Shown here piece after piece: positions 1 through 53,097 of a stretch of 53,097 nucleotides of DNA. Numbering within the stretch: position 1 is the first letter of the stretch; each line of letters opens with the position of its first letter. The stretch spans positions 1 through 53,097 of the forward strand of contig JACREJ010000017.1 of NCBI GenBank assembly GCA_016218305.1, in the 5' to 3' direction. The DNA is from Gemmatimonadota bacterium (GTDB lineage Bacteria; Gemmatimonadota; Gemmatimonadetes; Gemmatimonadales; Gemmatimonadaceae). The position numbers and the translations under genes are program-made. Below the pieces are notes generated by a model. That model was not told the origin of the DNA and did no database searches. It saw only the letters and a program-made list of their open reading frames with translations.

Positions 1-174
1 CCCGAGGTGCCCGACGCCGACTTCGCGCGCGAGCGCGCGCAAGTCATCGGCGCCGCGCGCCACGAGCGCGAGGCGCGCCCCGGCGCCGGCAAGGATGCGC
101 GCCGTCGCGGCGCCGATGCCGCGCGACGCTCCGGTGATGAGCGCGGTGCGTCCCGCGAGCGCCGTCGCCGTCAT
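1..174 (-). CDS. SDR-family oxidoreductase, N-terminal fragment (possibly sepiapterin/pteridine reductase)
   Basis: Fifty-eight codons read on the minus strand from an ATG at 174 and run off the left edge of the window. The translation has the Rossmann dinucleotide-binding motif TGASRGIG at residues 14-21, typical of classical short-chain dehydrogenases/reductases, followed by the expected second strand (LALVAR). The ATG shares one base with the folE stop codon (TGATG), so the gene is translationally coupled to folE. SDR enzymes reduce many substrates. Next to FolE and a PTPS-like enzyme, a pterin reductase (sepiapterin reductase or FolM-like) is the natural guess, but the substrate-binding part lies outside the window. 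Confidence 0.8.
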   Translation of the reverse strand, partial: MTATALAGRTALITGASRGIGAATARILAGAGARLALVARGADDLRALAREVGVGHLG

Positions 175-845
175 CAGCGCATCGGGTTCGACGGACCGTG
201 CGCGAGGCGCAGGAACTCGTCGCGCGTCTTGGCGTCGTCGCGGAACGCGCCGCGCAGCGCCGACGTGATGGTCTTCGAGTTCTGCTTCTCGACGCCGCGC
301 ATCATCATGCACAGGTGATAGGCCTCGATGACCACGCCCACGCCGAGCGGCTTGAGCACGTCCTCGATGGCAGCGGCGACCTGCTCGGTGAGGCGCTCCT
401 GCACCTGCAGCCGGCGCGAGAAGATGTCCACGATGCGCGGCAGCTTGGAGAGCCCGACGATCTTCCCGTTCGGGATGTACGCGATGTGCGCCTTGCCGAA
501 GAACGGAAGCATGTGGTGTTCGCACATCGAGTAGAGCTCGATGTCGCGCACCATCACCATCGAGTGGTGTTCTTCCTCGAAGACGGCGCCGCCGACGACG
601 TCGGCGACGTCCATCTGGTAGCCGCGCGTCAGCCAGGTGAGCGACTTCGCCACGCGGCTCGGCGTCTTGGTGAGTCCGTCGCGCGTCGGCTCCTCGCCGA
701 GGAGCTCGAGCTGCCGGCGGACGAGGTTCTCGAACTCGAGATAGCGGTCGCCGCCGATGTCGGCCGCGGAGCCGGCATCGTCGAACGGATCACCGGCCGC
801 GTCGAGGCGGGCGGAGCGCAACGGACGGGGGGCGTCAGCGGCCAT
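174..845 (-). CDS. folE: GTP cyclohydrolase I
   Basis: A 223-residue protein that converts GTP to 7,8-dihydroneopterin triphosphate, the entry step to folate, tetrahydrobiopterin and deazaguanines. The zinc-site residues are all present: C108 and H111 in the segment MCEHHMLPF, and C179 in HLCMMMRG. The conserved QVQERLT and EKQNSKT segments are also there, as is the family start motif EEPTRDGL. Roughly the first 30 residues look like a disordered extension. The start overlaps the end of the upstream PTPS-like gene by 11 bp and the stop overlaps the SDR start, so the three genes form one minus-strand operon. Identification is very secure; which pathway it feeds is inferred from the neighbours. 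Confidence 0.97.
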
Positions 846-1248
846 CGTATTCCACCCAGTTGTTTTCGGTTTCCAGCAGCCGGAGGCGCGACAGCGTGCG
901 CGGCCGCAGGGCCGGCTCGAGAACGCGCCAGAACATCAGGATAATGTTCTCGGAGGTGGGGTTTGTTCCCGCCATCTCCGGCACGTCGAGGTTGAAGTTG
1001 CGGTGGTCCACGCGATCGAGGAGCGTGCGCTCGACGATCTGCTTCACCTCGGCGAGGTCCATCACATAGCCCGTCACCGGGTCGGGCTCGCCGGTGACCG
1101 ACACCTCGAGCGTGTAGTTGTGACCGTGCCAGTTCGGGTTGTTGCACTTGCCGAACCGGGCCGCGTTCTCGGCGTCGCTGAGCGCCGGGTTGTGGACCCG
1201 GTGGGCGGCGTTGAAGGTCAGGCGGCGGGTGACGGTGAGGAGGGGCAT
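835..1248 (-). CDS. queD: 6-pyruvoyl-tetrahydropterin synthase / QueD family protein
   Basis: A 137-residue T-fold enzyme acting on dihydroneopterin triphosphate, the FolE product. Zinc ligands are H16, H41 and H43; the catalytic Cys is C35, the Asp-His pair D81-H82, and the pterin-anchoring Glu is E127. The segment [11 protein letters not shown] and the later [15 protein letters not shown] and ETENN segments resemble animal PTPS more than compact E. coli QueD, which favours a tetrahydrobiopterin role. Databases commonly label such proteins QueD (6-carboxytetrahydropterin synthase), and both activities can occur in the family. It is the first gene of the operon and lies six bases downstream of a TAGATT element, so its mRNA may be leaderless. 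Confidence 0.9.
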
Positions 1249-1254
1249 GGTCTC

Positions 1255-1260
1255 AATCTA
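1255..1260 (-). promoter_or_regulatory. TAGATT -10-like element 6 nt before queD start
   Basis: On the minus strand the hexamer TAGATT ends exactly six bases before the queD ATG. With normal -10 geometry, transcription would start at or next to the A of the start codon, giving a leaderless message. No clear TTG-type -35 box lies 16-18 bp upstream. The call rests on the recurrence of the same element before other genes in this window. Confidence 0.45.
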
Positions 1261-1391
1261 ATGCCGCTGGCCCGGCGTCGGTTCGCGCTCCGGCATGGGC
1301 CCGGCCGCACAGACTCCCCCTAGACTCCAGCCGAGCGCCCACACATCCTAGAGGCGTTGGCATTTCGGCTCCCCCCCAACCCGCCCCCCGC

Positions 1392-1898
1392 ATGCCCATT
1401 TCCCTGACCGTCAACGGGAAGCCCACGACCGTGGACGTCCCCCCAGAGATGCCGCTGCTCTGGGTGCTGCGCGATGTCCTGAACCTCAAGGGCACCAAGT
1501 TCGGCTGCGGCATCGCGCAGTGCGGCGCGTGCACCGTGCACCTTGCCGGCGCGCCCGTGCGCTCCTGCGGCATTCCCGTCTCCGCCGTCTCGGGGATGAG
1601 CATCACGACCATCGAGGGCCTCTCGGCGACCGGCTCGCATCCGGTGCAGAAGGCCTGGGAGCAGCTCGACGTCGCGCAGTGCGGCTATTGCCAGGCCGGA
1701 CAGATCATGACGGCAGTCGCGCTGCTGCGCACCAAGAAGAACCCGACCGACGCCGACATCGACGCGGCGATGCAGAACATCTGCCGCTGCGGCACCTACA
1801 ATCGCATTCGCGACGCCATCCGCCTCGCGGCGCGCGGCGCAGCGGCGGGTGCGACGTCCGTCGGTGCCCCGGGCGACGACAGCGACGGGGAGGCATAG
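1392..1898 (+). CDS. iorA: (2Fe-2S)-binding small subunit of molybdenum hydroxylase (isoquinoline 1-oxidoreductase alpha-like)
   Basis: A 168-residue electron-transfer subunit with two [2Fe-2S] clusters. The plant-type ferredoxin cluster uses C39, C44, C47 and C59; the second, four-helix-bundle cluster uses C97, C100, C131 and C133 (segments CGYCQAGQ and [10 protein letters not shown]). In the family it passes electrons from the molybdopterin subunit to an external acceptor. The large subunit follows three bases downstream. No separate FAD subunit is present, which is the isoquinoline-oxidoreductase type of two-subunit arrangement rather than the three-subunit xanthine dehydrogenase type. The physiological substrate cannot be read from the sequence. 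The last 20 residues are an Ala/Gly/Asp-rich tail. Confidence 0.92.
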
Positions 1899-1901
1899 GA
1901 C

Positions 1902-4058
<2,157 letters not shown>

Positions 4059-4082
4059 CGCCGCAGCAGCCCGCACGCACAA

Positions 4083-4110
4083 CGCCCCGCGCACGAGAGT
4101 GCGCGGGGCG
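4083..4110 (+). terminator. Strong hairpin terminator after iorB
   Basis: Perfect 12-bp GC-rich stem (4083-4094 with 4099-4110) around a GAGA loop, 24 bases after the iorB stop. No long T-run follows, so termination may need Rho or rely on stem strength. The bases leading into the stem (4070-4090) are identical over 21 bp to the lead-in of the terminator at 8314. Confidence 0.7.
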
Positions 4111-4151
4111 CTGTGTTGTGTTACAGCATGTCACCACTTCCGAACGGTTGC

Positions 4152-4180
4152 TTGCCGACCACTCCCGTTCCCTGTAGCTT
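4152..4180 (+). promoter_or_regulatory. Candidate promoter TTGCCG-17-TAGCTT
   Basis: A -35-like TTGCCG (4152-4157) and a -10-like TAGCTT (4175-4180) are separated by exactly 17 bp, between the iorB terminator and the large SARP-like gene. It would give a leader of about 85 bases for the gene starting at 4272. Confidence 0.5.
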
Positions 4181-4271
4181 CGCGGCTAGCAGGCTCACGC
4201 AGGTTGCCACTCCCCGGCACCCGACCGCAAGAGCGTTGACCAGCCCGCGTCGACCTGCGTGACCCGCGTCC

Positions 4272-7200
4272 ATGACACATCACACTCCTCCTGATGGCGC
4301 ATCATCGCCGCTCCTCGATGGCGGTCTGACGCTTCGACTGCTCGGCGATCCCTGTTTGTGTTGCCCTGGCGTGGACGGAGTGGAACGGCGCGTCCTCGGT
4401 ATCGGGAAGCCGCTCGCGCTTCTCACGTACCTGTGCGTCTCGCCTCAACACGCAGCCACCCGGGAGTTCCTCGCCGACTTGCTGTGGGGCGCCGACTCGG
4501 TGTCGGATCCGGCGCACAGTCTTCGCAACGCCCTGGTGACGATCAAGAACGTCGTCGGCCCGGACGTCATCGACGCGACGGCCAGTCGCTGCTGCCTCCG
4601 GCGCGCCATCCCCAGCGACCTCGAAGCGCTCGAGCGCGCGATGCGGGACGGTCGCCTCGCCGAGGTCACGGCGCGCTATACGGGAGAGTTCTTCGCAGGC
4701 TTTGCCGCTCCCGGCTGTCAGCAGTTCGAACTCTGGTGCGACAGCGTTCGCCATCGCCTGCGGACGGATGTGGCCAACGCCGCCGACGTGCAGGCCCGGC
4801 ACTTGCTCGACGCGGGACACGCGCGGGAGGCCGTGCAGATGGCGCGTCGCATGGCGGAGATCGAGCCGTTCGGCCAACGAGCCCGCCGCACCTTGCTCGA
4901 GGCACTCCTCGCTGCCGGTGACGACCTCGGCGCACTCACCGAAGCGGCCGTGATCGACCAGTGGCTGCACACGGAAGAGCTCGATGCCGAACCCGCCACG
5001 ACGGCGCTTCTCATCCAGGCCCGCAAGGGAAGGGCCACCGGGCGGCGTACGAGCGGAGCGTCGCGCCTCCCTCTGACGCCGGATCTCGTCGGCCGCGAAG
5101 CGGAGTTTGCCCGCGTGGTCGCCGCGTGGGATCGCGCGCGGAGCGCCGGGCCGGTATTCGTGTCCGTGACGGCCGGTGCCGGGGTCGGCAAGTCGCGACT
5201 GCTCGCCGACACCGCGAACCGCCTGCGCGCGGAGCGCGGTCGCGTGGTCGAAGTGCGCGCGCTGCCCGGCGAGCGCGAACTGCCCTTCGTCCTGCTGGCG
5301 GCGCTGGTCGGGGCGCTCGCACCACTGGTCGAGTCGGCCAGCGTCTCCAACGGCACGGCGCGCGTGCTCGCCTCGCTCGATCCGTCGCTCGCCGACCGAT
5401 ACGGTGTCACGCCAGACGCCGGAGCCGGCGACCAGCTCTTGCGTCGGGCGTTTGCCTTGCGAGAACTCCTCGGCGCGATCGGCGAGCGCAGGGCCACGGC
5501 GCTCTTCATCGACGACATGCACTGGGCGGACGACGCGTCGGTGGATGCCATTCTTGCGGCGCTCACTCGGCTGTCCGACTCGCGACTGCTCATCGTCTCG
5601 GCGTCGCGCTCCAGCGCGCGGCACCCGCTGCCACCGGACCGCGCCGAGATCATCACGCTGCAGACGCTGACGACCGACCAACTGGGGCAACTCGTGGCGA
5701 GCATCCGGCCACTGCCGGGCGATGCGTGGGCGGCCGACGTGAGCAGGAGCCTGCAGGTTGCGAGCGGTGGCATTCCCCTCTTCGCGATCCTCGCGCTGCG
5801 CGGCGCCGAGGACGCGGGCTTGCTGGTGGCCGGCGAGGCCGAATGGGAGTGCCCGGATCCCGCGGCGCTGGTGGGCCACCTCTCACAAGGCACGGTACTG
5901 TCGCAAAGCCTGCGCGACCTCACCCCGCGCGCCGCGCGGGTGCTGGCCCTCCTCGCGCTTGCGGGGCGATCGGTGCCCGTGTCGTTCCTGCTTGAGCCGG
6001 TGACCGACGCGCGAACCGAACCGGACGGCGATTCGCTTGCAGACCTTGAGCGACGCGCCTTGATCGTCCGACACGGCGTTAGCTGCGGCATCGCGCACGA
6101 TCTGGTGACCGATGCAACGCTGGCAGCGCTCTCCAGCGCGGATCGTGTGCGCTGGAGCCGGGAACTCGGCGCTGCCATGCTCGCCACGAAAGACCGGACG
6201 TGGATCGAACGCGGCGTGCGCCTGCTCGCGGACGTAGAACCGGCGGACGACCTGGCGCGGCGGCTCACGCCTGTCCTACACGTCCTACCGGTGGCGCACG
6301 GCGTGTCGATGCAGCACTTGCTCGCGTCGTGGCTTGGGCCGTCCCCGCGTCACCAAGCGACTGCGACAACCGTGGCCCATCGTCTGCCGCTCATTCTGCG
6401 CGTGCGGCCGTTTCGACGTCGGCTGTTGGTCGCCGGCGTGTTTGGAGTTGTTGCCGTGCTTGCAGGTGCTTGGCGCGCCGTCAACCCGGCCCCCCAGCCG
6501 GATGCGGAGCTTCGCGTCTTCGTCTCCGGACCGGATGCTCAGGGCCGCGTCGTGGAGGCTCCGCTTCGCACTGACAGTTGGAACGTCTCAACCGCTCTGC
6601 CGTACACAATTCGTGTGGCGAACCGCGACGACTATAGCGAGGTGCAGGCGCATCTTGGCCCGCTCGTCTCCTTCGCCGCGCACGCCATCCTCGCTGAGCA
6701 GGTCTTCAGTGACTCCGGAGGCAGCGACGTCGTTCGCATCGATGCCGATCGGAGCCGCACGCGACTCACGCGCGCCGTCGGCGACGACGTTCCGGCAGGC
6801 TGGTCGCCGGATGGACGGTTTGTTGGCATGACCTCATCGCGCTGGAGTCGAACGCGGCATCATCGCGTGGCGATTCTGGACGTGGCGTCAGGTTCGGTGC
6901 GGCCGATCGGCCGAGGCGGAGGGTTCGAAAGCGCGGTGCGATGGAGTCCGGATGGCAGCCGCTTAGCCTTCGCACGCCAGTTTCTCGACGGTCGAGCCGC
7001 CGAACTATGCACGGTGGACTTTGATGGGAGTCACGAGACCTGCTGGCCGAACAAGTTCGCCGAGTCGTCGTTTATCCTCGGGTGGATCGACGACACGCAC
7101 TTATTGGCCAATCGCGTGGCACCGAATGGCAGTTCCGCGGTGACATCTCTCGCCGTGGACAGCGCGTTTAGTGCGCGCGTGATCGTCGCACCGGCTTGGG

Positions 7201-8336
7201 CGCCGACACTCTCACCAAACGGCCGATGGATGGCTTGGCAGGCAGCCGCGGGCGGTCGCGGTGGTGTGCGAGTCGCCTCCGTGGCGGACCTGACGCGGCC
7301 GCGACTCGTCGATATCGACGTGCTGGGTTCCAGCAATGCCGCGCTCGGGTGGAGCAAGCGCGGAGTGCCGGCGCCGTTCATCGACGCGCTGCTGTTCGAC
7401 GCGCCGGCGGACACGGTCTTCGTCGGCGTGCCACATCGCGCACCCGTGCTCGCGCAGTGGAGCAATGGCGACCGCGCGCCGGCGCCGCGCATCACCTGGA
7501 CCTTGGCTGATTCGTCGGCGGCGCGCGTGGATTCACTCGGCACGCTCGTCGCCCATCGTCCCGGGCCCATCACCGTCACCGCGTCCCTGGGTGGCTGGCG
7601 CACGGCACGCCACACCTTCGTCGCGATCGCACAGCGCGACCGCGCGGTGGTGCAGGAGACCTGGACGGGGGGCACCGGTGCGTGGAGGCTCTTCGGCGAT
7701 CCCACACCGCGCATCGTGGACGACGATCTACTGGGCAAGGCGCTCTCCAACGAGGGGGACGGCGCGTACTTCAGCGGCGCCTACCTGATGGTGCCGCCGC
7801 GTTCGAACCTCGGTCTCGCCGTCGATGCCGTTGTGCGCACCCCGGTAACCGAGCTGCAGTGGCAGTCCCTGCTGCTCTCGTTGAACGCCCTAAGGGACTC
7901 GCAGGGTCTCGCGACGTGGGATCATCGCAGTGGGTACATGCCGCACTACTCCGCCGTGAGCGGACTTGCCGCGTGCGGCCTGCAGTATCCACACGGTGAA
8001 GGTATCGCCGGCCTTCGCGAACTCGTCCTGCTTGCCTACGCGCAACCGGCGTTGGTATTCGATGCACGCACGCTCGCAGGCGGCCAACCATGGCGTGTTC
8101 GCATCCAGGTACTTCCCGACGGCCGATGCGGCGTGGCGTTGAACGAACAACCGTTGACGATCTCCGTGCAACGCTTTGATCCCGACGTCCCGATGCTACT
8201 GGTCACCTACGGCAATTCCTGGCGTTCCCGCATGCTGCTGGGCCCGGTGACCATTCGTGAAGGCGTGCCCGGCGACATCGACTGGACCGTCCTCGGCAGC
8301 ACCCCCGCACGCACAACGCCCCGCTCACGGAAATGA
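4272..8336 (+). CDS. Membrane-anchored SARP-like regulator: wHTH/BTAD + AAA ATPase + TM + TolB-like propeller
   Basis: A 1354-residue mosaic. Residues about 18-113 resemble the winged-helix domain of SARP regulators (GKPLALLTYL, then FLADLLWG and HSLRNAL). Residues about 115-252 form the bacterial transcriptional activator (BTAD) helical repeat. A STAND/AAA-type ATPase follows, with Walker A GAGVGKS near 301-308 and Walker B LFIDDMHWADD near 411. A single hydrophobic segment (LLVAGVFGVVAVLAGAW, about 718-735) looks like a transmembrane helix. The C-terminal half would be outside: propeller repeats with WSPDGR, WSPDGS and LSPNGR (about 840-985), a Big2-like Ig module (about 1074-1110) and a beta-rich, lectin-like end. 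Inferred role: one-component signalling from envelope to DNA. The ligand is unknown. The stop codon lies inside a terminator hairpin. Confidence 0.85.
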   Translation: MTHHTPPDGASSPLLDGGLTLRLLGDPCLCCPGVDGVERRVLGIGKPLALLTYLCVSPQHAATREFLADLLWGADSVSDPAHSLRNALVTIKNVVGPDVIDATASRCCLRRAIPSDLEALERAMRDGRLAEVTARYTGEFFAGFAAPGCQQFELWCDSVRHRLRTDVANAADVQARHLLDAGHAREAVQMARRMAEIEPFGQRARRTLLEALLAAGDDLGALTEAAVIDQWLHTEELDAEPATTALLIQARKGRATGRRTSGASRLPLTPDLVGREAEFARVVAAWDRARSAGPVFVSVTAGAGVGKSRLLADTANRLRAERGRVVEVRALPGERELPFVLLAALVGALAPLVESASVSNGTARVLASLDPSLADRYGVTPDAGAGDQLLRRAFALRELLGAIGERRATALFIDDMHWADDASVDAILAALTRLSDSRLLIVSASRSSARHPLPPDRAEIITLQTLTTDQLGQLVASIRPLPGDAWAADVSRSLQVASGGIPLFAILALRGAEDAGLLVAGEAEWECPDPAALVGHLSQGTVLSQSLRDLTPRAARVLALLALAGRSVPVSFLLEPVTDARTEPDGDSLADLERRALIVRHGVSCGIAHDLVTDATLAALSSADRVRWSRELGAAMLATKDRTWIERGVRLLADVEPADDLARRLTPVLHVLPVAHGVSMQHLLASWLGPSPRHQATATTVAHRLPLILRVRPFRRRLLVAGVFGVVAVLAGAWRAVNPAPQPDAELRVFVSGPDAQGRVVEAPLRTDSWNVSTALPYTIRVANRDDYSEVQAHLGPLVSFAAHAILAEQVFSDSGGSDVVRIDADRSRTRLTRAVGDDVPAGWSPDGRFVGMTSSRWSRTRHHRVAILDVASGSVRPIGRGGGFESAVRWSPDGSRLAFARQFLDGRAAELCTVDFDGSHETCWPNKFAESSFILGWIDDTHLLANRVAPNGSSAVTSLAVDSAFSARVIVAPAWAPTLSPNGRWMAWQAAAGGRGGVRVASVADLTRPRLVDIDVLGSSNAALGWSKRGVPAPFIDALLFDAPADTVFVGVPHRAPVLAQWSNGDRAPAPRITWTLADSSAARVDSLGTLVAHRPGPITVTASLGGWRTARHTFVAIAQRDRAVVQETWTGGTGAWRLFGDPTPRIVDDDLLGKALSNEGDGAYFSGAYLMVPPRSNLGLAVDAVVRTPVTELQWQSLLLSLNALRDSQGLATWDHRSGYMPHYSAVSGLAACGLQYPHGEGIAGLRELVLLAYAQPALVFDARTLAGGQPWRVRIQVLPDGRCGVALNEQPLTISVQRFDPDVPMLLVTYGNSWRSRMLLGPVTIREGVPGDIDWTVLGSTPARTTPRSRK

Positions 8337-8347
8337 GCGGGGCGTTG
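8314..8347 (+). terminator. Terminator hairpin overlapping the stop codon of the SARP-like gene
   Basis: Perfect 14-bp stem (8314-8327 with 8334-8347) around a CGGAAA loop. The TGA stop of the preceding gene (8334-8336) is the first triplet of the descending arm, so the last seven codons form the ascending arm and loop. The 21 bases at 8304-8324 are identical to 4070-4090 at the iorB terminator. Confidence 0.75.
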
Positions 8348-8641
8348 CTCCAAGCTGGAACGAAGCGGGGTTTTTGAAGCCCTGTCGAATGATGAGCCCC
8401 TCACCCGGCCTTCCGCCTTCCCCGCGTGGGGGCCTGACGTCAACCAAGTTGTCGGATGCCACTCGGAGGACTTGTTGGCTCAAAAAAGAAGTCCGCTTCG
8501 CTCCTTCTGGGCTCTACAATAGCACCGGGGACCGCACCGTGAAAGTGGACGCATCCACCCTGCCCCGGGCGCCAACGGCGCGGCACGCCGCCGTGCGCCT
8601 CGTCTTCCGTTCCGCGTCCTCACGCACTTAGCTTCCATCCC
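8348..8641. other. Gene-free stretch with a possible promoter
   Basis: About 300 bases between the terminator at 8314-8347 and the small membrane protein at 8642. I see no convincing coding frame. A locally AT-richer patch near 8470-8520 contains a TACAAT hexamer (8515-8520) and a weak 6-bp inverted repeat (GGACTT/AAGTCC), which could be a promoter or a short RNA. Nothing in it matches a known structured RNA. Confidence 0.4.
8629..8634 (+). promoter_or_regulatory. TAGCTT element 7 nt before small membrane gene
   Basis: TAGCTT is separated from the ATG at 8642 by seven bases, consistent with a -10 element driving a leaderless mRNA. No purine-rich ribosome-binding site fits in the gap. No obvious -35 box is visible. 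Confidence 0.45.
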
Positions 8642-8797
8642 ATGCCCTACACCCTCGCCGGCCTCGCCCTGCTCGTCATCTGGGGCGTCGCCACCGTGTT
8701 CTACCAGGCCCCGGGTTGGATCCACCTGCTCCTCACGGGCGGTGTCGCCCTGTGGGTGTACGGCATCGTGAAGCCCCGGACCGCCGACAAGAAGTAG
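8642..8797 (+). CDS. Small two-helix membrane protein (lmo0937-like)
   Basis: A 51-residue protein starting MPYTLAGLALLV with two hydrophobic segments (about residues 4-20 and 26-43) joined by a short QAPGW turn and ending in a basic tail (KPRTADKK). Length, composition and the WGVATVF / HLLLTGGVALWVYG pattern match the widespread small family often called lmo0937 or DUF5670, whose function is unknown. There is no room for a Shine-Dalgarno site; translation is probably leaderless. It stands alone, convergent with the GNAT gene that ends at 8826. Confidence 0.75.
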   Translation: MPYTLAGLALLVIWGVATVFYQAPGWIHLLLTGGVALWVYGIVKPRTADKK

Positions 8798-8825
8798 CGC
8801 GCGGTCGCGAGCGCCGTCGTCGCGC

Positions 8826-9788
8826 TCAGATCTCCCAATTCGAGAAGACCACGCCCCGCCCCGGGATCACCTCGGCGTGCCCCGCCAGCGTCATGCGCCG
8901 GTCCGTCCACCGCACGCGGGCACCCGCCGCAACCAGCATCTGGTACGCGTCCGGGTAGTCGCCCTGCAAGCGCACCGCCGCGCGCGCCGTCCCGGCGTCG
9001 CGCGCGTAGCCGCCGACGGCGGCAAGCAACGGCGTCAGCAGCGCGTGATCCGTCACCGCGAGCTTCAGCACGCGCACCTCGTCGCGGGGCCGCCCCTCGA
9101 TCAGCGCCGCCTCGTGGCAGAGCGCGAACCCGGTGATCCCGTCGGCGTCTTGCAGCAGCACCGTATCGCCGATGCCCAGCTTGCGCGTCAGCTGGATCTC
9201 GCGCGTGAAGTCCACGCCGGGCTGGAGCCGCTGCACCAGCCGCGCGCAGTCCAGCAACGCCGCGTCCGCGTCGGCGGCGCCCAGCCGCGAGAGCAGCACG
9301 CACCGCGCCGGCTTCGCCTCATACGTGAACGTGACCGTCATGTGCCCGGGGACGAAGCCGAGCCGCGAGTAGAAGCCGATGTTGTCCATGGTGCGCGGCA
9401 TCGTCTCGAGGCCGATCACGGTGCAGCCGCGCGACCGCAGGAACTCGACCCCTCGCGTGACGATCTGCTTGCCCAGCCCCGTGCCCTGCCAGTCCGGCCG
9501 CACGGCGAGCGGTCCCATCCACCCCTCCGTCCCTGACTGGTGCGCGACGTTGAACGCCACCATGCGGCCGTCCACGTCCTCCCAGCAGACGGCCCCGTCG
9601 CCGGCGTCGTCGATCGCGTAGCGCCAGATGACCGGATTCAGCGGCGGCACTCGCACGCCAGCGAGTCCGTCGCGGCGATAGCGGTCGGAAAACGCATCGG
9701 CGAACAGTTGGTTGAGTGGACCGATGTCCTCGCGCTCAAGCCGCCGCACCCGCACCCCGCGCGGCCCCGTCGTGGCCGCGGCGCTCAC
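8826..9788 (-). CDS. GNAT-family N-acetyltransferase with C-terminal extension
   Basis: A 320-residue protein. Residues about 12-165 form a GNAT domain with the acetyl-CoA pyrophosphate-binding loop VRPDWQGTGLGKQI and the following NIGFYSRLGF segment. The second half (about 170-320) looks like a degenerate second acetyltransferase-like fold, as in two-domain GNATs. The acceptor is unknown. It starts with GTG, and GTGA overlaps the stop of sbcC by four bases, making it the last gene of the nurA-herA-sbcD-sbcC operon. This coupling could mean it modifies the repair complex or that it simply rides along; the sequence cannot decide. Confidence 0.85.
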   Translation of the reverse strand: MSAAATTGPRGVRVRRLEREDIGPLNQLFADAFSDRYRRDGLAGVRVPPLNPVIWRYAIDDAGDGAVCWEDVDGRMVAFNVAHQSGTEGWMGPLAVRPDWQGTGLGKQIVTRGVEFLRSRGCTVIGLETMPRTMDNIGFYSRLGFVPGHMTVTFTYEAKPARCVLLSRLGAADADAALLDCARLVQRLQPGVDFTREIQLTRKLGIGDTVLLQDADGITGFALCHEAALIEGRPRDEVRVLKLAVTDHALLTPLLAAVGGYARDAGTARAAVRLQGDYPDAYQMLVAAGARVRWTDRRMTLAGHAEVIPGRGVVFSNWEI

Positions 9789-12259
9789 GCGCCCCCTCCG
9801 CCGTCGCCCGCGGCCCCGGCGGCCAGGGCACGCAGGCCTTCCGCGTCCGCCACCGCGTCGGCGTCGCCGCGCGTCACGCGCGACGCCCCCGACTTCTCGT
9901 CGCTGCCGATCACGAAGACCTGGTCGAGCCCGTCGCGCACGTCGTCGATGTGCGTGATGACGATCACCTGGTCGAAGCGGTCGCGCAGCGCGCGCAGCAG
10001 CGCGATCACGTTCTGCCGGCGCGTCTCGTCGAGCGACCCGAACACCTCGTCGAGAATGAGCAGCGAGAACGGCTGTCCGCTGCGCTCCGCGATCATCTGC
10101 GAGATGGCGAGGCGCAGGACGAGGTTCGCGAGGTCCTCCTCGCCGCCGGAGATGACGGGAATCGGCACGCCATCCTCGAGGATCGAGATGCGGTACTTCT
10201 CGTCGAGATCGAGCTCGCTGAAGCGCCCGTCCGTCAGCGCGGCCATGAAGCCGCTCGCCAGTTCCGAGATCTCCGGCCGCATCTGGTAGTTGAGGTCGGT
10301 GCGCAGGTCGGAGTACGCGCGGTACAGCTCGTCGTGCAGGCGCTTCTCGGACTCCACCTGCTCCAGGCGATCGCGGCGCTCGGCGAGTTCGCGCTGGGCC
10401 GTGACGACGCGGTTGCGGTCCGACATTGCCAGCCGCGCCTCTGCCTCGGCGTTCAGCACCGCCATCGCCGCCGCCTGCACGGTCCCCGCCGCCTGCGTGT
10501 GCGCGTCGCGGAGCGCGGCGAACTCCTCTTCCGAGTGCGCGATGGAGCCGAGCCGCGCGGTGATCACGTCGCGCTTGCCCTGCGCCGCGGCGATGCCGCG
10601 CTGCGCCGAGTCGAGCTCGCGCCGCAGCGCCGGTTCACGCTCCACCTGCGTGTTCAACCGGTTGGCCTGCGTGCTGAGCGCGGCCAGCTGCTCGAACTGC
10701 GCCTCGAGCGCCTGGTGCCGCGCGCGCTCGTAGCCGCCCGGCAGCGAGGCCAGCTCGGCCTCCAGCGCGGCGTGCCGTTGCTCCTTCTGCGCGAGGTCTC
10801 GTGCGAGCTGTTCGAGCTGTCCCACCGCCACCTGCGTGCGCGCCAGTTTGCGCTCGAGCGCGCTCGCCTCCTGCATCGCCTGGCGGCGCTCCTCGTCGAG
10901 CGCCACGATGTCCTCGGGCATGCCCTCGAGTTGCTCGAGGCGCTGGCGGAAGTAGAGTCCGTCGGCGCTCACGGCCTCGATCTGCGTCTCGAGGAACTCC
11001 ATCACGCGATGATAGTGGTCGAGCAGCGGCCGGCTGCACGTCGGACACGCCCCTTCCTCACCCGCCGCCTTCAGCTTGTCCTTCTGCTCGCGCAGCTCCT
11101 GGTACTGCGCGCGCAGCGCGTTGCGACGAGTTTCCGCCTCCTGCCGGTCGCGCACCCACTCGGTACGGCGCAGTTCGAGGCGGCCCTGCAGCCCCTCGAG
11201 CCGCCGGCGCTTCTGCTCCATCTCCTCGGTGAGCTGTTCCTCGACGACCGGCGCCGTCTCGAGCCGCGAGCGGCCCTCGCGCAAGCGCTGCAAGTCCGCG
11301 GCCAGCTCCAGCGCCGATTCCTGCAGCGCCTGCCGGCGTCCGTCGGAGACGGCCAGTTCGCGCTGGCTGCTCAGCTGCTCGCCGATCTCGTGGAACGGCG
11401 CGAGGGCCTCGGCGAGCGGCACCAGCTGCGCGCGCGCCTCGGCGACGTGCACCAACTCGCTTTCCACGCGCTCGACCGTCCGCGCCAGCGCCGCCGCTTC
11501 GGCCTCAAGCACCCGGCGCTCGGCGTCGAGTCCCTGAAGCTCCTCACGCGCACGCTGGGCGTCCGCCCAGCGCGGCTGCAGCGCGCCAAGCTCCTGCTGC
11601 GCCCGCGCCTGCTCCACCGCGGCCGCGGCGGCGCGCGCCTGCGCGTCTCGCAGCCGCGACTCGGCGTCGACGAGCTGCCGCGCGAGCAACTCCGGATCGG
11701 GCATTCCCGCCCGCATGCCATTGGCCTCGTTGCGCAGGGCCTTGCGGCGTTCGTCGCATAGGTCCTGCGCCGCCCGCAGCTTCTCGTAGCCAAGCACCCG
11801 CGACAGGAACTGCGCGCGCGCCGCCGCGGTGAGTGTCGCCATCACGGCGAGTTCCTTCTGCGCCGTGAAGTAGGTGTTGTCGAACTCGTCGAGCGACATG
11901 CCGAGCTTGCGGCGCACGACGTCGGTGACCGCCGATGACCCGGTGGCGATGGGACGCTCCCCGCCGTCCACGAAGAGGTCGGCCGTCGTCAGCGCGCGCA
12001 CCAGCCGGTAGCGGTGTCCGGCAAGATCGAAGTCGAGCTCGATGCGCACCGGGGCCCGCGCGCTCGCGCGCGCGAAACGGATGGAATCCACGGTGCCGCG
12101 CGTCGCGTCGCCGCCGTAGAGCGCCCACTTGATCGCCTCGAGTATCGTCGTCTTGCCCGACCCGTTCGGGCCGATGATCCCCGTCAGCCCGCTGTCGAAC
12201 AGGAGCGTGCTATCCGCATGCTGGCGGAAGTTGACGAGGCGCAGACGGAACAGTCTCAC
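9785..12259 (-). CDS. sbcC: SbcC/Rad50-family SMC-like ATPase
   Basis: An 824-residue ATPase partner of the Mre11/SbcD nuclease, tethering and remodelling DNA ends. Walker A GPNGSGKT lies at residues 30-37, the long heptad-rich arms are interrupted by a zinc hook CPTC (C405, C408), the ABC signature SGGEED is near 703 and Walker B LLILDEVFGSLD near 729. The GTG at 12259 is chosen because it overlaps the sbcD stop in GTGA and gives the canonical start MRLFRLRLVNF; a longer upstream frame is only the shadow of sbcD. At 824 residues with a clear hook it is close to archaeal Rad50 in size and shorter than E. coli SbcC (about 1050). Confidence 0.95.
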   Translation of the reverse strand: MRLFRLRLVNFRQHADSTLLFDSGLTGIIGPNGSGKTTILEAIKWALYGGDATRGTVDSIRFARASARAPVRIELDFDLAGHRYRLVRALTTADLFVDGGERPIATGSSAVTDVVRRKLGMSLDEFDNTYFTAQKELAVMATLTAAARAQFLSRVLGYEKLRAAQDLCDERRKALRNEANGMRAGMPDPELLARQLVDAESRLRDAQARAAAAAVEQARAQQELGALQPRWADAQRAREELQGLDAERRVLEAEAAALARTVERVESELVHVAEARAQLVPLAEALAPFHEIGEQLSSQRELAVSDGRRQALQESALELAADLQRLREGRSRLETAPVVEEQLTEEMEQKRRRLEGLQGRLELRRTEWVRDRQEAETRRNALRAQYQELREQKDKLKAAGEEGACPTCSRPLLDHYHRVMEFLETQIEAVSADGLYFRQRLEQLEGMPEDIVALDEERRQAMQEASALERKLARTQVAVGQLEQLARDLAQKEQRHAALEAELASLPGGYERARHQALEAQFEQLAALSTQANRLNTQVEREPALRRELDSAQRGIAAAQGKRDVITARLGSIAHSEEEFAALRDAHTQAAGTVQAAAMAVLNAEAEARLAMSDRNRVVTAQRELAERRDRLEQVESEKRLHDELYRAYSDLRTDLNYQMRPEISELASGFMAALTDGRFSELDLDEKYRISILEDGVPIPVISGGEEDLANLVLRLAISQMIAERSGQPFSLLILDEVFGSLDETRRQNVIALLRALRDRFDQVIVITHIDDVRDGLDQVFVIGSDEKSGASRVTRGDADAVADAEGLRALAAGAAGDGGGGA

Positions 12260-13458
12260 GCGGTCTCCGGCTCGTCCACGCCGCGCACCGCCATGTCGTG
12301 CTCCGCCTCGCGCAGGTAGCGCTCGCCCAGCTCCACCAGCCGGTCGCGGTCGATGTCGCTCGTCAGCACCCGGCTCCGCAGCGCCTCGCGCAGCGTGTCG
12401 GCGAGCGACGGCCGCTTGCCCGGCGCCCCGCTCTCCGCCACGGAAGTGCGCACCACGGTGGGACGCCGCGTGTCGAGCGAGAAGTGCAGCGCGCGCCGCT
12501 GGTACTCGCGCATCCGCTGGTGGTCGAGTTCGCGCACGACGTGGCGCGGCACGTCGCGCACGACGAGCCGCACCACCTTGCCATCGATGCCGCCGTCCGG
12601 GCACTTCTCCACGGCGGCGGCGATGGCCGCGTCGAGATCCACCGCCGAGAGCCCGCGTCCGGCAATGCGCGGCAGGTCGATGATCTTCCGCGTCACCGGC
12701 AGCGCGTGGAAGGTCTGCTTGCCCGTGGCAAGGTCGCGCTCGATCAGCCCCTTGCCGGGAAGCTTCGCGGCCTTCTCCTCGGCGTATTCGCCCCAGCTGT
12801 TCGTGCTGGTGTAGTCGAGCGAGCCGCAGTAGTACGCGTTGGGCCCCACCTTGCGGTAGACGTGGTAGTGGCCGAGCGCCACGTAGTCCCAGCGCTCATG
12901 CGACACCGCGGACGCGGGGATCGCCATCGAGGCACGCTCGTCCTCGCGCGCTCCCTCAGGCAGCGCACCCTCCACCTCGCCGTGGAGCAGCAGGATGTTG
13001 TGCTTGAACGCGAGGTCCGGCGACAGGTCCACGCTTCCCGGCGGCAGGTCGGGGACGGCGAGGATGGACAGCTCGTGTTCCGGGAACTCCAGCCGGCGCG
13101 GCATCACGTCGGCGATGAGGAACCCAAGCGGCTCGAACAGGCGCAGGATGCAGGTCGTCTCGCTCGATCGCGGCATGTCGTGGTTGCCGGCGACGATGAC
13201 GATGATCGCACCCGGCAGCGCGGCGCGCAGGCGGGAGAACTGCTGGAACGCGTGCAGGATGGCCGGGTTGGTCGGCCGCACGGTATGGACCACGTCCCCG
13301 CCGATCAGGATCAGGTCAGGCGCGAGGGCAATGACCTTGTCGATCGCACGCGTGAACGACTGCGCCACGTCCGCCTCGCGCTGGTTCTTGCCAGCCGGCG
13401 TGACGCGCTGAAACTGGCGGAAGCCGAGGTGGAGGTCGGAGAGGTGGACGAGGCGCAC
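12256..13458 (-). CDS. sbcD: SbcD/Mre11-family double-strand-break nuclease
   Basis: A 400-residue metallophosphoesterase nuclease. The phosphodiesterase motifs are present in order: LSDLHLG (D8, H10), LIGGDVVH, AGNHDMP, and LHGEVEGAL with YVALGHYH further on. These ligate two manganese ions. It works with the SbcC ATPase encoded immediately downstream with a 4-bp overlap. The start is a GTG nine bases downstream of a TAGATT promoter-like element. The C-terminal third carries the capping and Rad50-binding regions. Position between herA and sbcC matches the archaeal mre11-rad50-herA-nurA gene set. Confidence 0.95.
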   Translation of the reverse strand: MRLVHLSDLHLGFRQFQRVTPAGKNQREADVAQSFTRAIDKVIALAPDLILIGGDVVHTVRPTNPAILHAFQQFSRLRAALPGAIIVIVAGNHDMPRSSETTCILRLFEPLGFLIADVMPRRLEFPEHELSILAVPDLPPGSVDLSPDLAFKHNILLLHGEVEGALPEGAREDERASMAIPASAVSHERWDYVALGHYHVYRKVGPNAYYCGSLDYTSTNSWGEYAEEKAAKLPGKGLIERDLATGKQTFHALPVTRKIIDLPRIAGRGLSAVDLDAAIAAAVEKCPDGGIDGKVVRLVVRDVPRHVVRELDHQRMREYQRRALHFSLDTRRPTVVRTSVAESGAPGKRPSLADTLREALRSRVLTSDIDRDRLVELGERYLREAEHDMAVRGVDEPETA

Positions 13459-13467
13459 AGGGAGGGA

Positions 13468-13473
13468 AATCTA
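13468..13473 (-). promoter_or_regulatory. TAGATT element upstream of sbcD
   Basis: On the minus strand TAGATT ends nine bases before the sbcD GTG. A weak TGTCGC lies 16 bp further upstream. It suggests sbcD-sbcC-GNAT can be transcribed separately from nurA-herA, with a very short leader. Confidence 0.4.
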
Positions 13474-13592
13474 CGCTCAGGGACGGTGTGCGACAGAGTA
13501 CGACGGCGTATGTCCGTGCGCGACAGTGGACAGCGTTCTTTCCCCTGGCGTCCTTCGTCGCACGCGGTCGTATTCCGACTCACGCTGCGTCG

Positions 13593-15539
13593 CTAGAAGC
13601 CATACGGGTCATCGCCCCCGCCGCCGGCGAGCGGCAGCGTCGCCGGGCGCGCATCCACCGACTCCCCCGCGGCCCGCGAACGGAACTGGGCACGGAAGTA
13701 GGCCTTCACGTCCTCCGGGCGCGCCTGCAGCGTGCGGTTGCGCGCACGCAGCACGTCGTCCTCCGGGGCGGCCACGGTGGCCTGCTTGACCCACTCCAGG
13801 GTGACGGAGGGGTCGAGCGAGCGCAGCGTTCGCGTCACCGAGACCTCGAGCGACGGCTCCGGCTCGGCCGGGAAACGCTCCACGCCCTCCCGTCCGCCGA
13901 GTACGGCGGGGCGCGGGAAACGCACGAAGACCGGCTGGGCGAAGTGCGGGTGACGCACCATCAGCTGGCCCTTGTCGAGCGTCGAGAGCTTGATGCGCGT
14001 CGCCGGTGCCAAGGTGGCGTAGCCCGGCGTGGCGAGCTCGTCCATGTCCATGCGGCCGAACAGGGCCGTGCCGCAGTTGCCGACCACCCGGCGATGCACC
14101 TGGGAGCGGAACTGCTGCGCGGCGAAGAGCACGAGCCCCAGGTACCGGCCACGCTCGGCGATGTCGAGCAGCATCTGCCGCACGTAGGTGTCGGGCCCGT
14201 CGGAGGGCGCGTACTTGTTCAGCTCGTCCACGAACACGACGACGTGATCGACGCCGAGGGTCCGTCGCTCGAGCTGCTCGCGCAGCTGCGAGACGACGCG
14301 GGCGAAGATCAGGTCCTGCGCATCCTCCTCGGACGACGCCACGTCGATGACGTAGACGGCACGGTCCGTGAACGCTCCAAATGGGAGGTCGTTGGACGTG
14401 CCGTCGTCGGTGACCAGCCCGCGGCAGCGGGTGGAGATGTTGGTCAGCCGGTTGCGCACCTTGCGAATGGTCGCCACGTGGTGCGTCCGCCACGTCTCGG
14501 CGTTGCGCGACTCCATCCCGCGCAGGACGTCGCGGAACCACTGCTCGAGGTCCGAGAACGACCGGACGGTGTGGGCGCGCGGCAGGATGGGATCCGAGAA
14601 CTCCTGGTTGACGACGCGCTCGCGTATGAAGTCGATGAGGGCGTCGGCCTTGGCGTCCACGTCATCCTTGTTGAGCAGCACCTCGGCGTACTGGAGCACC
14701 TCGCGCAGTCCCCACGACAGCGGATGCACGTTGTGGGAGAGCGCGGCGTTCGTGCGCAGGGTCGCCAGCGCGTGGCCGCGCGCCGTCCACGGCGCGAAGT
14801 ACTCGACGTGCTGGAAGGGCTCGGCCGGCACCCCCGCCGCCTCGTACAGCGCGCGGTCGGCGTCATCGAGCTTCTCCGAGGGCTGGTCGAGAAAGCAGAG
14901 GTCGGGCCCCTTCACGTTGAAGCAGACGGCGGCCACGGTTCCCTTCTGCGCCGGAAAGTGCGCGAAGATGGAACTCAGCAGCCACTCCACCGCGCTCGTC
15001 TTCGTCGCGAGCCCGGAGACGCCCGAGATGTTGAGGTGCGCGGCCTCGGGACCGAGGAGGAAGTCGGCGTCCAGGTAGATCGGGGCCTGCATGGTGCCGG
15101 AGCGATAGACGCCGATGGGGATGCCGGTGTGCTGTCCCTCGCGCAGGTAGCCGTCCATGCGCAGGGCGACCGCGATGTCGTCCTCGGTGGCCAGGTGCAC
15201 GGTGCCCATCGGCACCGGCTGCAGCGGCTCATCCGGGATGTGGCGCAGGGCGTTGGCGGTGTAGAGCCGGATCTCCGTGCGATCGGTGGGAGCGCGCAAC
15301 GCCGCGGCCGGGTCGCCGTCCGCGCCGATGACGTCGTGGAGCGGTGTCTGCAGGTCGGTGTACGAGAAGCCCTCGACCACGACGCCGTAGATCGTCGCCA
15401 ACCGGCCGTCGCTCGTGGGCGGCCCCTCGACGCGCACAATCGTCCCGATGCCGACGGGCGCGTCCAGCGCGGTCCAGAAATGGAACTCGTGCGGCGTGTT
15501 GGGACGGCGCTCCGTTGCGACGACTCGGCCTATGGGCAT
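13593..15539 (-). CDS. herA: HerA-like DNA translocase ATPase
   Basis: A 648-residue FtsK/HerA-type ATPase. The N-terminal about 100 residues (MPIGRVVATERRPNTPHEFHF, within the HAS-barrel region) precede the core. The P-loop is GVSGLATKTS near residues 172-181, a recognised variant in which TKTS replaces GKS/T. Walker B is VVFVDELNKYAP near 434-445, followed by the arginine-rich AERGRYLG and AAQQFRS segments. HerA forms a hexameric ring that pumps DNA into the NurA nuclease. NurA is encoded just upstream, and the Mre11/Rad50 homologues just downstream. I chose the ATG at 15539 because residues upstream of it would be encoded by an intergenic short-repeat tract (15540-15598). Confidence 0.9.
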   Translation of the reverse strand: MPIGRVVATERRPNTPHEFHFWTALDAPVGIGTIVRVEGPPTSDGRLATIYGVVVEGFSYTDLQTPLHDVIGADGDPAAALRAPTDRTEIRLYTANALRHIPDEPLQPVPMGTVHLATEDDIAVALRMDGYLREGQHTGIPIGVYRSGTMQAPIYLDADFLLGPEAAHLNISGVSGLATKTSAVEWLLSSIFAHFPAQKGTVAAVCFNVKGPDLCFLDQPSEKLDDADRALYEAAGVPAEPFQHVEYFAPWTARGHALATLRTNAALSHNVHPLSWGLREVLQYAEVLLNKDDVDAKADALIDFIRERVVNQEFSDPILPRAHTVRSFSDLEQWFRDVLRGMESRNAETWRTHHVATIRKVRNRLTNISTRCRGLVTDDGTSNDLPFGAFTDRAVYVIDVASSEEDAQDLIFARVVSQLREQLERRTLGVDHVVVFVDELNKYAPSDGPDTYVRQMLLDIAERGRYLGLVLFAAQQFRSQVHRRVVGNCGTALFGRMDMDELATPGYATLAPATRIKLSTLDKGQLMVRHPHFAQPVFVRFPRPAVLGGREGVERFPAEPEPSLEVSVTRTLRSLDPSVTLEWVKQATVAAPEDDVLRARNRTLQARPEDVKAYFRAQFRSRAAGESVDARPATLPLAGGGGDDPYGF

Positions 15540-15598
15540 CGATTGAGGATTGGGAGCTCGGATGGGGATTCGCGATTGGGATGTGCGATTCGGATGTC
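15540..15598 (-). repeat. Degenerate short tandem repeat between nurA and herA
   Basis: The gap holds imperfect copies of a GATTGGGA-like unit (plus strand), so the minus strand directly before herA is pyrimidine-rich with spaced CCCAATC words. It resembles in style the single repeat arms found elsewhere in this window, but the copies are diverged. No ribosome-binding site is visible for herA here. Confidence 0.5.
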
Positions 15599-15651
15599 GA
15601 TGTTCGCGCACTGCGCGGCCGGTCGTCCCAGCTCGGCTCTCATGCGGCGAC

Positions 15652-16596
15652 TCACCGCGTCACCGCCCGCAGGTACTCCTCCGTCAACCTAACGCCGTAC
15701 GCCATCGCTCCCCAGCGGGGATCGGGCAGCGAGACGGGCGACCGCTCCGCGAGCAGCCAGCGCGACACGAGGTCGGCGCGCTCCGCCGTCGCCCCCTCGA
15801 ACGCCACTTCAACCCGGACGAGCCCCCACAGCGCGTCGCGCGCCTCCGGCTCGCGGAGCCGCAGGTACCAGCTCGCCACCGGGGCGCGGCGCGGCGAGGT
15901 AACGGTGAACGCCGTGGTGCGCTCGCCGGCGGCCAGCCCCAAGACGACGGGGAGCGCGTCTCCGTCCACGTAGAGCGTGCGATGCGACTTCACCACCCCG
16001 ATGGCACGCGCGGAATGGGCGGCGGTGCCGGCGGCCGCAATGCCGCCATCCACAAAGAGGGGGCCGTCGCCCTCGGCGCACCACAACTCGGCGCACGCCG
16101 TCTCGACGGCCTCGCGTCGACGCTGCACGGCGCTCAACGCGCGGGCCGTCAGCTCCTGCGGGTGCCACGGTCCGCCCTCGTCGGCCGCCAGCGTGTCGCG
16201 CACCGGGCAGCCGGCTTCGAGCGCGCGCCACGCGGCATCGCCAATCGCGGCACGCGGCACGAACAGCGACCGCTCCAGGCGGACACCGTCGGGGCGCCAG
16301 GTCACGAGCGTGCGCTCCTGCCGTCGCCGCACCGCGGCGGCGACGGTGCCGTGCACGAGGGGGATGCCCCCCGCCCAGTGAGCGATTACGCGGCTTTCCT
16401 GGATGCCGTCGAGAAAGGCGGCGATGCCCACGGCCGGTTCACCCGGAACGCGGTGCACGCGCACGGCGTCCCCTTCGAGCGGCTCGGCGCGCTGCAATCG
16501 CGGCGGTTCCGGCGCCGCGGGGCGCAACTCGAGCAGCGGCTCCCCTGCGGACACGGCGGCGCCTGCGTGCCGCACGGCCCGGAGGGCGTCGCGCAC
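15652..16596 (-). CDS. nurA: NurA-like DNA repair nuclease
   Basis: A 314-residue protein assigned to the NurA 5'-3' nuclease family. Signs are the first acidic motif AFLDGIQ with D63, a second Asp motif FVDGG (D183) and the following IGVVKSHRTLY segment, which matches the NurA core pattern, plus location directly upstream of herA. The GTG at 16596 has a GGAGG ten bases upstream. An alternative ATG at 16635 would add 13 residues, has no ribosome-binding site and collides with the divergent lipoprotein start. NurA dimers dock on the HerA hexamer to degrade DNA ends. Family assignment is from motifs and context, slightly less certain than for its neighbours. Confidence 0.8.
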   Translation of the reverse strand: MRDALRAVRHAGAAVSAGEPLLELRPAAPEPPRLQRAEPLEGDAVRVHRVPGEPAVGIAAFLDGIQESRVIAHWAGGIPLVHGTVAAAVRRRQERTLVTWRPDGVRLERSLFVPRAAIGDAAWRALEAGCPVRDTLAADEGGPWHPQELTARALSAVQRRREAVETACAELWCAEGDGPLFVDGGIAAAGTAAHSARAIGVVKSHRTLYVDGDALPVVLGLAAGERTTAFTVTSPRRAPVASWYLRLREPEARDALWGLVRVEVAFEGATAERADLVSRWLLAERSPVSLPDPRWGAMAYGVRLTEEYLRAVTR

Positions 16597-16621
16597 GCTT
16601 GCGGCCCCTCCAGATGACGGG

Positions 16622-16627
16622 TACGTT
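16622..16627 (+). promoter_or_regulatory. TACGTT element 6 nt before lipoprotein start
   Basis: TACGTT is followed by exactly six bases and then the ATG at 16634. The spacing equals that seen before queD (1248) and the C26 gene (41384), suggesting a leaderless transcript starting inside the nurA 5' region. Confidence 0.35.
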
Positions 16628-16633
16628 GGCCCC

Positions 16634-17575
16634 ATGCGCCGTTCCGCACTCATGCTGAGCATCCTAGCCCTCGCGGCAGGATGCGACAAGCCGAAGCAGG
16701 CATCGGGCGACGACACACCGGTGCCGCCCTCCTTCGACGTTGCCACCAAGCCGCCGCTCGTTTTCCAGGCGTTCGGCACGCTGGACTCCACGCGCCTTGT
16801 GCCCGTCGCGGTCATCATCAACGGCAGCGTCAAGCCGATCGAGCTGCCGGGTGCCGACTGGCGTCGACTCGACTCTGCTTACTTCCAGCCGGGCACCGAG
16901 TACCCCGTGTACCGCGACGGACAGCCGGCGGGCACGGTGGTCGTGACGCGTCGGATGTGGGAGCCTGACAGCGAGCCGCTCTACGAGCTGCCGGGCTGTC
17001 GCGAAGCCCGCCCGATGGCAGCGGTGACGCTCAAGACGCGCGTGGCGCTTGACCCCGCCTTTGAGTTCCTCTCCCTCAGCGTCGCCGGCGGGAGTGCGCC
17101 GACGAAGTCGCAGGCCCCGCGTGAGCTCGACGCAGCCGTGCGCGCCGTCGCCGTGATGGCGCTGCGAACGGAGGGGCTCGATTCCGCCGACATCGACACG
17201 GCGTCGTTCAGCGCGCGCGCCATCAACATGGCCGGCGGCAGCCGGGCGACGCTCGTCGCGAACCAGGTGGATGCGAACGCGGGCGATACCGGACCCGGCG
17301 CCGGCCACACGACCCACTTCCTGGTGCTCGGCGACGACGCCGACGGCACGGGGTATAAGGTCACGTACCAGCACCTCGAGAGCGGCGAGGCCCGCCTGGT
17401 GGAGTTCCAGCGTCTCCTCGACCACCTGGACCTCACCGGCGACGGCACGGACGAGATCTTCGTGGAATCGTGGCGCTACGCCAGTACCAACGACCTGCTG
17501 GTGCTCACGCGCTCAAACGGCAAGTGGCGCGAGAGCCTGCGCGTGCCGCAGAAATGGTGCCTGAAACAGAGATAG
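16634..17575 (+). CDS. Putative lipoprotein of unknown function
   Basis: A 313-residue protein with a short lipoprotein signal peptide: MRRSALMLSILALAAGC, with lipobox LAAGC putting the lipidated Cys at 17. The mature part has no motif I recognise. Near the C-terminus, the phrase LDLTGDGTDEIFVESW resembles the calcium-binding D-x-T-G-D-G loops of FG-GAP/VCBS repeats, so this is perhaps a beta-propeller remnant or single repeat. It is divergent from nurA with its ATG overlapping the alternative nurA start. Its stop codon sits at the base of a 49-bp perfect inverted repeat. Function unknown. Confidence 0.8.
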   Translation: MRRSALMLSILALAAGCDKPKQASGDDTPVPPSFDVATKPPLVFQAFGTLDSTRLVPVAVIINGSVKPIELPGADWRRLDSAYFQPGTEYPVYRDGQPAGTVVVTRRMWEPDSEPLYELPGCREARPMAAVTLKTRVALDPAFEFLSLSVAGGSAPTKSQAPRELDAAVRAVAVMALRTEGLDSADIDTASFSARAINMAGGSRATLVANQVDANAGDTGPGAGHTTHFLVLGDDADGTGYKVTYQHLESGEARLVEFQRLLDHLDLTGDGTDEIFVESWRYASTNDLLVLTRSNGKWRESLRVPQKWCLKQR

Positions 17576-17687
17576 ACAACAGAGAGACAACAGAGAAACA
17601 ACAGAGAGACAACAGAGGGGCGAGCCGATCAGCTGGCGCGCCCCTCTGTTGTCTCTCTGTTGTTTCTCTGTTGTCTCTCTGTTGTCT
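17574..17687. repeat. Giant hairpin of 11-bp tandem repeats (family A, locus 1)
   Basis: Left arm 17574-17622 and right arm 17639-17687 are perfectly complementary over 49 bp, with a 16-base loop. Each arm is about four copies of an 11-bp unit, ACAACAGAGAG, including one variant unit (GAGAAAC) in the same place in both arms. It fills almost the whole gap between two convergent genes and begins in the stop codon of the first. It probably works as a bidirectional terminator or RNA 3'-end stabiliser. Confidence 0.9.
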
Positions 17688-17701
17688 CTCTCGTCCAGTG
17701 C

Positions 17702-17980
17702 CTACTCGACCCCGATGTTGAACGCCTGCTCCACGTCCGCTTTGGAGTAGGCCCTGAACGCAGTGAGCGTCGTGGTGCGCACGAGCCCCGGCACCTTCGG
17801 AAACTCCTCCGTCACGACGTGCGCAATCTCGTCGTATTGCGCCACCTTGATAATGCAGATGAGGTCCCATTCTCCCGACACGGAGTAGACGTCGGTGACC
17901 CCTGCAATGCCGGCGAGCGCCGCCGCGCATTTCGGGATGAGCGCGGGTTCGGCCCTGACGAGAACAATGGTCGTGATCAT
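17702..17980 (-). CDS. Stand-alone Lrp/AsnC ligand-binding (RAM) domain protein
   Basis: A 92-residue protein consisting only of the alpha/beta ligand-binding domain of Lrp/AsnC regulators: MITTIVLVRAEP, then GVTDVYSVSGEWDLICII and ending AFRAYSKADVEQAF. The helix-turn-helix half is absent. Such stand-alone domains bind amino acids and form octameric or larger rings; they may modulate full-length Lrp proteins or enzymes. It ends next to the long hairpin at 17574 and begins 71 bp after the stop of the minus-strand aminotransferase gene (18051), with which it may be co-transcribed. Confidence 0.88.
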   Translation of the reverse strand: MITTIVLVRAEPALIPKCAAALAGIAGVTDVYSVSGEWDLICIIKVAQYDEIAHVVTEEFPKVPGLVRTTTLTAFRAYSKADVEQAFNIGVE

Positions 17981-18050
17981 GAAGGCACCGATGCTGGGGT
18001 GGACGCACGGAACGCGGCGCAATCCAACATAGCGCGCGCGACCTCGCTGG

Positions 18051-19232
18051 TCACGCCTGCCAGGTGCGAACGATGGCGTGCATGCCCGCCTCCACGTCGG
18101 CGCGCGCGGCGGCGTACGATACACGCACCCACTCGGGCGTGCCGAAGGCCGCCCCCGGCACCACGGCAATCCCCTCCTCGTCCAGCAGGCGCGAGGCGAA
18201 GGCGGTGCCGTCGTTGCCCGGCGCCCTGCAGTAGAGGTAGAACGCGCCGTCGGGCTCCACGAGGTCGAGTCCCGGGATCGCCGAGAGGATGGCCCGCGCG
18301 GCGTCGCGCCGCGCGCGGAACTCGCTGACCATTGCGCGCACCGCCGCGTCGGCCTCCGCGGTGCGCGTCAGGGCGGCCAGGGTGGCGTATTGTGACTCCG
18401 TGGCGGCGTTGGACGTGGTGTGCGACTGCAGGGCGGTCATCGCCTGCGACACCGGGCGCGGCGCCACCGACCAGCCGATCCGGAATCCCGTCATGGCGTA
18501 CGCCTTCGCGACGCCGTTGACGACCACGAGATTGTCGCGCCGTGCCGCCACGTCGAGCACCGACGGCGCCTCCGGCAGCCGGTACGTGATGCGGCCGTAG
18601 ATTTCGTCGCTGACCAGCCACCAGCCTCGCGCGGCGGCGAGGTCGGTAATGGCGCGCAGCTCGTCGGCGTCATAGACGGCGCCGGTCGGATTCGTCGGGG
18701 AGTTGAGCAGCAGGCCGCGCGTGCGGGGCGTGGCGTGCCGCTCGAGCAGGGCCGGCGTGACTTTGAGCCCGCGGGACGGATCGCCGGGAACCCCAACGGG
18801 GTTCGCGCGTGCGAGGCCCACCATCTCGACGTAGCTGACCCAGCTCGGCACCGCGAGCAGGACGTCGTCGCCAGGTCCGAAGAGCGCGAACGTCGCGTTG
18901 TGCAGCGACTGCTTGGAGCCGGTAGAAACGACAACTTCGCCCGCCGTCACGGCCGCATCGCGCCCGGCGCGGCGGCGCGTCGCGTCGGCGGCGATCACCT
19001 CGCGGAGCGGCAGAATCCCGTCCACGGCGGTGTAGCGGGTGTGGCCCGCGTCGAGCGCGGACTTGGTCGCGTCCAGGATGAAGGCGGGCGTGTCAAAGTC
19101 CGGTTCACCGGCGCCGAGGTCGATGATCGCGCGGCCAGCCGCGCGGAGCGCCCTGGCGCGCTGCGAAACGGCGATCGTCGCCGACTCTTTGATGGCGGCG
19201 ACGTTGGGCGAGGGCACGAAGGGATGCGACAT
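18051..19232 (-). CDS. aspC: Pyridoxal-phosphate aminotransferase, class I (aspartate aminotransferase-like)
   Basis: A 393-residue fold-type I aminotransferase. The N-terminal signature DLGAGEPDFDTP, the cofactor-binding NSPTNPTG, the DEIYGR segment and the PLP lysine K243 in VAKAYAMTGFRIGW are all present. A conserved C-terminal Arg (EWVRVSYA) would bind the substrate carboxylate. The class I-gamma aspartate/prephenate aminotransferase group fits best; exact specificity cannot be read. It is divergent from the helicase-like gene at 19343. The adjacent Lrp-type amino-acid-binding domain supports a role in amino-acid metabolism. Confidence 0.9.
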   Translation of the reverse strand: MSHPFVPSPNVAAIKESATIAVSQRARALRAAGRAIIDLGAGEPDFDTPAFILDATKSALDAGHTRYTAVDGILPLREVIAADATRRRAGRDAAVTAGEVVVSTGSKQSLHNATFALFGPGDDVLLAVPSWVSYVEMVGLARANPVGVPGDPSRGLKVTPALLERHATPRTRGLLLNSPTNPTGAVYDADELRAITDLAAARGWWLVSDEIYGRITYRLPEAPSVLDVAARRDNLVVVNGVAKAYAMTGFRIGWSVAPRPVSQAMTALQSHTTSNAATESQYATLAALTRTAEADAAVRAMVSEFRARRDAARAILSAIPGLDLVEPDGAFYLYCRAPGNDGTAFASRLLDEEGIAVVPGAAFGTPEWVRVSYAAARADVEAGMHAIVRTWQA

Positions 19233-19251
19233 GGTCGAACCGGGCTCCGAA

Positions 19252-19281
19252 TTGGAGGGCCGGGGGGAATTGCGCTAGATT
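19252..19281 (+). promoter_or_regulatory. Candidate promoter TTGGAG-18-TAGATT
   Basis: TTGGAG (19252-19257) and TAGATT (19276-19281) are spaced by 18 bp upstream of the helicase-like gene. The predicted start of transcription near 19288 gives a leader of about 55 bases with GAGG before the chosen GTG. Confidence 0.5.
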
Positions 19282-19342
19282 GTGTGTGCAACACGAAGTT
19301 AGCGTCACGCTGGCGCTGACGCCATTGACAATCGAGGTCGCA

Positions 19343-20884
19343 GTGAGCGCATTGCCAACCGCCGCCGGAAGCACCGGCCGCGTTACGTCCGTAGCCCATT
19401 TTGTTGCCCCGCATTGGGGACGCATCGCCGACCGGCTCGCGCCGCTGATTGACCGAGACGGTGGCGATCCGGGCACTGCGCCCGCTGCGCTCATCTGCGT
19501 TCCCGATTCCGGCGCGGCCGTGGAGCTCGCCGACGCGCTCCGCGCGGCCCGTCCCGGCATCGCGCGCATTCTCCCGGTCACCGACGCGCTGCGGGCGTCG
19601 CGCGTGCTCAAGACCTGCGGCGCGCCCATTGTCATCGTGACGCCGTCAGACGCCGAACGCATGCTCAGCGCCTCCGCGCTGCCGCTCGACGGCGTGCAGG
19701 TCGTCGCGCTCGTCGGCGCCGAGGAGTACGACGCCGACCAGCTCGCGACGGTGATGACGTCGGTTCCCAAGGACGCGCGGCGCGTGCTCGTGGCGTCGGA
19801 GGCAACCCCGGTCGTCGAGGTCCTGCTCGAGCGCTACTTCCACAAGGCGCACCGCCTGGCCGACGATGCGAGCAGCGAGACGACGCCGGCGCCCGTGCAG
19901 TATCTCTGCGTGCGAGGCTCCGGCGCCGCGACCCTCGTCCCGTCGCTGCTGGACGATCTCGATCCGCCGTCGGCGGTCGTGGTCACCGCCGACGCAGCAG
20001 CCGTGAGGTCCGCACTCGCGGCGCATGGCTACCCCGCCGACGCGTCGATCGTGCAGGTCAGCGACGGTGCCGCGCCGCAGAACGTCGCCCTCGTTGTCTT
20101 CGCCGGCCTGCCAACGCCGGCCGCCTTCGAAACGGCCATGTCGTCGCAACCGGGCCGCGCCGTCGCGCTCATCGCGCCCCGCCAGCTCGGCGCGCTGCGG
20201 CGCCTCGCCGGCGGCGCCAGTGTCACGCCGTTCACGACACGCCGGGCCACCAGCGCCGCGCGCGCCCAGGAAGAGCGCCTGCGTGCCGAGCTCCGGGCGG
20301 TGCTCATCGGGTCGTATCCGGCCCGCGAAATCGTGTCGCTCGAACCGCTGCTCAGCGAATACGATGGCGCCGAGCTTGCGGGCGCCGCGCTGCGTCTGCT
20401 CGAGGCCGCGCGCGCCGCAACGCCGGCGCCGGCACAGGCGGCCGCAGCGGCCCCCTCGATCTCCGACCGCGCCCCGCGGTCCGCCCCGCGGTCCGCACCG
20501 CGCGCGGATCGCTCCGACCGCCCGGCGCGTCCCCGCGACGACTTCCCCCTGCGGGACCCGCGAGAGGCGGCGAAGCCCCGGTTCGTGGACCGCACGGTGC
20601 GCCGCGAGCGCGATGACCGTCCGCCGCGTCGCGCCGCCGGGGCCGGCGACCGGGACGAACGCGCGCCGCGTCGCAGCTTTGGCGACAAGCCGCGCGCCTA
20701 CGGCGACAAGCCGCGGGCGCACGGCGACAAGCCGCGGACGTATGGTGACAAGCCCCGCGCGTTCGGCGACAAGCCCCGTACGTTCGGCGACAAGCCGCGC
20801 GGCGGGTTCGGCGACAAGCGCACCGGCGGATTCAGGGACAAGCCGCGGGGCTCGGGCCCGCGCAAGCCACGGGATGATCGATGA
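19343..20884 (+). CDS. Degenerate DEAD-box helicase-like protein with GDKPR-repeat tail
   Basis: A 513-residue protein. The first about 370 residues have the layout of the two RecA-like lobes of DEAD-box RNA helicases, and the segment [16 protein letters not shown] resembles the post-helicase region of such proteins. But the catalytic motifs are missing: there is no GKT P-loop, and [10 protein letters not shown] (near 120) stands where the DEAD box should be. The tail (about 385-513) is Arg/Ala/Pro-rich and ends with a run of GDKPR repeats, typical of RNA-binding disordered tails. I infer an RNA-binding pseudo-helicase. The GTG at 19343 has GAGG upstream. ATGA couples it to tdk. The helicase ancestry is inference from pattern, not proof. 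Confidence 0.65.
20681..20850 (+). repeat. 21-bp coding tandem repeat (GDKPRxx)
   Basis: Five exact-length 7-codon units reading GDKPR plus two variable residues (AY, AH, TY, AF, TF) are followed by two 8-residue variants and a final RDKPRGS. The repeat keeps frame and encodes the basic tail of the helicase-like protein, likely an RNA-binding, low-complexity region. Confidence 0.9.
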
Positions 20885-21486
20885 CGCAGCATTTCCAGCT
20901 GACCGGCGGCTGGGTGGAGGTCATCGCCGGTTCGATGTTCAGTGGCAAGAGTGAGGAGCTCATTCGCCGCGTCCGTCGCGCGATGATCGCGAAGAAGCGC
21001 GTGCAGGTGTTCAAGTCGCACCTGGACAACCGCTACACCGGCGTCTTCGCCGTGGGGTCGCACGATGGCCGCACGGTCGAAGCCGTCCCGGTGGACTCCG
21101 CGGCGCAGGTGGCGCAGCGGGTCGATCCCATCGCGCAGGTGATCGCGATTGACGAGGTGCAGTTCCTCGACGACGGCATCGTCGACGTGGCCACGGCACT
21201 CGCCGACCGCGGCGTGCGCGTGATTCTCGCCGGCATTGACACCGATTTTCGCGGCGAGCCGTTTGGCGCGATGCCCCGGCTGATGTGCCTCGCCGAAGTC
21301 GTGGACAAGCTGCACGCGATCTGCGTGATTTGCGGGATGCCTGCCAGCCGCAACCAGCGCCTCATTGACGGCCAGCCGGCGCGCTACGATTCCCCGCAGA
21401 TCATGGTCGGCGGCACCGAGAGTTATGAGGCGCGGTGCCGCTCCTGTCATACGGTGCTGAAGGGAGACCAGCCAAGTCTGCTCTAA
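20881..21486 (+). CDS. tdk: Thymidine kinase
   Basis: A 201-residue type II thymidine kinase that phosphorylates thymidine to dTMP in pyrimidine salvage. The P-loop is GSMFSGKS (residues 17-24), the catalytic Glu lies in AIDEVQFL, and the lasso domain has the zinc cysteines of CVICG and CRSC. The substrate loop includes the YEARCR segment. It overlaps the helicase-like gene by ATGA, so the two are translationally coupled. The stop codon is followed at once by a 7-bp-repeat hairpin shared with the convergent pilin gene. Confidence 0.96.
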
Positions 21487-21487
21487 A

Positions 21488-21590
21488 GGCAGATGGGAGA
21501 TGGGAGATGGGAGATGGGAGACGGGTGATGGCGTGTGCACGCTCTCCCCTCTCCCCTCTCCCATCTCCCATCTCCCATCTCCCATCTGCC
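21488..21590. repeat. Hairpin of 7-bp tandem repeats (family B, locus 1)
   Basis: Arms 21488-21521 and 21557-21590 are perfectly complementary over 34 bp and consist of four tandem copies of GATGGGA-type heptamers; complementarity continues inward with mismatches. The element starts two bases after the tdk stop and ends two bases from the stop of the convergent gene, so it is the entire intergenic region. A bidirectional terminator function is likely. Confidence 0.9.
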
Positions 21591-21591
21591 C

Positions 21592-23844
21592 CTACGGCGC
21601 TGCCCTCGCGCCGCGCAGCCTCGTGAAGTACGACCGGATTAATGTCGCGGACTTCACCTCGCGCGTATCCACGTCAAATGACCGGAGTGGTCGCACGCGC
21701 GTCGGCGTCAACGGGAAGTACGGTGGCCGCCGGTTCTGCATCTGGCATGGATCGCGTTCGCGCAGGGGTCGGAGCCCGGAGCTGGCGGTGCTGGTATACG
21801 GGGACGCGTAGGTCCGCATGATCGTCCCCCCCACCACCTGCATGCACCCACCCGAGGCGGTGAAGGAGCTCCCGGTCGGGCACGTGTACACCGGATTCGT
21901 CACCGTGGCCACGCCGGGATTGCGGGCATTGACCGAACCGCCGAGCGCCATCGCGATGCCGTGGAAGAGGAAATCGCGATTGCCGCCCATCGTCAGCGTG
22001 TACCCCGCGGTGGTGCTCGGCGTGTCGTACACGCGCGGGCGGTTGATGGCGTTGTCGGCCACCTGTATCGAATCCCTGGAGATCAACCCGAAGAAGTTGC
22101 GGCACAGGTTCGTCGTGTCGGAGGGGTCCTGATCGTAGGTGAGGTCGTCAATCAGCACCGCCGGTCCGTTGACATAGACGGTCACGTTGCCGCGAATCGT
22201 CCCCGACAGGTAGACGTTGCGCCGCGAGCTGGAGTTGGTCGTGAGGTACACCACGCCGCGCGAGTTCGGGTTGTACGTGCGATGCAGCGGGAACAGGTAC
22301 GGACGCTCGGCACTCTGCCGCACGGCCGCCGGCAACGAAGGCAGGTTGTTGGTCCCGCTGTACACGTCCCACTCGCCGAGATAGGCCGGGTCGTAGTAGG
22401 TCGGGTTGCTCGCGGGCAGGATACATCGCCCGTCCGCCGCGGCCTGGTCCACCACGCACGTGAAGATGTAGTGGGTGAACGTCGTATCCTGTCCGCCGTA
22501 TCGCTGGGTGCCGGTGCAGGCGGGGCTCGAGCCCCAGGTGTACATCTGCACGATCGAGCCGTAGAACCAGTTCTGCCAGCAGTACCCCGCCGGCGTGTGG
22601 CGCTCCACGTTCACGAGGTACGGACTGCCAAACGGGAAACAGCGGGCGGTGGGCTGCTGCAGGATGGTGCGAATGGCCGACTGGGCCGGGAAAGCGCCGG
22701 ACGTCACCGCCATGGCCGCTGCCTGCGCCGCGCTGACCGTCGGGTACGTGCTGGTCTGGATGCGGGAGTTGACCCACCCCACCTTGTGCATCGAGATCGT
22801 GAAGAACTCGCGCTGGCGCGTGCCGTTGGTGGGATTGAGCACCGTGTAGAACGCACCGCACTGGTTCTGCATGATGGGATTCGACGCGGCCACGGGCGAG
22901 CCACTGAAATTCGTGACCAGTCGCGTCGAATCGCCGCCGTACCCGGGCCACATGATGAACGCCTTCATGAAGCCTTCGGTCGAGTCGATCATCCCATTGT
23001 TGTTGACATCGATGGTGAGGAACTCGACCCGCCCATTGTAGATGGACGTCGTGGTTGTCGAACCGGAGATGTTGTAGCCACCGGAATACAGGGGGCCGAC
23101 CGTGGAGGAATTCGACGTCGCGCCCGCGCTGATCGAGTAACTGAGGCTGCCGGACGATGCCAGCGACGAGAACCGGCTGGCGATCGCCGTCGCCGACGGA
23201 TACGGAATGACCGTCGTGCCCGCCGTCGCACTGAGCGTGTCAGCCCACTGCCCGCTGCCGCTGATGGTCCCCGCCGCGCTGACCGTGTCGCCGAAGACCG
23301 GCGTCGGTGAGCCGGAGCTTGACCCGATGAAGCGGTTGTTGGTGTGCACGCGGCCGGGGATGTTCTCGCCGATGCCGATGCTGGCCGTCGACGGGAAGTC
23401 GTGGGCGAACAGGCCATAGCGGGCAAACGACTGCGCCAGCAGGTCCATGCGCCGTGACAGCCGGATGCCGCCGGCGTCGCTGACGGTGGCGAGCAGCGTG
23501 ATGTACGGCACGTGCACGCCGGAGGTGTCGCCGGTGTAGCCGCCGTACAGGTTGACGGTCACCCCCGCCAGCGGCGTGCCGTCCGACGTATACACCGCCT
23601 GGTTCGTCAGGAGTTGCGTGTAGCCCGTGTCGTAGAGCACCAGCGTAGTGTCGCGCTGCAGCCGCGACTTGCCCAGCTCGAGTGCCGTCTCGAGGGCGAA
23701 GGTGAGGTCGCGCTCCTTGTCGTGGTACCGGCTGAGCAAGCCCGAGTTTCCGGCCATGTAGATTGCCGACGCCGCCAGTCCCGCCAGCGACAGCGTCATG
23801 ATGAGCACGAGAATCAGCGCCGAGCCGCGCCGCACGGAGCGCAT
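21592..23844 (-). CDS. PilX-like / DUF4900-type pilus assembly protein
   Basis: A 750-residue protein with a short basic N-terminus and one hydrophobic helix (RRGSALILVLIMTLSLAGLAASAIY), the layout of PilX-type minor pilins that lack the classic GFTLIE motif. The large exported part (Ser/Thr/Gly-rich, with TIRGNVTVYV, FGLISRDSIQVAD and FHGIAMALGG) resembles the DUF4900 region of such proteins, probably beta-helical. The ATG at 23844 overlaps the upstream stop as TGATG; a GTG one codon earlier is also possible. It is the third gene of a pilV-pilW-pilX-like operon and likely part of a type IV pilus or secretion pseudopilus tip. Confidence 0.8.
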   Translation of the reverse strand: MRSVRRGSALILVLIMTLSLAGLAASAIYMAGNSGLLSRYHDKERDLTFALETALELGKSRLQRDTTLVLYDTGYTQLLTNQAVYTSDGTPLAGVTVNLYGGYTGDTSGVHVPYITLLATVSDAGGIRLSRRMDLLAQSFARYGLFAHDFPSTASIGIGENIPGRVHTNNRFIGSSSGSPTPVFGDTVSAAGTISGSGQWADTLSATAGTTVIPYPSATAIASRFSSLASSGSLSYSISAGATSNSSTVGPLYSGGYNISGSTTTTSIYNGRVEFLTIDVNNNGMIDSTEGFMKAFIMWPGYGGDSTRLVTNFSGSPVAASNPIMQNQCGAFYTVLNPTNGTRQREFFTISMHKVGWVNSRIQTSTYPTVSAAQAAAMAVTSGAFPAQSAIRTILQQPTARCFPFGSPYLVNVERHTPAGYCWQNWFYGSIVQMYTWGSSPACTGTQRYGGQDTTFTHYIFTCVVDQAAADGRCILPASNPTYYDPAYLGEWDVYSGTNNLPSLPAAVRQSAERPYLFPLHRTYNPNSRGVVYLTTNSSSRRNVYLSGTIRGNVTVYVNGPAVLIDDLTYDQDPSDTTNLCRNFFGLISRDSIQVADNAINRPRVYDTPSTTAGYTLTMGGNRDFLFHGIAMALGGSVNARNPGVATVTNPVYTCPTGSSFTASGGCMQVVGGTIMRTYASPYTSTASSGLRPLRERDPCQMQNRRPPYFPLTPTRVRPLRSFDVDTREVKSATLIRSYFTRLRGARAAP

Positions 23845-24977
23845 CACGGGAAGGTCACCGTCGCGGTACCCGTGCGCACGCCGCCCTGGGCGGAACAGTC
23901 GCGCGCGGCGAGGCCGTACTGGTAGTCACCCGGAGTCAGCGGGAGCGCGAAATCCTCGTACCGGTAGGTCCTCGCGCCGCGGGCGGGTTTGCTGCCGATC
24001 GGCGTCCAGGTGCTGGCCCCGCTGCGTCGGCGGTAGACGATGTACTGTCGCACATCACGCGGCGCGGTTGAATCGCCGGCCACCGCCGACCAGTCGAGGC
24101 GCACATTCAGCTTGGCGCCGGCCGGCGCCGTCGCGACTGACACCCCCACGGAATCCGGCGTCGGCGGCGCGGCGCCGCAGTTGAGCGGCAGGAGCTTGAT
24201 CGCGTTGCGCAGCTTGACCGTCACGTGAAGGTTGCGGTACACGTTGACCCGCGTCTTGGCGTCCCAGAACCGGCCGGTCGCGCGCACGTCCACCGCCGTG
24301 ATGGAGTCGGCCCGCGCCACCGAGTCGTCCCAATAGATCGGCAAGTTGGCGTTCGGCACGGCGCTGGTCGTGCCGGCCGTCCCCGTCACGTAGTAGCGAA
24401 AGAAGAAATTCGAGTCGCTCGACACATACAGATTGCGGGTCACGAGCGTGCTGTCGCGGTCGTTCACCCGGCGATACAGCACGTACAAGCCGGTATTCCC
24501 GCCGGCGGTGTCGGGGAGCAGGTAATACTGGATGGTCTCGGCCTTGCCGGCCTCGCCATTCGGGTCCGTGTACGTCCGCGGCGGGTACACTTTTGTCGAG
24601 GTGCGCAAGGTACCGGCGCGCGACACCGACCAGGCGTTCGCGGTGGCATTGTCGAGCGAAGCGTCCCAGTACGAGGCGTTGGGATCGAGGGTGGACGTGC
24701 GCCCCTGCCGGTTGGCATTGAACGCGATGGCGAACGGCGCCGCCTGCACGATGAGCGGCTGCCCCACGTCACCCCCCGCCGTGCGCAGGTCGGCCTCGAT
24801 CCGCGAGACGGCGTATCGTGCACTCTGAAACGCGTCCATCCGTCCGGCGCCCGCATCCATTGCGCGCGTCTGGGCGCGAAAGAACGGCACCGCGATCGAG
24901 AAGACCAGCACCGTGATCGAGACGGCGAAGATCATCTCGACCATGCTGAAACCGCCCCGCCGCCTCGACGTGCGCAT
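23844..24977 (-). CDS. Prepilin-type protein, PilW-like
   Basis: A 377-residue minor pilin-like protein. It begins MRTSRRRGGFSMVEMIFAVS: a basic leader, prepilin peptidase cleavage after Gly, and Glu at position +5 of the mature helix. The long periplasmic part contains a late Ig/fibronectin-like region (PPTPDSVGV through RQYIVYRRR and YEDFALPLTPGDYQYGL). It overlaps both neighbours by TGATG junctions, so pilV, pilW and pilX homologues are translationally coupled. PilW-type proteins prime assembly of type IV pili or type II pseudopili. Confidence 0.85.
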   Translation of the reverse strand: MRTSRRRGGFSMVEMIFAVSITVLVFSIAVPFFRAQTRAMDAGAGRMDAFQSARYAVSRIEADLRTAGGDVGQPLIVQAAPFAIAFNANRQGRTSTLDPNASYWDASLDNATANAWSVSRAGTLRTSTKVYPPRTYTDPNGEAGKAETIQYYLLPDTAGGNTGLYVLYRRVNDRDSTLVTRNLYVSSDSNFFFRYYVTGTAGTTSAVPNANLPIYWDDSVARADSITAVDVRATGRFWDAKTRVNVYRNLHVTVKLRNAIKLLPLNCGAAPPTPDSVGVSVATAPAGAKLNVRLDWSAVAGDSTAPRDVRQYIVYRRRSGASTWTPIGSKPARGARTYRYEDFALPLTPGDYQYGLAARDCSAQGGVRTGTATVTFP

Positions 24978-25408
24978 CAGAAGGCCGCCAGCACCAGGGA
25001 CTTCTTCACCGTCGTGCTCGTCGCCGAGTGCACGACGGTCACCGTCACGGTCACGTAGTCCGCCGTCGCCGACGGCCCCGTGCGCACCACCGACGTCGTG
25101 CGCGTGTAGCCGGGATAGCCGCTCATGGACGGGCTTGCCGACGACGTGGCGCTCGTCTCGGACGTCTCGTGAAAGGTGGCGACCACGGTCGAATAGGGGC
25201 GGTGGAGCTCGACCACCTCGAGCCGCGCGGTCGCCAGTTCGCTCGCGATGGCCAGGGCATCGTGGTTGTTGGTCAGGTGCTGGAACCGGCGCGTGAAGTT
25301 CGACAGGCCGATGAGCACGCCGCTGAGGATCATCACCGAGATGATGACCTCGATGAGCGTCATGCCCGAACGACGCCGCGGCCGGAGTGCGGAGGTCCCT
25401 GTCTGCAT
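24977..25408 (-). CDS. Prepilin-type protein, PilV-like
   Basis: A 143-residue prepilin with leader MQTGTSALRPRRRSG followed by mature MTLIEVIISVMILSG, the textbook type IV pilin N-terminus (cleavage after Gly, Glu at +5). The remainder is Thr/Ser/Val-rich. It is the first gene of the minus-strand pilin operon. A TTATAG sequence lies directly against the ATG, leaving no room for a leader, so either the mRNA is leaderless or the promoter lies further upstream in the divergent region shared with the gene at 25527. Confidence 0.88.
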   Translation of the reverse strand: MQTGTSALRPRRRSGMTLIEVIISVMILSGVLIGLSNFTRRFQHLTNNHDALAIASELATARLEVVELHRPYSTVVATFHETSETSATSSASPSMSGYPGYTRTTSVVRTGPSATADYVTVTVTVVHSATSTTVKKSLVLAAF

Positions 25409-25453
25409 CTATAAGGGAATGTGGCCAAGGCGACGGGGCCCACGCCAGCCCTT

Positions 25454-25483
25454 TTGCTGCCGGGGCCGGGCCCGTGGTAAGTT
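25454..25483 (+). promoter_or_regulatory. Candidate promoter TTGCTG-18-TAAGTT
   Basis: TTGCTG (25454-25459) and TAAGTT (25478-25483) with an 18-bp spacer lie about 45 bases before the ATG at 25527, within the divergent region between the pilin operon and the regulator-tryptophanase operon. Confidence 0.5.
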
Positions 25484-25526
25484 CATGGGCGTCGCCCTGA
25501 CGGCGGCCCGCACCCCCTGACTCCTT

Positions 25527-26330
25527 ATGGGCGTTATCGCCACGCTGCTTCCGCTCGACCGATGCCTCCAGCGCGTGCACGGCGCCGTGCGCGGCCAGCA
25601 CGCCGTGAGCCCCTGCCACAGCTGGGATGAACTGCTCTCGGCCTGCGCCACGGAACCCGTGCACCTGGCCGTGGTGGACCTCTTCGCCGATGGCTCGGCC
25701 AGCTTCGAGCGCATCCGCCAGCTGCGCACCCGGTTCCCGCGCCTGACCCTCATCGCCTACGTCAGCGCCACCCCCCAGCGCGCGCGCGACCTGTTTGACG
25801 CCGGGCGCGCCGGGCTCGACGGATTGCTGCTCGTGGACCTCGACGACTCGCCGCATGCGGTCCGCACCGTGGTCGAGCAGGCCGAGGCGCGCGGCGTTGC
25901 CGCCCTCCTCCGGCACCGCCTGGCCGACATGGACACCGTCGCCCGGGACGCCATCCTGATCGTCGTGACGCGCGCCCACATGCGACTGACGTCACACCGC
26001 CTGTCCGAGACGCTGTCCATCAACAAGGCCACCTTGCTCGAGAAGCTCCGCCGCGAGCGGCTTCCCGCCCCGCAGAAGCTGATCGGCTGGGGCCGGCTGA
26101 TCGTGGCCGGCCAGATGCTCGACGATCCCAAGCGCAGTGCCGACGGGATTGCCCGCGCGCTCGATTTCCCGTCGGGCTCGGCCTTCCGCAACATGTGCCA
26201 GCGCTACGTGGGCGCCACGCCGCTCGAGATTCGCGACCACGGCGGCGCCCGCTTCGTCACCGCGCAGTTCCTGCGTGCCATCGGACGTCCCCACTTGGCG
26301 CAGGGACTCGAAGATCAAGGGACCCCGTGA
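25527..26330 (+). CDS. AraC-like regulator with receiver-like N-terminal domain
   Basis: A 267-residue protein. The N-terminal half looks like a response-regulator-type alpha/beta domain (HLAVVDLFAD, then LTLIAYVSATPQRARDLFDAG) but has no clear acidic triad. The C-terminal half is helical and ends with an AraC-type second helix-turn-helix: DGIARALDFPSGSAFRNMCQRYVGATPLEIRD has the family's conserved FxSxSxFxRxFxxxxGxTPxxxR rhythm in modified form. It overlaps the tryptophanase start by GTGA, so it is co-translated with it and may control it. Inducer unknown. Confidence 0.72.
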   Translation: MGVIATLLPLDRCLQRVHGAVRGQHAVSPCHSWDELLSACATEPVHLAVVDLFADGSASFERIRQLRTRFPRLTLIAYVSATPQRARDLFDAGRAGLDGLLLVDLDDSPHAVRTVVEQAEARGVAALLRHRLADMDTVARDAILIVVTRAHMRLTSHRLSETLSINKATLLEKLRRERLPAPQKLIGWGRLIVAGQMLDDPKRSADGIARALDFPSGSAFRNMCQRYVGATPLEIRDHGGARFVTAQFLRAIGRPHLAQGLEDQGTP

Positions 26331-27715
26331 AGTACAAGACCATCATTGAGCCGTTTCGCATCAAGACCGTTGAGCCAATCCGCCAGACCACCGAGGCCGA
26401 ACGCGCCGCAGCCATCGACGCCGCACACTACAATGTCTTTCTCCTGCGGGGCGAGGACGTCCTGATCGACCTGCTGACCGACTCGGGGACGGGGGCGATG
26501 TCCGTCTACCAGTGGGCCGGCATGATGAAGGGCGACGAGACGTACGCGGGCGCGCGCTCGTACTACGCGTTCGAGCAGGCGGTGCACGATATCACCGGCT
26601 TCCGGCATGTCATCCCGACGCACCAGGGGCGCGCCGCCGAGCACATCCTCACGGGCGCGATGCTCAAGCCCGGGGATATCGTCCCGAACAACCGCCACTT
26701 CGATACGACGCGCGCCAACGTGGAGCACCGTGGCGCCACGGCGCTCGATCTCCCCATTGCCGAGGGGCACGACCCGCAGACGCTGCATCCCTTCAAGGGC
26801 AACATGGACCTCGACGCCCTGGAGCGCGTGCTGCGGGACAATCCGGGCAAGGTGCCGCTGGTGATGATCACGGTCACCAACAACTCGGGCGGCGGGCAGC
26901 CGGTGAGCATGGAGAACATCCGCGGCGCCTCGGCCATCGCGCGGCGCTACGGCGTGCCGTTCTACCTCGACGCCTGCCGCTTCGCCGAGAACTCGTGGTT
27001 CGTGCACACCCGGGAGCCCGGCTACGCCGACCGCACGCCGATCGAGATCGCGCGCGCGATGTTCGCGCTCGCCGACGGCTGCACGATGAGTGCCAAGAAG
27101 GACGGGATGGCCAACATCGGCGGGTTCCTCGCGATGAATGACGACGCCGTCGCGCAGCGCTGCCGCAACACGCTCATTCTCACCGAGGGGTTCCCGACGT
27201 ACGGCGGCCTCGCCGGCTACGACCTCGAGGCCATCGCCGTGGGCCTCTACGAGGCGCTCGACCCGGACTATCTGCGGTACCGCATCCGCATGGTGGAGTA
27301 CATGGCGGAGAAGATGGCGACGGCCGGCATCCCCACCGTACGCCCGGCCGGCGGGCATGCCCTCTACCTCGACGCCAAGCGGTGGCTCCCGCACATCCCG
27401 GCGTCCGAGTTCCCGGGGTGGGCGCTCTCCCTCGTGCTCTACCTCGAGGGCGGCATTCGCGCGGCGGAGATCGGCTCCGTGATGTTCGGCCAGCAGCCCG
27501 ACGGCACCGAGCGTCCGGCCGACCTCGAGCTGGTGCGGCTCGCCTTTCCGCGCCGGGTCTACACCCAGAGCCACATGGACTACGTCTGCGAGGTGCTGAT
27601 GCACGTCAACACGCTGGCGTCGCGCATCCGCGGGGTGCGGATCATCGAGCAGCCGGCCGCGCTGCGGCACTTCACGGCGAAGTTCGCCCCCCTCGTGCCT
27701 GGCGTGATCGCGTAG
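26327..27715 (+). CDS. tnaA: Tryptophanase (tryptophan indole-lyase)
   Basis: A 462-residue PLP beta-eliminating lyase cleaving tryptophan to indole, pyruvate and ammonia. PLP binds K258 in MSAKKDGM. Segments EPFRIKTVEP, DLLTDSGTGAMS, PTHQGRAAEH and FPTYGG define the tryptophanase/tyrosine phenol-lyase family. Two positions that separate the activities point to tryptophanase: Asp in the HFDTT segment (Thr in tyrosine phenol-lyase) and Ile in IRAAEIG (the latter enzyme has Arg there). The start GTG overlaps the upstream regulator. No tnaC-like leader peptide or tnaB permease is adjacent, so control differs from E. coli. Confidence 0.92.
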   Translation: MKYKTIIEPFRIKTVEPIRQTTEAERAAAIDAAHYNVFLLRGEDVLIDLLTDSGTGAMSVYQWAGMMKGDETYAGARSYYAFEQAVHDITGFRHVIPTHQGRAAEHILTGAMLKPGDIVPNNRHFDTTRANVEHRGATALDLPIAEGHDPQTLHPFKGNMDLDALERVLRDNPGKVPLVMITVTNNSGGGQPVSMENIRGASAIARRYGVPFYLDACRFAENSWFVHTREPGYADRTPIEIARAMFALADGCTMSAKKDGMANIGGFLAMNDDAVAQRCRNTLILTEGFPTYGGLAGYDLEAIAVGLYEALDPDYLRYRIRMVEYMAEKMATAGIPTVRPAGGHALYLDAKRWLPHIPASEFPGWALSLVLYLEGGIRAAEIGSVMFGQQPDGTERPADLELVRLAFPRRVYTQSHMDYVCEVLMHVNTLASRIRGVRIIEQPAALRHFTAKFAPLVPGVIA

Positions 27716-27737
27716 CCGCGTCGCGACCACCGGGCCG

Positions 27738-27761
27738 GCGCGTGGCGCCGCCGCCACGCGC
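27738..27761. terminator. Bidirectional hairpin between tnaA and the FimT-like gene
   Basis: Perfect 10-bp GC stem (27738-27747 with 27752-27761) with a CCGC loop, located between convergent stop codons; its last base is the end of the minus-strand gene. Confidence 0.65.
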
Positions 27762-28315
27762 TACAGCGAATCGCGGCGCCAGCTTCCCTCGAGGTAGCGC
27801 CACAGCCGCGTGCGCCCCGTGGAGCCGGCGAACTCGATGGCGCGCAGGGCGTCGCTTCGGCCCGTCGAGACGCCGACGTACACAAAGGCGCCGCCCGACG
27901 CCGACCCATTCGGGTAGAACGTGATCGTCGGCCCCGCGGTCGTGGTCGAGACGCCCGGACCCGTCGCGTAGAAGGCCGTCGCACCGTCGACCGTGACGCT
28001 GGGGATGGCGAAGCGGGCGCCCTCACTGAGCCGCCACGATTCCCAGTTCTCGGCCGCGTCCGCCGCGCCGTTGGCATTCGTGTCCTGCACGATTCGCATG
28101 CGCGATGCTGCATAGTCCAAGACGAACAGCACGTTCGTGTTCTTGGTCAGCGCCTTCTGTTGCGCGACAATCAGCGTCCGCTGGATCAGGCGACCGTTCG
28201 CGTCCTGCCGGTAGCGCAGGAGCGAGATCCGGGGCAGCGCCATGGCCGCCATGATTGCGATCAGGGCGACCACCAGCATGAGTTCGATGATCGTGTATCC
28301 GGGGCGACGAGGCAC
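27761..28315 (-). CDS. Prepilin-type protein, GspH/FimT-like
   Basis: A 184-residue pseudopilin. The GTG at 28315 yields a very short leader MPRRPG, then YTIIELMLVVALIAIMAAM: cleavage after Gly, Glu at +5 and a long hydrophobic helix. The C-terminal part (TITFYPNGSASGG and the final RLWRYLEGSW) matches the GspH/FimT domain, in which FYPNG-like motifs are common. It lies 2.4 kb from the pilVWX-like operon and is separated from it by the tryptophanase unit on the opposite strand, an unusual split of a minor-pilin set. It is divergent from coaE. Confidence 0.87.
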   Translation of the reverse strand: MPRRPGYTIIELMLVVALIAIMAAMALPRISLLRYRQDANGRLIQRTLIVAQQKALTKNTNVLFVLDYAASRMRIVQDTNANGAADAAENWESWRLSEGARFAIPSVTVDGATAFYATGPGVSTTTAGPTITFYPNGSASGGAFVYVGVSTGRSDALRAIEFAGSTGRTRLWRYLEGSWRRDSL

Positions 28316-28360
28316 AGCAGGGAAGTTGCACAGGACGCACGAGTGGCGCCATTGTTCGCC

Positions 28361-28978
28361 ATGCTCGTGATCGGGTTGACGGGGAACATCGCGGCTGGCA
28401 AGTCGTCGGTGGCCCGGCATTTTGCAGCGTGGGGCGCCACGCTCGTGGATGCCGACCTCCTCGCGCGCGAGGCCGTGGCGCCGCGCACCCGCGCCCTGCG
28501 GGCGATCACCGCCCGCTGGGGGGGCGGCATGCTGGCCGCGGACGGGTCCCTCGACCGCGCGGCGCTGCGCCGGATTGCGTTTGGCGACGCCGTCGAGCGC
28601 GCCGCGCTCGACGCCATCGTGCATCCGGAGGTCGCGCGGCTCCGCGCTGACGCCGTCGCGGCCGCCGCAGCGCGCGGCGACCGGCTGGTGGTGTGCGACA
28701 TCCCCCTGCTCTTCGAGGCCGGGCTGACCGGCACGGTGGACGCCATCGTCCTGGTGGACGCCCCACGCGACCAGCGCCTCGCGCGACTCCTCCGCGATCG
28801 CCAGCTCGCGGCCGACGACGCTGCGGCGATGATGGACGCGCAGTGGCCGAGCGAACGGAAGCGCAGCCGTGCCGACTGGGTGATCGACAATGACGGGACG
28901 CTGGCGGACCTCGAGGCGAGGTGCCGTGTGGTCTTCGACGCCCTCGCAGCGCGCGCCGAACGCACCCCGTCGCCTTGA
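28361..28978 (+). CDS. coaE: Dephospho-CoA kinase
   Basis: A 205-residue P-loop kinase that makes the last step of coenzyme A synthesis. MLVIGLTGNIAAGKSSVARHF contains the P-loop (GNIAAGKS); DADLLARE, VCDIPLLFEAGL and the substrate-lid RDRQ segment are diagnostic. The ATG at 28361 places the P-loop at the usual residue 8. The gene ends inside the -35 box of the gcvH promoter (TTGAAC at 28975), so coaE and gcvH are probably separate transcription units despite proximity. Confidence 0.95.
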   Translation: MLVIGLTGNIAAGKSSVARHFAAWGATLVDADLLAREAVAPRTRALRAITARWGGGMLAADGSLDRAALRRIAFGDAVERAALDAIVHPEVARLRADAVAAAAARGDRLVVCDIPLLFEAGLTGTVDAIVLVDAPRDQRLARLLRDRQLAADDAAAMMDAQWPSERKRSRADWVIDNDGTLADLEARCRVVFDALAARAERTPSP

Positions 28979-29003
28979 ACCTATCCGGCGCGTCCCGTAG
29001 AAT
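28975..29003 (+). promoter_or_regulatory. gcvH promoter TTGAAC-17-TAGAAT
   Basis: The best sigma-70-like promoter in the window: TTGAAC (28975-28980) and TAGAAT (28998-29003) with a 17-bp spacer. The -35 box includes the coaE TGA stop. It gives a leader of about 26 bases containing the GGAG ribosome-binding site of gcvH. No glycine riboswitch fits in this space. Confidence 0.65.
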
Positions 29004-29035
29004 TCGATCACACCTTGCCACATCCGGAGCGATCC

Positions 29036-29437
29036 GTGTCTTCGATACCCGCTGATCTTCGCTACACCAACTCCCACGAATACCTCAAGCCGACTGCCGA
29101 TCCGTCCGTCGTCCAGGTCGGCATCACCGACTACGCCCAGGGTGAACTGGGCGACATCGTCTACCTCGAACTGCCGAAGCCGGGCGCCAAGTTCGGCGCG
29201 CATGACTCGTTTGGCACCATCGAGGCCGTGAAGGCCGTCTCCGACCTCTACTGCCCGGTCGCGGGCGAAGTGGTCGAGGTCAATTCCCGCCTCGACGCCG
29301 AGCCCTCGCTCGTCAACAGCGATCCGTACGGTGACGGCTGGATGCTGAAACTACGAGTGGCGCCAGCCGACGTCGCAGCACTCATGAACGCCGAAGCGTA
29401 CGCGAAGCACCTCGAGTCTGGTGGCGGCGGACACTAG
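29036..29437 (+). CDS. gcvH: Glycine cleavage system H protein
   Basis: A 133-residue lipoyl carrier protein of the glycine cleavage complex. The lipoylated lysine is K66 in GTIEAVKAVSD; the flanking LGDIVYLELP and DGWMLKL segments are typical. The GTG at 29036 follows GGAG by six bases; a TTG at 29015 would add seven residues but lacks a good ribosome-binding site. It is convergent with gcvP and shares with it an 11-bp-repeat hairpin. H protein can also act as the octanoyl relay for lipoylation of other enzymes, which fits the LipM-like gene at 32843. Confidence 0.96.
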   Translation: MSSIPADLRYTNSHEYLKPTADPSVVQVGITDYAQGELGDIVYLELPKPGAKFGAHDSFGTIEAVKAVSDLYCPVAGEVVEVNSRLDAEPSLVNSDPYGDGWMLKLRVAPADVAALMNAEAYAKHLESGGGGH

Positions 29438-29442
29438 CTGGC

Positions 29443-29577
29443 GCAGAGAAACAACAGAGAAGCAACAGAGAGACAACAGAGAGACAACAGAGGTCCGGGG
29501 CGTAAGCTCCGGACCTCTGTCTATGGTCTGTCTGTTGTTTCTCTGTTGTCTCTCTGTTGTCTCTCTGTTGTTTCTCT
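29443..29577. repeat. Hairpin of 11-bp tandem repeats (family A, locus 2)
   Basis: The same ACAACAGAGAG-type units as at 17574, on both arms between convergent gcvH and gcvP. The inner stem (29487-29498 with 29509-29520, 12 bp perfect, 10-base loop) is a conventional terminator; outward the arms continue as repeats, with one extra irregular unit in the right arm near 29521-29534. Both arms start within about ten bases of the stop codons. Confidence 0.88.
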
Positions 29578-32434
29578 AGCCCGCGTAGGCCTCAAGTGGG
29601 GGACAGGAGCATACGAGATTGCGGTCTCCGAATGCGTTATCCACCCGCCCCACCGCGGGCCAGAACTTATGCCCCCGCACCCACGGCAGCGGGAAAGCCG
29701 CCGTTTCGCGCGAGTAGGCGTGCGTCCACGCGTCGGCCGTGCAATGCTCCATCGTGTGCGGCGCGTTCACCAGCGGGTTGTCGTCCCGCGGTAGCGCGCC
29801 CGACTCCACCAGCGCGATCTCGGCGCGGATGGCGAGCAGCGCGTCCACGAACCGGTCCAGCTCCGCCTTCGGCTCGCTCTCCGTCGGCTCGATCATCAGC
29901 GTGTCGTGCACCGGGAACGAGATGGTCGGCGCATGGAAGCCGTAGTCCATCAGCCGCTTGCCGATGTCCCCGGCGTCCACGCCCGCCGTCGCCTTGAGGG
30001 CGCGCGGGTCGACGATGCACTCGTGCGCGATCGTCCCGTTCTTCCCCTTGTACAGCACGGGGTACTCGGCGTCGAGGCGCTTGGCCACGTAGTTCGCATT
30101 GAGGATCGCGATCTTCGTGCTCATCGTGAGCCCTTCGCCGCCAAGCAGCATGATGTACATCATCGAGATCGGCACGACGCTGGCGCTTCCCCACGGCGCT
30201 GACGCCACCGCGCCGATCGCCTGCGCACCGCCCGTCTTCACTGACACGTGCCCCGGCAGGAACGGCGCGAGGTGCTCGGCCACGCCGATGGGCCCCACCC
30301 CGGGTCCGCCCCCGCCGTGCGGAATGGAGAAGGTCTTGTGCAGGTTCAGGTGGCAGACGTCGGCGCCGATGTCGCCCGGGCGGCAGAGGCCGACCATGGC
30401 GTTCATGTTGGCGCCGTCCAGGTAGACCTGCCCGCCGTATTGATGCACGACCTTGGTGATGTCGGTGATCGCCTCCTCGAAGACGCCGTGCGTCGACGGA
30501 TACGTCACCATGAGCGCCGCGAGGCTGGCGGCGTGCTGCTCGGCCTTGGCCTTGAGGTCGGCCACGTCGATGTTGCCGTTCGGATCCGTCTTCACCACCA
30601 CCACGTCGAGGCCGGCCATCACCGCGCTTGCCGGGTTGGTGCCGTGCGCCGACTGCGGGATCAGGCAGATATTGCGATGCGACTCGCCGCGCGACGCGTG
30701 GTACGCGCGAATCACCAGCAGCCCGGTGTACTCGCCCTGCGAGCCGGCGTTGGGCTGGAGCGACACGGCGTGGAAGCCGGTGATCTCGCCAAGCGCGGCC
30801 TCGATCCGGTCGAAGAGCGCCCGATATCCCTGCGTCTGCGCCACCGGCGCGAACGGGTGGATGTTGCCGATCTCGGGCCACGTCACCGGGAACATCTCGG
30901 CGGCGGCATTCAGCTTCATCGTGCACGAGCCGAGTGAGATCATCGAGTGCACGAGCGAGAGATCCTTGGCCTCGAGCGACCGCACGTAGCGCTGGAAGTC
31001 CGTCTCCGAGCGGTGCGTGTGGAACACCGGGTGCGTCAGGAAGGCGCTCGTGCGCCCGAAGCGCTCGTCGAAGCGCGGATCCACGCCCTTCGCCGTGGCG
31101 TCCACCGCGCTCGCGGCGCCGCCGAAGACGGCCATCAGGTCGCCGAGGTCGGCGGTCGTGGTGGTCTCGCCCATCGCGACGCCGATCGTGCCGTCCTCGA
31201 AGTAGCGCAGGTTGATCCGCTTCGCCTCGGCGGCCTTCTTCACCGCCGCGGCGCCGCCCTTGGGCGAGACGCGCACCGTGTCGAAGAAGATGTCGTGCAG
31301 CACCGCGTGCCCGGCCGCGCGAACGCCGGCCGCGAAGGTCTCGGCGAGGTGGTGCACCCGCCGGGCAATCCGCACCAGGCCGTCGGGACCGTGGAAGACC
31401 GCGTACATGCCGGCCATCACCGCGAGCAGCACCTGCGCCGTGCAGATGTTGCTCGTCGCCTTCTCGCGGCGGATGTGCTGCTCGCGCGTCCCCAGCGCCA
31501 TGCGCATGGCGGGCTGGCCGTTGCTGTCGCGCGACACGCCGATGATGCGCCCCGGCATGAGGCGCTTCAGGTCGTCCTTGGTGGTCAGGAACGCGGCGTG
31601 CGGGCCGCCGTAGCCGTACGGCACGCCGAACCGCTGCGTATTGCCGACGGCGACGTCGGCGCCCCATTCCCCCGGCGGGGCGAGGAGCGTCAGTGCGAGC
31701 AGGTCGGTCGCAGCCACGACGCGCGCGCCGGCGGCGTGCACCCGGTCGCACAGCGCGCGATAGTCCTCGATCGCACCGAACGTGTTGGGATACTGGATCA
31801 GTACGCCGCAGACCGTGGCGTCGAGCGTGAACTGCGCCACGGGCTGCACCGTCACGGTGATGCCGCGCGCCGCACCGCGCGCCTTGACGACGTCGATCGT
31901 CTGCGGATGGCAGTCGTCCGCCACGAGGAACACGTCGCGTCCGCTCGTTGCGGCGTGCAGCATCTGCATCGCCTCGGCGGCCGCGGTGCCCTCGTCGAGC
32001 AGCGAGGCATTGGCCAGCGGCAGCCCTGTCAGGTCGATGACCGTCGTCTGGAAATTCAGCAGCGCCTCGAGGCGGCCCTGCGCGATCTCCGCCTGGTACG
32101 GCGTGTAGGCCGTGTACCATCCCGGATTCTCGAGGATGTTGCGCTGGATGACGGCCGGCGTGTGCGTGCCGTAGTAGCCCTGGCCGATGAAACTGCGCCA
32201 CACCTGGTTCGGCGCCACCATCGCCTTGAACGCGGCGAGCGCGTCCTGTTCCGACATCGCGGCCGGCAGGTCGAGCGGGCGGTTGAGTCGGATGTTGCTG
32301 GGCACGGTCGCGTCGATCAGGGCGTCGAGCGACGGATAGCCAAGGACCTTCAGCATCGCCTCGACGTCGGAATCCGACGGGCCGAGGTGCCGGGGCGTAA
32401 AGACGTCCGGCTGCGGTATGGAAGTCGAAGTCAC
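29576..32434 (-). CDS. gcvP: Glycine dehydrogenase (decarboxylating), single-chain P protein
   Basis: A 952-residue PLP enzyme that decarboxylates glycine and transfers aminomethyl to the lipoyl arm of GcvH. It is the fused single-chain form (usual length about 950). The N-terminal start [17 protein letters not shown] is family-typical; the PLP lysine is K700 in LNLHKTF, followed by the glycine-rich [13 protein letters not shown] loop. The GTG at 32434 has GGAG eleven bases upstream. gcvT is not in the window. A TAGTTT element about 75 bases upstream (32508-32513, minus strand) may be the promoter. Confidence 0.96.
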
Positions 32435-32507
32435 GGTACGCGCTTCTCCAGTGCGGCGCGCCTGCTGCGCCCCCGACGCGGGTGCGATTCGGCGCACGAC
32501 GTCTATG

Positions 32508-32513
32508 AAACTA
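32508..32513 (-). promoter_or_regulatory. TAGTTT -10-like element upstream of gcvP
   Basis: The minus-strand TAGTTT lies about 73 bases before the gcvP GTG and belongs to the recurrent TAGNTT class. I see no convincing -35 box. Confidence 0.3.
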
Positions 32514-32685
32514 ACAAGCCGCGTGCTTCGTTGGGACCACGATGACGCAGGGGATTTCCCGATTGATGGCAGGGTCGATCACCACAGGGCATCGGACCCC
32601 ACGCACACCCTGCCCCAGCACCATACCCTGCGCCCGTCCCCTGGAGCCCGTAACTTTCGTCATCCCGTATTCTCGGAGACTCGTG

Positions 32686-32841
32686 ATGTCAGCCCGCCAG
32701 GAAGCCACGCGCGCCGGTATCAGCTTCGGCTCGGCGCTGGCCATCGCCATCTCGTGGAGCGCCAACAAGTCCATCCTTTGGGCCATCGTGCATGGCGCGC
32801 TGTCCTGGCTCTACGTCGTGTACTACGCGTTCAAGTACTGA
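32686..32841 (+). CDS. Small membrane protein
   Basis: A 51-residue protein: a polar N-terminus (MSARQEATRAG), one long hydrophobic span (about residues 12-48, GSALAIAISWSANKSILWAI and on to WLYVVYYAF), ending FKY. GGAG lies eight bases before the ATG, and a TATTCT -10-like hexamer (32668-32673) precedes that. The LipM-like gene begins one base after its stop, so the two are co-transcribed. I know of no function. Confidence 0.7.
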   Translation: MSARQEATRAGISFGSALAIAISWSANKSILWAIVHGALSWLYVVYYAFKY

Positions 32842-32842
32842 C

Positions 32843-33628
32843 GTGGCCGCTTGGCGACTGCTTGACACGGGAGCCCGCGACGGGGCGTGGAACATGGCGT
32901 GCGACGTTGCCCTGATGGCCCGCGCCCGCCGCACGGGCGAGTCCGTCTTTCGCGTCTACGCGTGGGCGCGACCCACGCTCTCGTTCGGCCGGCATGAGGC
33001 GGCGCGCCGGCACTATGACGCCGGCGCCATCACGGCCGCCGGCGTGGACATCGTTCGACGCCCCACCGGCGGCCGCGCGCTGCTGCATCACCGCGAGGTC
33101 ACGTACTCCATCACCGGCCCGGTCGTCCCGGGAGAGTCGCTCGCCGGCAGTGTGCGCCGATTCAACCAACTGTTGCTCGACGCCCTGCGGACCCTCGGCG
33201 TCGACGCGCGCGAGGCGGGCAAATCCCACGCCCTGCGCCCGGAGGGCGCGGCCTGCTTTGCGGTGCCGAGCGCCGGCGAACTGACGCTCGACGGGCGCAA
33301 GCTCGTCGGGAGCGCGCAGGTGCGGCAGGACGGCGCGCTGCTGCAGCACGGCTCCATCCTGCTGGATGATGACCAGGGCCGCGTCGCCGGATTCGCCGCC
33401 GGACCCTACCGGCCGCCGGCGCCGGCCGCGTCGCTGCGTGAGGCCCTGGGCGTCAGGGCCGCCTACGAGCCCGTGCGAGATGCACTGATGCGGGTGGTCG
33501 CGGCGGCGGACGGCGCTCGATCGCCCGGGGCGATCGCCCTCACCCCGGAGGAGGCGCTCGGCGGGTCGCCGGACCTCGACGACGCCCTGACGCGGTTCCG
33601 CGATGCCGGGTGGACGTGGCGCCGATGA
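32843..33628 (+). CDS. lipM: LipM-like octanoyltransferase / lipoate-protein ligase family protein
   Basis: A 261-residue protein of the biotin/lipoate A/B ligase fold. RRPTGGRALLHHREVTYSI is the family's acyl-binding motif. C137 in ACFAVPSAGEL and K153 in GRKLVGSAQ, followed by ALLQHGSILL, are arranged as in LipM octanoyltransferases, where the Cys carries the acyl group; classic LplA ligases lack this Cys. I infer transfer of octanoate from acyl carrier protein to GcvH or other lipoyl domains. The GTG at 32843 gives the family start WRLLDTGARDGAWNMA. Co-transcribed with the small membrane protein; GcvH, GcvP, LipA and PDH are also in the window. Confidence 0.82.
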   Translation: MAAWRLLDTGARDGAWNMACDVALMARARRTGESVFRVYAWARPTLSFGRHEAARRHYDAGAITAAGVDIVRRPTGGRALLHHREVTYSITGPVVPGESLAGSVRRFNQLLLDALRTLGVDAREAGKSHALRPEGAACFAVPSAGELTLDGRKLVGSAQVRQDGALLQHGSILLDDDQGRVAGFAAGPYRPPAPAASLREALGVRAAYEPVRDALMRVVAAADGARSPGAIALTPEEALGGSPDLDDALTRFRDAGWTWRR

Positions 33629-33653
33629 GCATTCTGCCCTAACGTTGTCCGCC

Positions 33654-35321
33654 GTGACCCATTCTCGCTTTCGCTCCCTCGCCCTGCTCTTCTGCCTCGC
33701 GGCCAGCAGCGCCTGCCGCGGCACCGATGCGTCGCCGACCGGCGGCGTTGTCGTCGTGTCGTCCGGCGCGGATGCCGAGACGCTGGTCCCACCGCTGGTG
33801 GAAGGAAGCCAGGGACGGGTCGTCACGGAGCTGATCTACGACAAGCTCGCCGATGTCGGGCCGGCCTTGAACACCTTCGGCGATGTCGGCTTCGTCCCCA
33901 AGCTGGCGCGTTCGTGGGACTGGTCGCGTGATTCGCTGACGATCACGTTCCACCTCGATCCGGGCGCCCGCTGGCATGACGGGCAGCCGGTCACGGCGTA
34001 CGACGTGCAGTACGCATTCCGCGTCTGGACGGACAGTGCGGTTGGTGCCGTGCAGCGCGCCGCGCTCGCAGCCGTCGATTCGGTCTCGGCGCCCGATTCA
34101 CGGACGGCGCGGGTGTACTTCCGTGAACGGACCCCCGAGCAGTTCTATGCCTTCACGTACACGCTGATACCGCTCCCGGCGCACCGGCTCGCGTCGCTCC
34201 CGGGCGCGGCGCTGCGCGATGCTCCCGAGGTGCGCTCGCCGGTGGGAAGCGGTCCGTTCCGCTTTGTGTCGTGGGCGCCGCGCACGCGCCTCGAACTGTC
34301 CGCCAACACGGCGTACTATGCCGGCCGGCCGCGGGTGGACGGCGTGGTCTTTGTCTTCGCCGCGCAGGGCGCCACGGTTGCCGCACGACTGCTGGCGGGC
34401 GAGGCCGATTTCGTCGAACAGCTCTCGCCGCCGGATTTCGCGCAACTGCCGCGCGACGGCGCGGTGCGCGCCCAGCCGTACGGCAGCCTCGACTACACGT
34501 TCCTGCTCTTCAACCAGTTTGACGCGCGCGACGCGGCCCGCCCGCATCCCATCTTCGCCGATCGCGCGATGCGGCGGGTACTCACCGCGGCCATCGATCG
34601 CTCGACTATCGTGCGCAGCGTGTTCGATTCGCTCGCGCGGCCCGCCATTGGGCCATTCTCGCGCATGCAGTGGACCGCAGACACCACGCTCACCGGCATT
34701 GCGTTCGATCCATCGGCCGCGGCGCGAATGCTCGACTCCCTCGGCTGGCGCGATACCGATCGGAACGGCATCCGTGAGCGCGCCGGTCGTCCGCTGGCGT
34801 TTTCCGTGCTGGTCCCCGCCTCCAGCCGCCCGCGTCAGGCGGCCGCGGTCTTGCTGCAGGCGCAGTTCAAGGCGGTGGGCGTCGCCGTGACCATTGAGCA
34901 AACCGATTTCAACACGTTTCTCGACCGCGCGCGGCGCGGCGCGTTCGACGCGATGGTCAGCGGCGTGCGAACCAGCCCGAGTCCACGCGGCGTGCGGGAC
35001 TGGTGGGGCACTCCCGGCCCCGACCGCGGCATTCAGAACTGGGGACGCTGGAGCAATGCGGAGTTCGATGCGCAATTGGACAGCGCGCTCTCCGCGCCGC
35101 GCGTTGAAGAGCTCCGCGCGCACATCCACGCCGCCTACCAGGCAGCCCTCAACGACGCACCGGCCATCTGGCTCTATGAACCCCGGTTCTTCGCGGGCGT
35201 GCACCGCCGGCTGACCGTCCGCGCGCTGCGCCCGGATGCGTGGTGGTCGGGGATCGTGAACTGGTCCATCGACCCGGCCCAGCGGCTGCCGCGTGATCGC
35301 CGCGCCCCTGCCACGCCCTGA
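33654..35321 (+). CDS. Peptide ABC transporter substrate-binding lipoprotein
   Basis: A 555-residue SBP_bac_5 (OppA/DppA) family binding protein. The signal peptide ends LAASSAC, an imperfect lipobox. Family segments include VTELIYDKL, ARWHDGQPVTAYDVQYAF (the usual WHDGxPxTAxDV motif) and the MRRVLTAAIDRSTIV lobe. It would capture peptides or related solutes outside the membrane for the permeases and ATPases encoded directly downstream. The GTG at 33654 follows TAACGTT closely, so the leader may be very short. The ligand cannot be told from sequence. Confidence 0.9.
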   Translation: MTHSRFRSLALLFCLAASSACRGTDASPTGGVVVVSSGADAETLVPPLVEGSQGRVVTELIYDKLADVGPALNTFGDVGFVPKLARSWDWSRDSLTITFHLDPGARWHDGQPVTAYDVQYAFRVWTDSAVGAVQRAALAAVDSVSAPDSRTARVYFRERTPEQFYAFTYTLIPLPAHRLASLPGAALRDAPEVRSPVGSGPFRFVSWAPRTRLELSANTAYYAGRPRVDGVVFVFAAQGATVAARLLAGEADFVEQLSPPDFAQLPRDGAVRAQPYGSLDYTFLLFNQFDARDAARPHPIFADRAMRRVLTAAIDRSTIVRSVFDSLARPAIGPFSRMQWTADTTLTGIAFDPSAAARMLDSLGWRDTDRNGIRERAGRPLAFSVLVPASSRPRQAAAVLLQAQFKAVGVAVTIEQTDFNTFLDRARRGAFDAMVSGVRTSPSPRGVRDWWGTPGPDRGIQNWGRWSNAEFDAQLDSALSAPRVEELRAHIHAAYQAALNDAPAIWLYEPRFFAGVHRRLTVRALRPDAWWSGIVNWSIDPAQRLPRDRRAPATP

Positions 35322-35324
35322 GGC

Positions 35325-36299
35325 GTGCCACGCGAGATCGTCACCCGGCTCCTCCATGCCATCGCGGTCTGCGCGGTGGTCGCGACGTCGGTCTTTGTCC
35401 TAATCCAGTGCGCGCCGGGCGATCCGTTCGCCACCGCCCTTGACGGCGCCGACGTGCCGCCAAGCGTGCGCGCCGAGTGGCGTGCGCGATATGGCTTCGA
35501 TTTGCCTCCAGGCGAGCGCTTCGTCCGTTGGGCCGCCGCACTCACCCGCGGCGAACTCGGCTATGCCGCCTCGCGACATCGCACCGTCGCCGAGGTCGTA
35601 GGCGACGCCATGCCGCGCACGCTGCTCCTCGTCGGGGTCGCGCTCGGCCTCGGGTTCGCGGCCGGCGTCGGCATCGCGCTGGTGCAGACGCGCCATCACC
35701 GCCGCTGGCAGGACCGCGTCCTTGGAGCGCTGACGCTCGGCGGCGTCGCGGTGCCGGAGTTCCTCGTCGCGCTGCTTGCCATGACCTGGCTCGGTGCGCG
35801 ATGGCGGCTCTTCCCGGTGGCGGGCATGGGCAGCCTCGGCGATGCGGGCGCCTGGCCGTTGTGGGAGCGCATCCTCGACCTCGTCTGGCACCTCGCGCTG
35901 CCCGCCGGTGTCCTCGCCCTCGCCGTCGCGTCGCGCGTGGCGCGCCATCAGCGGGCGGCCCTGCTCGCCGTGATGCGCGAGGACTACATCCGCACGGCGC
36001 GCGCGAAGGGCCTGGGAGAATGGGACGTGATCGTACGGCACGCGCTCCCGAACGCGATTGGCCCGGTCATCGCCCTGCTCGGACTCGCACTGCCCTCGCT
36101 TGTCGGCGGCGCCGTACTCATCGAACGCATCTTCGGCTGGCCGGGGATGGGGCTCACGCTCTTTGATGCGCTGCTCGCCCGCGACTACCCGCTCATTCTG
36201 GCGGCGGTCCTGCTCGCCACCGTGCTGGCCGTCGTCGCACGCACCGTCACCGACGCGATCGCCGAGTATGTGGCGCCGCGCCGCGCGCGGGAGCGGTAG
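35325..36299 (+). CDS. Peptide ABC transporter permease (DppB/OppB-like)
   Basis: A 324-residue inner-membrane permease with about six transmembrane helices. The N-terminal segment VLIQCAPGDPF is the usual OppB/DppB start, and the EAA loop (YIRTARAKGLGEWDVIVRHA) that docks on the ATPase is clear. The GTG start lies three bases after the binding-protein stop. The stop overlaps the next permease start as TAGTG. Confidence 0.93.
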   Translation: MPREIVTRLLHAIAVCAVVATSVFVLIQCAPGDPFATALDGADVPPSVRAEWRARYGFDLPPGERFVRWAAALTRGELGYAASRHRTVAEVVGDAMPRTLLLVGVALGLGFAAGVGIALVQTRHHRRWQDRVLGALTLGGVAVPEFLVALLAMTWLGARWRLFPVAGMGSLGDAGAWPLWERILDLVWHLALPAGVLALAVASRVARHQRAALLAVMREDYIRTARAKGLGEWDVIVRHALPNAIGPVIALLGLALPSLVGGAVLIERIFGWPGMGLTLFDALLARDYPLILAAVLLATVLAVVARTVTDAIAEYVAPRRARER

Positions 36300-37144
36300 T
36301 GGCCGCCAGCACCTGGCGTCGCCTGCTCGATGACCGCGCCGCCCGCGTCGCCGGGGGCGTGCTCGGCGCCGCCGCACTGGCCGCTGTCCTCGCGCCGTGG
36401 ATTGCCCCGCATGACCCGACGCTGCAGCCGGATCCCGTGGCATTGCGGCTCGTGGCGCCGTCGTGGCAGCACCCATTCGGCACCGATCCGTTCTCTCGCG
36501 ACGTGCTCAGCCGCGTCCTCCACGGTGCGCGCGTCTCGCTGGGGGTGGCGGCAGGGGCGATGCTGCTCTCCGTTACGCTGGGAGCCGCACTCGGCGCGCT
36601 GGCCGCCGTCGTCGGCGGCTGGGTGGATGGCGTCGTCTCCGGGCTCGTGGACGTGCTCATTGCCATGCCGCGCCTGCTCGTCGTCATCGCCCTCGTTGCC
36701 ACGTTCGGGACGCTCTCGCCCTGGTGGCTGGTCGCGCTGATCGGTGGCAGCGGCTGGCTCACCACTGCGCGCATCGTGCGCGCCGAGTTCCGCGATCATC
36801 TGCAACGCGAATACGTGCTCGCGGCGCGTGCCCTGGGCGCCTCGCGCTGGCGCATCACCTGGCACCACCTGTTGCCGGCGGTGGCGCCACAGCTCGCCGT
36901 GGCCGCCGCGCTGGCGCTTGCGGCAGTCATTCCCCTCGAAGCCGCGCTCAGCTTCGTCGGGCTCGGCGTCCAGCCGCCGCTCGCGAGCTGGGGGAACATC
37001 CTGCTCGACGGCGCCGACTACCTCACGTCGGCCTGGTGGCTCGTGCTCTTTCCCGTCGCCGCGGTCTCGCTCACGGTCGGCTCCGCCCTGATCCTGGCCG
37101 ACCGCCTCCGCGTCGCGATCGCGGGGGAGGAGCACGGCGAGTGA
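36299..37144 (+). CDS. Peptide ABC transporter permease (DppC/OppC-like)
   Basis: A 281-residue partner permease. HPFGTDPFSRDVLSRVLHGARVSL is the hallmark DppC/OppC motif after the first helix; the EAA loop is YVLAARALGASRWRITWHH. The GTG start overlaps the dppB-like stop, and GTGA overlaps the next ATPase gene, so the transporter genes are translated as a coupled set. Confidence 0.93.
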   Translation: MAASTWRRLLDDRAARVAGGVLGAAALAAVLAPWIAPHDPTLQPDPVALRLVAPSWQHPFGTDPFSRDVLSRVLHGARVSLGVAAGAMLLSVTLGAALGALAAVVGGWVDGVVSGLVDVLIAMPRLLVVIALVATFGTLSPWWLVALIGGSGWLTTARIVRAEFRDHLQREYVLAARALGASRWRITWHHLLPAVAPQLAVAAALALAAVIPLEAALSFVGLGVQPPLASWGNILLDGADYLTSAWWLVLFPVAAVSLTVGSALILADRLRVAIAGEEHGE

Positions 37145-37944
37145 ACCCCGCCCTCCTTATCGTCGATCAGCTGCAGATTGACGTCAACGCCCTGCGCGGC
37201 GCGGCGCCCAAGCCGATCCTGCGCGGCGTCTCATTCGCGATGCAGCCCGGCGAGACCGTGGGGGTGCTTGGCGCGAGCGGCAGCGGCAAGACATCGCTGG
37301 CGCTGGCGCTGCTCGGGCTGCTCCCTCCAGCCCTCACCGCGCGCGGACGCGTCCTCTTCGAGGGCCACGAGCTGCTCGCCGCGTCGCGAGGAGCGCGCCG
37401 TGCGCTGCGCGGTCGCCGCCTCTCCATCGTCTTTCAGGAGCCGCTCACGGCGCTCAACCCGCGCATGCGCGTCGGCGCACAGGTGGCCGAGATGGCGCGC
37501 GCGCACGGAGAGCGCGATGCGCGGCGCGCCCTGCGGAGCGCGGTGGACATGCTGGGCCGCGCGGGCCTTCCGGACGCCGACGTGCGGTCGCGGCGCTTCC
37601 CGCACGAGCTGTCCGGCGGCGAGCGGCAGCGCGTGCTGCTCGCCATGGCGCTCCTGCTCGACCCCGCCCTCCTCATCGCCGACGAGCCGACGTCGGCGCT
37701 CGACGTCACGGTCCAGGCGCAGGTGCTGCAGCTCCTGCACGCCCAGCAGCGCGAGCGCGGCCTGGCGCTGCTCCTCGTGAGCCATGACCTCGGCGTCATC
37801 GCCACGAGTTGCGAGCGCACCATCGTGCTGCACGACGGGCTCGTCGTCGAGGATGTCCCGACGCGCCAGCTTCTCTCCGCCCCCGAGCATGCGCAGGCCC
37901 GGGCTCTGGTCGATGCCGTGCGTCCTGCGGTGCGCAGCGCATGA
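37141..37944 (+). CDS. Peptide ABC transporter ATPase (DppD/OppD-like)
   Basis: A 267-residue nucleotide-binding subunit. Walker A GASGSGKTS, Q-loop FQEPLTALNP, signature LSGGERQR, Walker B LLIADEPTSALD and the H-loop SHDLG are all intact. It ends shortly after the H-loop region and lacks the cysteine-rich C-terminal oligopeptide-transporter extension found in many OppD/DppD proteins. It starts with GTG inside the 4-bp overlap with the permease gene. Confidence 0.93.
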   Translation: MNPALLIVDQLQIDVNALRGAAPKPILRGVSFAMQPGETVGVLGASGSGKTSLALALLGLLPPALTARGRVLFEGHELLAASRGARRALRGRRLSIVFQEPLTALNPRMRVGAQVAEMARAHGERDARRALRSAVDMLGRAGLPDADVRSRRFPHELSGGERQRVLLAMALLLDPALLIADEPTSALDVTVQAQVLQLLHAQQRERGLALLLVSHDLGVIATSCERTIVLHDGLVVEDVPTRQLLSAPEHAQARALVDAVRPAVRSA

Positions 37945-38711
37945 GCGCCCTGCTCGAGGTTCGCGATCTCGTCGTTGCGTATGAAGGGCGCGACGGTCGC
38001 GTACGCGCGGTGGACGGCGCATCGCTCGATGTCGCGCGCGGCGAGACGATGGCGCTGGTGGGCGAGTCCGGCAGCGGCAAGACCAGCCTCGGACGCGCCA
38101 TCCTGCGGCTCGTCCCCGCGGCGTCCGGCAGCGTGCATTTCGACGGTGCCGACGTGCGCGGGCTCGCCGGCGACGCACTCCGCCGTTTCCGGCGGCAGGC
38201 GCAAGTGGTGTTTCAGGACCCCCTCGCGTCGCTCGATCCCCGGATGCGCGTGGGCGACATCGTCCGTGAGGGCATCGACATCCACGCCCTCGCGCCGCGC
38301 GCCGACGCCAACCGGCGCGTCGCCCGGCTGCTCGAGGAAGTCGGGCTCCGCGCGGAGGACGCCGAGCGCCTCCCGCACGAGTTCTCCGGCGGCGAGCGCC
38401 AGCGTATCGCCATCGCGCGCGCGCTGGCGGTGGAGCCGGAGTTCCTGGTGCTCGACGAAGCCGTTTCCGCCCTCGACGTGCTCGTCCGCCGCCAGGTGCT
38501 CGACTTGCTGGCCACCCTGCAGGCCGCGCGAGGCCTCACGTACCTGTTCATCGCGCACGACCTCGCGGTCGTGGAACGCATCGCGACGCGGGTGGCCGTG
38601 ATGCAGCAGGGACGCATCGTCGAATGCGCACCTACGGCCGAGCTCTTCGCCGCCCCCGCGTCGGGCGCTGCGCAAGCGCTGCTCGCGGCCATTCCGCGGA
38701 TTGCCTGGTAG
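37941..38711 (+). CDS. Peptide ABC transporter ATPase (DppF/OppF-like)
   Basis: A 256-residue second nucleotide-binding subunit. Walker A GESGSGKTS, Q-loop FQDPLASLDP, signature FSGGERQR and Walker B FLVLDEAVSALD (DEAVSALD is the usual OppF/DppF wording) are present. The start overlaps the previous stop by ATGA. It is the last gene of the five-gene transporter operon and converges on the POT transporter gene. Confidence 0.93.
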   Translation: MSALLEVRDLVVAYEGRDGRVRAVDGASLDVARGETMALVGESGSGKTSLGRAILRLVPAASGSVHFDGADVRGLAGDALRRFRRQAQVVFQDPLASLDPRMRVGDIVREGIDIHALAPRADANRRVARLLEEVGLRAEDAERLPHEFSGGERQRIAIARALAVEPEFLVLDEAVSALDVLVRRQVLDLLATLQAARGLTYLFIAHDLAVVERIATRVAVMQQGRIVECAPTAELFAAPASGAAQALLAAIPRIAW

Positions 38712-38758
38712 GTCGCCAGAAGGCACGGTGAGCACGTGCTCGCCGGTGCGCAAACGCA

Positions 38759-38784
38759 GAACGGCGACCCGAAGGCCGCCGTTC
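38759..38784. terminator. Hairpin between the ABC and POT transporter genes
   Basis: Perfect 8-bp stem (38759-38766 with 38777-38784) with a 10-base loop. A second near-perfect palindrome centred on AGCACGTGCT (38731-38740) lies just upstream. Together they probably terminate the ABC operon, and perhaps the opposing transcript. Confidence 0.5.
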
Positions 38785-38787
38785 GCG

Positions 38788-38832
38788 ATCTGCCATCTAC
38801 CATCCACCATCTACCATCTGCCGTCTACCATC
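38788..38832 (-). repeat. Single arm of 7-bp tandem repeats (family C, locus 1)
   Basis: Six tandem heptamers of the type CTACCAT on the plus strand (GATGGTA on the minus strand), ending about eight bases from the stop of the minus-strand POT gene. Read from the POT gene the arm is purine-rich, as for most other arms. No complementary second arm is present. Confidence 0.8.
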
Positions 38833-38839
38833 ACTCGCC

Positions 38840-40351
38840 CTACTTCACCCCATGCATCAGCTTCTGCACCCTCGGCGCCGCGAGCAGCAGGATGAGACCC
38901 GCCGCCGTCAGCGCCCAGAAGCCGAAGGTGTAGCCGCTCAACGCCGACGTCGTCGTCATGCCGGTCTCGCCGCTCACCTCGCTGGCGAAGATGCCCGACA
39001 GGTTGTTGCCGATGCCCGTGGAGAGGAACCAGCCGCCCATCCCGAGCCCGACCAGCTTCACCGGCGCGAGCTTCGTCACCATGGAGAGCCCGATCGGCGA
39101 CAGGCAGAGCTCGCCGATGGACTGGATCAGGTAGACCGCCACCAGCGTCCAGAACGGGATCTTGTTGTCGGCCGGATTGATGAGGCTCGACAGCGCGAAC
39201 ATGAGCAGCAGGAACGCCAGGCCGTTGAAGATCAGGCCGAGCCCGAACTTCCGCGGGATGGACGGGTTCGCGTTCACCTTGGCCAGTGCCACCCACACCC
39301 AGGCCACGATCGGGGCGAAGATGATGATCGCCACCGCGTTCACGCTCTGGAACCAGCCCGTCGGGAAGGTCCAGTCGCCGAACTGCCGGTTCACGATGTT
39401 GTCGGCCAGGAAGGTGAAGGAACTGCCGGCCTGCTCGAAGAACATCCAGAACATGATGTTGAACACGAAGATCAGCAGCATCGCGATCGTCTTGTCGCGC
39501 GCCACGGCCCCTTCGCGAATGCCCTCGACCATCAGCATCGCCGAGAGGCCGATGAACATCGCCGTGAGCACGTACTGCAGGTTCTTGCCGCCCACCGCGA
39601 GCAGCGAGAACACGAGCGGCACGCAGAGCGCGGCGCCGATGGCCACGTAGATCACGCGCATCCGGTTCGCCTGGTCGGCCACCGGCGCGCCGATGCCCTG
39701 CAGCTGGCGGCGGCCGACGTAGAACCAGACGAGGCTGATCAGCATGCCGATGCCGGCCGTCATGAAGACGACCTTGTATGCCGGCATGGACTCGGTGCCA
39801 AACACGTTCTCGGCCAGCCAGCTCGTGAGGAGCGGCGACAGGAACGCGCCCGCATTGATGCCCATGTAGAAGATCGTGAAGCCCGAATCGCGGCGTTCGT
39901 CACCCGCCGAGTAGCACTTGCCGACGATGGTCGAGATGTTCGGCTTGAACAACCCGTTGCCGACGACGATCGTCGAGAGGCCGAGCTTGAAGATCGTCGG
40001 GTCGGGCAGCGTGATCATGAACAGGCCCGCCGCCATGAAGACGGCACCCGTCAGGATGGACCGCTGGTAACCGATCACCTTGTCGGCCACATAGCCGCCG
40101 AAGATCGCCACGGCGTAGACGAGCGCGAGGTAGGACCCGTACGTCAGGTTCGCCTCGGCCTGTCCGGTGGGCGAGCCGCCGTGGAACTGGGCGACGATGT
40201 AGAGCACCAGCGCCCAGCGAATGCCGTAGAACGCGAAGCGCTCCCAGAACTCCGACATGAACAGCATCCACAGCGGCTGCGGATGCCCCATCATCTGCTT
40301 GAACTCGGGAATCGTCGTGCCGTCCCGGTTCGTATCAGCTGCACCACTCAT
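38840..40351 (-). CDS. POT-family proton-dependent peptide transporter
   Basis: A 503-residue major-facilitator protein of the PTR2/POT family that imports di- and tripeptides with protons. The helix-1 motif EFWERFAFYGIRWALVLY (ExxERFxYY-type) carries the proton-coupling residues. The GGYVADKVIGYQRSI loop and the NPGNLF-type segment (GLFKPNISTIVGKCY) follow; about 12-14 hydrophobic segments are visible. GGAG lies seven bases before the ATG. An 18-bp palindrome about 55 bp upstream may be its operator. It converges on the peptide ABC transporter, giving two peptide uptake routes side by side. Confidence 0.93.
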   Translation of the reverse strand: MSGAADTNRDGTTIPEFKQMMGHPQPLWMLFMSEFWERFAFYGIRWALVLYIVAQFHGGSPTGQAEANLTYGSYLALVYAVAIFGGYVADKVIGYQRSILTGAVFMAAGLFMITLPDPTIFKLGLSTIVVGNGLFKPNISTIVGKCYSAGDERRDSGFTIFYMGINAGAFLSPLLTSWLAENVFGTESMPAYKVVFMTAGIGMLISLVWFYVGRRQLQGIGAPVADQANRMRVIYVAIGAALCVPLVFSLLAVGGKNLQYVLTAMFIGLSAMLMVEGIREGAVARDKTIAMLLIFVFNIMFWMFFEQAGSSFTFLADNIVNRQFGDWTFPTGWFQSVNAVAIIIFAPIVAWVWVALAKVNANPSIPRKFGLGLIFNGLAFLLLMFALSSLINPADNKIPFWTLVAVYLIQSIGELCLSPIGLSMVTKLAPVKLVGLGMGGWFLSTGIGNNLSGIFASEVSGETGMTTTSALSGYTFGFWALTAAGLILLLAAPRVQKLMHGVK

Positions 40352-40404
40352 GCGACTTCTCCAGGAAAGGGGAAGGGCGTTTATTGTGACGAGATTCTGC
40401 CGCC

Positions 40405-40422
40405 GACCCGGAATTCCGGGTC
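40405..40422. promoter_or_regulatory. 18-bp perfect palindrome upstream of POT gene
   Basis: GACCCGGAATTCCGGGTC is self-complementary with no loop, centred about 62 bp before the POT start codon. The flanking GC dinucleotides (40402-40403 and 40424-40425) continue the symmetry after one mismatch. Lack of a loop argues for a protein-binding site rather than a terminator. The regulator is unknown. Confidence 0.55.
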
Positions 40423-40528
40423 TGCACGGATGGTTTTATGTAGCCGTTGGGCGGCCGTTCGTCAAACGGGTGCGGACCCCCGCCGGCGCGGTGGTTCAGG
40501 CGGAATGCAGCGCCGCCGACGCCTCGCC

Positions 40529-41107
40529 CTACGGCTGTCCCATGCGGCGCTTGAGTTCCTCGAGCCGCGCCGCGGCATCGGCGTCCTTCGCCTCGCGTGC
40601 GCGCTGGCGATGCAACGAATCGAGCTCGGCATTCAGCGCGCCGTCGTCCGGAAGCCCCAGCTCGGCATCCGACGGAGTGCGGGCCGTGCCCGCCGGAGCG
40701 CTGCCCGCCCCGACCGTCCCGGCCCCGGCCGCGGCGGCCTTGAGCTGGGTGAGCATCTCATCGTAGTCGCGGCGCGCGAGCGCCGCCTCCGCTTCCTGCG
40801 CCTCGAGCTTGCGCTCGAGCACCGCGATGCGCTCGAGATGCTGCCCTTCGTACTTCTCCGCGATGGCCACCGTCTCCGCGTCGTTGATGCCGGCAGCGAG
40901 GCCCTTGCGCCGGGTCACCGTTTCCAGCCCCTGTCGCTCCGCGTCCAGCTTGCGGCGCGTCACGTCAACGCCGCGCTCCAGGTCCTCGACGCCGAGCTTG
41001 GCGGAGACGAGCGCCTGCTTCATGTCATTGATCACGGCGCGCCGTTCGTTGGGGTGCACCCGCCCCCCGAGGAGGTCGGCGATGGTGGTCTTCAGCGATT
41101 CAAACAC
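40529..41107 (-). CDS. Coiled-coil protein of unknown function
   Basis: A 192-residue, highly charged, almost entirely helical protein. After an amphipathic start (MFESLKTTIADLLGG) come long heptad-like stretches (LDAERQGLETV, RIAVLERKLEAQEAEAAL, LNAELDSLHRQRAREAKDADAA), separated near residues 130-150 by an Ala/Gly/Thr-rich linker. There is no signal peptide or membrane helix. The overall shape is reminiscent of PspA-type scaffold proteins, but I see no specific signature. The GTG at 41107 gives the start MFESLK; a longer upstream frame would pass through the 26-bp repeat tract and is rejected. Confidence 0.7.
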   Translation of the reverse strand: MFESLKTTIADLLGGRVHPNERRAVINDMKQALVSAKLGVEDLERGVDVTRRKLDAERQGLETVTRRKGLAAGINDAETVAIAEKYEGQHLERIAVLERKLEAQEAEAALARRDYDEMLTQLKAAAAGAGTVGAGSAPAGTARTPSDAELGLPDDGALNAELDSLHRQRAREAKDADAAARLEELKRRMGQP

Positions 41108-41250
41108 GGGCAGGCGGGCTGCGGTTTGTGGATTTCGCGCGCGACCGACGTTCCGGCGCGCGCCCCATGCACAATACGATACTGCAACGCGGCGGTTCCG
41201 CCCAACCCGCCGCGGTATGCGTCCGCCCCCGTCCGCATTCCCTGCACCCC

Positions 41251-41366
41251 ACCCTGCCCCCTGAACCCTGCACCACACCCTGCTCCCTGAACCCTGCACC
41301 CCATCCTGCCCCCTGAACCCTGCACCACACCCTGCTCCCTGAACCCTGCACCACACCCTGCACCCT
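41251..41366. repeat. 26-bp tandem repeat, four copies (family D)
   Basis: Four consecutive 26-bp units (41251, 41277, 41303, 41329), each built from ACCCTGC, CCCTGAACCC and TGCACC words and differing at only two or three positions, plus a partial fifth. The tract lies between divergent starts of the coiled-coil gene and the C26 gene and ends five bases before the TAGTTT element of the latter. A degenerate relative (ACCCTGCCCC, ACCCTGCGCC) occurs near 32600-32645 before the small membrane protein. Confidence 0.88.
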
Positions 41367-41371
41367 TCCTG

Positions 41372-41377
41372 TAGTTT
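41372..41377 (+). promoter_or_regulatory. TAGTTT element 6 nt before C26 gene
   Basis: TAGTTT plus exactly six bases precedes the ATG at 41384, giving predicted leaderless transcription. No -35 box is evident because the upstream DNA is the 26-bp repeat. Confidence 0.45.
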
Positions 41378-41383
41378 CAGTGT

Positions 41384-42121
41384 ATGCCGCCTCCGCTCGT
41401 CGCCCTCACCGCCTCCTCCAAGGCCGCCGCCGGCCCCGGCAAGTACTCGCGCGTGCGGGTCAACGAGGCCTACGTGCGCGCACTGCAGTCGGTCGGACTG
41501 GTGCCGTTGGTCATTCCGCCGTCCCTTTCGCCCGACGAGGCAAGCGCCGTCGTCGCGCGCGTTTCCGGCGTCGTGCTCTCGGGCGGCGAGGATGTGGACC
41601 CCGCGCGTTACGGCGCTGCCCGACACCCCGCGACGCAGAAGCCGAAGGTTGCACGCGACGCCACAGAACTCGCCCTCGTCGAGGCGGCGCGCGCGGCGCA
41701 GCGCCCCATGCTGGGCATCTGCCGCGGCCTGCAACTGCTCAACGTCGCCCTTGGCGGCACCCTCGTGCAGGACCTCGGGATGCTCCGCCCGAGCGAGATC
41801 GGCCACTCCCTCGAAACGTCCCGCGCGCACCGTGTGCATGGCGTCACGATTCTCAGCGGCTCCCGGCTCGCCGCCGCCGCGGGCGACCTCGTCATCGAGG
41901 TCAACTCGTTTCACCATCAGGGCGTGGATCAACTCGCCCCGTCGCTGCGCGCCACCGCGTACGCCCCCGACGGCGTCGTCGAGGCCGTGGAAACGACCGA
42001 CGACTGGTGGGCCCTCGCCGTCCAGTGGCACCCGGAGGAGCTGCTGCAGGACGCGAAGCCCTGGGACCGCGCGATCTTCCAGGCGTTCGCGCAGGCGTGT
42101 GAGCAGCGCCGCAGGGGGTGA
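41384..42121 (+). CDS. Class I glutamine amidotransferase-like gamma-glutamyl hydrolase (peptidase C26, PuuD-like)
   Basis: A 245-residue hydrolase of the C26 family. The nucleophile is C113 in the elbow GICRGLQ; VLSGGEDVDP, the HRVHGV segment, SFHHQGVD and the QWHPEE His/Glu pair complete the site. PuuD-like members cleave gamma-glutamyl-GABA; others act on gamma-glutamyl folates or peptides. Nothing adjacent marks a polyamine pathway, so the substrate is open. Only 37 bases separate it from the glycosyltransferase gene, so they could be co-transcribed. Confidence 0.9.
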   Translation: MPPPLVALTASSKAAAGPGKYSRVRVNEAYVRALQSVGLVPLVIPPSLSPDEASAVVARVSGVVLSGGEDVDPARYGAARHPATQKPKVARDATELALVEAARAAQRPMLGICRGLQLLNVALGGTLVQDLGMLRPSEIGHSLETSRAHRVHGVTILSGSRLAAAAGDLVIEVNSFHHQGVDQLAPSLRATAYAPDGVVEAVETTDDWWALAVQWHPEELLQDAKPWDRAIFQAFAQACEQRRRG

Positions 42122-42158
42122 GCGAGCCGCCGCTCCTCCTCCTCCCCATATTTAGGGC

Positions 42159-43229
42159 GTGCGCATTCTCCATCTGGACAGCGGGCAACATTGGCGCGGC
42201 GGGCAGCGGCAGGTCTACCTGCTCGCCGCCACGCAGCGAGAACGCGGGTCCGAGCCGCTCGTCGTTGCCGCACCCAACTCTCCGCTCGCCGGCATGCTCA
42301 AGACACAGGGCATCGCCAGCGCCGCGGTGGCCATGCGCGCCGACTTCGACCTCCTCGCCATGCGCCGCGTGCGGCGCATTGTGTCGCGCTGGCGCCCGGA
42401 CCTCGTGCACGCGCACGATGCGCGCGCCCATGCCATCGCGCTCGGCGCGCTCCTTGGCGGCGACATCCCACTGCTCGTCACGCGTCGCGTTCCCTTCGTC
42501 CCGAAGGGACGCCTCAAGTACGGCTCACGCGTCGCGCACTTCATCGCCATCAGCCAGGCCGTCGGTGAGGCACTCCAGCTCGGCGGCGTCGGCGCGGAGC
42601 GGGTCACCGTCGTCTATTCCGGCGTTCCCTCGCCGGTGGTCGGCGTACCTCGAGACTGGCGGCGCGAGGCCGGCTGGCCGGCCGACACCCTGCTCTGCGG
42701 CGTCGTGGGCGCCATGACCGCCGAAAAGGGCGTTGCCAGGCTGCAGGAGATCGCCGAGTTCGTCGCGCCCGACCTGCGCGAGCGCCTGCGCCTCGTGCTG
42801 CTCGGCGGGACGGCCATTGGCGCCGATTCGTTCGGGGGCATCGCGGCGTATCGCGCCGGGTTCGTGGACGCGATCCACGATGCGATGGCCGGCCTCGACA
42901 TGCTCTGGCATCCGTCGGGCGCTGAGGGCCTCGGCACCGCCGTGATCGACGCGATGGCGCTCGGCGTGCCGCCCGTCGCCTTTGCCACCGGCGGGCTCGC
43001 GGAACTCGTCGAACCTGGACGTTCCGGCCTGCTGGCGGCACCAGGCGACGTGCGCGCCTTCGCGCAGGAGGTGGAGCGCCTCGCCGCGGACCGCGCGCTG
43101 CGAGAGGCGCTCGCCGACGGCGGCCGGGCGCGCGCGGCTCAGTTCTCGGTGGACCGAATGGCCAGCGGCGCTGCCGCGGTGTACGACATGGTGCTGGCGC
43201 GAGCGACCGCGCTGGCGCGCAACCCGTAG
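42159..43229 (+). CDS. Glycosyltransferase family 4
   Basis: A 356-residue GT-B glycosyltransferase. The N-terminal MRILHLDSGQHWRGGQRQV is the GT4 acceptor-side start, and the donor side has GVVGAMTAEKG, then WHPSGAEGLGTAVIDAMALGVP, the usual EGxG...D/E nucleotide-sugar motif, and ATGGLAELVEPG. The start is GTG, just after an ATATTTA sequence, so the leader is very short or absent. Likely role: cell-surface glycan or lipid glycosylation, together with the GT2 gene that follows. Confidence 0.88.
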   Translation: MRILHLDSGQHWRGGQRQVYLLAATQRERGSEPLVVAAPNSPLAGMLKTQGIASAAVAMRADFDLLAMRRVRRIVSRWRPDLVHAHDARAHAIALGALLGGDIPLLVTRRVPFVPKGRLKYGSRVAHFIAISQAVGEALQLGGVGAERVTVVYSGVPSPVVGVPRDWRREAGWPADTLLCGVVGAMTAEKGVARLQEIAEFVAPDLRERLRLVLLGGTAIGADSFGGIAAYRAGFVDAIHDAMAGLDMLWHPSGAEGLGTAVIDAMALGVPPVAFATGGLAELVEPGRSGLLAAPGDVRAFAQEVERLAADRALREALADGGRARAAQFSVDRMASGAAAVYDMVLARATALARNP

Positions 43230-43293
43230 ACGCGTACCCCGCCGCGCCGGTAGTTTTATAGGTTCCACCCTCTCATCGGCCCCTCACGACCCC

Positions 43294-44055
43294 GTGCTCT
43301 TCATCTGCATCCCGTCGCACAACGAAGCGCCGACCGTCGGCGTCCTGTTGTGGCGTATCCGGAAGGTCTTTCGGGAATTCTCGCGCGAGTACGAGATCCT
43401 CGTCTACGACGACGCGAGCACCGACGAGACGGCCGAGGTCCTGGCGCCGTACCACAAAGTGCTCCCGCTCACGGTCATCCGCGGCACGCAGCGGGTTGGC
43501 TATGCCCGCGCGGTGGACGCCCTTTTGCGCGACGCCGCGCAGCGCACGCGCTATCCGCGACGCGACGCCGTGGTGCTGCTGCAGGCCGACTTTACGGACC
43601 AGCCCGAACAGCTCCCCGAGCTGATCAAGCGCTTCGAGGGCGGCGCCGACGTGGTCGTTGCAGAACCCGCCGCCGTGCCGTCGGCGCCCAAGCCCGTGCG
43701 TGCGCTCGCCACGTGGGCGCGCCGCGCGGCCCGGTTCTGGCCGGTGCGCGCGCAGCTCAGCGTCCCCGGCATCAGCGATCCCTTTGCCACGTATCGCATC
43801 TTCCGCATCACCGTGGTGCGCGACCTCGTGCGCGACGCCGGCGATGCGCCGGTGACCGACGGCCCCGTGCGCGTCGCCAACCTCGAACTGCTGCGCCGTG
43901 CCGCCGCGCTCGCGCGCCGCGTCGAGTCCGTCACCGTGGAGCCGCGCTTCGACATTCGCCCGCGCGCCACGCGCGTGCAGGTCTGGCCGGACCTCAAGGC
44001 GATCCTCAGCGCCGGCTGGGCGGCCCGGAAGCGGCGCGCCGTCGCCACGGTGTGA
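43294..44055 (+). CDS. Glycosyltransferase family 2
   Basis: A 253-residue GT-A enzyme. IPSHNEAPTVG, the nucleotide-binding VYDDASTDETAEVL and the VLLQADFTDQ (DxD-like) motifs place it with dolichyl-phosphate-mannose-synthase-type GT2 proteins. There is no C-terminal membrane pair. The GTG at 43294 is the only reasonable start; a TAGTTT element lies about 40 bases upstream (43251-43256). GTGA overlap couples it to the DUF3108 gene. Acceptor unknown. Confidence 0.87.
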   Translation: MLFICIPSHNEAPTVGVLLWRIRKVFREFSREYEILVYDDASTDETAEVLAPYHKVLPLTVIRGTQRVGYARAVDALLRDAAQRTRYPRRDAVVLLQADFTDQPEQLPELIKRFEGGADVVVAEPAAVPSAPKPVRALATWARRAARFWPVRAQLSVPGISDPFATYRIFRITVVRDLVRDAGDAPVTDGPVRVANLELLRRAAALARRVESVTVEPRFDIRPRATRVQVWPDLKAILSAGWAARKRRAVATV

Positions 44056-44867
44056 AGACCGTCGCGCACGCTCCCGCCGGCTCCGAGAGCCGCGTGGCGC
44101 GAACGCTCGCCGGCGCGCTGGCCCTGCTCGTCGCCGTCATGCTGCCGGTGCCGTCGCTGGCGCAGGCGACGCCGCTGCCAACCGACGCCGCCTCGGTGCC
44201 CTGGAGCATCGGCGAGAAGCTGCGCTACGATGTCCGCTTCGGCTTCATCAAGGCGGGGACGGGCGAGATGCGGATCATGGGCCTGGAGCCCGTCCGCGGC
44301 CGCCTCGCCTGGCACGGACGCTTCACCGTGCACGGCGGCTACCTCGCCCTGCGCGTGGATGACGTGCTCGAGACGTGGATGGACGTCACGACCCTGTCGT
44401 CGCTCCGCTTCGCGCAGGACTTCAAGGAGATCGGCCGCGAGCGGCAGAAGACGTTCGACATCTTTCCCGAGCGGAAGGCCTACCTCCAGCGCGGCAAGAC
44501 GGAGAAGCCGTCGGTCGAGAACCCGCTCGACGACGGGTCGTTCCTGTACTTCATCCGCACGGTGCCGCTCGTCGTCGGGGAGACGTACCGCTTCGACCGG
44601 TATTTCATCCCCGACCGCAATCCGGTGACGATTCGCGTGCTGCGCCGCGAGACGGTGAGCGTGCCGGCTGGCACGTTCGCCTGCATCGTGCTGCAGCCCA
44701 TCATCAAGACGAAGGGCATCTTCTCCGAGAACGGGCAGGCCGAGATCTGGCTCACCGACGACGCGAAGCGCATCATGGTGCAGATGAAGTCGAAGCTCGC
44801 CTTCGGATCGCTCAACCTCTACCTGCGCTCCGTCTCATTCACCGACGCGCCCGAGGCCGCCAAGTGA
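44052..44867 (+). CDS. DUF3108 domain-containing exported protein
   Basis: A 271-residue protein with a signal peptide (basic start, then TLAGALALLVAVMLPVPSLAQA). The mature part begins PWSIGEKLRYDVRFGFIKAG, the characteristic DUF3108 opening, and continues as a beta-rich domain (DVLETWMDVTTL, ERKAYLQRG, IKTKGIFSENGQAEIWLTDD). Proteins of this domain are periplasmic or outer-membrane-associated and of unknown function, possibly lipoprotein- or LPS-related. It is coupled by GTGA overlaps to both the GT2 gene and the deoxyhypusine-synthase-like gene. Confidence 0.87.
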   Translation: MKTVAHAPAGSESRVARTLAGALALLVAVMLPVPSLAQATPLPTDAASVPWSIGEKLRYDVRFGFIKAGTGEMRIMGLEPVRGRLAWHGRFTVHGGYLALRVDDVLETWMDVTTLSSLRFAQDFKEIGRERQKTFDIFPERKAYLQRGKTEKPSVENPLDDGSFLYFIRTVPLVVGETYRFDRYFIPDRNPVTIRVLRRETVSVPAGTFACIVLQPIIKTKGIFSENGQAEIWLTDDAKRIMVQMKSKLAFGSLNLYLRSVSFTDAPEAAK

Positions 44868-45817
44868 GCACGCCCCGCGAAGCCGACCTGTCGAAGGTGC
44901 GCACGATTCCCGTCGCCGGGCGGCCCAACAAGGTGAACGCCGGCGAGTTCGCCACGCCGCCGCACGACGACCGCTCGTTCGCCGCCTTCGTCCGCTCGCT
45001 CCCGGACGTGCTCAAGGCGGCCGATTTCCGCCGCGTCGTGGACGCCGTCGTGCAGGCGCACCGCGCCAAGCGCGCGGTCATCGTGATGCTCGGCGGGCAC
45101 GTCGTGAAGACCGGCATCGGTCCGCTCCTCGTGGACCTCATGCGCCGCGGCGTTGTCACCGATCTCGCCATGAACGGGTCGGCGGCCATCCACGACTACG
45201 AGATCGCCCGCTTCGGCGCGACGAGCGAGGACGTGGCCGCGGGACTGCGCGACGGCACGTTCGGAATGGCTGAAGAGACCGGCCGCGGGCTCAACGAGGC
45301 GTTCGTGAAGGGCATGGCCGAGGGCTGGGGCATGGGCGAAAGCGTGGCGCGCGCCCTCGAGGGCGAGGCGTCCCTCGCGCATCCCGAACTCAGCGTGATC
45401 CTGCAGGCGCGCACGCTGGGCGTGGGCACCACGGTGCACGCCGCGCTCGGCGCCGAGATCATCCACCAGCATCCGGCGGCCAATGGCGCGGCCATCGGCG
45501 ACACGAGCCATCGCGACTTCCGCCGCCTCGCGGCGAGCATCGAACGGCTGCACGACGGCGGTGTCGTCCTCAACTGCGGCAGTGCGGTGATCATGCCGGA
45601 GGTCTTCCTCAAGGCGCTGACCATCGCCCGCAACCTCAACGCCGGCCGGCCGACGGGCTTCGTCACCTGCGACATCGACATGCAGCGGCACTACCGGCCG
45701 CACGTGAACGTCGTGCAGCGCCCTACCCTCGCCGGCGGTGCCGGCTACGAACTCACCGGGCATCATGAGCTGATGCTGCCGATGTTGGCGTGGGCGATTG
45801 CGGATGCGATGGGCTGA
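44864..45817 (+). CDS. Deoxyhypusine-synthase-like protein
   Basis: A 317-residue protein whose core (MLGGHVVKTGIGPLLVDLMR, NGSAAIHDYEIA, GATSEDVAAGLRDGTFGMAEETG, then TVHAALGAEIIHQHP) belongs to the bacterial branch related to deoxyhypusine synthase, with an NAD-type Rossmann core. The lysine that forms the enzyme intermediate in eukaryotic deoxyhypusine synthase should lie in the C-terminal third. I see no matching motif there (the end reads GGAGYELTGHHELMLPML), so the classical reaction is doubtful. Bacteria also lack the eIF5A substrate. Function unknown. It overlaps the DUF3108 gene by GTGA. Confidence 0.72.
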   Translation: MSTPREADLSKVRTIPVAGRPNKVNAGEFATPPHDDRSFAAFVRSLPDVLKAADFRRVVDAVVQAHRAKRAVIVMLGGHVVKTGIGPLLVDLMRRGVVTDLAMNGSAAIHDYEIARFGATSEDVAAGLRDGTFGMAEETGRGLNEAFVKGMAEGWGMGESVARALEGEASLAHPELSVILQARTLGVGTTVHAALGAEIIHQHPAANGAAIGDTSHRDFRRLAASIERLHDGGVVLNCGSAVIMPEVFLKALTIARNLNAGRPTGFVTCDIDMQRHYRPHVNVVQRPTLAGGAGYELTGHHELMLPMLAWAIADAMG

Positions 45818-45821
45818 ACAA

Positions 45822-45917
45822 GGGCAGATGGTCGATGGTAGAGGGTAGGCGACGGGGCGCGATCCGCATGGATCGCGCCCCGTCATCTCTACCGTCAACC
45901 CTCGACCACCTACCATC
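45822..45917. repeat. Composite hairpin with 7-bp repeat arms (family C, locus 2)
   Basis: A perfect 15-bp stem (45851-45865 with 45870-45884, GCAT loop) is flanked by imperfect arms of GATGGTA-type heptamers on both sides. It lies between the convergent deoxyhypusine-synthase-like gene and the small membrane protein gene. The core is a classic strong hairpin; the outer arms extend the potential pairing. Confidence 0.85.
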
Positions 45918-45943
45918 ACGCGCACCGCGAGCCGGAGCCCGCG

Positions 45944-46159
45944 CTACGAATTGAACTTCTCCTCGATCTTCCGGGCCGTGTCCGGCATGAACAGCCGCAG
46001 GATCAGGTAGATGATGCCGCCCACGATGGCGATGCGCACCGCCCATCCGAGCAGGACGAAGAAGATCCCGAACAGGACGCCGAAGAGGCCGAAGAAGACC
46101 TTGAGGGCGAAGAGGCCGATCAGGGCCAGGGCGCCAATTCCAAAGATGGTGCGGAGCAT
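45944..46159 (-). CDS. Small membrane protein
   Basis: A 71-residue protein that is nearly all hydrophobic: MLRTIFGIGALALIGLFALK, then repeated Phe/Gly/Leu segments (VFFGLFGVLFGIFFVLLGW), and IAIVGGIIYLIL. It has two or three membrane helices and a charged tail (PDTARKIEEKFNS). No family name is certain. It is divergent from lipA, with about 280 bp between, so the lipA operator region could also affect it. The ATG at 46159 was chosen over upstream frame extension because the hydrophobic segment starts right there. Confidence 0.7.
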   Translation of the reverse strand: MLRTIFGIGALALIGLFALKVFFGLFGVLFGIFFVLLGWAVRIAIVGGIIYLILRLFMPDTARKIEEKFNS

Positions 46160-46326
46160 GGGAAACCTCGGTGCGGGTGCTGTCTCCCATACGCGCCAGC
46201 CCCTGCGGAGGTTTCGGCGCCCGCCTGCTCCTCCAGCGCGTCGCCTGATGCCCTCGGACGCAGCGGGTCGATCACCCGACCGTGGTCCGCCGAGCGTGAT
46301 CATGCGCCGAGAACCGCAGAAGGGTG

Positions 46327-46356
46327 GTAACCGTTATTTATAGTTATAACGGTTAC
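46327..46356. promoter_or_regulatory. Double palindromic operator upstream of lipA-pdh operon
   Basis: An 11-bp perfect inverted repeat (GTAACCGTTAT at 46327-46337, ATAACGGTTAC at 46346-46356) with an 8-bp spacer, in the most AT-rich patch of the window. Each half also contains its own odd palindrome, TAAC-C-GTTA (46328-46336) and TAAC-G-GTTA (46347-46355), whose starts are 19 bp apart, about two helical turns. A TACTAT hexamer (46355-46360) overlaps the second site, so a bound protein would probably repress. Regulator unknown. Confidence 0.65.
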
Positions 46357-46385
46357 TATTGCTGGATTCCGCTTGGTCCGCGCGG

Positions 46386-46391
46386 TAGTTT
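46386..46391 (+). promoter_or_regulatory. TAGTTT -10-like element upstream of lipA
   Basis: TAGTTT about 52 bases before the lipA ATG, downstream of the double operator. It belongs to the recurrent TAGNTT class; an alternative -10 (TACTAT) overlaps the operator itself. Confidence 0.35.
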
Positions 46392-46443
46392 CTTCATTCC
46401 GCCCCCGATTGCCGGGTGGCGGACTCCCTCGCCCCATTCACGC

Positions 46444-47352
46444 ATGAGCGAGCATCTCTACCAGATCCTGGGACGGCACCGGTCCGAGCCCCTGCCCGAG
46501 CGCAAGCCGTCCTGGTTGAAGGTCAAGGCCCCAGGTGGAGGCAACTACCTCCACCTCAAGAACCTCATGCGCGACCTCAAGCTCAATACGGTCTGCGAGG
46601 AGGCGCACTGCCCCAACGTGGGCGAGTGCTGGCAGCACGGGACCGCCACGTTCATGATCCTCGGCGACGTCTGCACCCGGAACTGCGCCTACTGCGCCGT
46701 GGCCCACGGCCGGCCGCCGAAGTTTGACGCCGCCGAGCCCGCCCGCGTGGCCGAGGCGGCCCGCACGATGAACCTGCGGCATGTCGTCCTCACATCCGTG
46801 GATCGCGACGACCTGCCCGATTTCGGCGCGTGGGCGTTTGCCGAGACGGTGCGGCTGATCAAGGCCGACAACCCGGCGACCTCGGTGGAGGTGCTGGTCC
46901 CCGACTTCCAGGGGAACGAGGACTCCATTCGCACCGTGCTCGAGGCCGAACCGGACATCTACAACCACAACACCGAGACGGTCCCGCGCCTCTACAAGAA
47001 GGCGCGGCCCGGCGGCCGCTACGAGCGCGTGATGGAGATCTTCCGCGTCTCCAAGCGCATCGCCCCGCACATTCCCACCAAGACCGGCGTGATCGTCGGG
47101 ATGGGGGAGACCAATGAGGAGATCGTGCAGGTCATGCTGGACCTGCGCGCCGTCGATGTCGACATCCTCACCATCGGCCAGTATCTGCGTCCGTCCAACG
47201 ACCACATCGGCCTTGACCGGTACGTCACCCCCGACGAGTTCCGCTGGTTCTACGACCAGGGCATGGCGCTCGGGTTCCGGCACGTCGAGTCGGCTCCGCT
47301 GGTCCGCTCCAGCTATCACGCCTGGGAGCAGGTCCAGGCGGCCGGCGTCTGA
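46444..47352 (+). CDS. lipA: Lipoyl synthase
   Basis: A 302-residue radical-SAM enzyme that inserts two sulfurs into protein-bound octanoyl groups. The auxiliary cluster cysteines C51, C56 and C62 (CEEAHCPNVGEC) and the SAM-cluster cysteines C77, C81 and C84 (CTRNCAYC) are intact, as is the C-terminal RSSYHA serine motif. It is the first gene of lipA-pdhA-pdhB-pdhC-lpd, so the enzyme that matures the E2 lipoyl domain is made together with the complex. A double palindromic operator lies about 90 bp upstream. Confidence 0.97.
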   Translation: MSEHLYQILGRHRSEPLPERKPSWLKVKAPGGGNYLHLKNLMRDLKLNTVCEEAHCPNVGECWQHGTATFMILGDVCTRNCAYCAVAHGRPPKFDAAEPARVAEAARTMNLRHVVLTSVDRDDLPDFGAWAFAETVRLIKADNPATSVEVLVPDFQGNEDSIRTVLEAEPDIYNHNTETVPRLYKKARPGGRYERVMEIFRVSKRIAPHIPTKTGVIVGMGETNEEIVQVMLDLRAVDVDILTIGQYLRPSNDHIGLDRYVTPDEFRWFYDQGMALGFRHVESAPLVRSSYHAWEQVQAAGV

Positions 47353-47366
47353 TCCCCATTCATCCC

Positions 47367-48398
47367 ATGGCAACCAAGAAGAAGACCGCCGCCAAGGGCG
47401 CACCGGGTACGGTGCGCACCGCTGGCGATCCGGCGCTCGACCGGGAAATGTTGCACTCGATGCTCCTGCAGCGCCGCTTCGAGGAGAAGACGGGCGAGGC
47501 GTACGCGCTCGGCAAGATCGGCGGGTTCTGCCATCTCTACATCGGCCAGGAAGCGGTCTCCACGGGCATCATCGGACAGCTTCGCGCGGATGACTACGTG
47601 ATCGGCACGTACCGCGACCACGGGCAGGCGCTGGCGCGCGGCATCACGCCGCGGGCCGTGATGGCCGAGCTCTTTGGCCGCATCGACGGCTGCTCGCGCG
47701 GCAAGGGCGGGTCGATGCACCTCTTCGACCGCAACGTGAACTTCCTCGGCGGACACGGCATCGTCGGCTCGCACGTGCCGCTCGCGGCCGGGGTCGGCTT
47801 CGCCATCAAGTACCGCGGCGGCGACCAGGTCTGCGTCTGCTTCATGGGTGATTCGGTGGTCAACATCGGCGCCTTCCATGAGGCGCTCAACATGGCGGCG
47901 CTCTGGAAGCTCCCTGTGCTCTTCGTCATCGAGAACAACCGCTACGGCATGGGCACCGCCGTCGAGCGCGCCGCAGCCGTGGACGACCTGTCCAAGCGCG
48001 CCGACGGCTACACCGGCATGGACGGCATCGTCGTGGACGGCATGGACGTGCACGCCGTCCGTGACGCCGCCGGCAAGGCGATCGAGCGTGCCCGCACCGA
48101 GTCGCGGCCGTCGCTGCTCGAGGTGCGCACGTACCGGTTCCGCGGCCACTCGATGTCCGACGCGGTGAGCGGCACGTACCGCAGCAAGGATGAGCTCGAC
48201 GAGTATCAGGCGTACGACCCGGTCTTCTCGCTGCGCGACGCGATGGTGCTCGCCAGCACGATGACCGTGGCCGAGTGGGAGGCGATGGAAAGGGACGTGG
48301 CAGCGATCGTGCAGGATGCGTGGGATTTTGCCGATGCGAGCCCGGAGCCGCCGCCGGGGGCGTTGTTTGAAGACGTATTGGTGGACACGACGAGCTGA
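47367..48398 (+). CDS. pdhA: Pyruvate dehydrogenase E1 component, alpha subunit
   Basis: A 343-residue thiamine-diphosphate subunit of the heterotetrameric (alpha2beta2) E1. GKGGSMHLFD, the TPP motif running from GDSVVN to IENN and the loop YRFRGHSMSD are characteristic. The TPP motif has GDS where most enzymes have GDG. A Lys/Ala-rich N-terminal tail (MATKKKTAAKG) may bind E2. It decarboxylates pyruvate (or a branched-chain 2-oxoacid; the sequence does not fully decide) and lies 14 bases after lipA and two before pdhB. Confidence 0.94.
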   Translation: MATKKKTAAKGAPGTVRTAGDPALDREMLHSMLLQRRFEEKTGEAYALGKIGGFCHLYIGQEAVSTGIIGQLRADDYVIGTYRDHGQALARGITPRAVMAELFGRIDGCSRGKGGSMHLFDRNVNFLGGHGIVGSHVPLAAGVGFAIKYRGGDQVCVCFMGDSVVNIGAFHEALNMAALWKLPVLFVIENNRYGMGTAVERAAAVDDLSKRADGYTGMDGIVVDGMDVHAVRDAAGKAIERARTESRPSLLEVRTYRFRGHSMSDAVSGTYRSKDELDEYQAYDPVFSLRDAMVLASTMTVAEWEAMERDVAAIVQDAWDFADASPEPPPGALFEDVLVDTTS

Positions 48399-48400
48399 CC

Positions 48401-49381
48401 ATGCCAATCATCACCTACCGCGAAGCCCTCAACCAAGCCCTCCGCGAGGAGATGTCCCGCGACGACCGTGTCTACCTCATGGGCGAGGAAGTCGGCGTCT
48501 ACAACGGGGCGTACAAGGTCTCGAAGGGCCTCCTCGAGGAGTTCGGCGAGAACCGCGTCGTGGACAGCCCCATCGCCGAGCTGGGCTTCGCCGGCATCGG
48601 CGTGGGTTCGGCGATGGCGGGCCTGCGTCCGGTCATCGAGTTCATGACGTGGAACTTCGCCCTGCTCGCCATCGACCAGGTGGTGAACTCCGCGGCGAAG
48701 ATGCTCTACATGTCGGGCGGCCAGTACAACGTGCCGATCGTCTTCCGCGGCCCCAACGGCGCCGCGCTGCAGCTGGGCGCGCAGCACTCGCAGGCCTTCG
48801 AGAGCTGGCTGGCGCACATCCCCGGCATCAAGGTCTGCTCGCCGGGCACGCCGTACGACGCCAAGGGACTGCTCAAGAGCGCCATCCGCGACGACAACCC
48901 GGTGGTGTTCCTTGAGGGCGAGATGCTCTACAACACCAAGGGCGAGGTCCCCGAGGGCGAGTATCTCATTCCGCTGGGCAAGGCCGACCTCAAGCGCGAA
49001 GGGAGCGACTGCACGATCGTCACGAGCGGCAAGATGGTGCTGGTGGCGATGCAGGTGGCCGACCAGCTGGCGAAGGAGGGCATCCACCTCGACGTGCTGG
49101 ACCTCCTGACCATTCGCCCGATGGACGTCGAGGCCATCTACGCCTCGGTGCGCAAGACGCAGCGCGCGGTGGTGCTCGAGGAAGGGTGGGAGATCTGCGG
49201 CATCGGGGCGCAGGTCGTGGACTTCATCCAGCGCGAGTGCTTCGACCACCTCGACGCGCCCGTGCTCCGCGTGCACCAGGCCGACGTGCCCATGCCGTAC
49301 GCCAAGGGGCTCGAGAAGATCGCCAAACCAGACGCGGCGAAGACGATCGCCGCGGTGAAGCAGGTGATGTACCGAGCGTAG
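48401..49381 (+). CDS. pdhB: Pyruvate dehydrogenase E1 component, beta subunit
   Basis: A 326-residue E1 beta subunit. Typical segments: REALNQALREEM, VDSPIAELGFAGIGVGSAM, PIVFRGPNG, GIKVCSPGTPYDAKGLL and the C-terminal DLLTIRPMDVEAI and EEGWEICG. It forms the active site with PdhA. Two bases separate it from pdhA. Downstream a 7-bp-repeat arm fills part of the 56-base gap before pdhC, the first loose junction of the operon. Confidence 0.95.
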   Translation: MPIITYREALNQALREEMSRDDRVYLMGEEVGVYNGAYKVSKGLLEEFGENRVVDSPIAELGFAGIGVGSAMAGLRPVIEFMTWNFALLAIDQVVNSAAKMLYMSGGQYNVPIVFRGPNGAALQLGAQHSQAFESWLAHIPGIKVCSPGTPYDAKGLLKSAIRDDNPVVFLEGEMLYNTKGEVPEGEYLIPLGKADLKREGSDCTIVTSGKMVLVAMQVADQLAKEGIHLDVLDLLTIRPMDVEAIYASVRKTQRAVVLEEGWEICGIGAQVVDFIQRECFDHLDAPVLRVHQADVPMPYAKGLEKIAKPDAAKTIAAVKQVMYRA

Positions 49382-49384
49382 ACG

Positions 49385-49416
49385 CTCTACCGTCTACCGT
49401 CCACCATCTACCGTCA
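49385..49416 (+). repeat. Single arm of 7-bp tandem repeats (family C, locus 3) between pdhB and pdhC
   Basis: Four CTACCGT/CCACCAT-type heptamers directly after the pdhB stop. The plus strand here is pyrimidine-rich, the reverse of the usual orientation after a gene. No complementary arm is present before pdhC. Confidence 0.75.
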
Positions 49417-49437
49417 CTTTCGGTCGACACGAGTCCT

Positions 49438-50691
49438 ATGGCAACAAAGATCTTCATGGAGGCCCTCTCTCCCACGATGGAAGAAGGCCGCCTCGTCAAG
49501 TGGAACGTTCCGGAGGGCGCCGCCGTGAAGTCGGGCGACGTGCTCGCGGAGGTGGAGACCGACAAGGCCGTCATGGAGCTGGTCGCCCGCGGCGACGGCG
49601 TGCTGCGCAAGCAGCTCGTGGCCGAAGGGACGACGGCGCCGGTGGGCTCGCTCGTCGGCGTGATCGCGGCGGCCGACGAGGACATCGCGGCGTTGGTCAG
49701 CGGTGCGGGTAGCGCCACGCCGGCCGCGGCCGTCCCTACAGCGGCGGCCGCCGCGGCGGCTCCGGTGACGCCTCCCGCGCCGGCAGCGGCCGCGCCTGTG
49801 GCGCCACCCGCACCCGCCGCTCCAGTGAGCACGGGCCCCACGAGGAGTTCACCACTCGCGCGCCGGCTCGCCCGCGAGAGCGGCCTCGACGTTGGCACGA
49901 TTGCCGGCTCTGGCCCCAGCGGCCGCGTCATCAAGCGTGACATCGAGGCGGCCATCGCCGGCGGTGGCGTCACTGGCGTCAGCCGTCCGCCCTCTGCCGT
50001 CGCGGGCGCCGACTTCACGGACCAGCCGTTGACGCAAATCCGCAAGACCATCGCCAAGCGTCTCGCGGAGTCCATCGGCCCCATCCCGACGTTCTACCTC
50101 ACCGCGGAGTACGACATGACGCGCGCCGTCGAGATGCGCGCGCAGGCGGCTGGACTGGGCGACGAGTTCAAGGTGTCGGTCAACGACATCGTGCTGAAGG
50201 CGGTGGCCACGGCGCTCGCCGCGCACCCCGAGGTGAACGCGCACTGGCTCGGCGACAAGATCCGCTACTTCAGTCGCGTCCACCTCGGCATGGCCGTCGC
50301 CACCGACGACGGGCTCATCGTGCCGGTGATCTTCGACGCCGACCAGAAGGGGCTCCGCGAGATTTCGAGCGAGTCGCGCGCGCTGGCGGCGAAGGCGCGC
50401 GAGCGCAAGCTCACGCCCGAGCAGTACACCGGCTCCACCTTCTCGGTGTCGAACCTCGGCATGATGCAGATCGACCAGTTCACGGCGATCATCAATCCGC
50501 CGGAGTGCGGCATTCTCGCCATCGGCGCGATTGAGGACACGCCCGTCGTAGTGGATGGAGCAATCGCCGTCCGCAAGCGCATGCGCGTCACGATGAGCTG
50601 CGATCACCGCGTCATCGACGGCGCGGTGGGTGCGCGATTCCTGCTCGACCTGCGGCGCATGCTCGAGAATCCACTGATGCTGGTGTTCTAG
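49438..50691 (+). CDS. pdhC: Dihydrolipoamide acetyltransferase (E2) of pyruvate dehydrogenase
   Basis: A 417-residue E2 core protein. One lipoyl domain (residues about 1-77, lipoyl lysine K43 in VETDKAVME), an Ala/Pro linker (about 90-125), a peripheral-subunit-binding domain (SPLARRLARESGLDV through GPSGRVIKRDI, about 128-165) and the catalytic domain (about 185-417) with active-site SCDHRVIDGA. The ATG at 49438 puts the lipoyl domain at the N-terminus as expected. No clear ribosome-binding site precedes it. LipA, encoded first in the operon, would complete its lipoylation. Confidence 0.96.
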   Translation: MATKIFMEALSPTMEEGRLVKWNVPEGAAVKSGDVLAEVETDKAVMELVARGDGVLRKQLVAEGTTAPVGSLVGVIAAADEDIAALVSGAGSATPAAAVPTAAAAAAAPVTPPAPAAAAPVAPPAPAAPVSTGPTRSSPLARRLARESGLDVGTIAGSGPSGRVIKRDIEAAIAGGGVTGVSRPPSAVAGADFTDQPLTQIRKTIAKRLAESIGPIPTFYLTAEYDMTRAVEMRAQAAGLGDEFKVSVNDIVLKAVATALAAHPEVNAHWLGDKIRYFSRVHLGMAVATDDGLIVPVIFDADQKGLREISSESRALAAKARERKLTPEQYTGSTFSVSNLGMMQIDQFTAIINPPECGILAIGAIEDTPVVVDGAIAVRKRMRVTMSCDHRVIDGAVGARFLLDLRRMLENPLMLVF

Positions 50692-50804
50692 AGATGGGAG
50701 GTGGGAGATCGGAGATGGGAGATGAACGAGCTATCGCCCTCACTCCGGCCTTCCGACACGACTTCCCGCCCTCCATCTCCCATCTCCAATCTCCCATCTC
50801 CCAT
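50692..50804 (+). repeat. Hairpin of 7-bp tandem repeats (family B, locus 2) between pdhC and lpd
   Basis: GATGGGA-type heptamers follow the pdhC stop immediately (50692-50724) and are complementary to 50774-50804, with one G-U pair and one mismatch. The loop is about 50 bases. Unlike locus 1 it lies between two genes in the same direction, with the lpd ATG 12 bases after the right arm, so it may attenuate or process the operon mRNA. Confidence 0.85.
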
Positions 50805-50815
50805 CGGTCTCTCCC

Positions 50816-52219
50816 ATGGCCAACTTTGATGTGATCTTCCTCGGCGGCGGCCCCGCGGGCTACGTCGGCGCCATTCGCGCCTCGCAGCTCGGCCTGACTG
50901 TCGGCGTCATCGAGCGTGAAGGACTCGGCGGCACCTGCGTGCTCTGGGGGTGCATCCCTGCCAAGGCGCTGCTCGAGTCCTCGCACCTGGCCAACCGGCT
51001 CAAGCATGCCGCCGATTTTGGCGTGAAGGTGGGCGACATCACGCTCGACTACGGCGTCGCGATGAAGCGCTCGCGCGACGTGTCGGTCAAGAACTCCAAG
51101 GGCGTCGAGTTCCTGTTCAAGAAGAACAAGGTCACCTGGATCAAGGGGACGGGCGTCCTCGGGGCCGGAAAGACCGTGAAGGTCACGACCGCCGACGGCA
51201 AGGTCGAGACGCACACCGCCACGAAGGCGCTCGTCATCGGCACCGGGTCGCGCGTGAAGGGATTGCCGCAGGCCGGCCTCGAGCTGAACAGGACGACGAT
51301 CATCTCGTCGGATGACGCGCTGGTGCTCGAGAAGGCCCCCAAGACGCTCGCCGTCGTCGGCGCGGGCGCCGTCGGCTGCGAGTTCGCCGATGTCTTCAGC
51401 GCCTTTGGCACCAAGGTGACCGTCATCGAGGTGATGCCCCGCATCCTGCCGCTCGAGGATGAGGACAGCTCGGCCGAGGTGGCGCGGTCATTCAAGAAAC
51501 GTGGCATCGACGTCCTCGCCGGCGCCAAGCTCTCCGGCGCCAAGGTCGGCAAGGACAGCGTGACCCTCACCGTGGAGGCCGGCGGCCAGAAGCAGGAGCT
51601 GGTCGTGGAGAAGGTGCTTGTCGCCGCCGGGCGCGCCGCGAACATCGAGAACATCGGGCTCAAGGAAGTCGGCGTGCAGCTCACCGACCGCGGATTCATC
51701 AAGGTGAACGACCGGCTCGAGACGACGGCCAAGGGGATCTACGCCATCGGCGACGTCGCCGGCCCGCCGATGCTCGCGCACAAGGGCGAGCGCGAGGGGG
51801 TCATCGTGGCCGAGATCATCGCCGGGCACCACCACCACCCGATCAACTACGGCAACATCCCCAACTGCACCTACTGCCACCCCGAGGTGGCGTCCATCGG
51901 CCTGACCGAGGCGCAGTGCAAGGAGAAGAAGCTCGAGTACAAGGTGGGCAAGTTCCCGTTCAGCGCGAATGGCCGCGCCCGCACCGCGGGCGAGACCGAG
52001 GGCTTCGTGAAGATCATCCGCGACGCCAAGTACGGCGAGATCCTCGGCGCGCACCTCGTGGGCCCGCACGTGACGGAGATGATCCACGAGCTGCTCGTGG
52101 CACGCGAGAACGAATTCACCGTGGAGGAGATCGACCTCGCCATCCACGCGCACCCCACGCTGAGCGAGGCGGTGGCTGAAGCGGTGCTGGATTCGATGGG
52201 CAAGATGATACACGCCTGA
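50816..52219 (+). CDS. lpd: Dihydrolipoamide dehydrogenase (E3)
   Basis: A 467-residue flavoprotein disulfide reductase that reoxidizes dihydrolipoyl groups with NAD+. The FAD-binding LGGGPAGYVGA, redox-active C41/C46 in GGTCVLWGCIP, NAD-binding VVGAGAVGCEFA, the YAIGDVAG segment and the C-terminal HPTLSEA (catalytic His/Glu) are all present. As E3 it could serve the pyruvate complex and the glycine cleavage system. It lacks a visible Shine-Dalgarno; the bases before the ATG are the right arm of the repeat hairpin and a short CT-rich run. Confidence 0.96.
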   Translation: MANFDVIFLGGGPAGYVGAIRASQLGLTVGVIEREGLGGTCVLWGCIPAKALLESSHLANRLKHAADFGVKVGDITLDYGVAMKRSRDVSVKNSKGVEFLFKKNKVTWIKGTGVLGAGKTVKVTTADGKVETHTATKALVIGTGSRVKGLPQAGLELNRTTIISSDDALVLEKAPKTLAVVGAGAVGCEFADVFSAFGTKVTVIEVMPRILPLEDEDSSAEVARSFKKRGIDVLAGAKLSGAKVGKDSVTLTVEAGGQKQELVVEKVLVAAGRAANIENIGLKEVGVQLTDRGFIKVNDRLETTAKGIYAIGDVAGPPMLAHKGEREGVIVAEIIAGHHHHPINYGNIPNCTYCHPEVASIGLTEAQCKEKKLEYKVGKFPFSANGRARTAGETEGFVKIIRDAKYGEILGAHLVGPHVTEMIHELLVARENEFTVEEIDLAIHAHPTLSEAVAEAVLDSMGKMIHA

Positions 52220-52220
52220 G

Positions 52221-52302
52221 AAGCAGAGAAACAACAGAGAGACAACAGAGAGACAACAGACAAACAACAGAGGGGTGCCGGCATCTTGCCGCGCACCCCT
52301 CT
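52221..52302 (+). repeat. 11-bp repeat arm plus terminator after lpd (family A, locus 3)
   Basis: About four ACAACAGAGAG-type units start two bases after the lpd stop and lead into a 10-bp perfect stem (52269-52278 with 52293-52302). There is no second repeat arm, and the next gene points the same way. A degenerate CT-rich stretch (about 52325-52365) might be a decayed partner. It likely terminates the lipA-pdh-lpd operon. Confidence 0.82.
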
Positions 52303-52391
52303 CGCGTTGCGTGGGCCCCGCCTCGCTCTGTCGCACTCAGTCTCATTCTGTCGTATTCTCTCAGTGCCCATCTATTCGCTTCGGAGCTCTC

Positions 52392-53097
52392 GTGTTCCCG
52401 CGCACACCTCTCGCTGCCATCCTGCTCGCTTCGGCGGCCCTCGCCTGCTCGTCGGCGTCTCGCACCTCCACCCGTCCGGCTCCCGCCGCCGCCTGCTGCC
52501 TTGAGCTCGGCCGGCGCGTCGCCACCGATCAGCGCGTGCGCGCCATCGAGTCGCGACGCTTCACCCACGCGCAGTACTGGTCGGCGCTCGAGCCGGCCCT
52601 CAAGGCGAACGCGCTGCGCGTCACGCCGGTCGGCGCGACCACACACGGCCGGCAACTCCGCGCGATCACCTATGGTTCAGGCCCAACCACGGTCTTCCTC
52701 TGGTCACAGATGCACGGCGACGAGTCCACCGCGACGATGTCTCTGGCGGACCTGATCGCGTGGTTCGCGCTCGCCGACAACCAGCGAGACGCCGTACGCG
52801 ATCGCATCGCCTCCCAGCTCACGATCGTGATGCTCCCGATGCTCAACCCCGACGGCGCCGAGCTCTTTCAGCGGGAGAACGCCATCGGCGTGGACGTCAA
52901 CCGCGACGTGCGGCGGCTCGCCACGGCCGAGGCGCGCGTGCTCAAGGCCGTGCGCGACTCCATCAGGCCGCAGTTCGGCTTCAACCTGCACGACCAGAAC
53001 GCGCGGACGCTGGGGCGGCCCGGCAGCCAGCGCGTCGGCATCGCGCTGCTTGCCCCGGCGGCTGAGGTGACCAACGACTTCGGCCCGACGCGCGCGG
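52392..53097 (+). CDS. M14-family zinc carboxypeptidase-like protein, N-terminal part
   Basis: The first 235 codons of a gene that runs off the right edge. A signal peptide (MFPRTPLAAILLASAALACSS) suggests export, possibly as a lipoprotein with Cys19, although the lipobox is imperfect. The zinc-site pattern of M14 peptidases is visible: H108 and E111 in MHGDEST and H200 in NLHDQ, with the family segment NPDGAELF, then IGVDVNRD. The catalytic C-terminal Glu lies outside the window. GGAG lies five bases before the GTG. It probably trims peptides in the periplasm. Confidence 0.87.
   Translation, partial: MFPRTPLAAILLASAALACSSASRTSTRPAPAAACCLELGRRVATDQRVRAIESRRFTHAQYWSALEPALKANALRVTPVGATTHGRQLRAITYGSGPTTVFLWSQMHGDESTATMSLADLIAWFALADNQRDAVRDRIASQLTIVMLPMLNPDGAELFQRENAIGVDVNRDVRRLATAEARVLKAVRDSIRPQFGFNLHDQNARTLGRPGSQRVGIALLAPAAEVTNDFGPTRA

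What the first reader, a model, noticed from the sequence alone, without database searches (positions are those of the whole stretch)
15540..52302. A dispersed family of gene-end short tandem repeats that build giant hairpins
At least seven gene junctions carry tandem units directly after a stop codon: an 11-bp unit (17574, 29443, 52221), a GATGGGA heptamer (21488, 50692) and a GATGGTA heptamer (38788, 45822). A CTACCGT run (49385), a 26-bp tract (41251) and a diverged tract (15540) lie before genes instead. Arms that follow a gene read purine-rich away from that gene; the exception is 49385. Between convergent genes two such arms meet as long inverted repeats. Different unit sequences with the same architecture suggest a shared formation process or function (bidirectional termination, 3'-end protection, supercoil absorption) rather than one mobile element. 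I do not recognise this as a described element class.
Basis: seen in the sequence. Interest (0 to 1): 0.8.

Follow-up and report, generated by a model that had tools for sequence, protein, structure and literature searches.

The report
Seven-base repeat hairpins at gene boundaries
These bacteria carry short repeats, mostly seven bases long and often paired as hairpins, pressed against the ends and starts of genes; such repeats are known elsewhere, but here related species often carry different versions at the same spot, which suggests that the repeats are copied around within each genome.

Summary
The window (a Gemmatimonadota draft genome) holds tandem 7-mer and 11-mer arrays in gene spacers, often as inverted arms of 32-58 nt. 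The list mixes two classes. (1) Heptamers, GAYGGNN in this genus, abut stops and starts; they show no convergent-gene excess in samples taken without regard to repeats, and lie inside the pdh operon, so general termination is unlikely. (2) 10/11-mers (CAGAGARACAA-like) favour convergent ends and a GC hairpin (28 of 43): probably repeat-extended terminators. In both, two-arm sites always read purine then pyrimidine (37 of 37). The class is described: Rehm 2015 reports heptamer repeats in Xanthomonas and Nostoc with the same position rule. New here: one junction carries different heptamers in sister species; units follow the genome, not the site (identity 0.64 within genomes, 0.41 between orthologous sites, 0.40 background); a core is constrained while three positions drift; palindromes fill spacers that are nearly empty in some relatives; two other genera sampled use other heptamers. 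Best reading: dispersed, concertedly evolving intergenic elements that work like REP elements; no RAYT transposase or reverse transcriptase was found in the draft. Function and movement are inferred.

The parts
15548..15601 (+). Diverged purine-rich tract (13-mer, GATTGGG/GATTCGG-like), 8 bp upstream of the called start of the - gene 13593-15539 (a longer ORF frame runs to 15611); weak member
   Evidence: TRF (77-88% matches); gene calls
17570..17617 (+). 11-mer array (AGAGAGACAAC), left purine arm; overlaps the last codons and stop of the + gene ending 17575
   Evidence: TRF; inverted arm; context
17644..17691 (-). 11-mer array, right (pyrimidine) arm, 10 bp from the stop of the - gene 17702-17980; a GC hairpin lies between the arms
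   Evidence: TRF; arms 97% complementary; fold z -16.2; 11-mer or 10-mer at this junction in 6 of 8 other genus genomes tabulated
21488..21531 (+). GATGGGA array, left arm, directly after the thymidine kinase stop (21486)
   Evidence: TRF; tdk
21543..21590 (-). GATGGGA array, right arm, abutting the stop of the - gene ending 21592
   Evidence: TRF; fold z -11.0; spacer 0 bp in G009 and 6 bp in G005
29444..29492 (+). 11-mer array (CAGAGAAACAA), left arm after the + ORF ending 29437
   Evidence: TRF
29526..29577 (-). 11-mer array, right arm, overlapping the stop of gcvP (29576-32434, -)
   Evidence: TRF; gcvP; fold z -14.9; 11-mer or 10-mer in 4 of 5 other genus genomes tabulated
38788..38832 (-). 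GATGGTA array between the stop of the peptide:H+ symporter gene (38840-40351, -) and a GC hairpin
   Evidence: TRF; orthologous sites
41240..41366 (-). 26-bp tract built of CCCTGCA-like heptamers in a divergent spacer, 17 bp before the + gene 41384
   Evidence: TRF (period 26, 91%; period 7, 66%)
45822..45917 (.). Degenerate GATGGTA arms on both sides of a GC hairpin after the + gene ending 45817
   Evidence: sequence; not in the TRF list
49386..49415 (-). Pyrimidine arm (CTACCGT) 4 bp after the pdh E1-beta stop and 22 bp before the E2 start: read as a start-side arm
   Evidence: TRF; relatives
50691..50724 (+). GATGGGA array, left arm, touching the stop of pdh E2 (49438-50691)
   Evidence: TRF; E2
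50773..50805 (-). GATGGGA array, right arm, 10 bp before the start of lpd (50816-52219)
   Evidence: TRF; fold z -6.7; other heptamers in relatives
52224..52272 (+). 11-mer array after the lpd stop, running into a GC hairpin (about 52270-52301); no matching right arm
   Evidence: TRF; same arrangement in L019 and L054

Best explanation
These are dispersed intergenic repeat elements of a known general kind (heptameric intergenic repeats), in two classes. Class 1, heptamer arrays: one or two polar arms of a seven-base unit (GAYGGNN in this genus) at the edges of gene spacers, the purine/G-rich strand facing inward. Shown: arrays occupy spacers that are almost empty in some relatives, and their units resemble other arrays of the same genome, not the orthologous array of sister species. 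Inferred: the elements are copied or converted from site to site within a genome; copies survive mainly in spacers; something recognises the constrained GAYGG core; once transcribed, two-arm elements form stable hairpins that act, as REP elements do, on mRNA 3' ends and on the balance between neighbouring genes rather than as strong terminators. Class 2, 10/11-mer arrays (CAGAGARACAA-like): they often lengthen the stem of a GC hairpin, with an excess between convergent genes. Inferred: they serve as bidirectional terminators.
For: Position: 120 of 143 strand-asymmetric arrays (both classes) in 11 genus genomes lie nearer the gene on the outer side; where that gene end is a stop (93) the median distance is 3 bp (arms and orthologs not independent). 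Order: 37 of 37 two-arm junctions read purine then pyrimidine, namely 20 heptamer, 16 10/11-mer, 1 mixed. In stretches chosen by contig number 21 of 21 same-family two-arm junctions keep one polarity and 70 of 83 assigned heptamer arrays lie on the predicted side, family strands defined post hoc. Edges: in spacers of 150 bp or more, 12 of 20 arrays lie within 25 bp of a gene against 3.9 expected (G016), 4 of 6 against 0.8 (G015). Gain: pdhA-pdhB spacer 0-4 bp in 8 genomes tabulated, 79 bp with a GACGGTG palindrome in G010; tdk spacer 0 and 6 bp in two genomes, 81-162 bp with palindromes of three unit types in four. Concerted units: identity at variable positions 0.639 within genome, 0.405 orthologous, 0.398 background; 0 of 401 permutations. 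Core: 93 of 97 heptamer arrays match GAYGG (51 of 52 outside G000), shuffled units mean 9.8, max 17; within arrays positions 1,2,4,5 deviate in 2.9-4.5%, positions 3,6,7 in 10-15%. Class 2: GC hairpin just inside 28 of 43 10/11-mer arrays, 23 of 85 heptamer arrays, 139 of 942 stop codons; convergent excess. Heptamers at three junctions of the pdh operon.
Against: No machinery found: no Y1/RAYT or reverse-transcriptase match in G000 (draft, 91.7% complete). The unit class (7 against 10/11) is conserved at two junctions across species, which looks like vertical descent. 13 of 83 heptamer arrays lie on the wrong side for their polarity. No transcript data. The consensus terminator scan flags none of the array sites. 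Core constraint could partly be mutational bias. The concerted-unit test rests on 30 arrays, G010 well represented. Genomes are mostly drafts and gene calls come from a home-made finder.
Confidence: 0.58

Rival explanations
1. Neutral slippage: heptamers arise locally by polymerase slippage (a seven-base step favoured by the enzyme), are removed by selection inside genes and promoters, and palindromes come from template switching. No dispersal, no function.
For: Period 7 with unrelated units in other genera; the slippage idea for heptamers is in print (Rehm discussion); arrays lie where spacer room is.
Against: Units follow the genome, not the site; uneven constraint within the unit; fixed order of arms; enriched outer-end trinucleotides GCA/AGT (G000 15 of 39, G010 10 of 20, other genus genomes 7 of 26).
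Confidence: 0.2
2. All arrays are bidirectional transcription terminators.
For: Stable hairpins; 10/11-mers sit on GC hairpins and favour convergent ends; heptamers are convergent-rich in the selected own loci and the pooled set; Rehm reports that transcripts start or stop more often in G4-capable repeats of Xanthomonas (section read).
Against: No convergent excess of heptamers in the four samples taken by contig number; heptamers between pdh E1a/E1b (G010), E1b/E2 and E2/E3; many junctions have one arm only (64 of 101); at the symporter junction a separate GC hairpin is seen with or without arrays; consensus scan flags none.
Confidence: 0.16
3. G-quadruplex elements: four G-tracts per array regulate by G4 formation, as proposed for Xanthomonas and Nostoc.
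For: GATGGGA and GGGAATC arrays have GGG every 7 bases; Rehm showed G4 folding of their repeat oligonucleotides in vitro (abstract).
Against: The commonest units of several sister species (GACGGTG in G010, GATGGCG in G008, G007 and G001) and of G016 (GGCTRTT, GTGACTA, GCTGCGT) have no GGG.
Confidence: 0.07
4. REP/BIME elements mobilised by a RAYT (Y1) transposase.
For: Dispersed palindromes at gene ends; many REPs carry a GTAG tag (abstract), and GTAG recurs inside GAYGGTA arrays.
Against: PF01797 not found in G000 and found in 2 of 11 genus genomes, while 11 of 11 carry arrays; tandem heptamer arms are not the REP fold.
Confidence: 0.04
5. Recognition-sequence arrays (like DNA uptake sequences): a genus-specific binder of GAYGG drives accumulation through biased uptake or recombination, giving species dialects.
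For: Constrained core with species dialects; uptake-sequence dialects exist in Neisseriaceae (seen in a search listing only).
Against: Tandem arrays rather than many single sites; seven-base period; no binder identified; competence genes not searched.
Confidence: 0.1

Closest known systems
G-rich heptameric repeats GGGAATC (Xanthomonas) and GGGGA(C/T)T (Nostoc), Rehm et al. 2015, PMC4692102
   Same: Seven-base tandem units, mainly intergenic, preferentially within 50 bp after a stop on the coding strand or before a start on the non-coding strand, under-represented between divergent genes; 70 (Xcc) and 75 (Xac) inverted pairs in convergent orientation; [quoted passage not shown]
   Different: Here units differ between sister species at the same junction and follow the genome; units without G-triplets; palindromes where some relatives have almost no spacer; a second 10/11-mer class on GC hairpins
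TAACTGA repeats of Beggiatoaceae, Cyanobacteria, Bacteroidetes (MacGregor 2015, PMC4679880)
   Same: Heptamer direct repeats, intergenic, close to coding regions, patchy across phyla (abstract and one section)
   Different: Mostly just upstream of starts, one inverted repeat against 169 direct sets in the main genome; twofold unit found once in 1 of 175 genomes of this family
REP/BIME elements (GTAG/CGTC families, Di Nocera 2013, PMC3733652)
   Same: Dispersed palindromes mostly between codirectional or convergent genes, some families species-specific (abstract, passages)
   Different: REPs are 20-40 bp palindromes with a tag, GTAG types linked to RAYTs; here arms are tandem heptamers and no Y1 transposase was found in G000
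STRR repeats of heterocystous cyanobacteria (recalled; Calothrix heptanucleotides are cited in Rehm's introduction)
   Same: Tandem heptanucleotides
   Different: Polarity and palindromic pairing not compared here

Membership tests
Intergenic heptameric repeats (Rehm 2015) | Tandem unit of exactly 7 bases | tested here: met
   Met by class 1: G016 27 of 176 spacers at period 7, 0 at 4-6 and 8-13. Not met by the 10/11-mers of the window's genus, which are therefore not filed here
Intergenic heptameric repeats (Rehm 2015) | G-rich strand is sense after a stop and antisense before a start, close to the gene | tested here: met
   Heptamers 74 of 90 nearer on the outer side (10/11-mers 46 of 53), median 3 bp to stop for both together
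Intergenic heptameric repeats (Rehm 2015) | Inverted pairs in convergent orientation | tested here: met
   20 of 20 heptamer two-arm junctions in 11 genus genomes
Intergenic heptameric repeats (Rehm 2015) | G4-forming G-triplet in each unit | tested here: not met
   Present in GATGGGA, absent from GACGGTG, GATGGCG, GGCTRTT, GTGACTA; so filed under heptameric repeats in general, not under G4 repeats
REP/BIME with RAYT | Tagged palindrome of 20-40 bp | tested here: not met
   Arms are tandem 7-mers or 11-mers
REP/BIME with RAYT | Cognate Y1 transposase | tested here: not met
   No PF01797 match in G000, matches in 2 of 11 genus genomes (drafts)
Intrinsic terminators (10/11-mer class) | GC hairpin at gene end | tested here: met
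   28 of 43 arrays against 139 of 942 stops
Intrinsic terminators (10/11-mer class) | U-rich tail after the hairpin | tested here: inconclusive
   The consensus scan flags none, though at 17.6 kb the pyrimidine arm after the core reads CTGTTGTCTCT
Intrinsic terminators (10/11-mer class) | Transcripts end there | not testable with these tools
   needs Term-seq

The most novel reading that the evidence does not exclude
A trans-acting system, not yet known, recognises a five-base core repeated every seven bases (GAYGG in this genus, other units in the two other genera sampled), spreads polar arrays and palindromes into gene spacers and keeps the arrays of one genome in one dialect; the seven-base step is set by that system, and the scattered reports of bacterial heptamer repeats (Xanthomonas, Nostoc, Beggiatoaceae) are dialects of the same class.
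Probability: 0.22. Interest if true: 0.82.

Novelty: new variant of a known kind. Interest (0 to 1): 0.52.

Why it matters
Heptamer repeats in bacteria have been reported piecemeal, without an established function or spreading mechanism. This lineage gives a natural experiment: eleven related genomes, the same gene junctions, different units, and nearly empty sites. It separates slippage, dispersal and selection by comparison, shows that G-quadruplexes are not the common denominator, and gives a testable prediction (a binder of the GAYGG core, or a copying process that homogenises distant arrays). If the concerted evolution holds in closed genomes, it is a dispersed repeat class moving without a recognised transposase.

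Tried and rejected
RAYT/Y1 transposase as mover: disfavoured for the window's genome (draft, 91.7% complete). Telomerase-like or other reverse transcriptase as maker: no PF00078 match in G000, G010, G003, G008, G001, G005, G016 and G015; matches in 5 of 18 genomes searched (G006, G012, G140, G023, G024), of which at least the first three carry arrays. Known RNA family: none in the window at gathering thresholds. G4 as common denominator: rejected. CsrA (GGA) or Chi-like motif: considered from memory only, not tested. Source of the 24-bp non-repeat tail of the G010 pdhA-pdhB insert: other G010 stretches held show only 10-12-base matches to parts of it. Arm-by-arm compensatory change: only 3 two-arm comparisons (identity 0.844), too few. 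Control pattern is not clean: reversed GAYGGNN matches GATGGTA and GATGGCA arrays; the reversed 11-mer likewise resembles the array itself. The counter of single arms also counted two-arm sites and is not used; one search recounts. One search used a mistyped 11-mer pattern (0 hits) and is ignored. The purine rule itself fails in G016, whose units are mostly not purine-rich (arm orders there include 5 NR and 1 YR); only the polarity of each unit family holds there. Literature searches: no paper on such repeats in Gemmatimonadota in the listings; most subscription journals are not covered. Passages only were seen of PMC4060949 and PMC12699852; the latter concludes that bacteria show no average excess of short tandem repeats and its text has no word starting with 'hepta' or 'Gemmatimon'.

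Rows dropped before counts: 203 arrays became 143 after leaving out 42 genic, 6 without both neighbours and 12 without strand asymmetry; of 98 intergenic heptamer arrays one was dropped for its unit length (97 left, 95 listed by unit). One search fetched 20 GATGGGA clusters of those printed (first 100 of 120 places); left out were the two in the window, four near contig starts (C1, C6, C26, C39) and one on C105. L122 (G004 contig 4) and L143 (G015 contig 2) come from contigs known to hold hits; L143 is not in the samples. G016, G015 and G010 were chosen for larger samples because a first sample showed arrays; their stretches were taken by contig number.
Full report
WHAT IS THERE. The window is contig C72 of a 2.0-Mb draft genome. 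The best lpd relatives are Gemmatimonadota MAGs. The arms reach 58 nt at 97% complementarity. RNA folding is far beyond shuffles where two arms meet (z -6.7 to -16.2) but not at the single-arm site 38712 (z -1.8). Genes nearby: thymidine kinase and dihydrolipoyl dehydrogenase, gcvP, a peptide:H+ symporter and pyruvate dehydrogenase E1a, E1b and E2.

ENRICHMENT AND PERIOD. In 81 sequences (80 lpd loci plus the window, 881 kb) TRF rows of period 7 are 78 intergenic to 18 genic, with 16.5% of the bases intergenic. In stretches taken by contig number the period is strict: G016 (another genus of the family, 405 kb) 27 of 176 spacers at period 7 and none at 4-6 or 8-13; G015 (151 kb) 11 of 55 at period 7 and none at 4-6 or 8-13; G010 (own genus, 240 kb) 10 of 120 at period 7, 3 at 10, 3 at 11, 2 at 9, 1 at 13; own genome 3 at period 7, 4 at 11, 1 at 10 of 80. 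Multiples (14) also score. Shuffle means were 0.2 or less.

POSITION AND POLARITY. Among 143 strand-asymmetric arrays of 11 genus genomes, 120 lie nearer to the gene on the outer (5' of the purine strand) side (p = 5e-17, inflated by paired arms and orthologs); 93 of these follow a stop, median distance 3 bp, and 27 precede a start. Of 101 junctions, 37 have both arms and all read purine then pyrimidine (20 heptamer, 16 10/11-mer, 1 mixed); 33 have only a purine and 31 only a pyrimidine arm. In the samples taken by contig number, each heptamer family keeps one polarity: 21 of 21 same-family two-arm junctions, and 70 of 83 assigned arrays on the predicted side of the spacer (39 of 45 in G016, 11 of 14 in G010, 16 of 19 in G015, 4 of 5 in the own genome; family strands defined from the same data). 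The strand richer in G than C faces inward (G016 p = 6e-6; G015 p = 0.04; G010 p = 0.03; own genome p = 0.4). One rule therefore covers stops and starts: a spacer holds a palindrome or half of one, pushed to its edges. In spacers of 150 bp or more, arrays are at the edges more often than uniform placement gives: G016 12 of 20 (3.9 expected), G015 4 of 6 (0.8), selected own-genome loci 10 of 23 (4.8), G010 7 of 13 (4.0, p = 0.07), own-genome sample 5 of 7 (2.4, p = 0.06).

TWO CLASSES. By junction, heptamers are not enriched between convergent genes in the samples taken by contig number (G016 1/34, G010 1/12, G015 3/14, own genome 1/5; backgrounds 28/234, 27/148, 12/73, 12/101). In own loci selected for GATGGGA they are (7/23 against 12/82, p = 0.03), and in the pooled genus set 23 of 64 heptamer-only junctions are convergent against 110 of 599, a set that counts the window's convergent sites and their orthologs. 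The 10/11-mers are enriched in the own-genome sample (4/7, p = 0.003), nearly so in G010 (4/9, p = 0.06), not significantly in the selected own loci (2/6) or the window (2/3). A GC hairpin begins within 18 bp inside 28 of 43 10/11-mer arrays, 23 of 85 heptamer arrays and 139 of 942 stop codons. The 11-mer pattern is confined to this genus among 179 family genomes: 9 have it, all among the 11 of the genus. The consensus terminator scan flags none of the array sites, so termination stays an inference.

ORTHOLOGOUS JUNCTIONS. After the symporter gene, 6 of 10 genomes tabulated pass the array score at period 7, between the stop and a GC hairpin, with units GATGGTA (window, G006, G004), GATGGCG (G001), GACGGTA (G003) or GACGGTG-like (G010); G008 and G009, and G002, show short or degenerate runs by eye, G005 a trace, G007 none. 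The tdk spacer is 0 bp in G009, 6 bp in G005, 21 bp in G007 and 13 bp by eye in G002; it is 81-162 bp with palindromes in the window (GATGGGA), G008 and G001 (GATGGCG type) and G010 (GACGGTG); G006, G004 and G003 have array-free spacers of other make. Between pdhA and pdhB the spacer is 0-4 bp in 8 genomes tabulated (7 bp by eye in G009) and 79 bp with a palindrome in G010. The 17.6-kb and 29.4-kb junctions keep 11- or 10-mers in 6 of 8 and 4 of 5 other genomes, so the class of repeat can be inherited with the site. No divergent junction of that table passes the score in any genome, although the window's own 26-bp tract lies in one.

DIALECTS. 93 of 97 heptamer arrays of the genus match GAYGG against a shuffle mean of 9.8 and maximum of 17; outside G000, where loci were not picked by unit except one G004 contig, 51 of 52. 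All 11 genus genomes hold the fourfold pattern, 36 to 421 matches each, as do 49 of 175 family genomes in 16 of 35 genera (its reversed control is not clean). At positions 3, 6 and 7 arrays of one genome agree at different junctions (0.639, 42 pairs) far more than orthologous arrays of different genomes do (0.405, 73 pairs; background 0.398, 317 pairs); 0 of 401 permutations reach this (30 arrays). Some dialects are shared (GATGGCG in G008, G007 and G001). Inside arrays, deviations from the majority unit fall on positions 3, 6, 7 (93/898 in G000, 52/340 in G010, 80/619 elsewhere in the genus) and rarely on 1, 2, 4, 5 (36/1227, 21/471, 26/853) (summed by me). This speaks for recognition of the core, although mutational bias is not excluded. 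The bases just outside the arrays are also not random (GCA or AGT in 15 of 39 in G000, 10 of 20 in G010, 7 of 26 elsewhere), as if the elements had ends.

OTHER GENERA. G016 uses GGCTRTT, GTGACTA and GCTGCGT; G015 CAGGCAT, GGGAATC, GTGAATC, GAGAGTT, GAGGTCG and CAGAGTG. GGGAATC, the Xanthomonas unit, is amplified in three genera here (G012 112+96, G140 41+61, G015 41+26) and found at all in 12 of 177 genomes; TAACTGA twofold occurs in 1 of 175.

COMPARISON. Rehm et al. [quoted passage not shown] passages). The element kind is therefore known. What is added here is unit replacement at fixed junctions, genome-wide dialects, a constrained core, nearly empty sites, independence from G-triplets, and the 10/11-mer class on GC hairpins.

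VERDICT. A real, ordered feature of a known kind in a new lineage with a new evolutionary signature. Movement within genomes is the best reading of the dialect data; how it moves and what it does are open.

Noticed in passing
G012, G140, G015: The exact Xanthomonas heptamer GGGAATC is amplified in three other genera of the same family; convergence or transfer is undecided.
   Followed up: partly
G016 sample, L144 and L274-L293: Spacer arrays at period 7 only (and multiples), including the nearly self-complementary unit GTGACTA (tandem copies contain ACTAGT), often next to start codons.
   Followed up: partly
G000 contigs C1, C6, C26, C39, C17: GATGGGA arrays lie within a few hundred bases of contig ends, as if the repeats break the assembly; long arrays are probably under-counted.
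   Followed up: no
window 47367-52219: The pdh operon junctions carry arrays in many genus genomes although they lie inside an operon; effect on E1:E2:E3 balance is untested.
   Followed up: partly
L259 (G007), spacer matching window 45817-46443: In place of a heptamer arm G007 has a 14-mer repeat CCGTGGCCGATCAA after the terminator-like hairpin.
   Followed up: no
window 41240-41366: 26-bp tract made of CCCTGCA/CCCTGAA-like heptamers in a divergent spacer, a class that otherwise has few arrays; L034 has a CCCTGAC-like array before lpd.
   Followed up: no
window 29036-29437: The + gene called before the 29.4-kb array was not identified.
   Followed up: no
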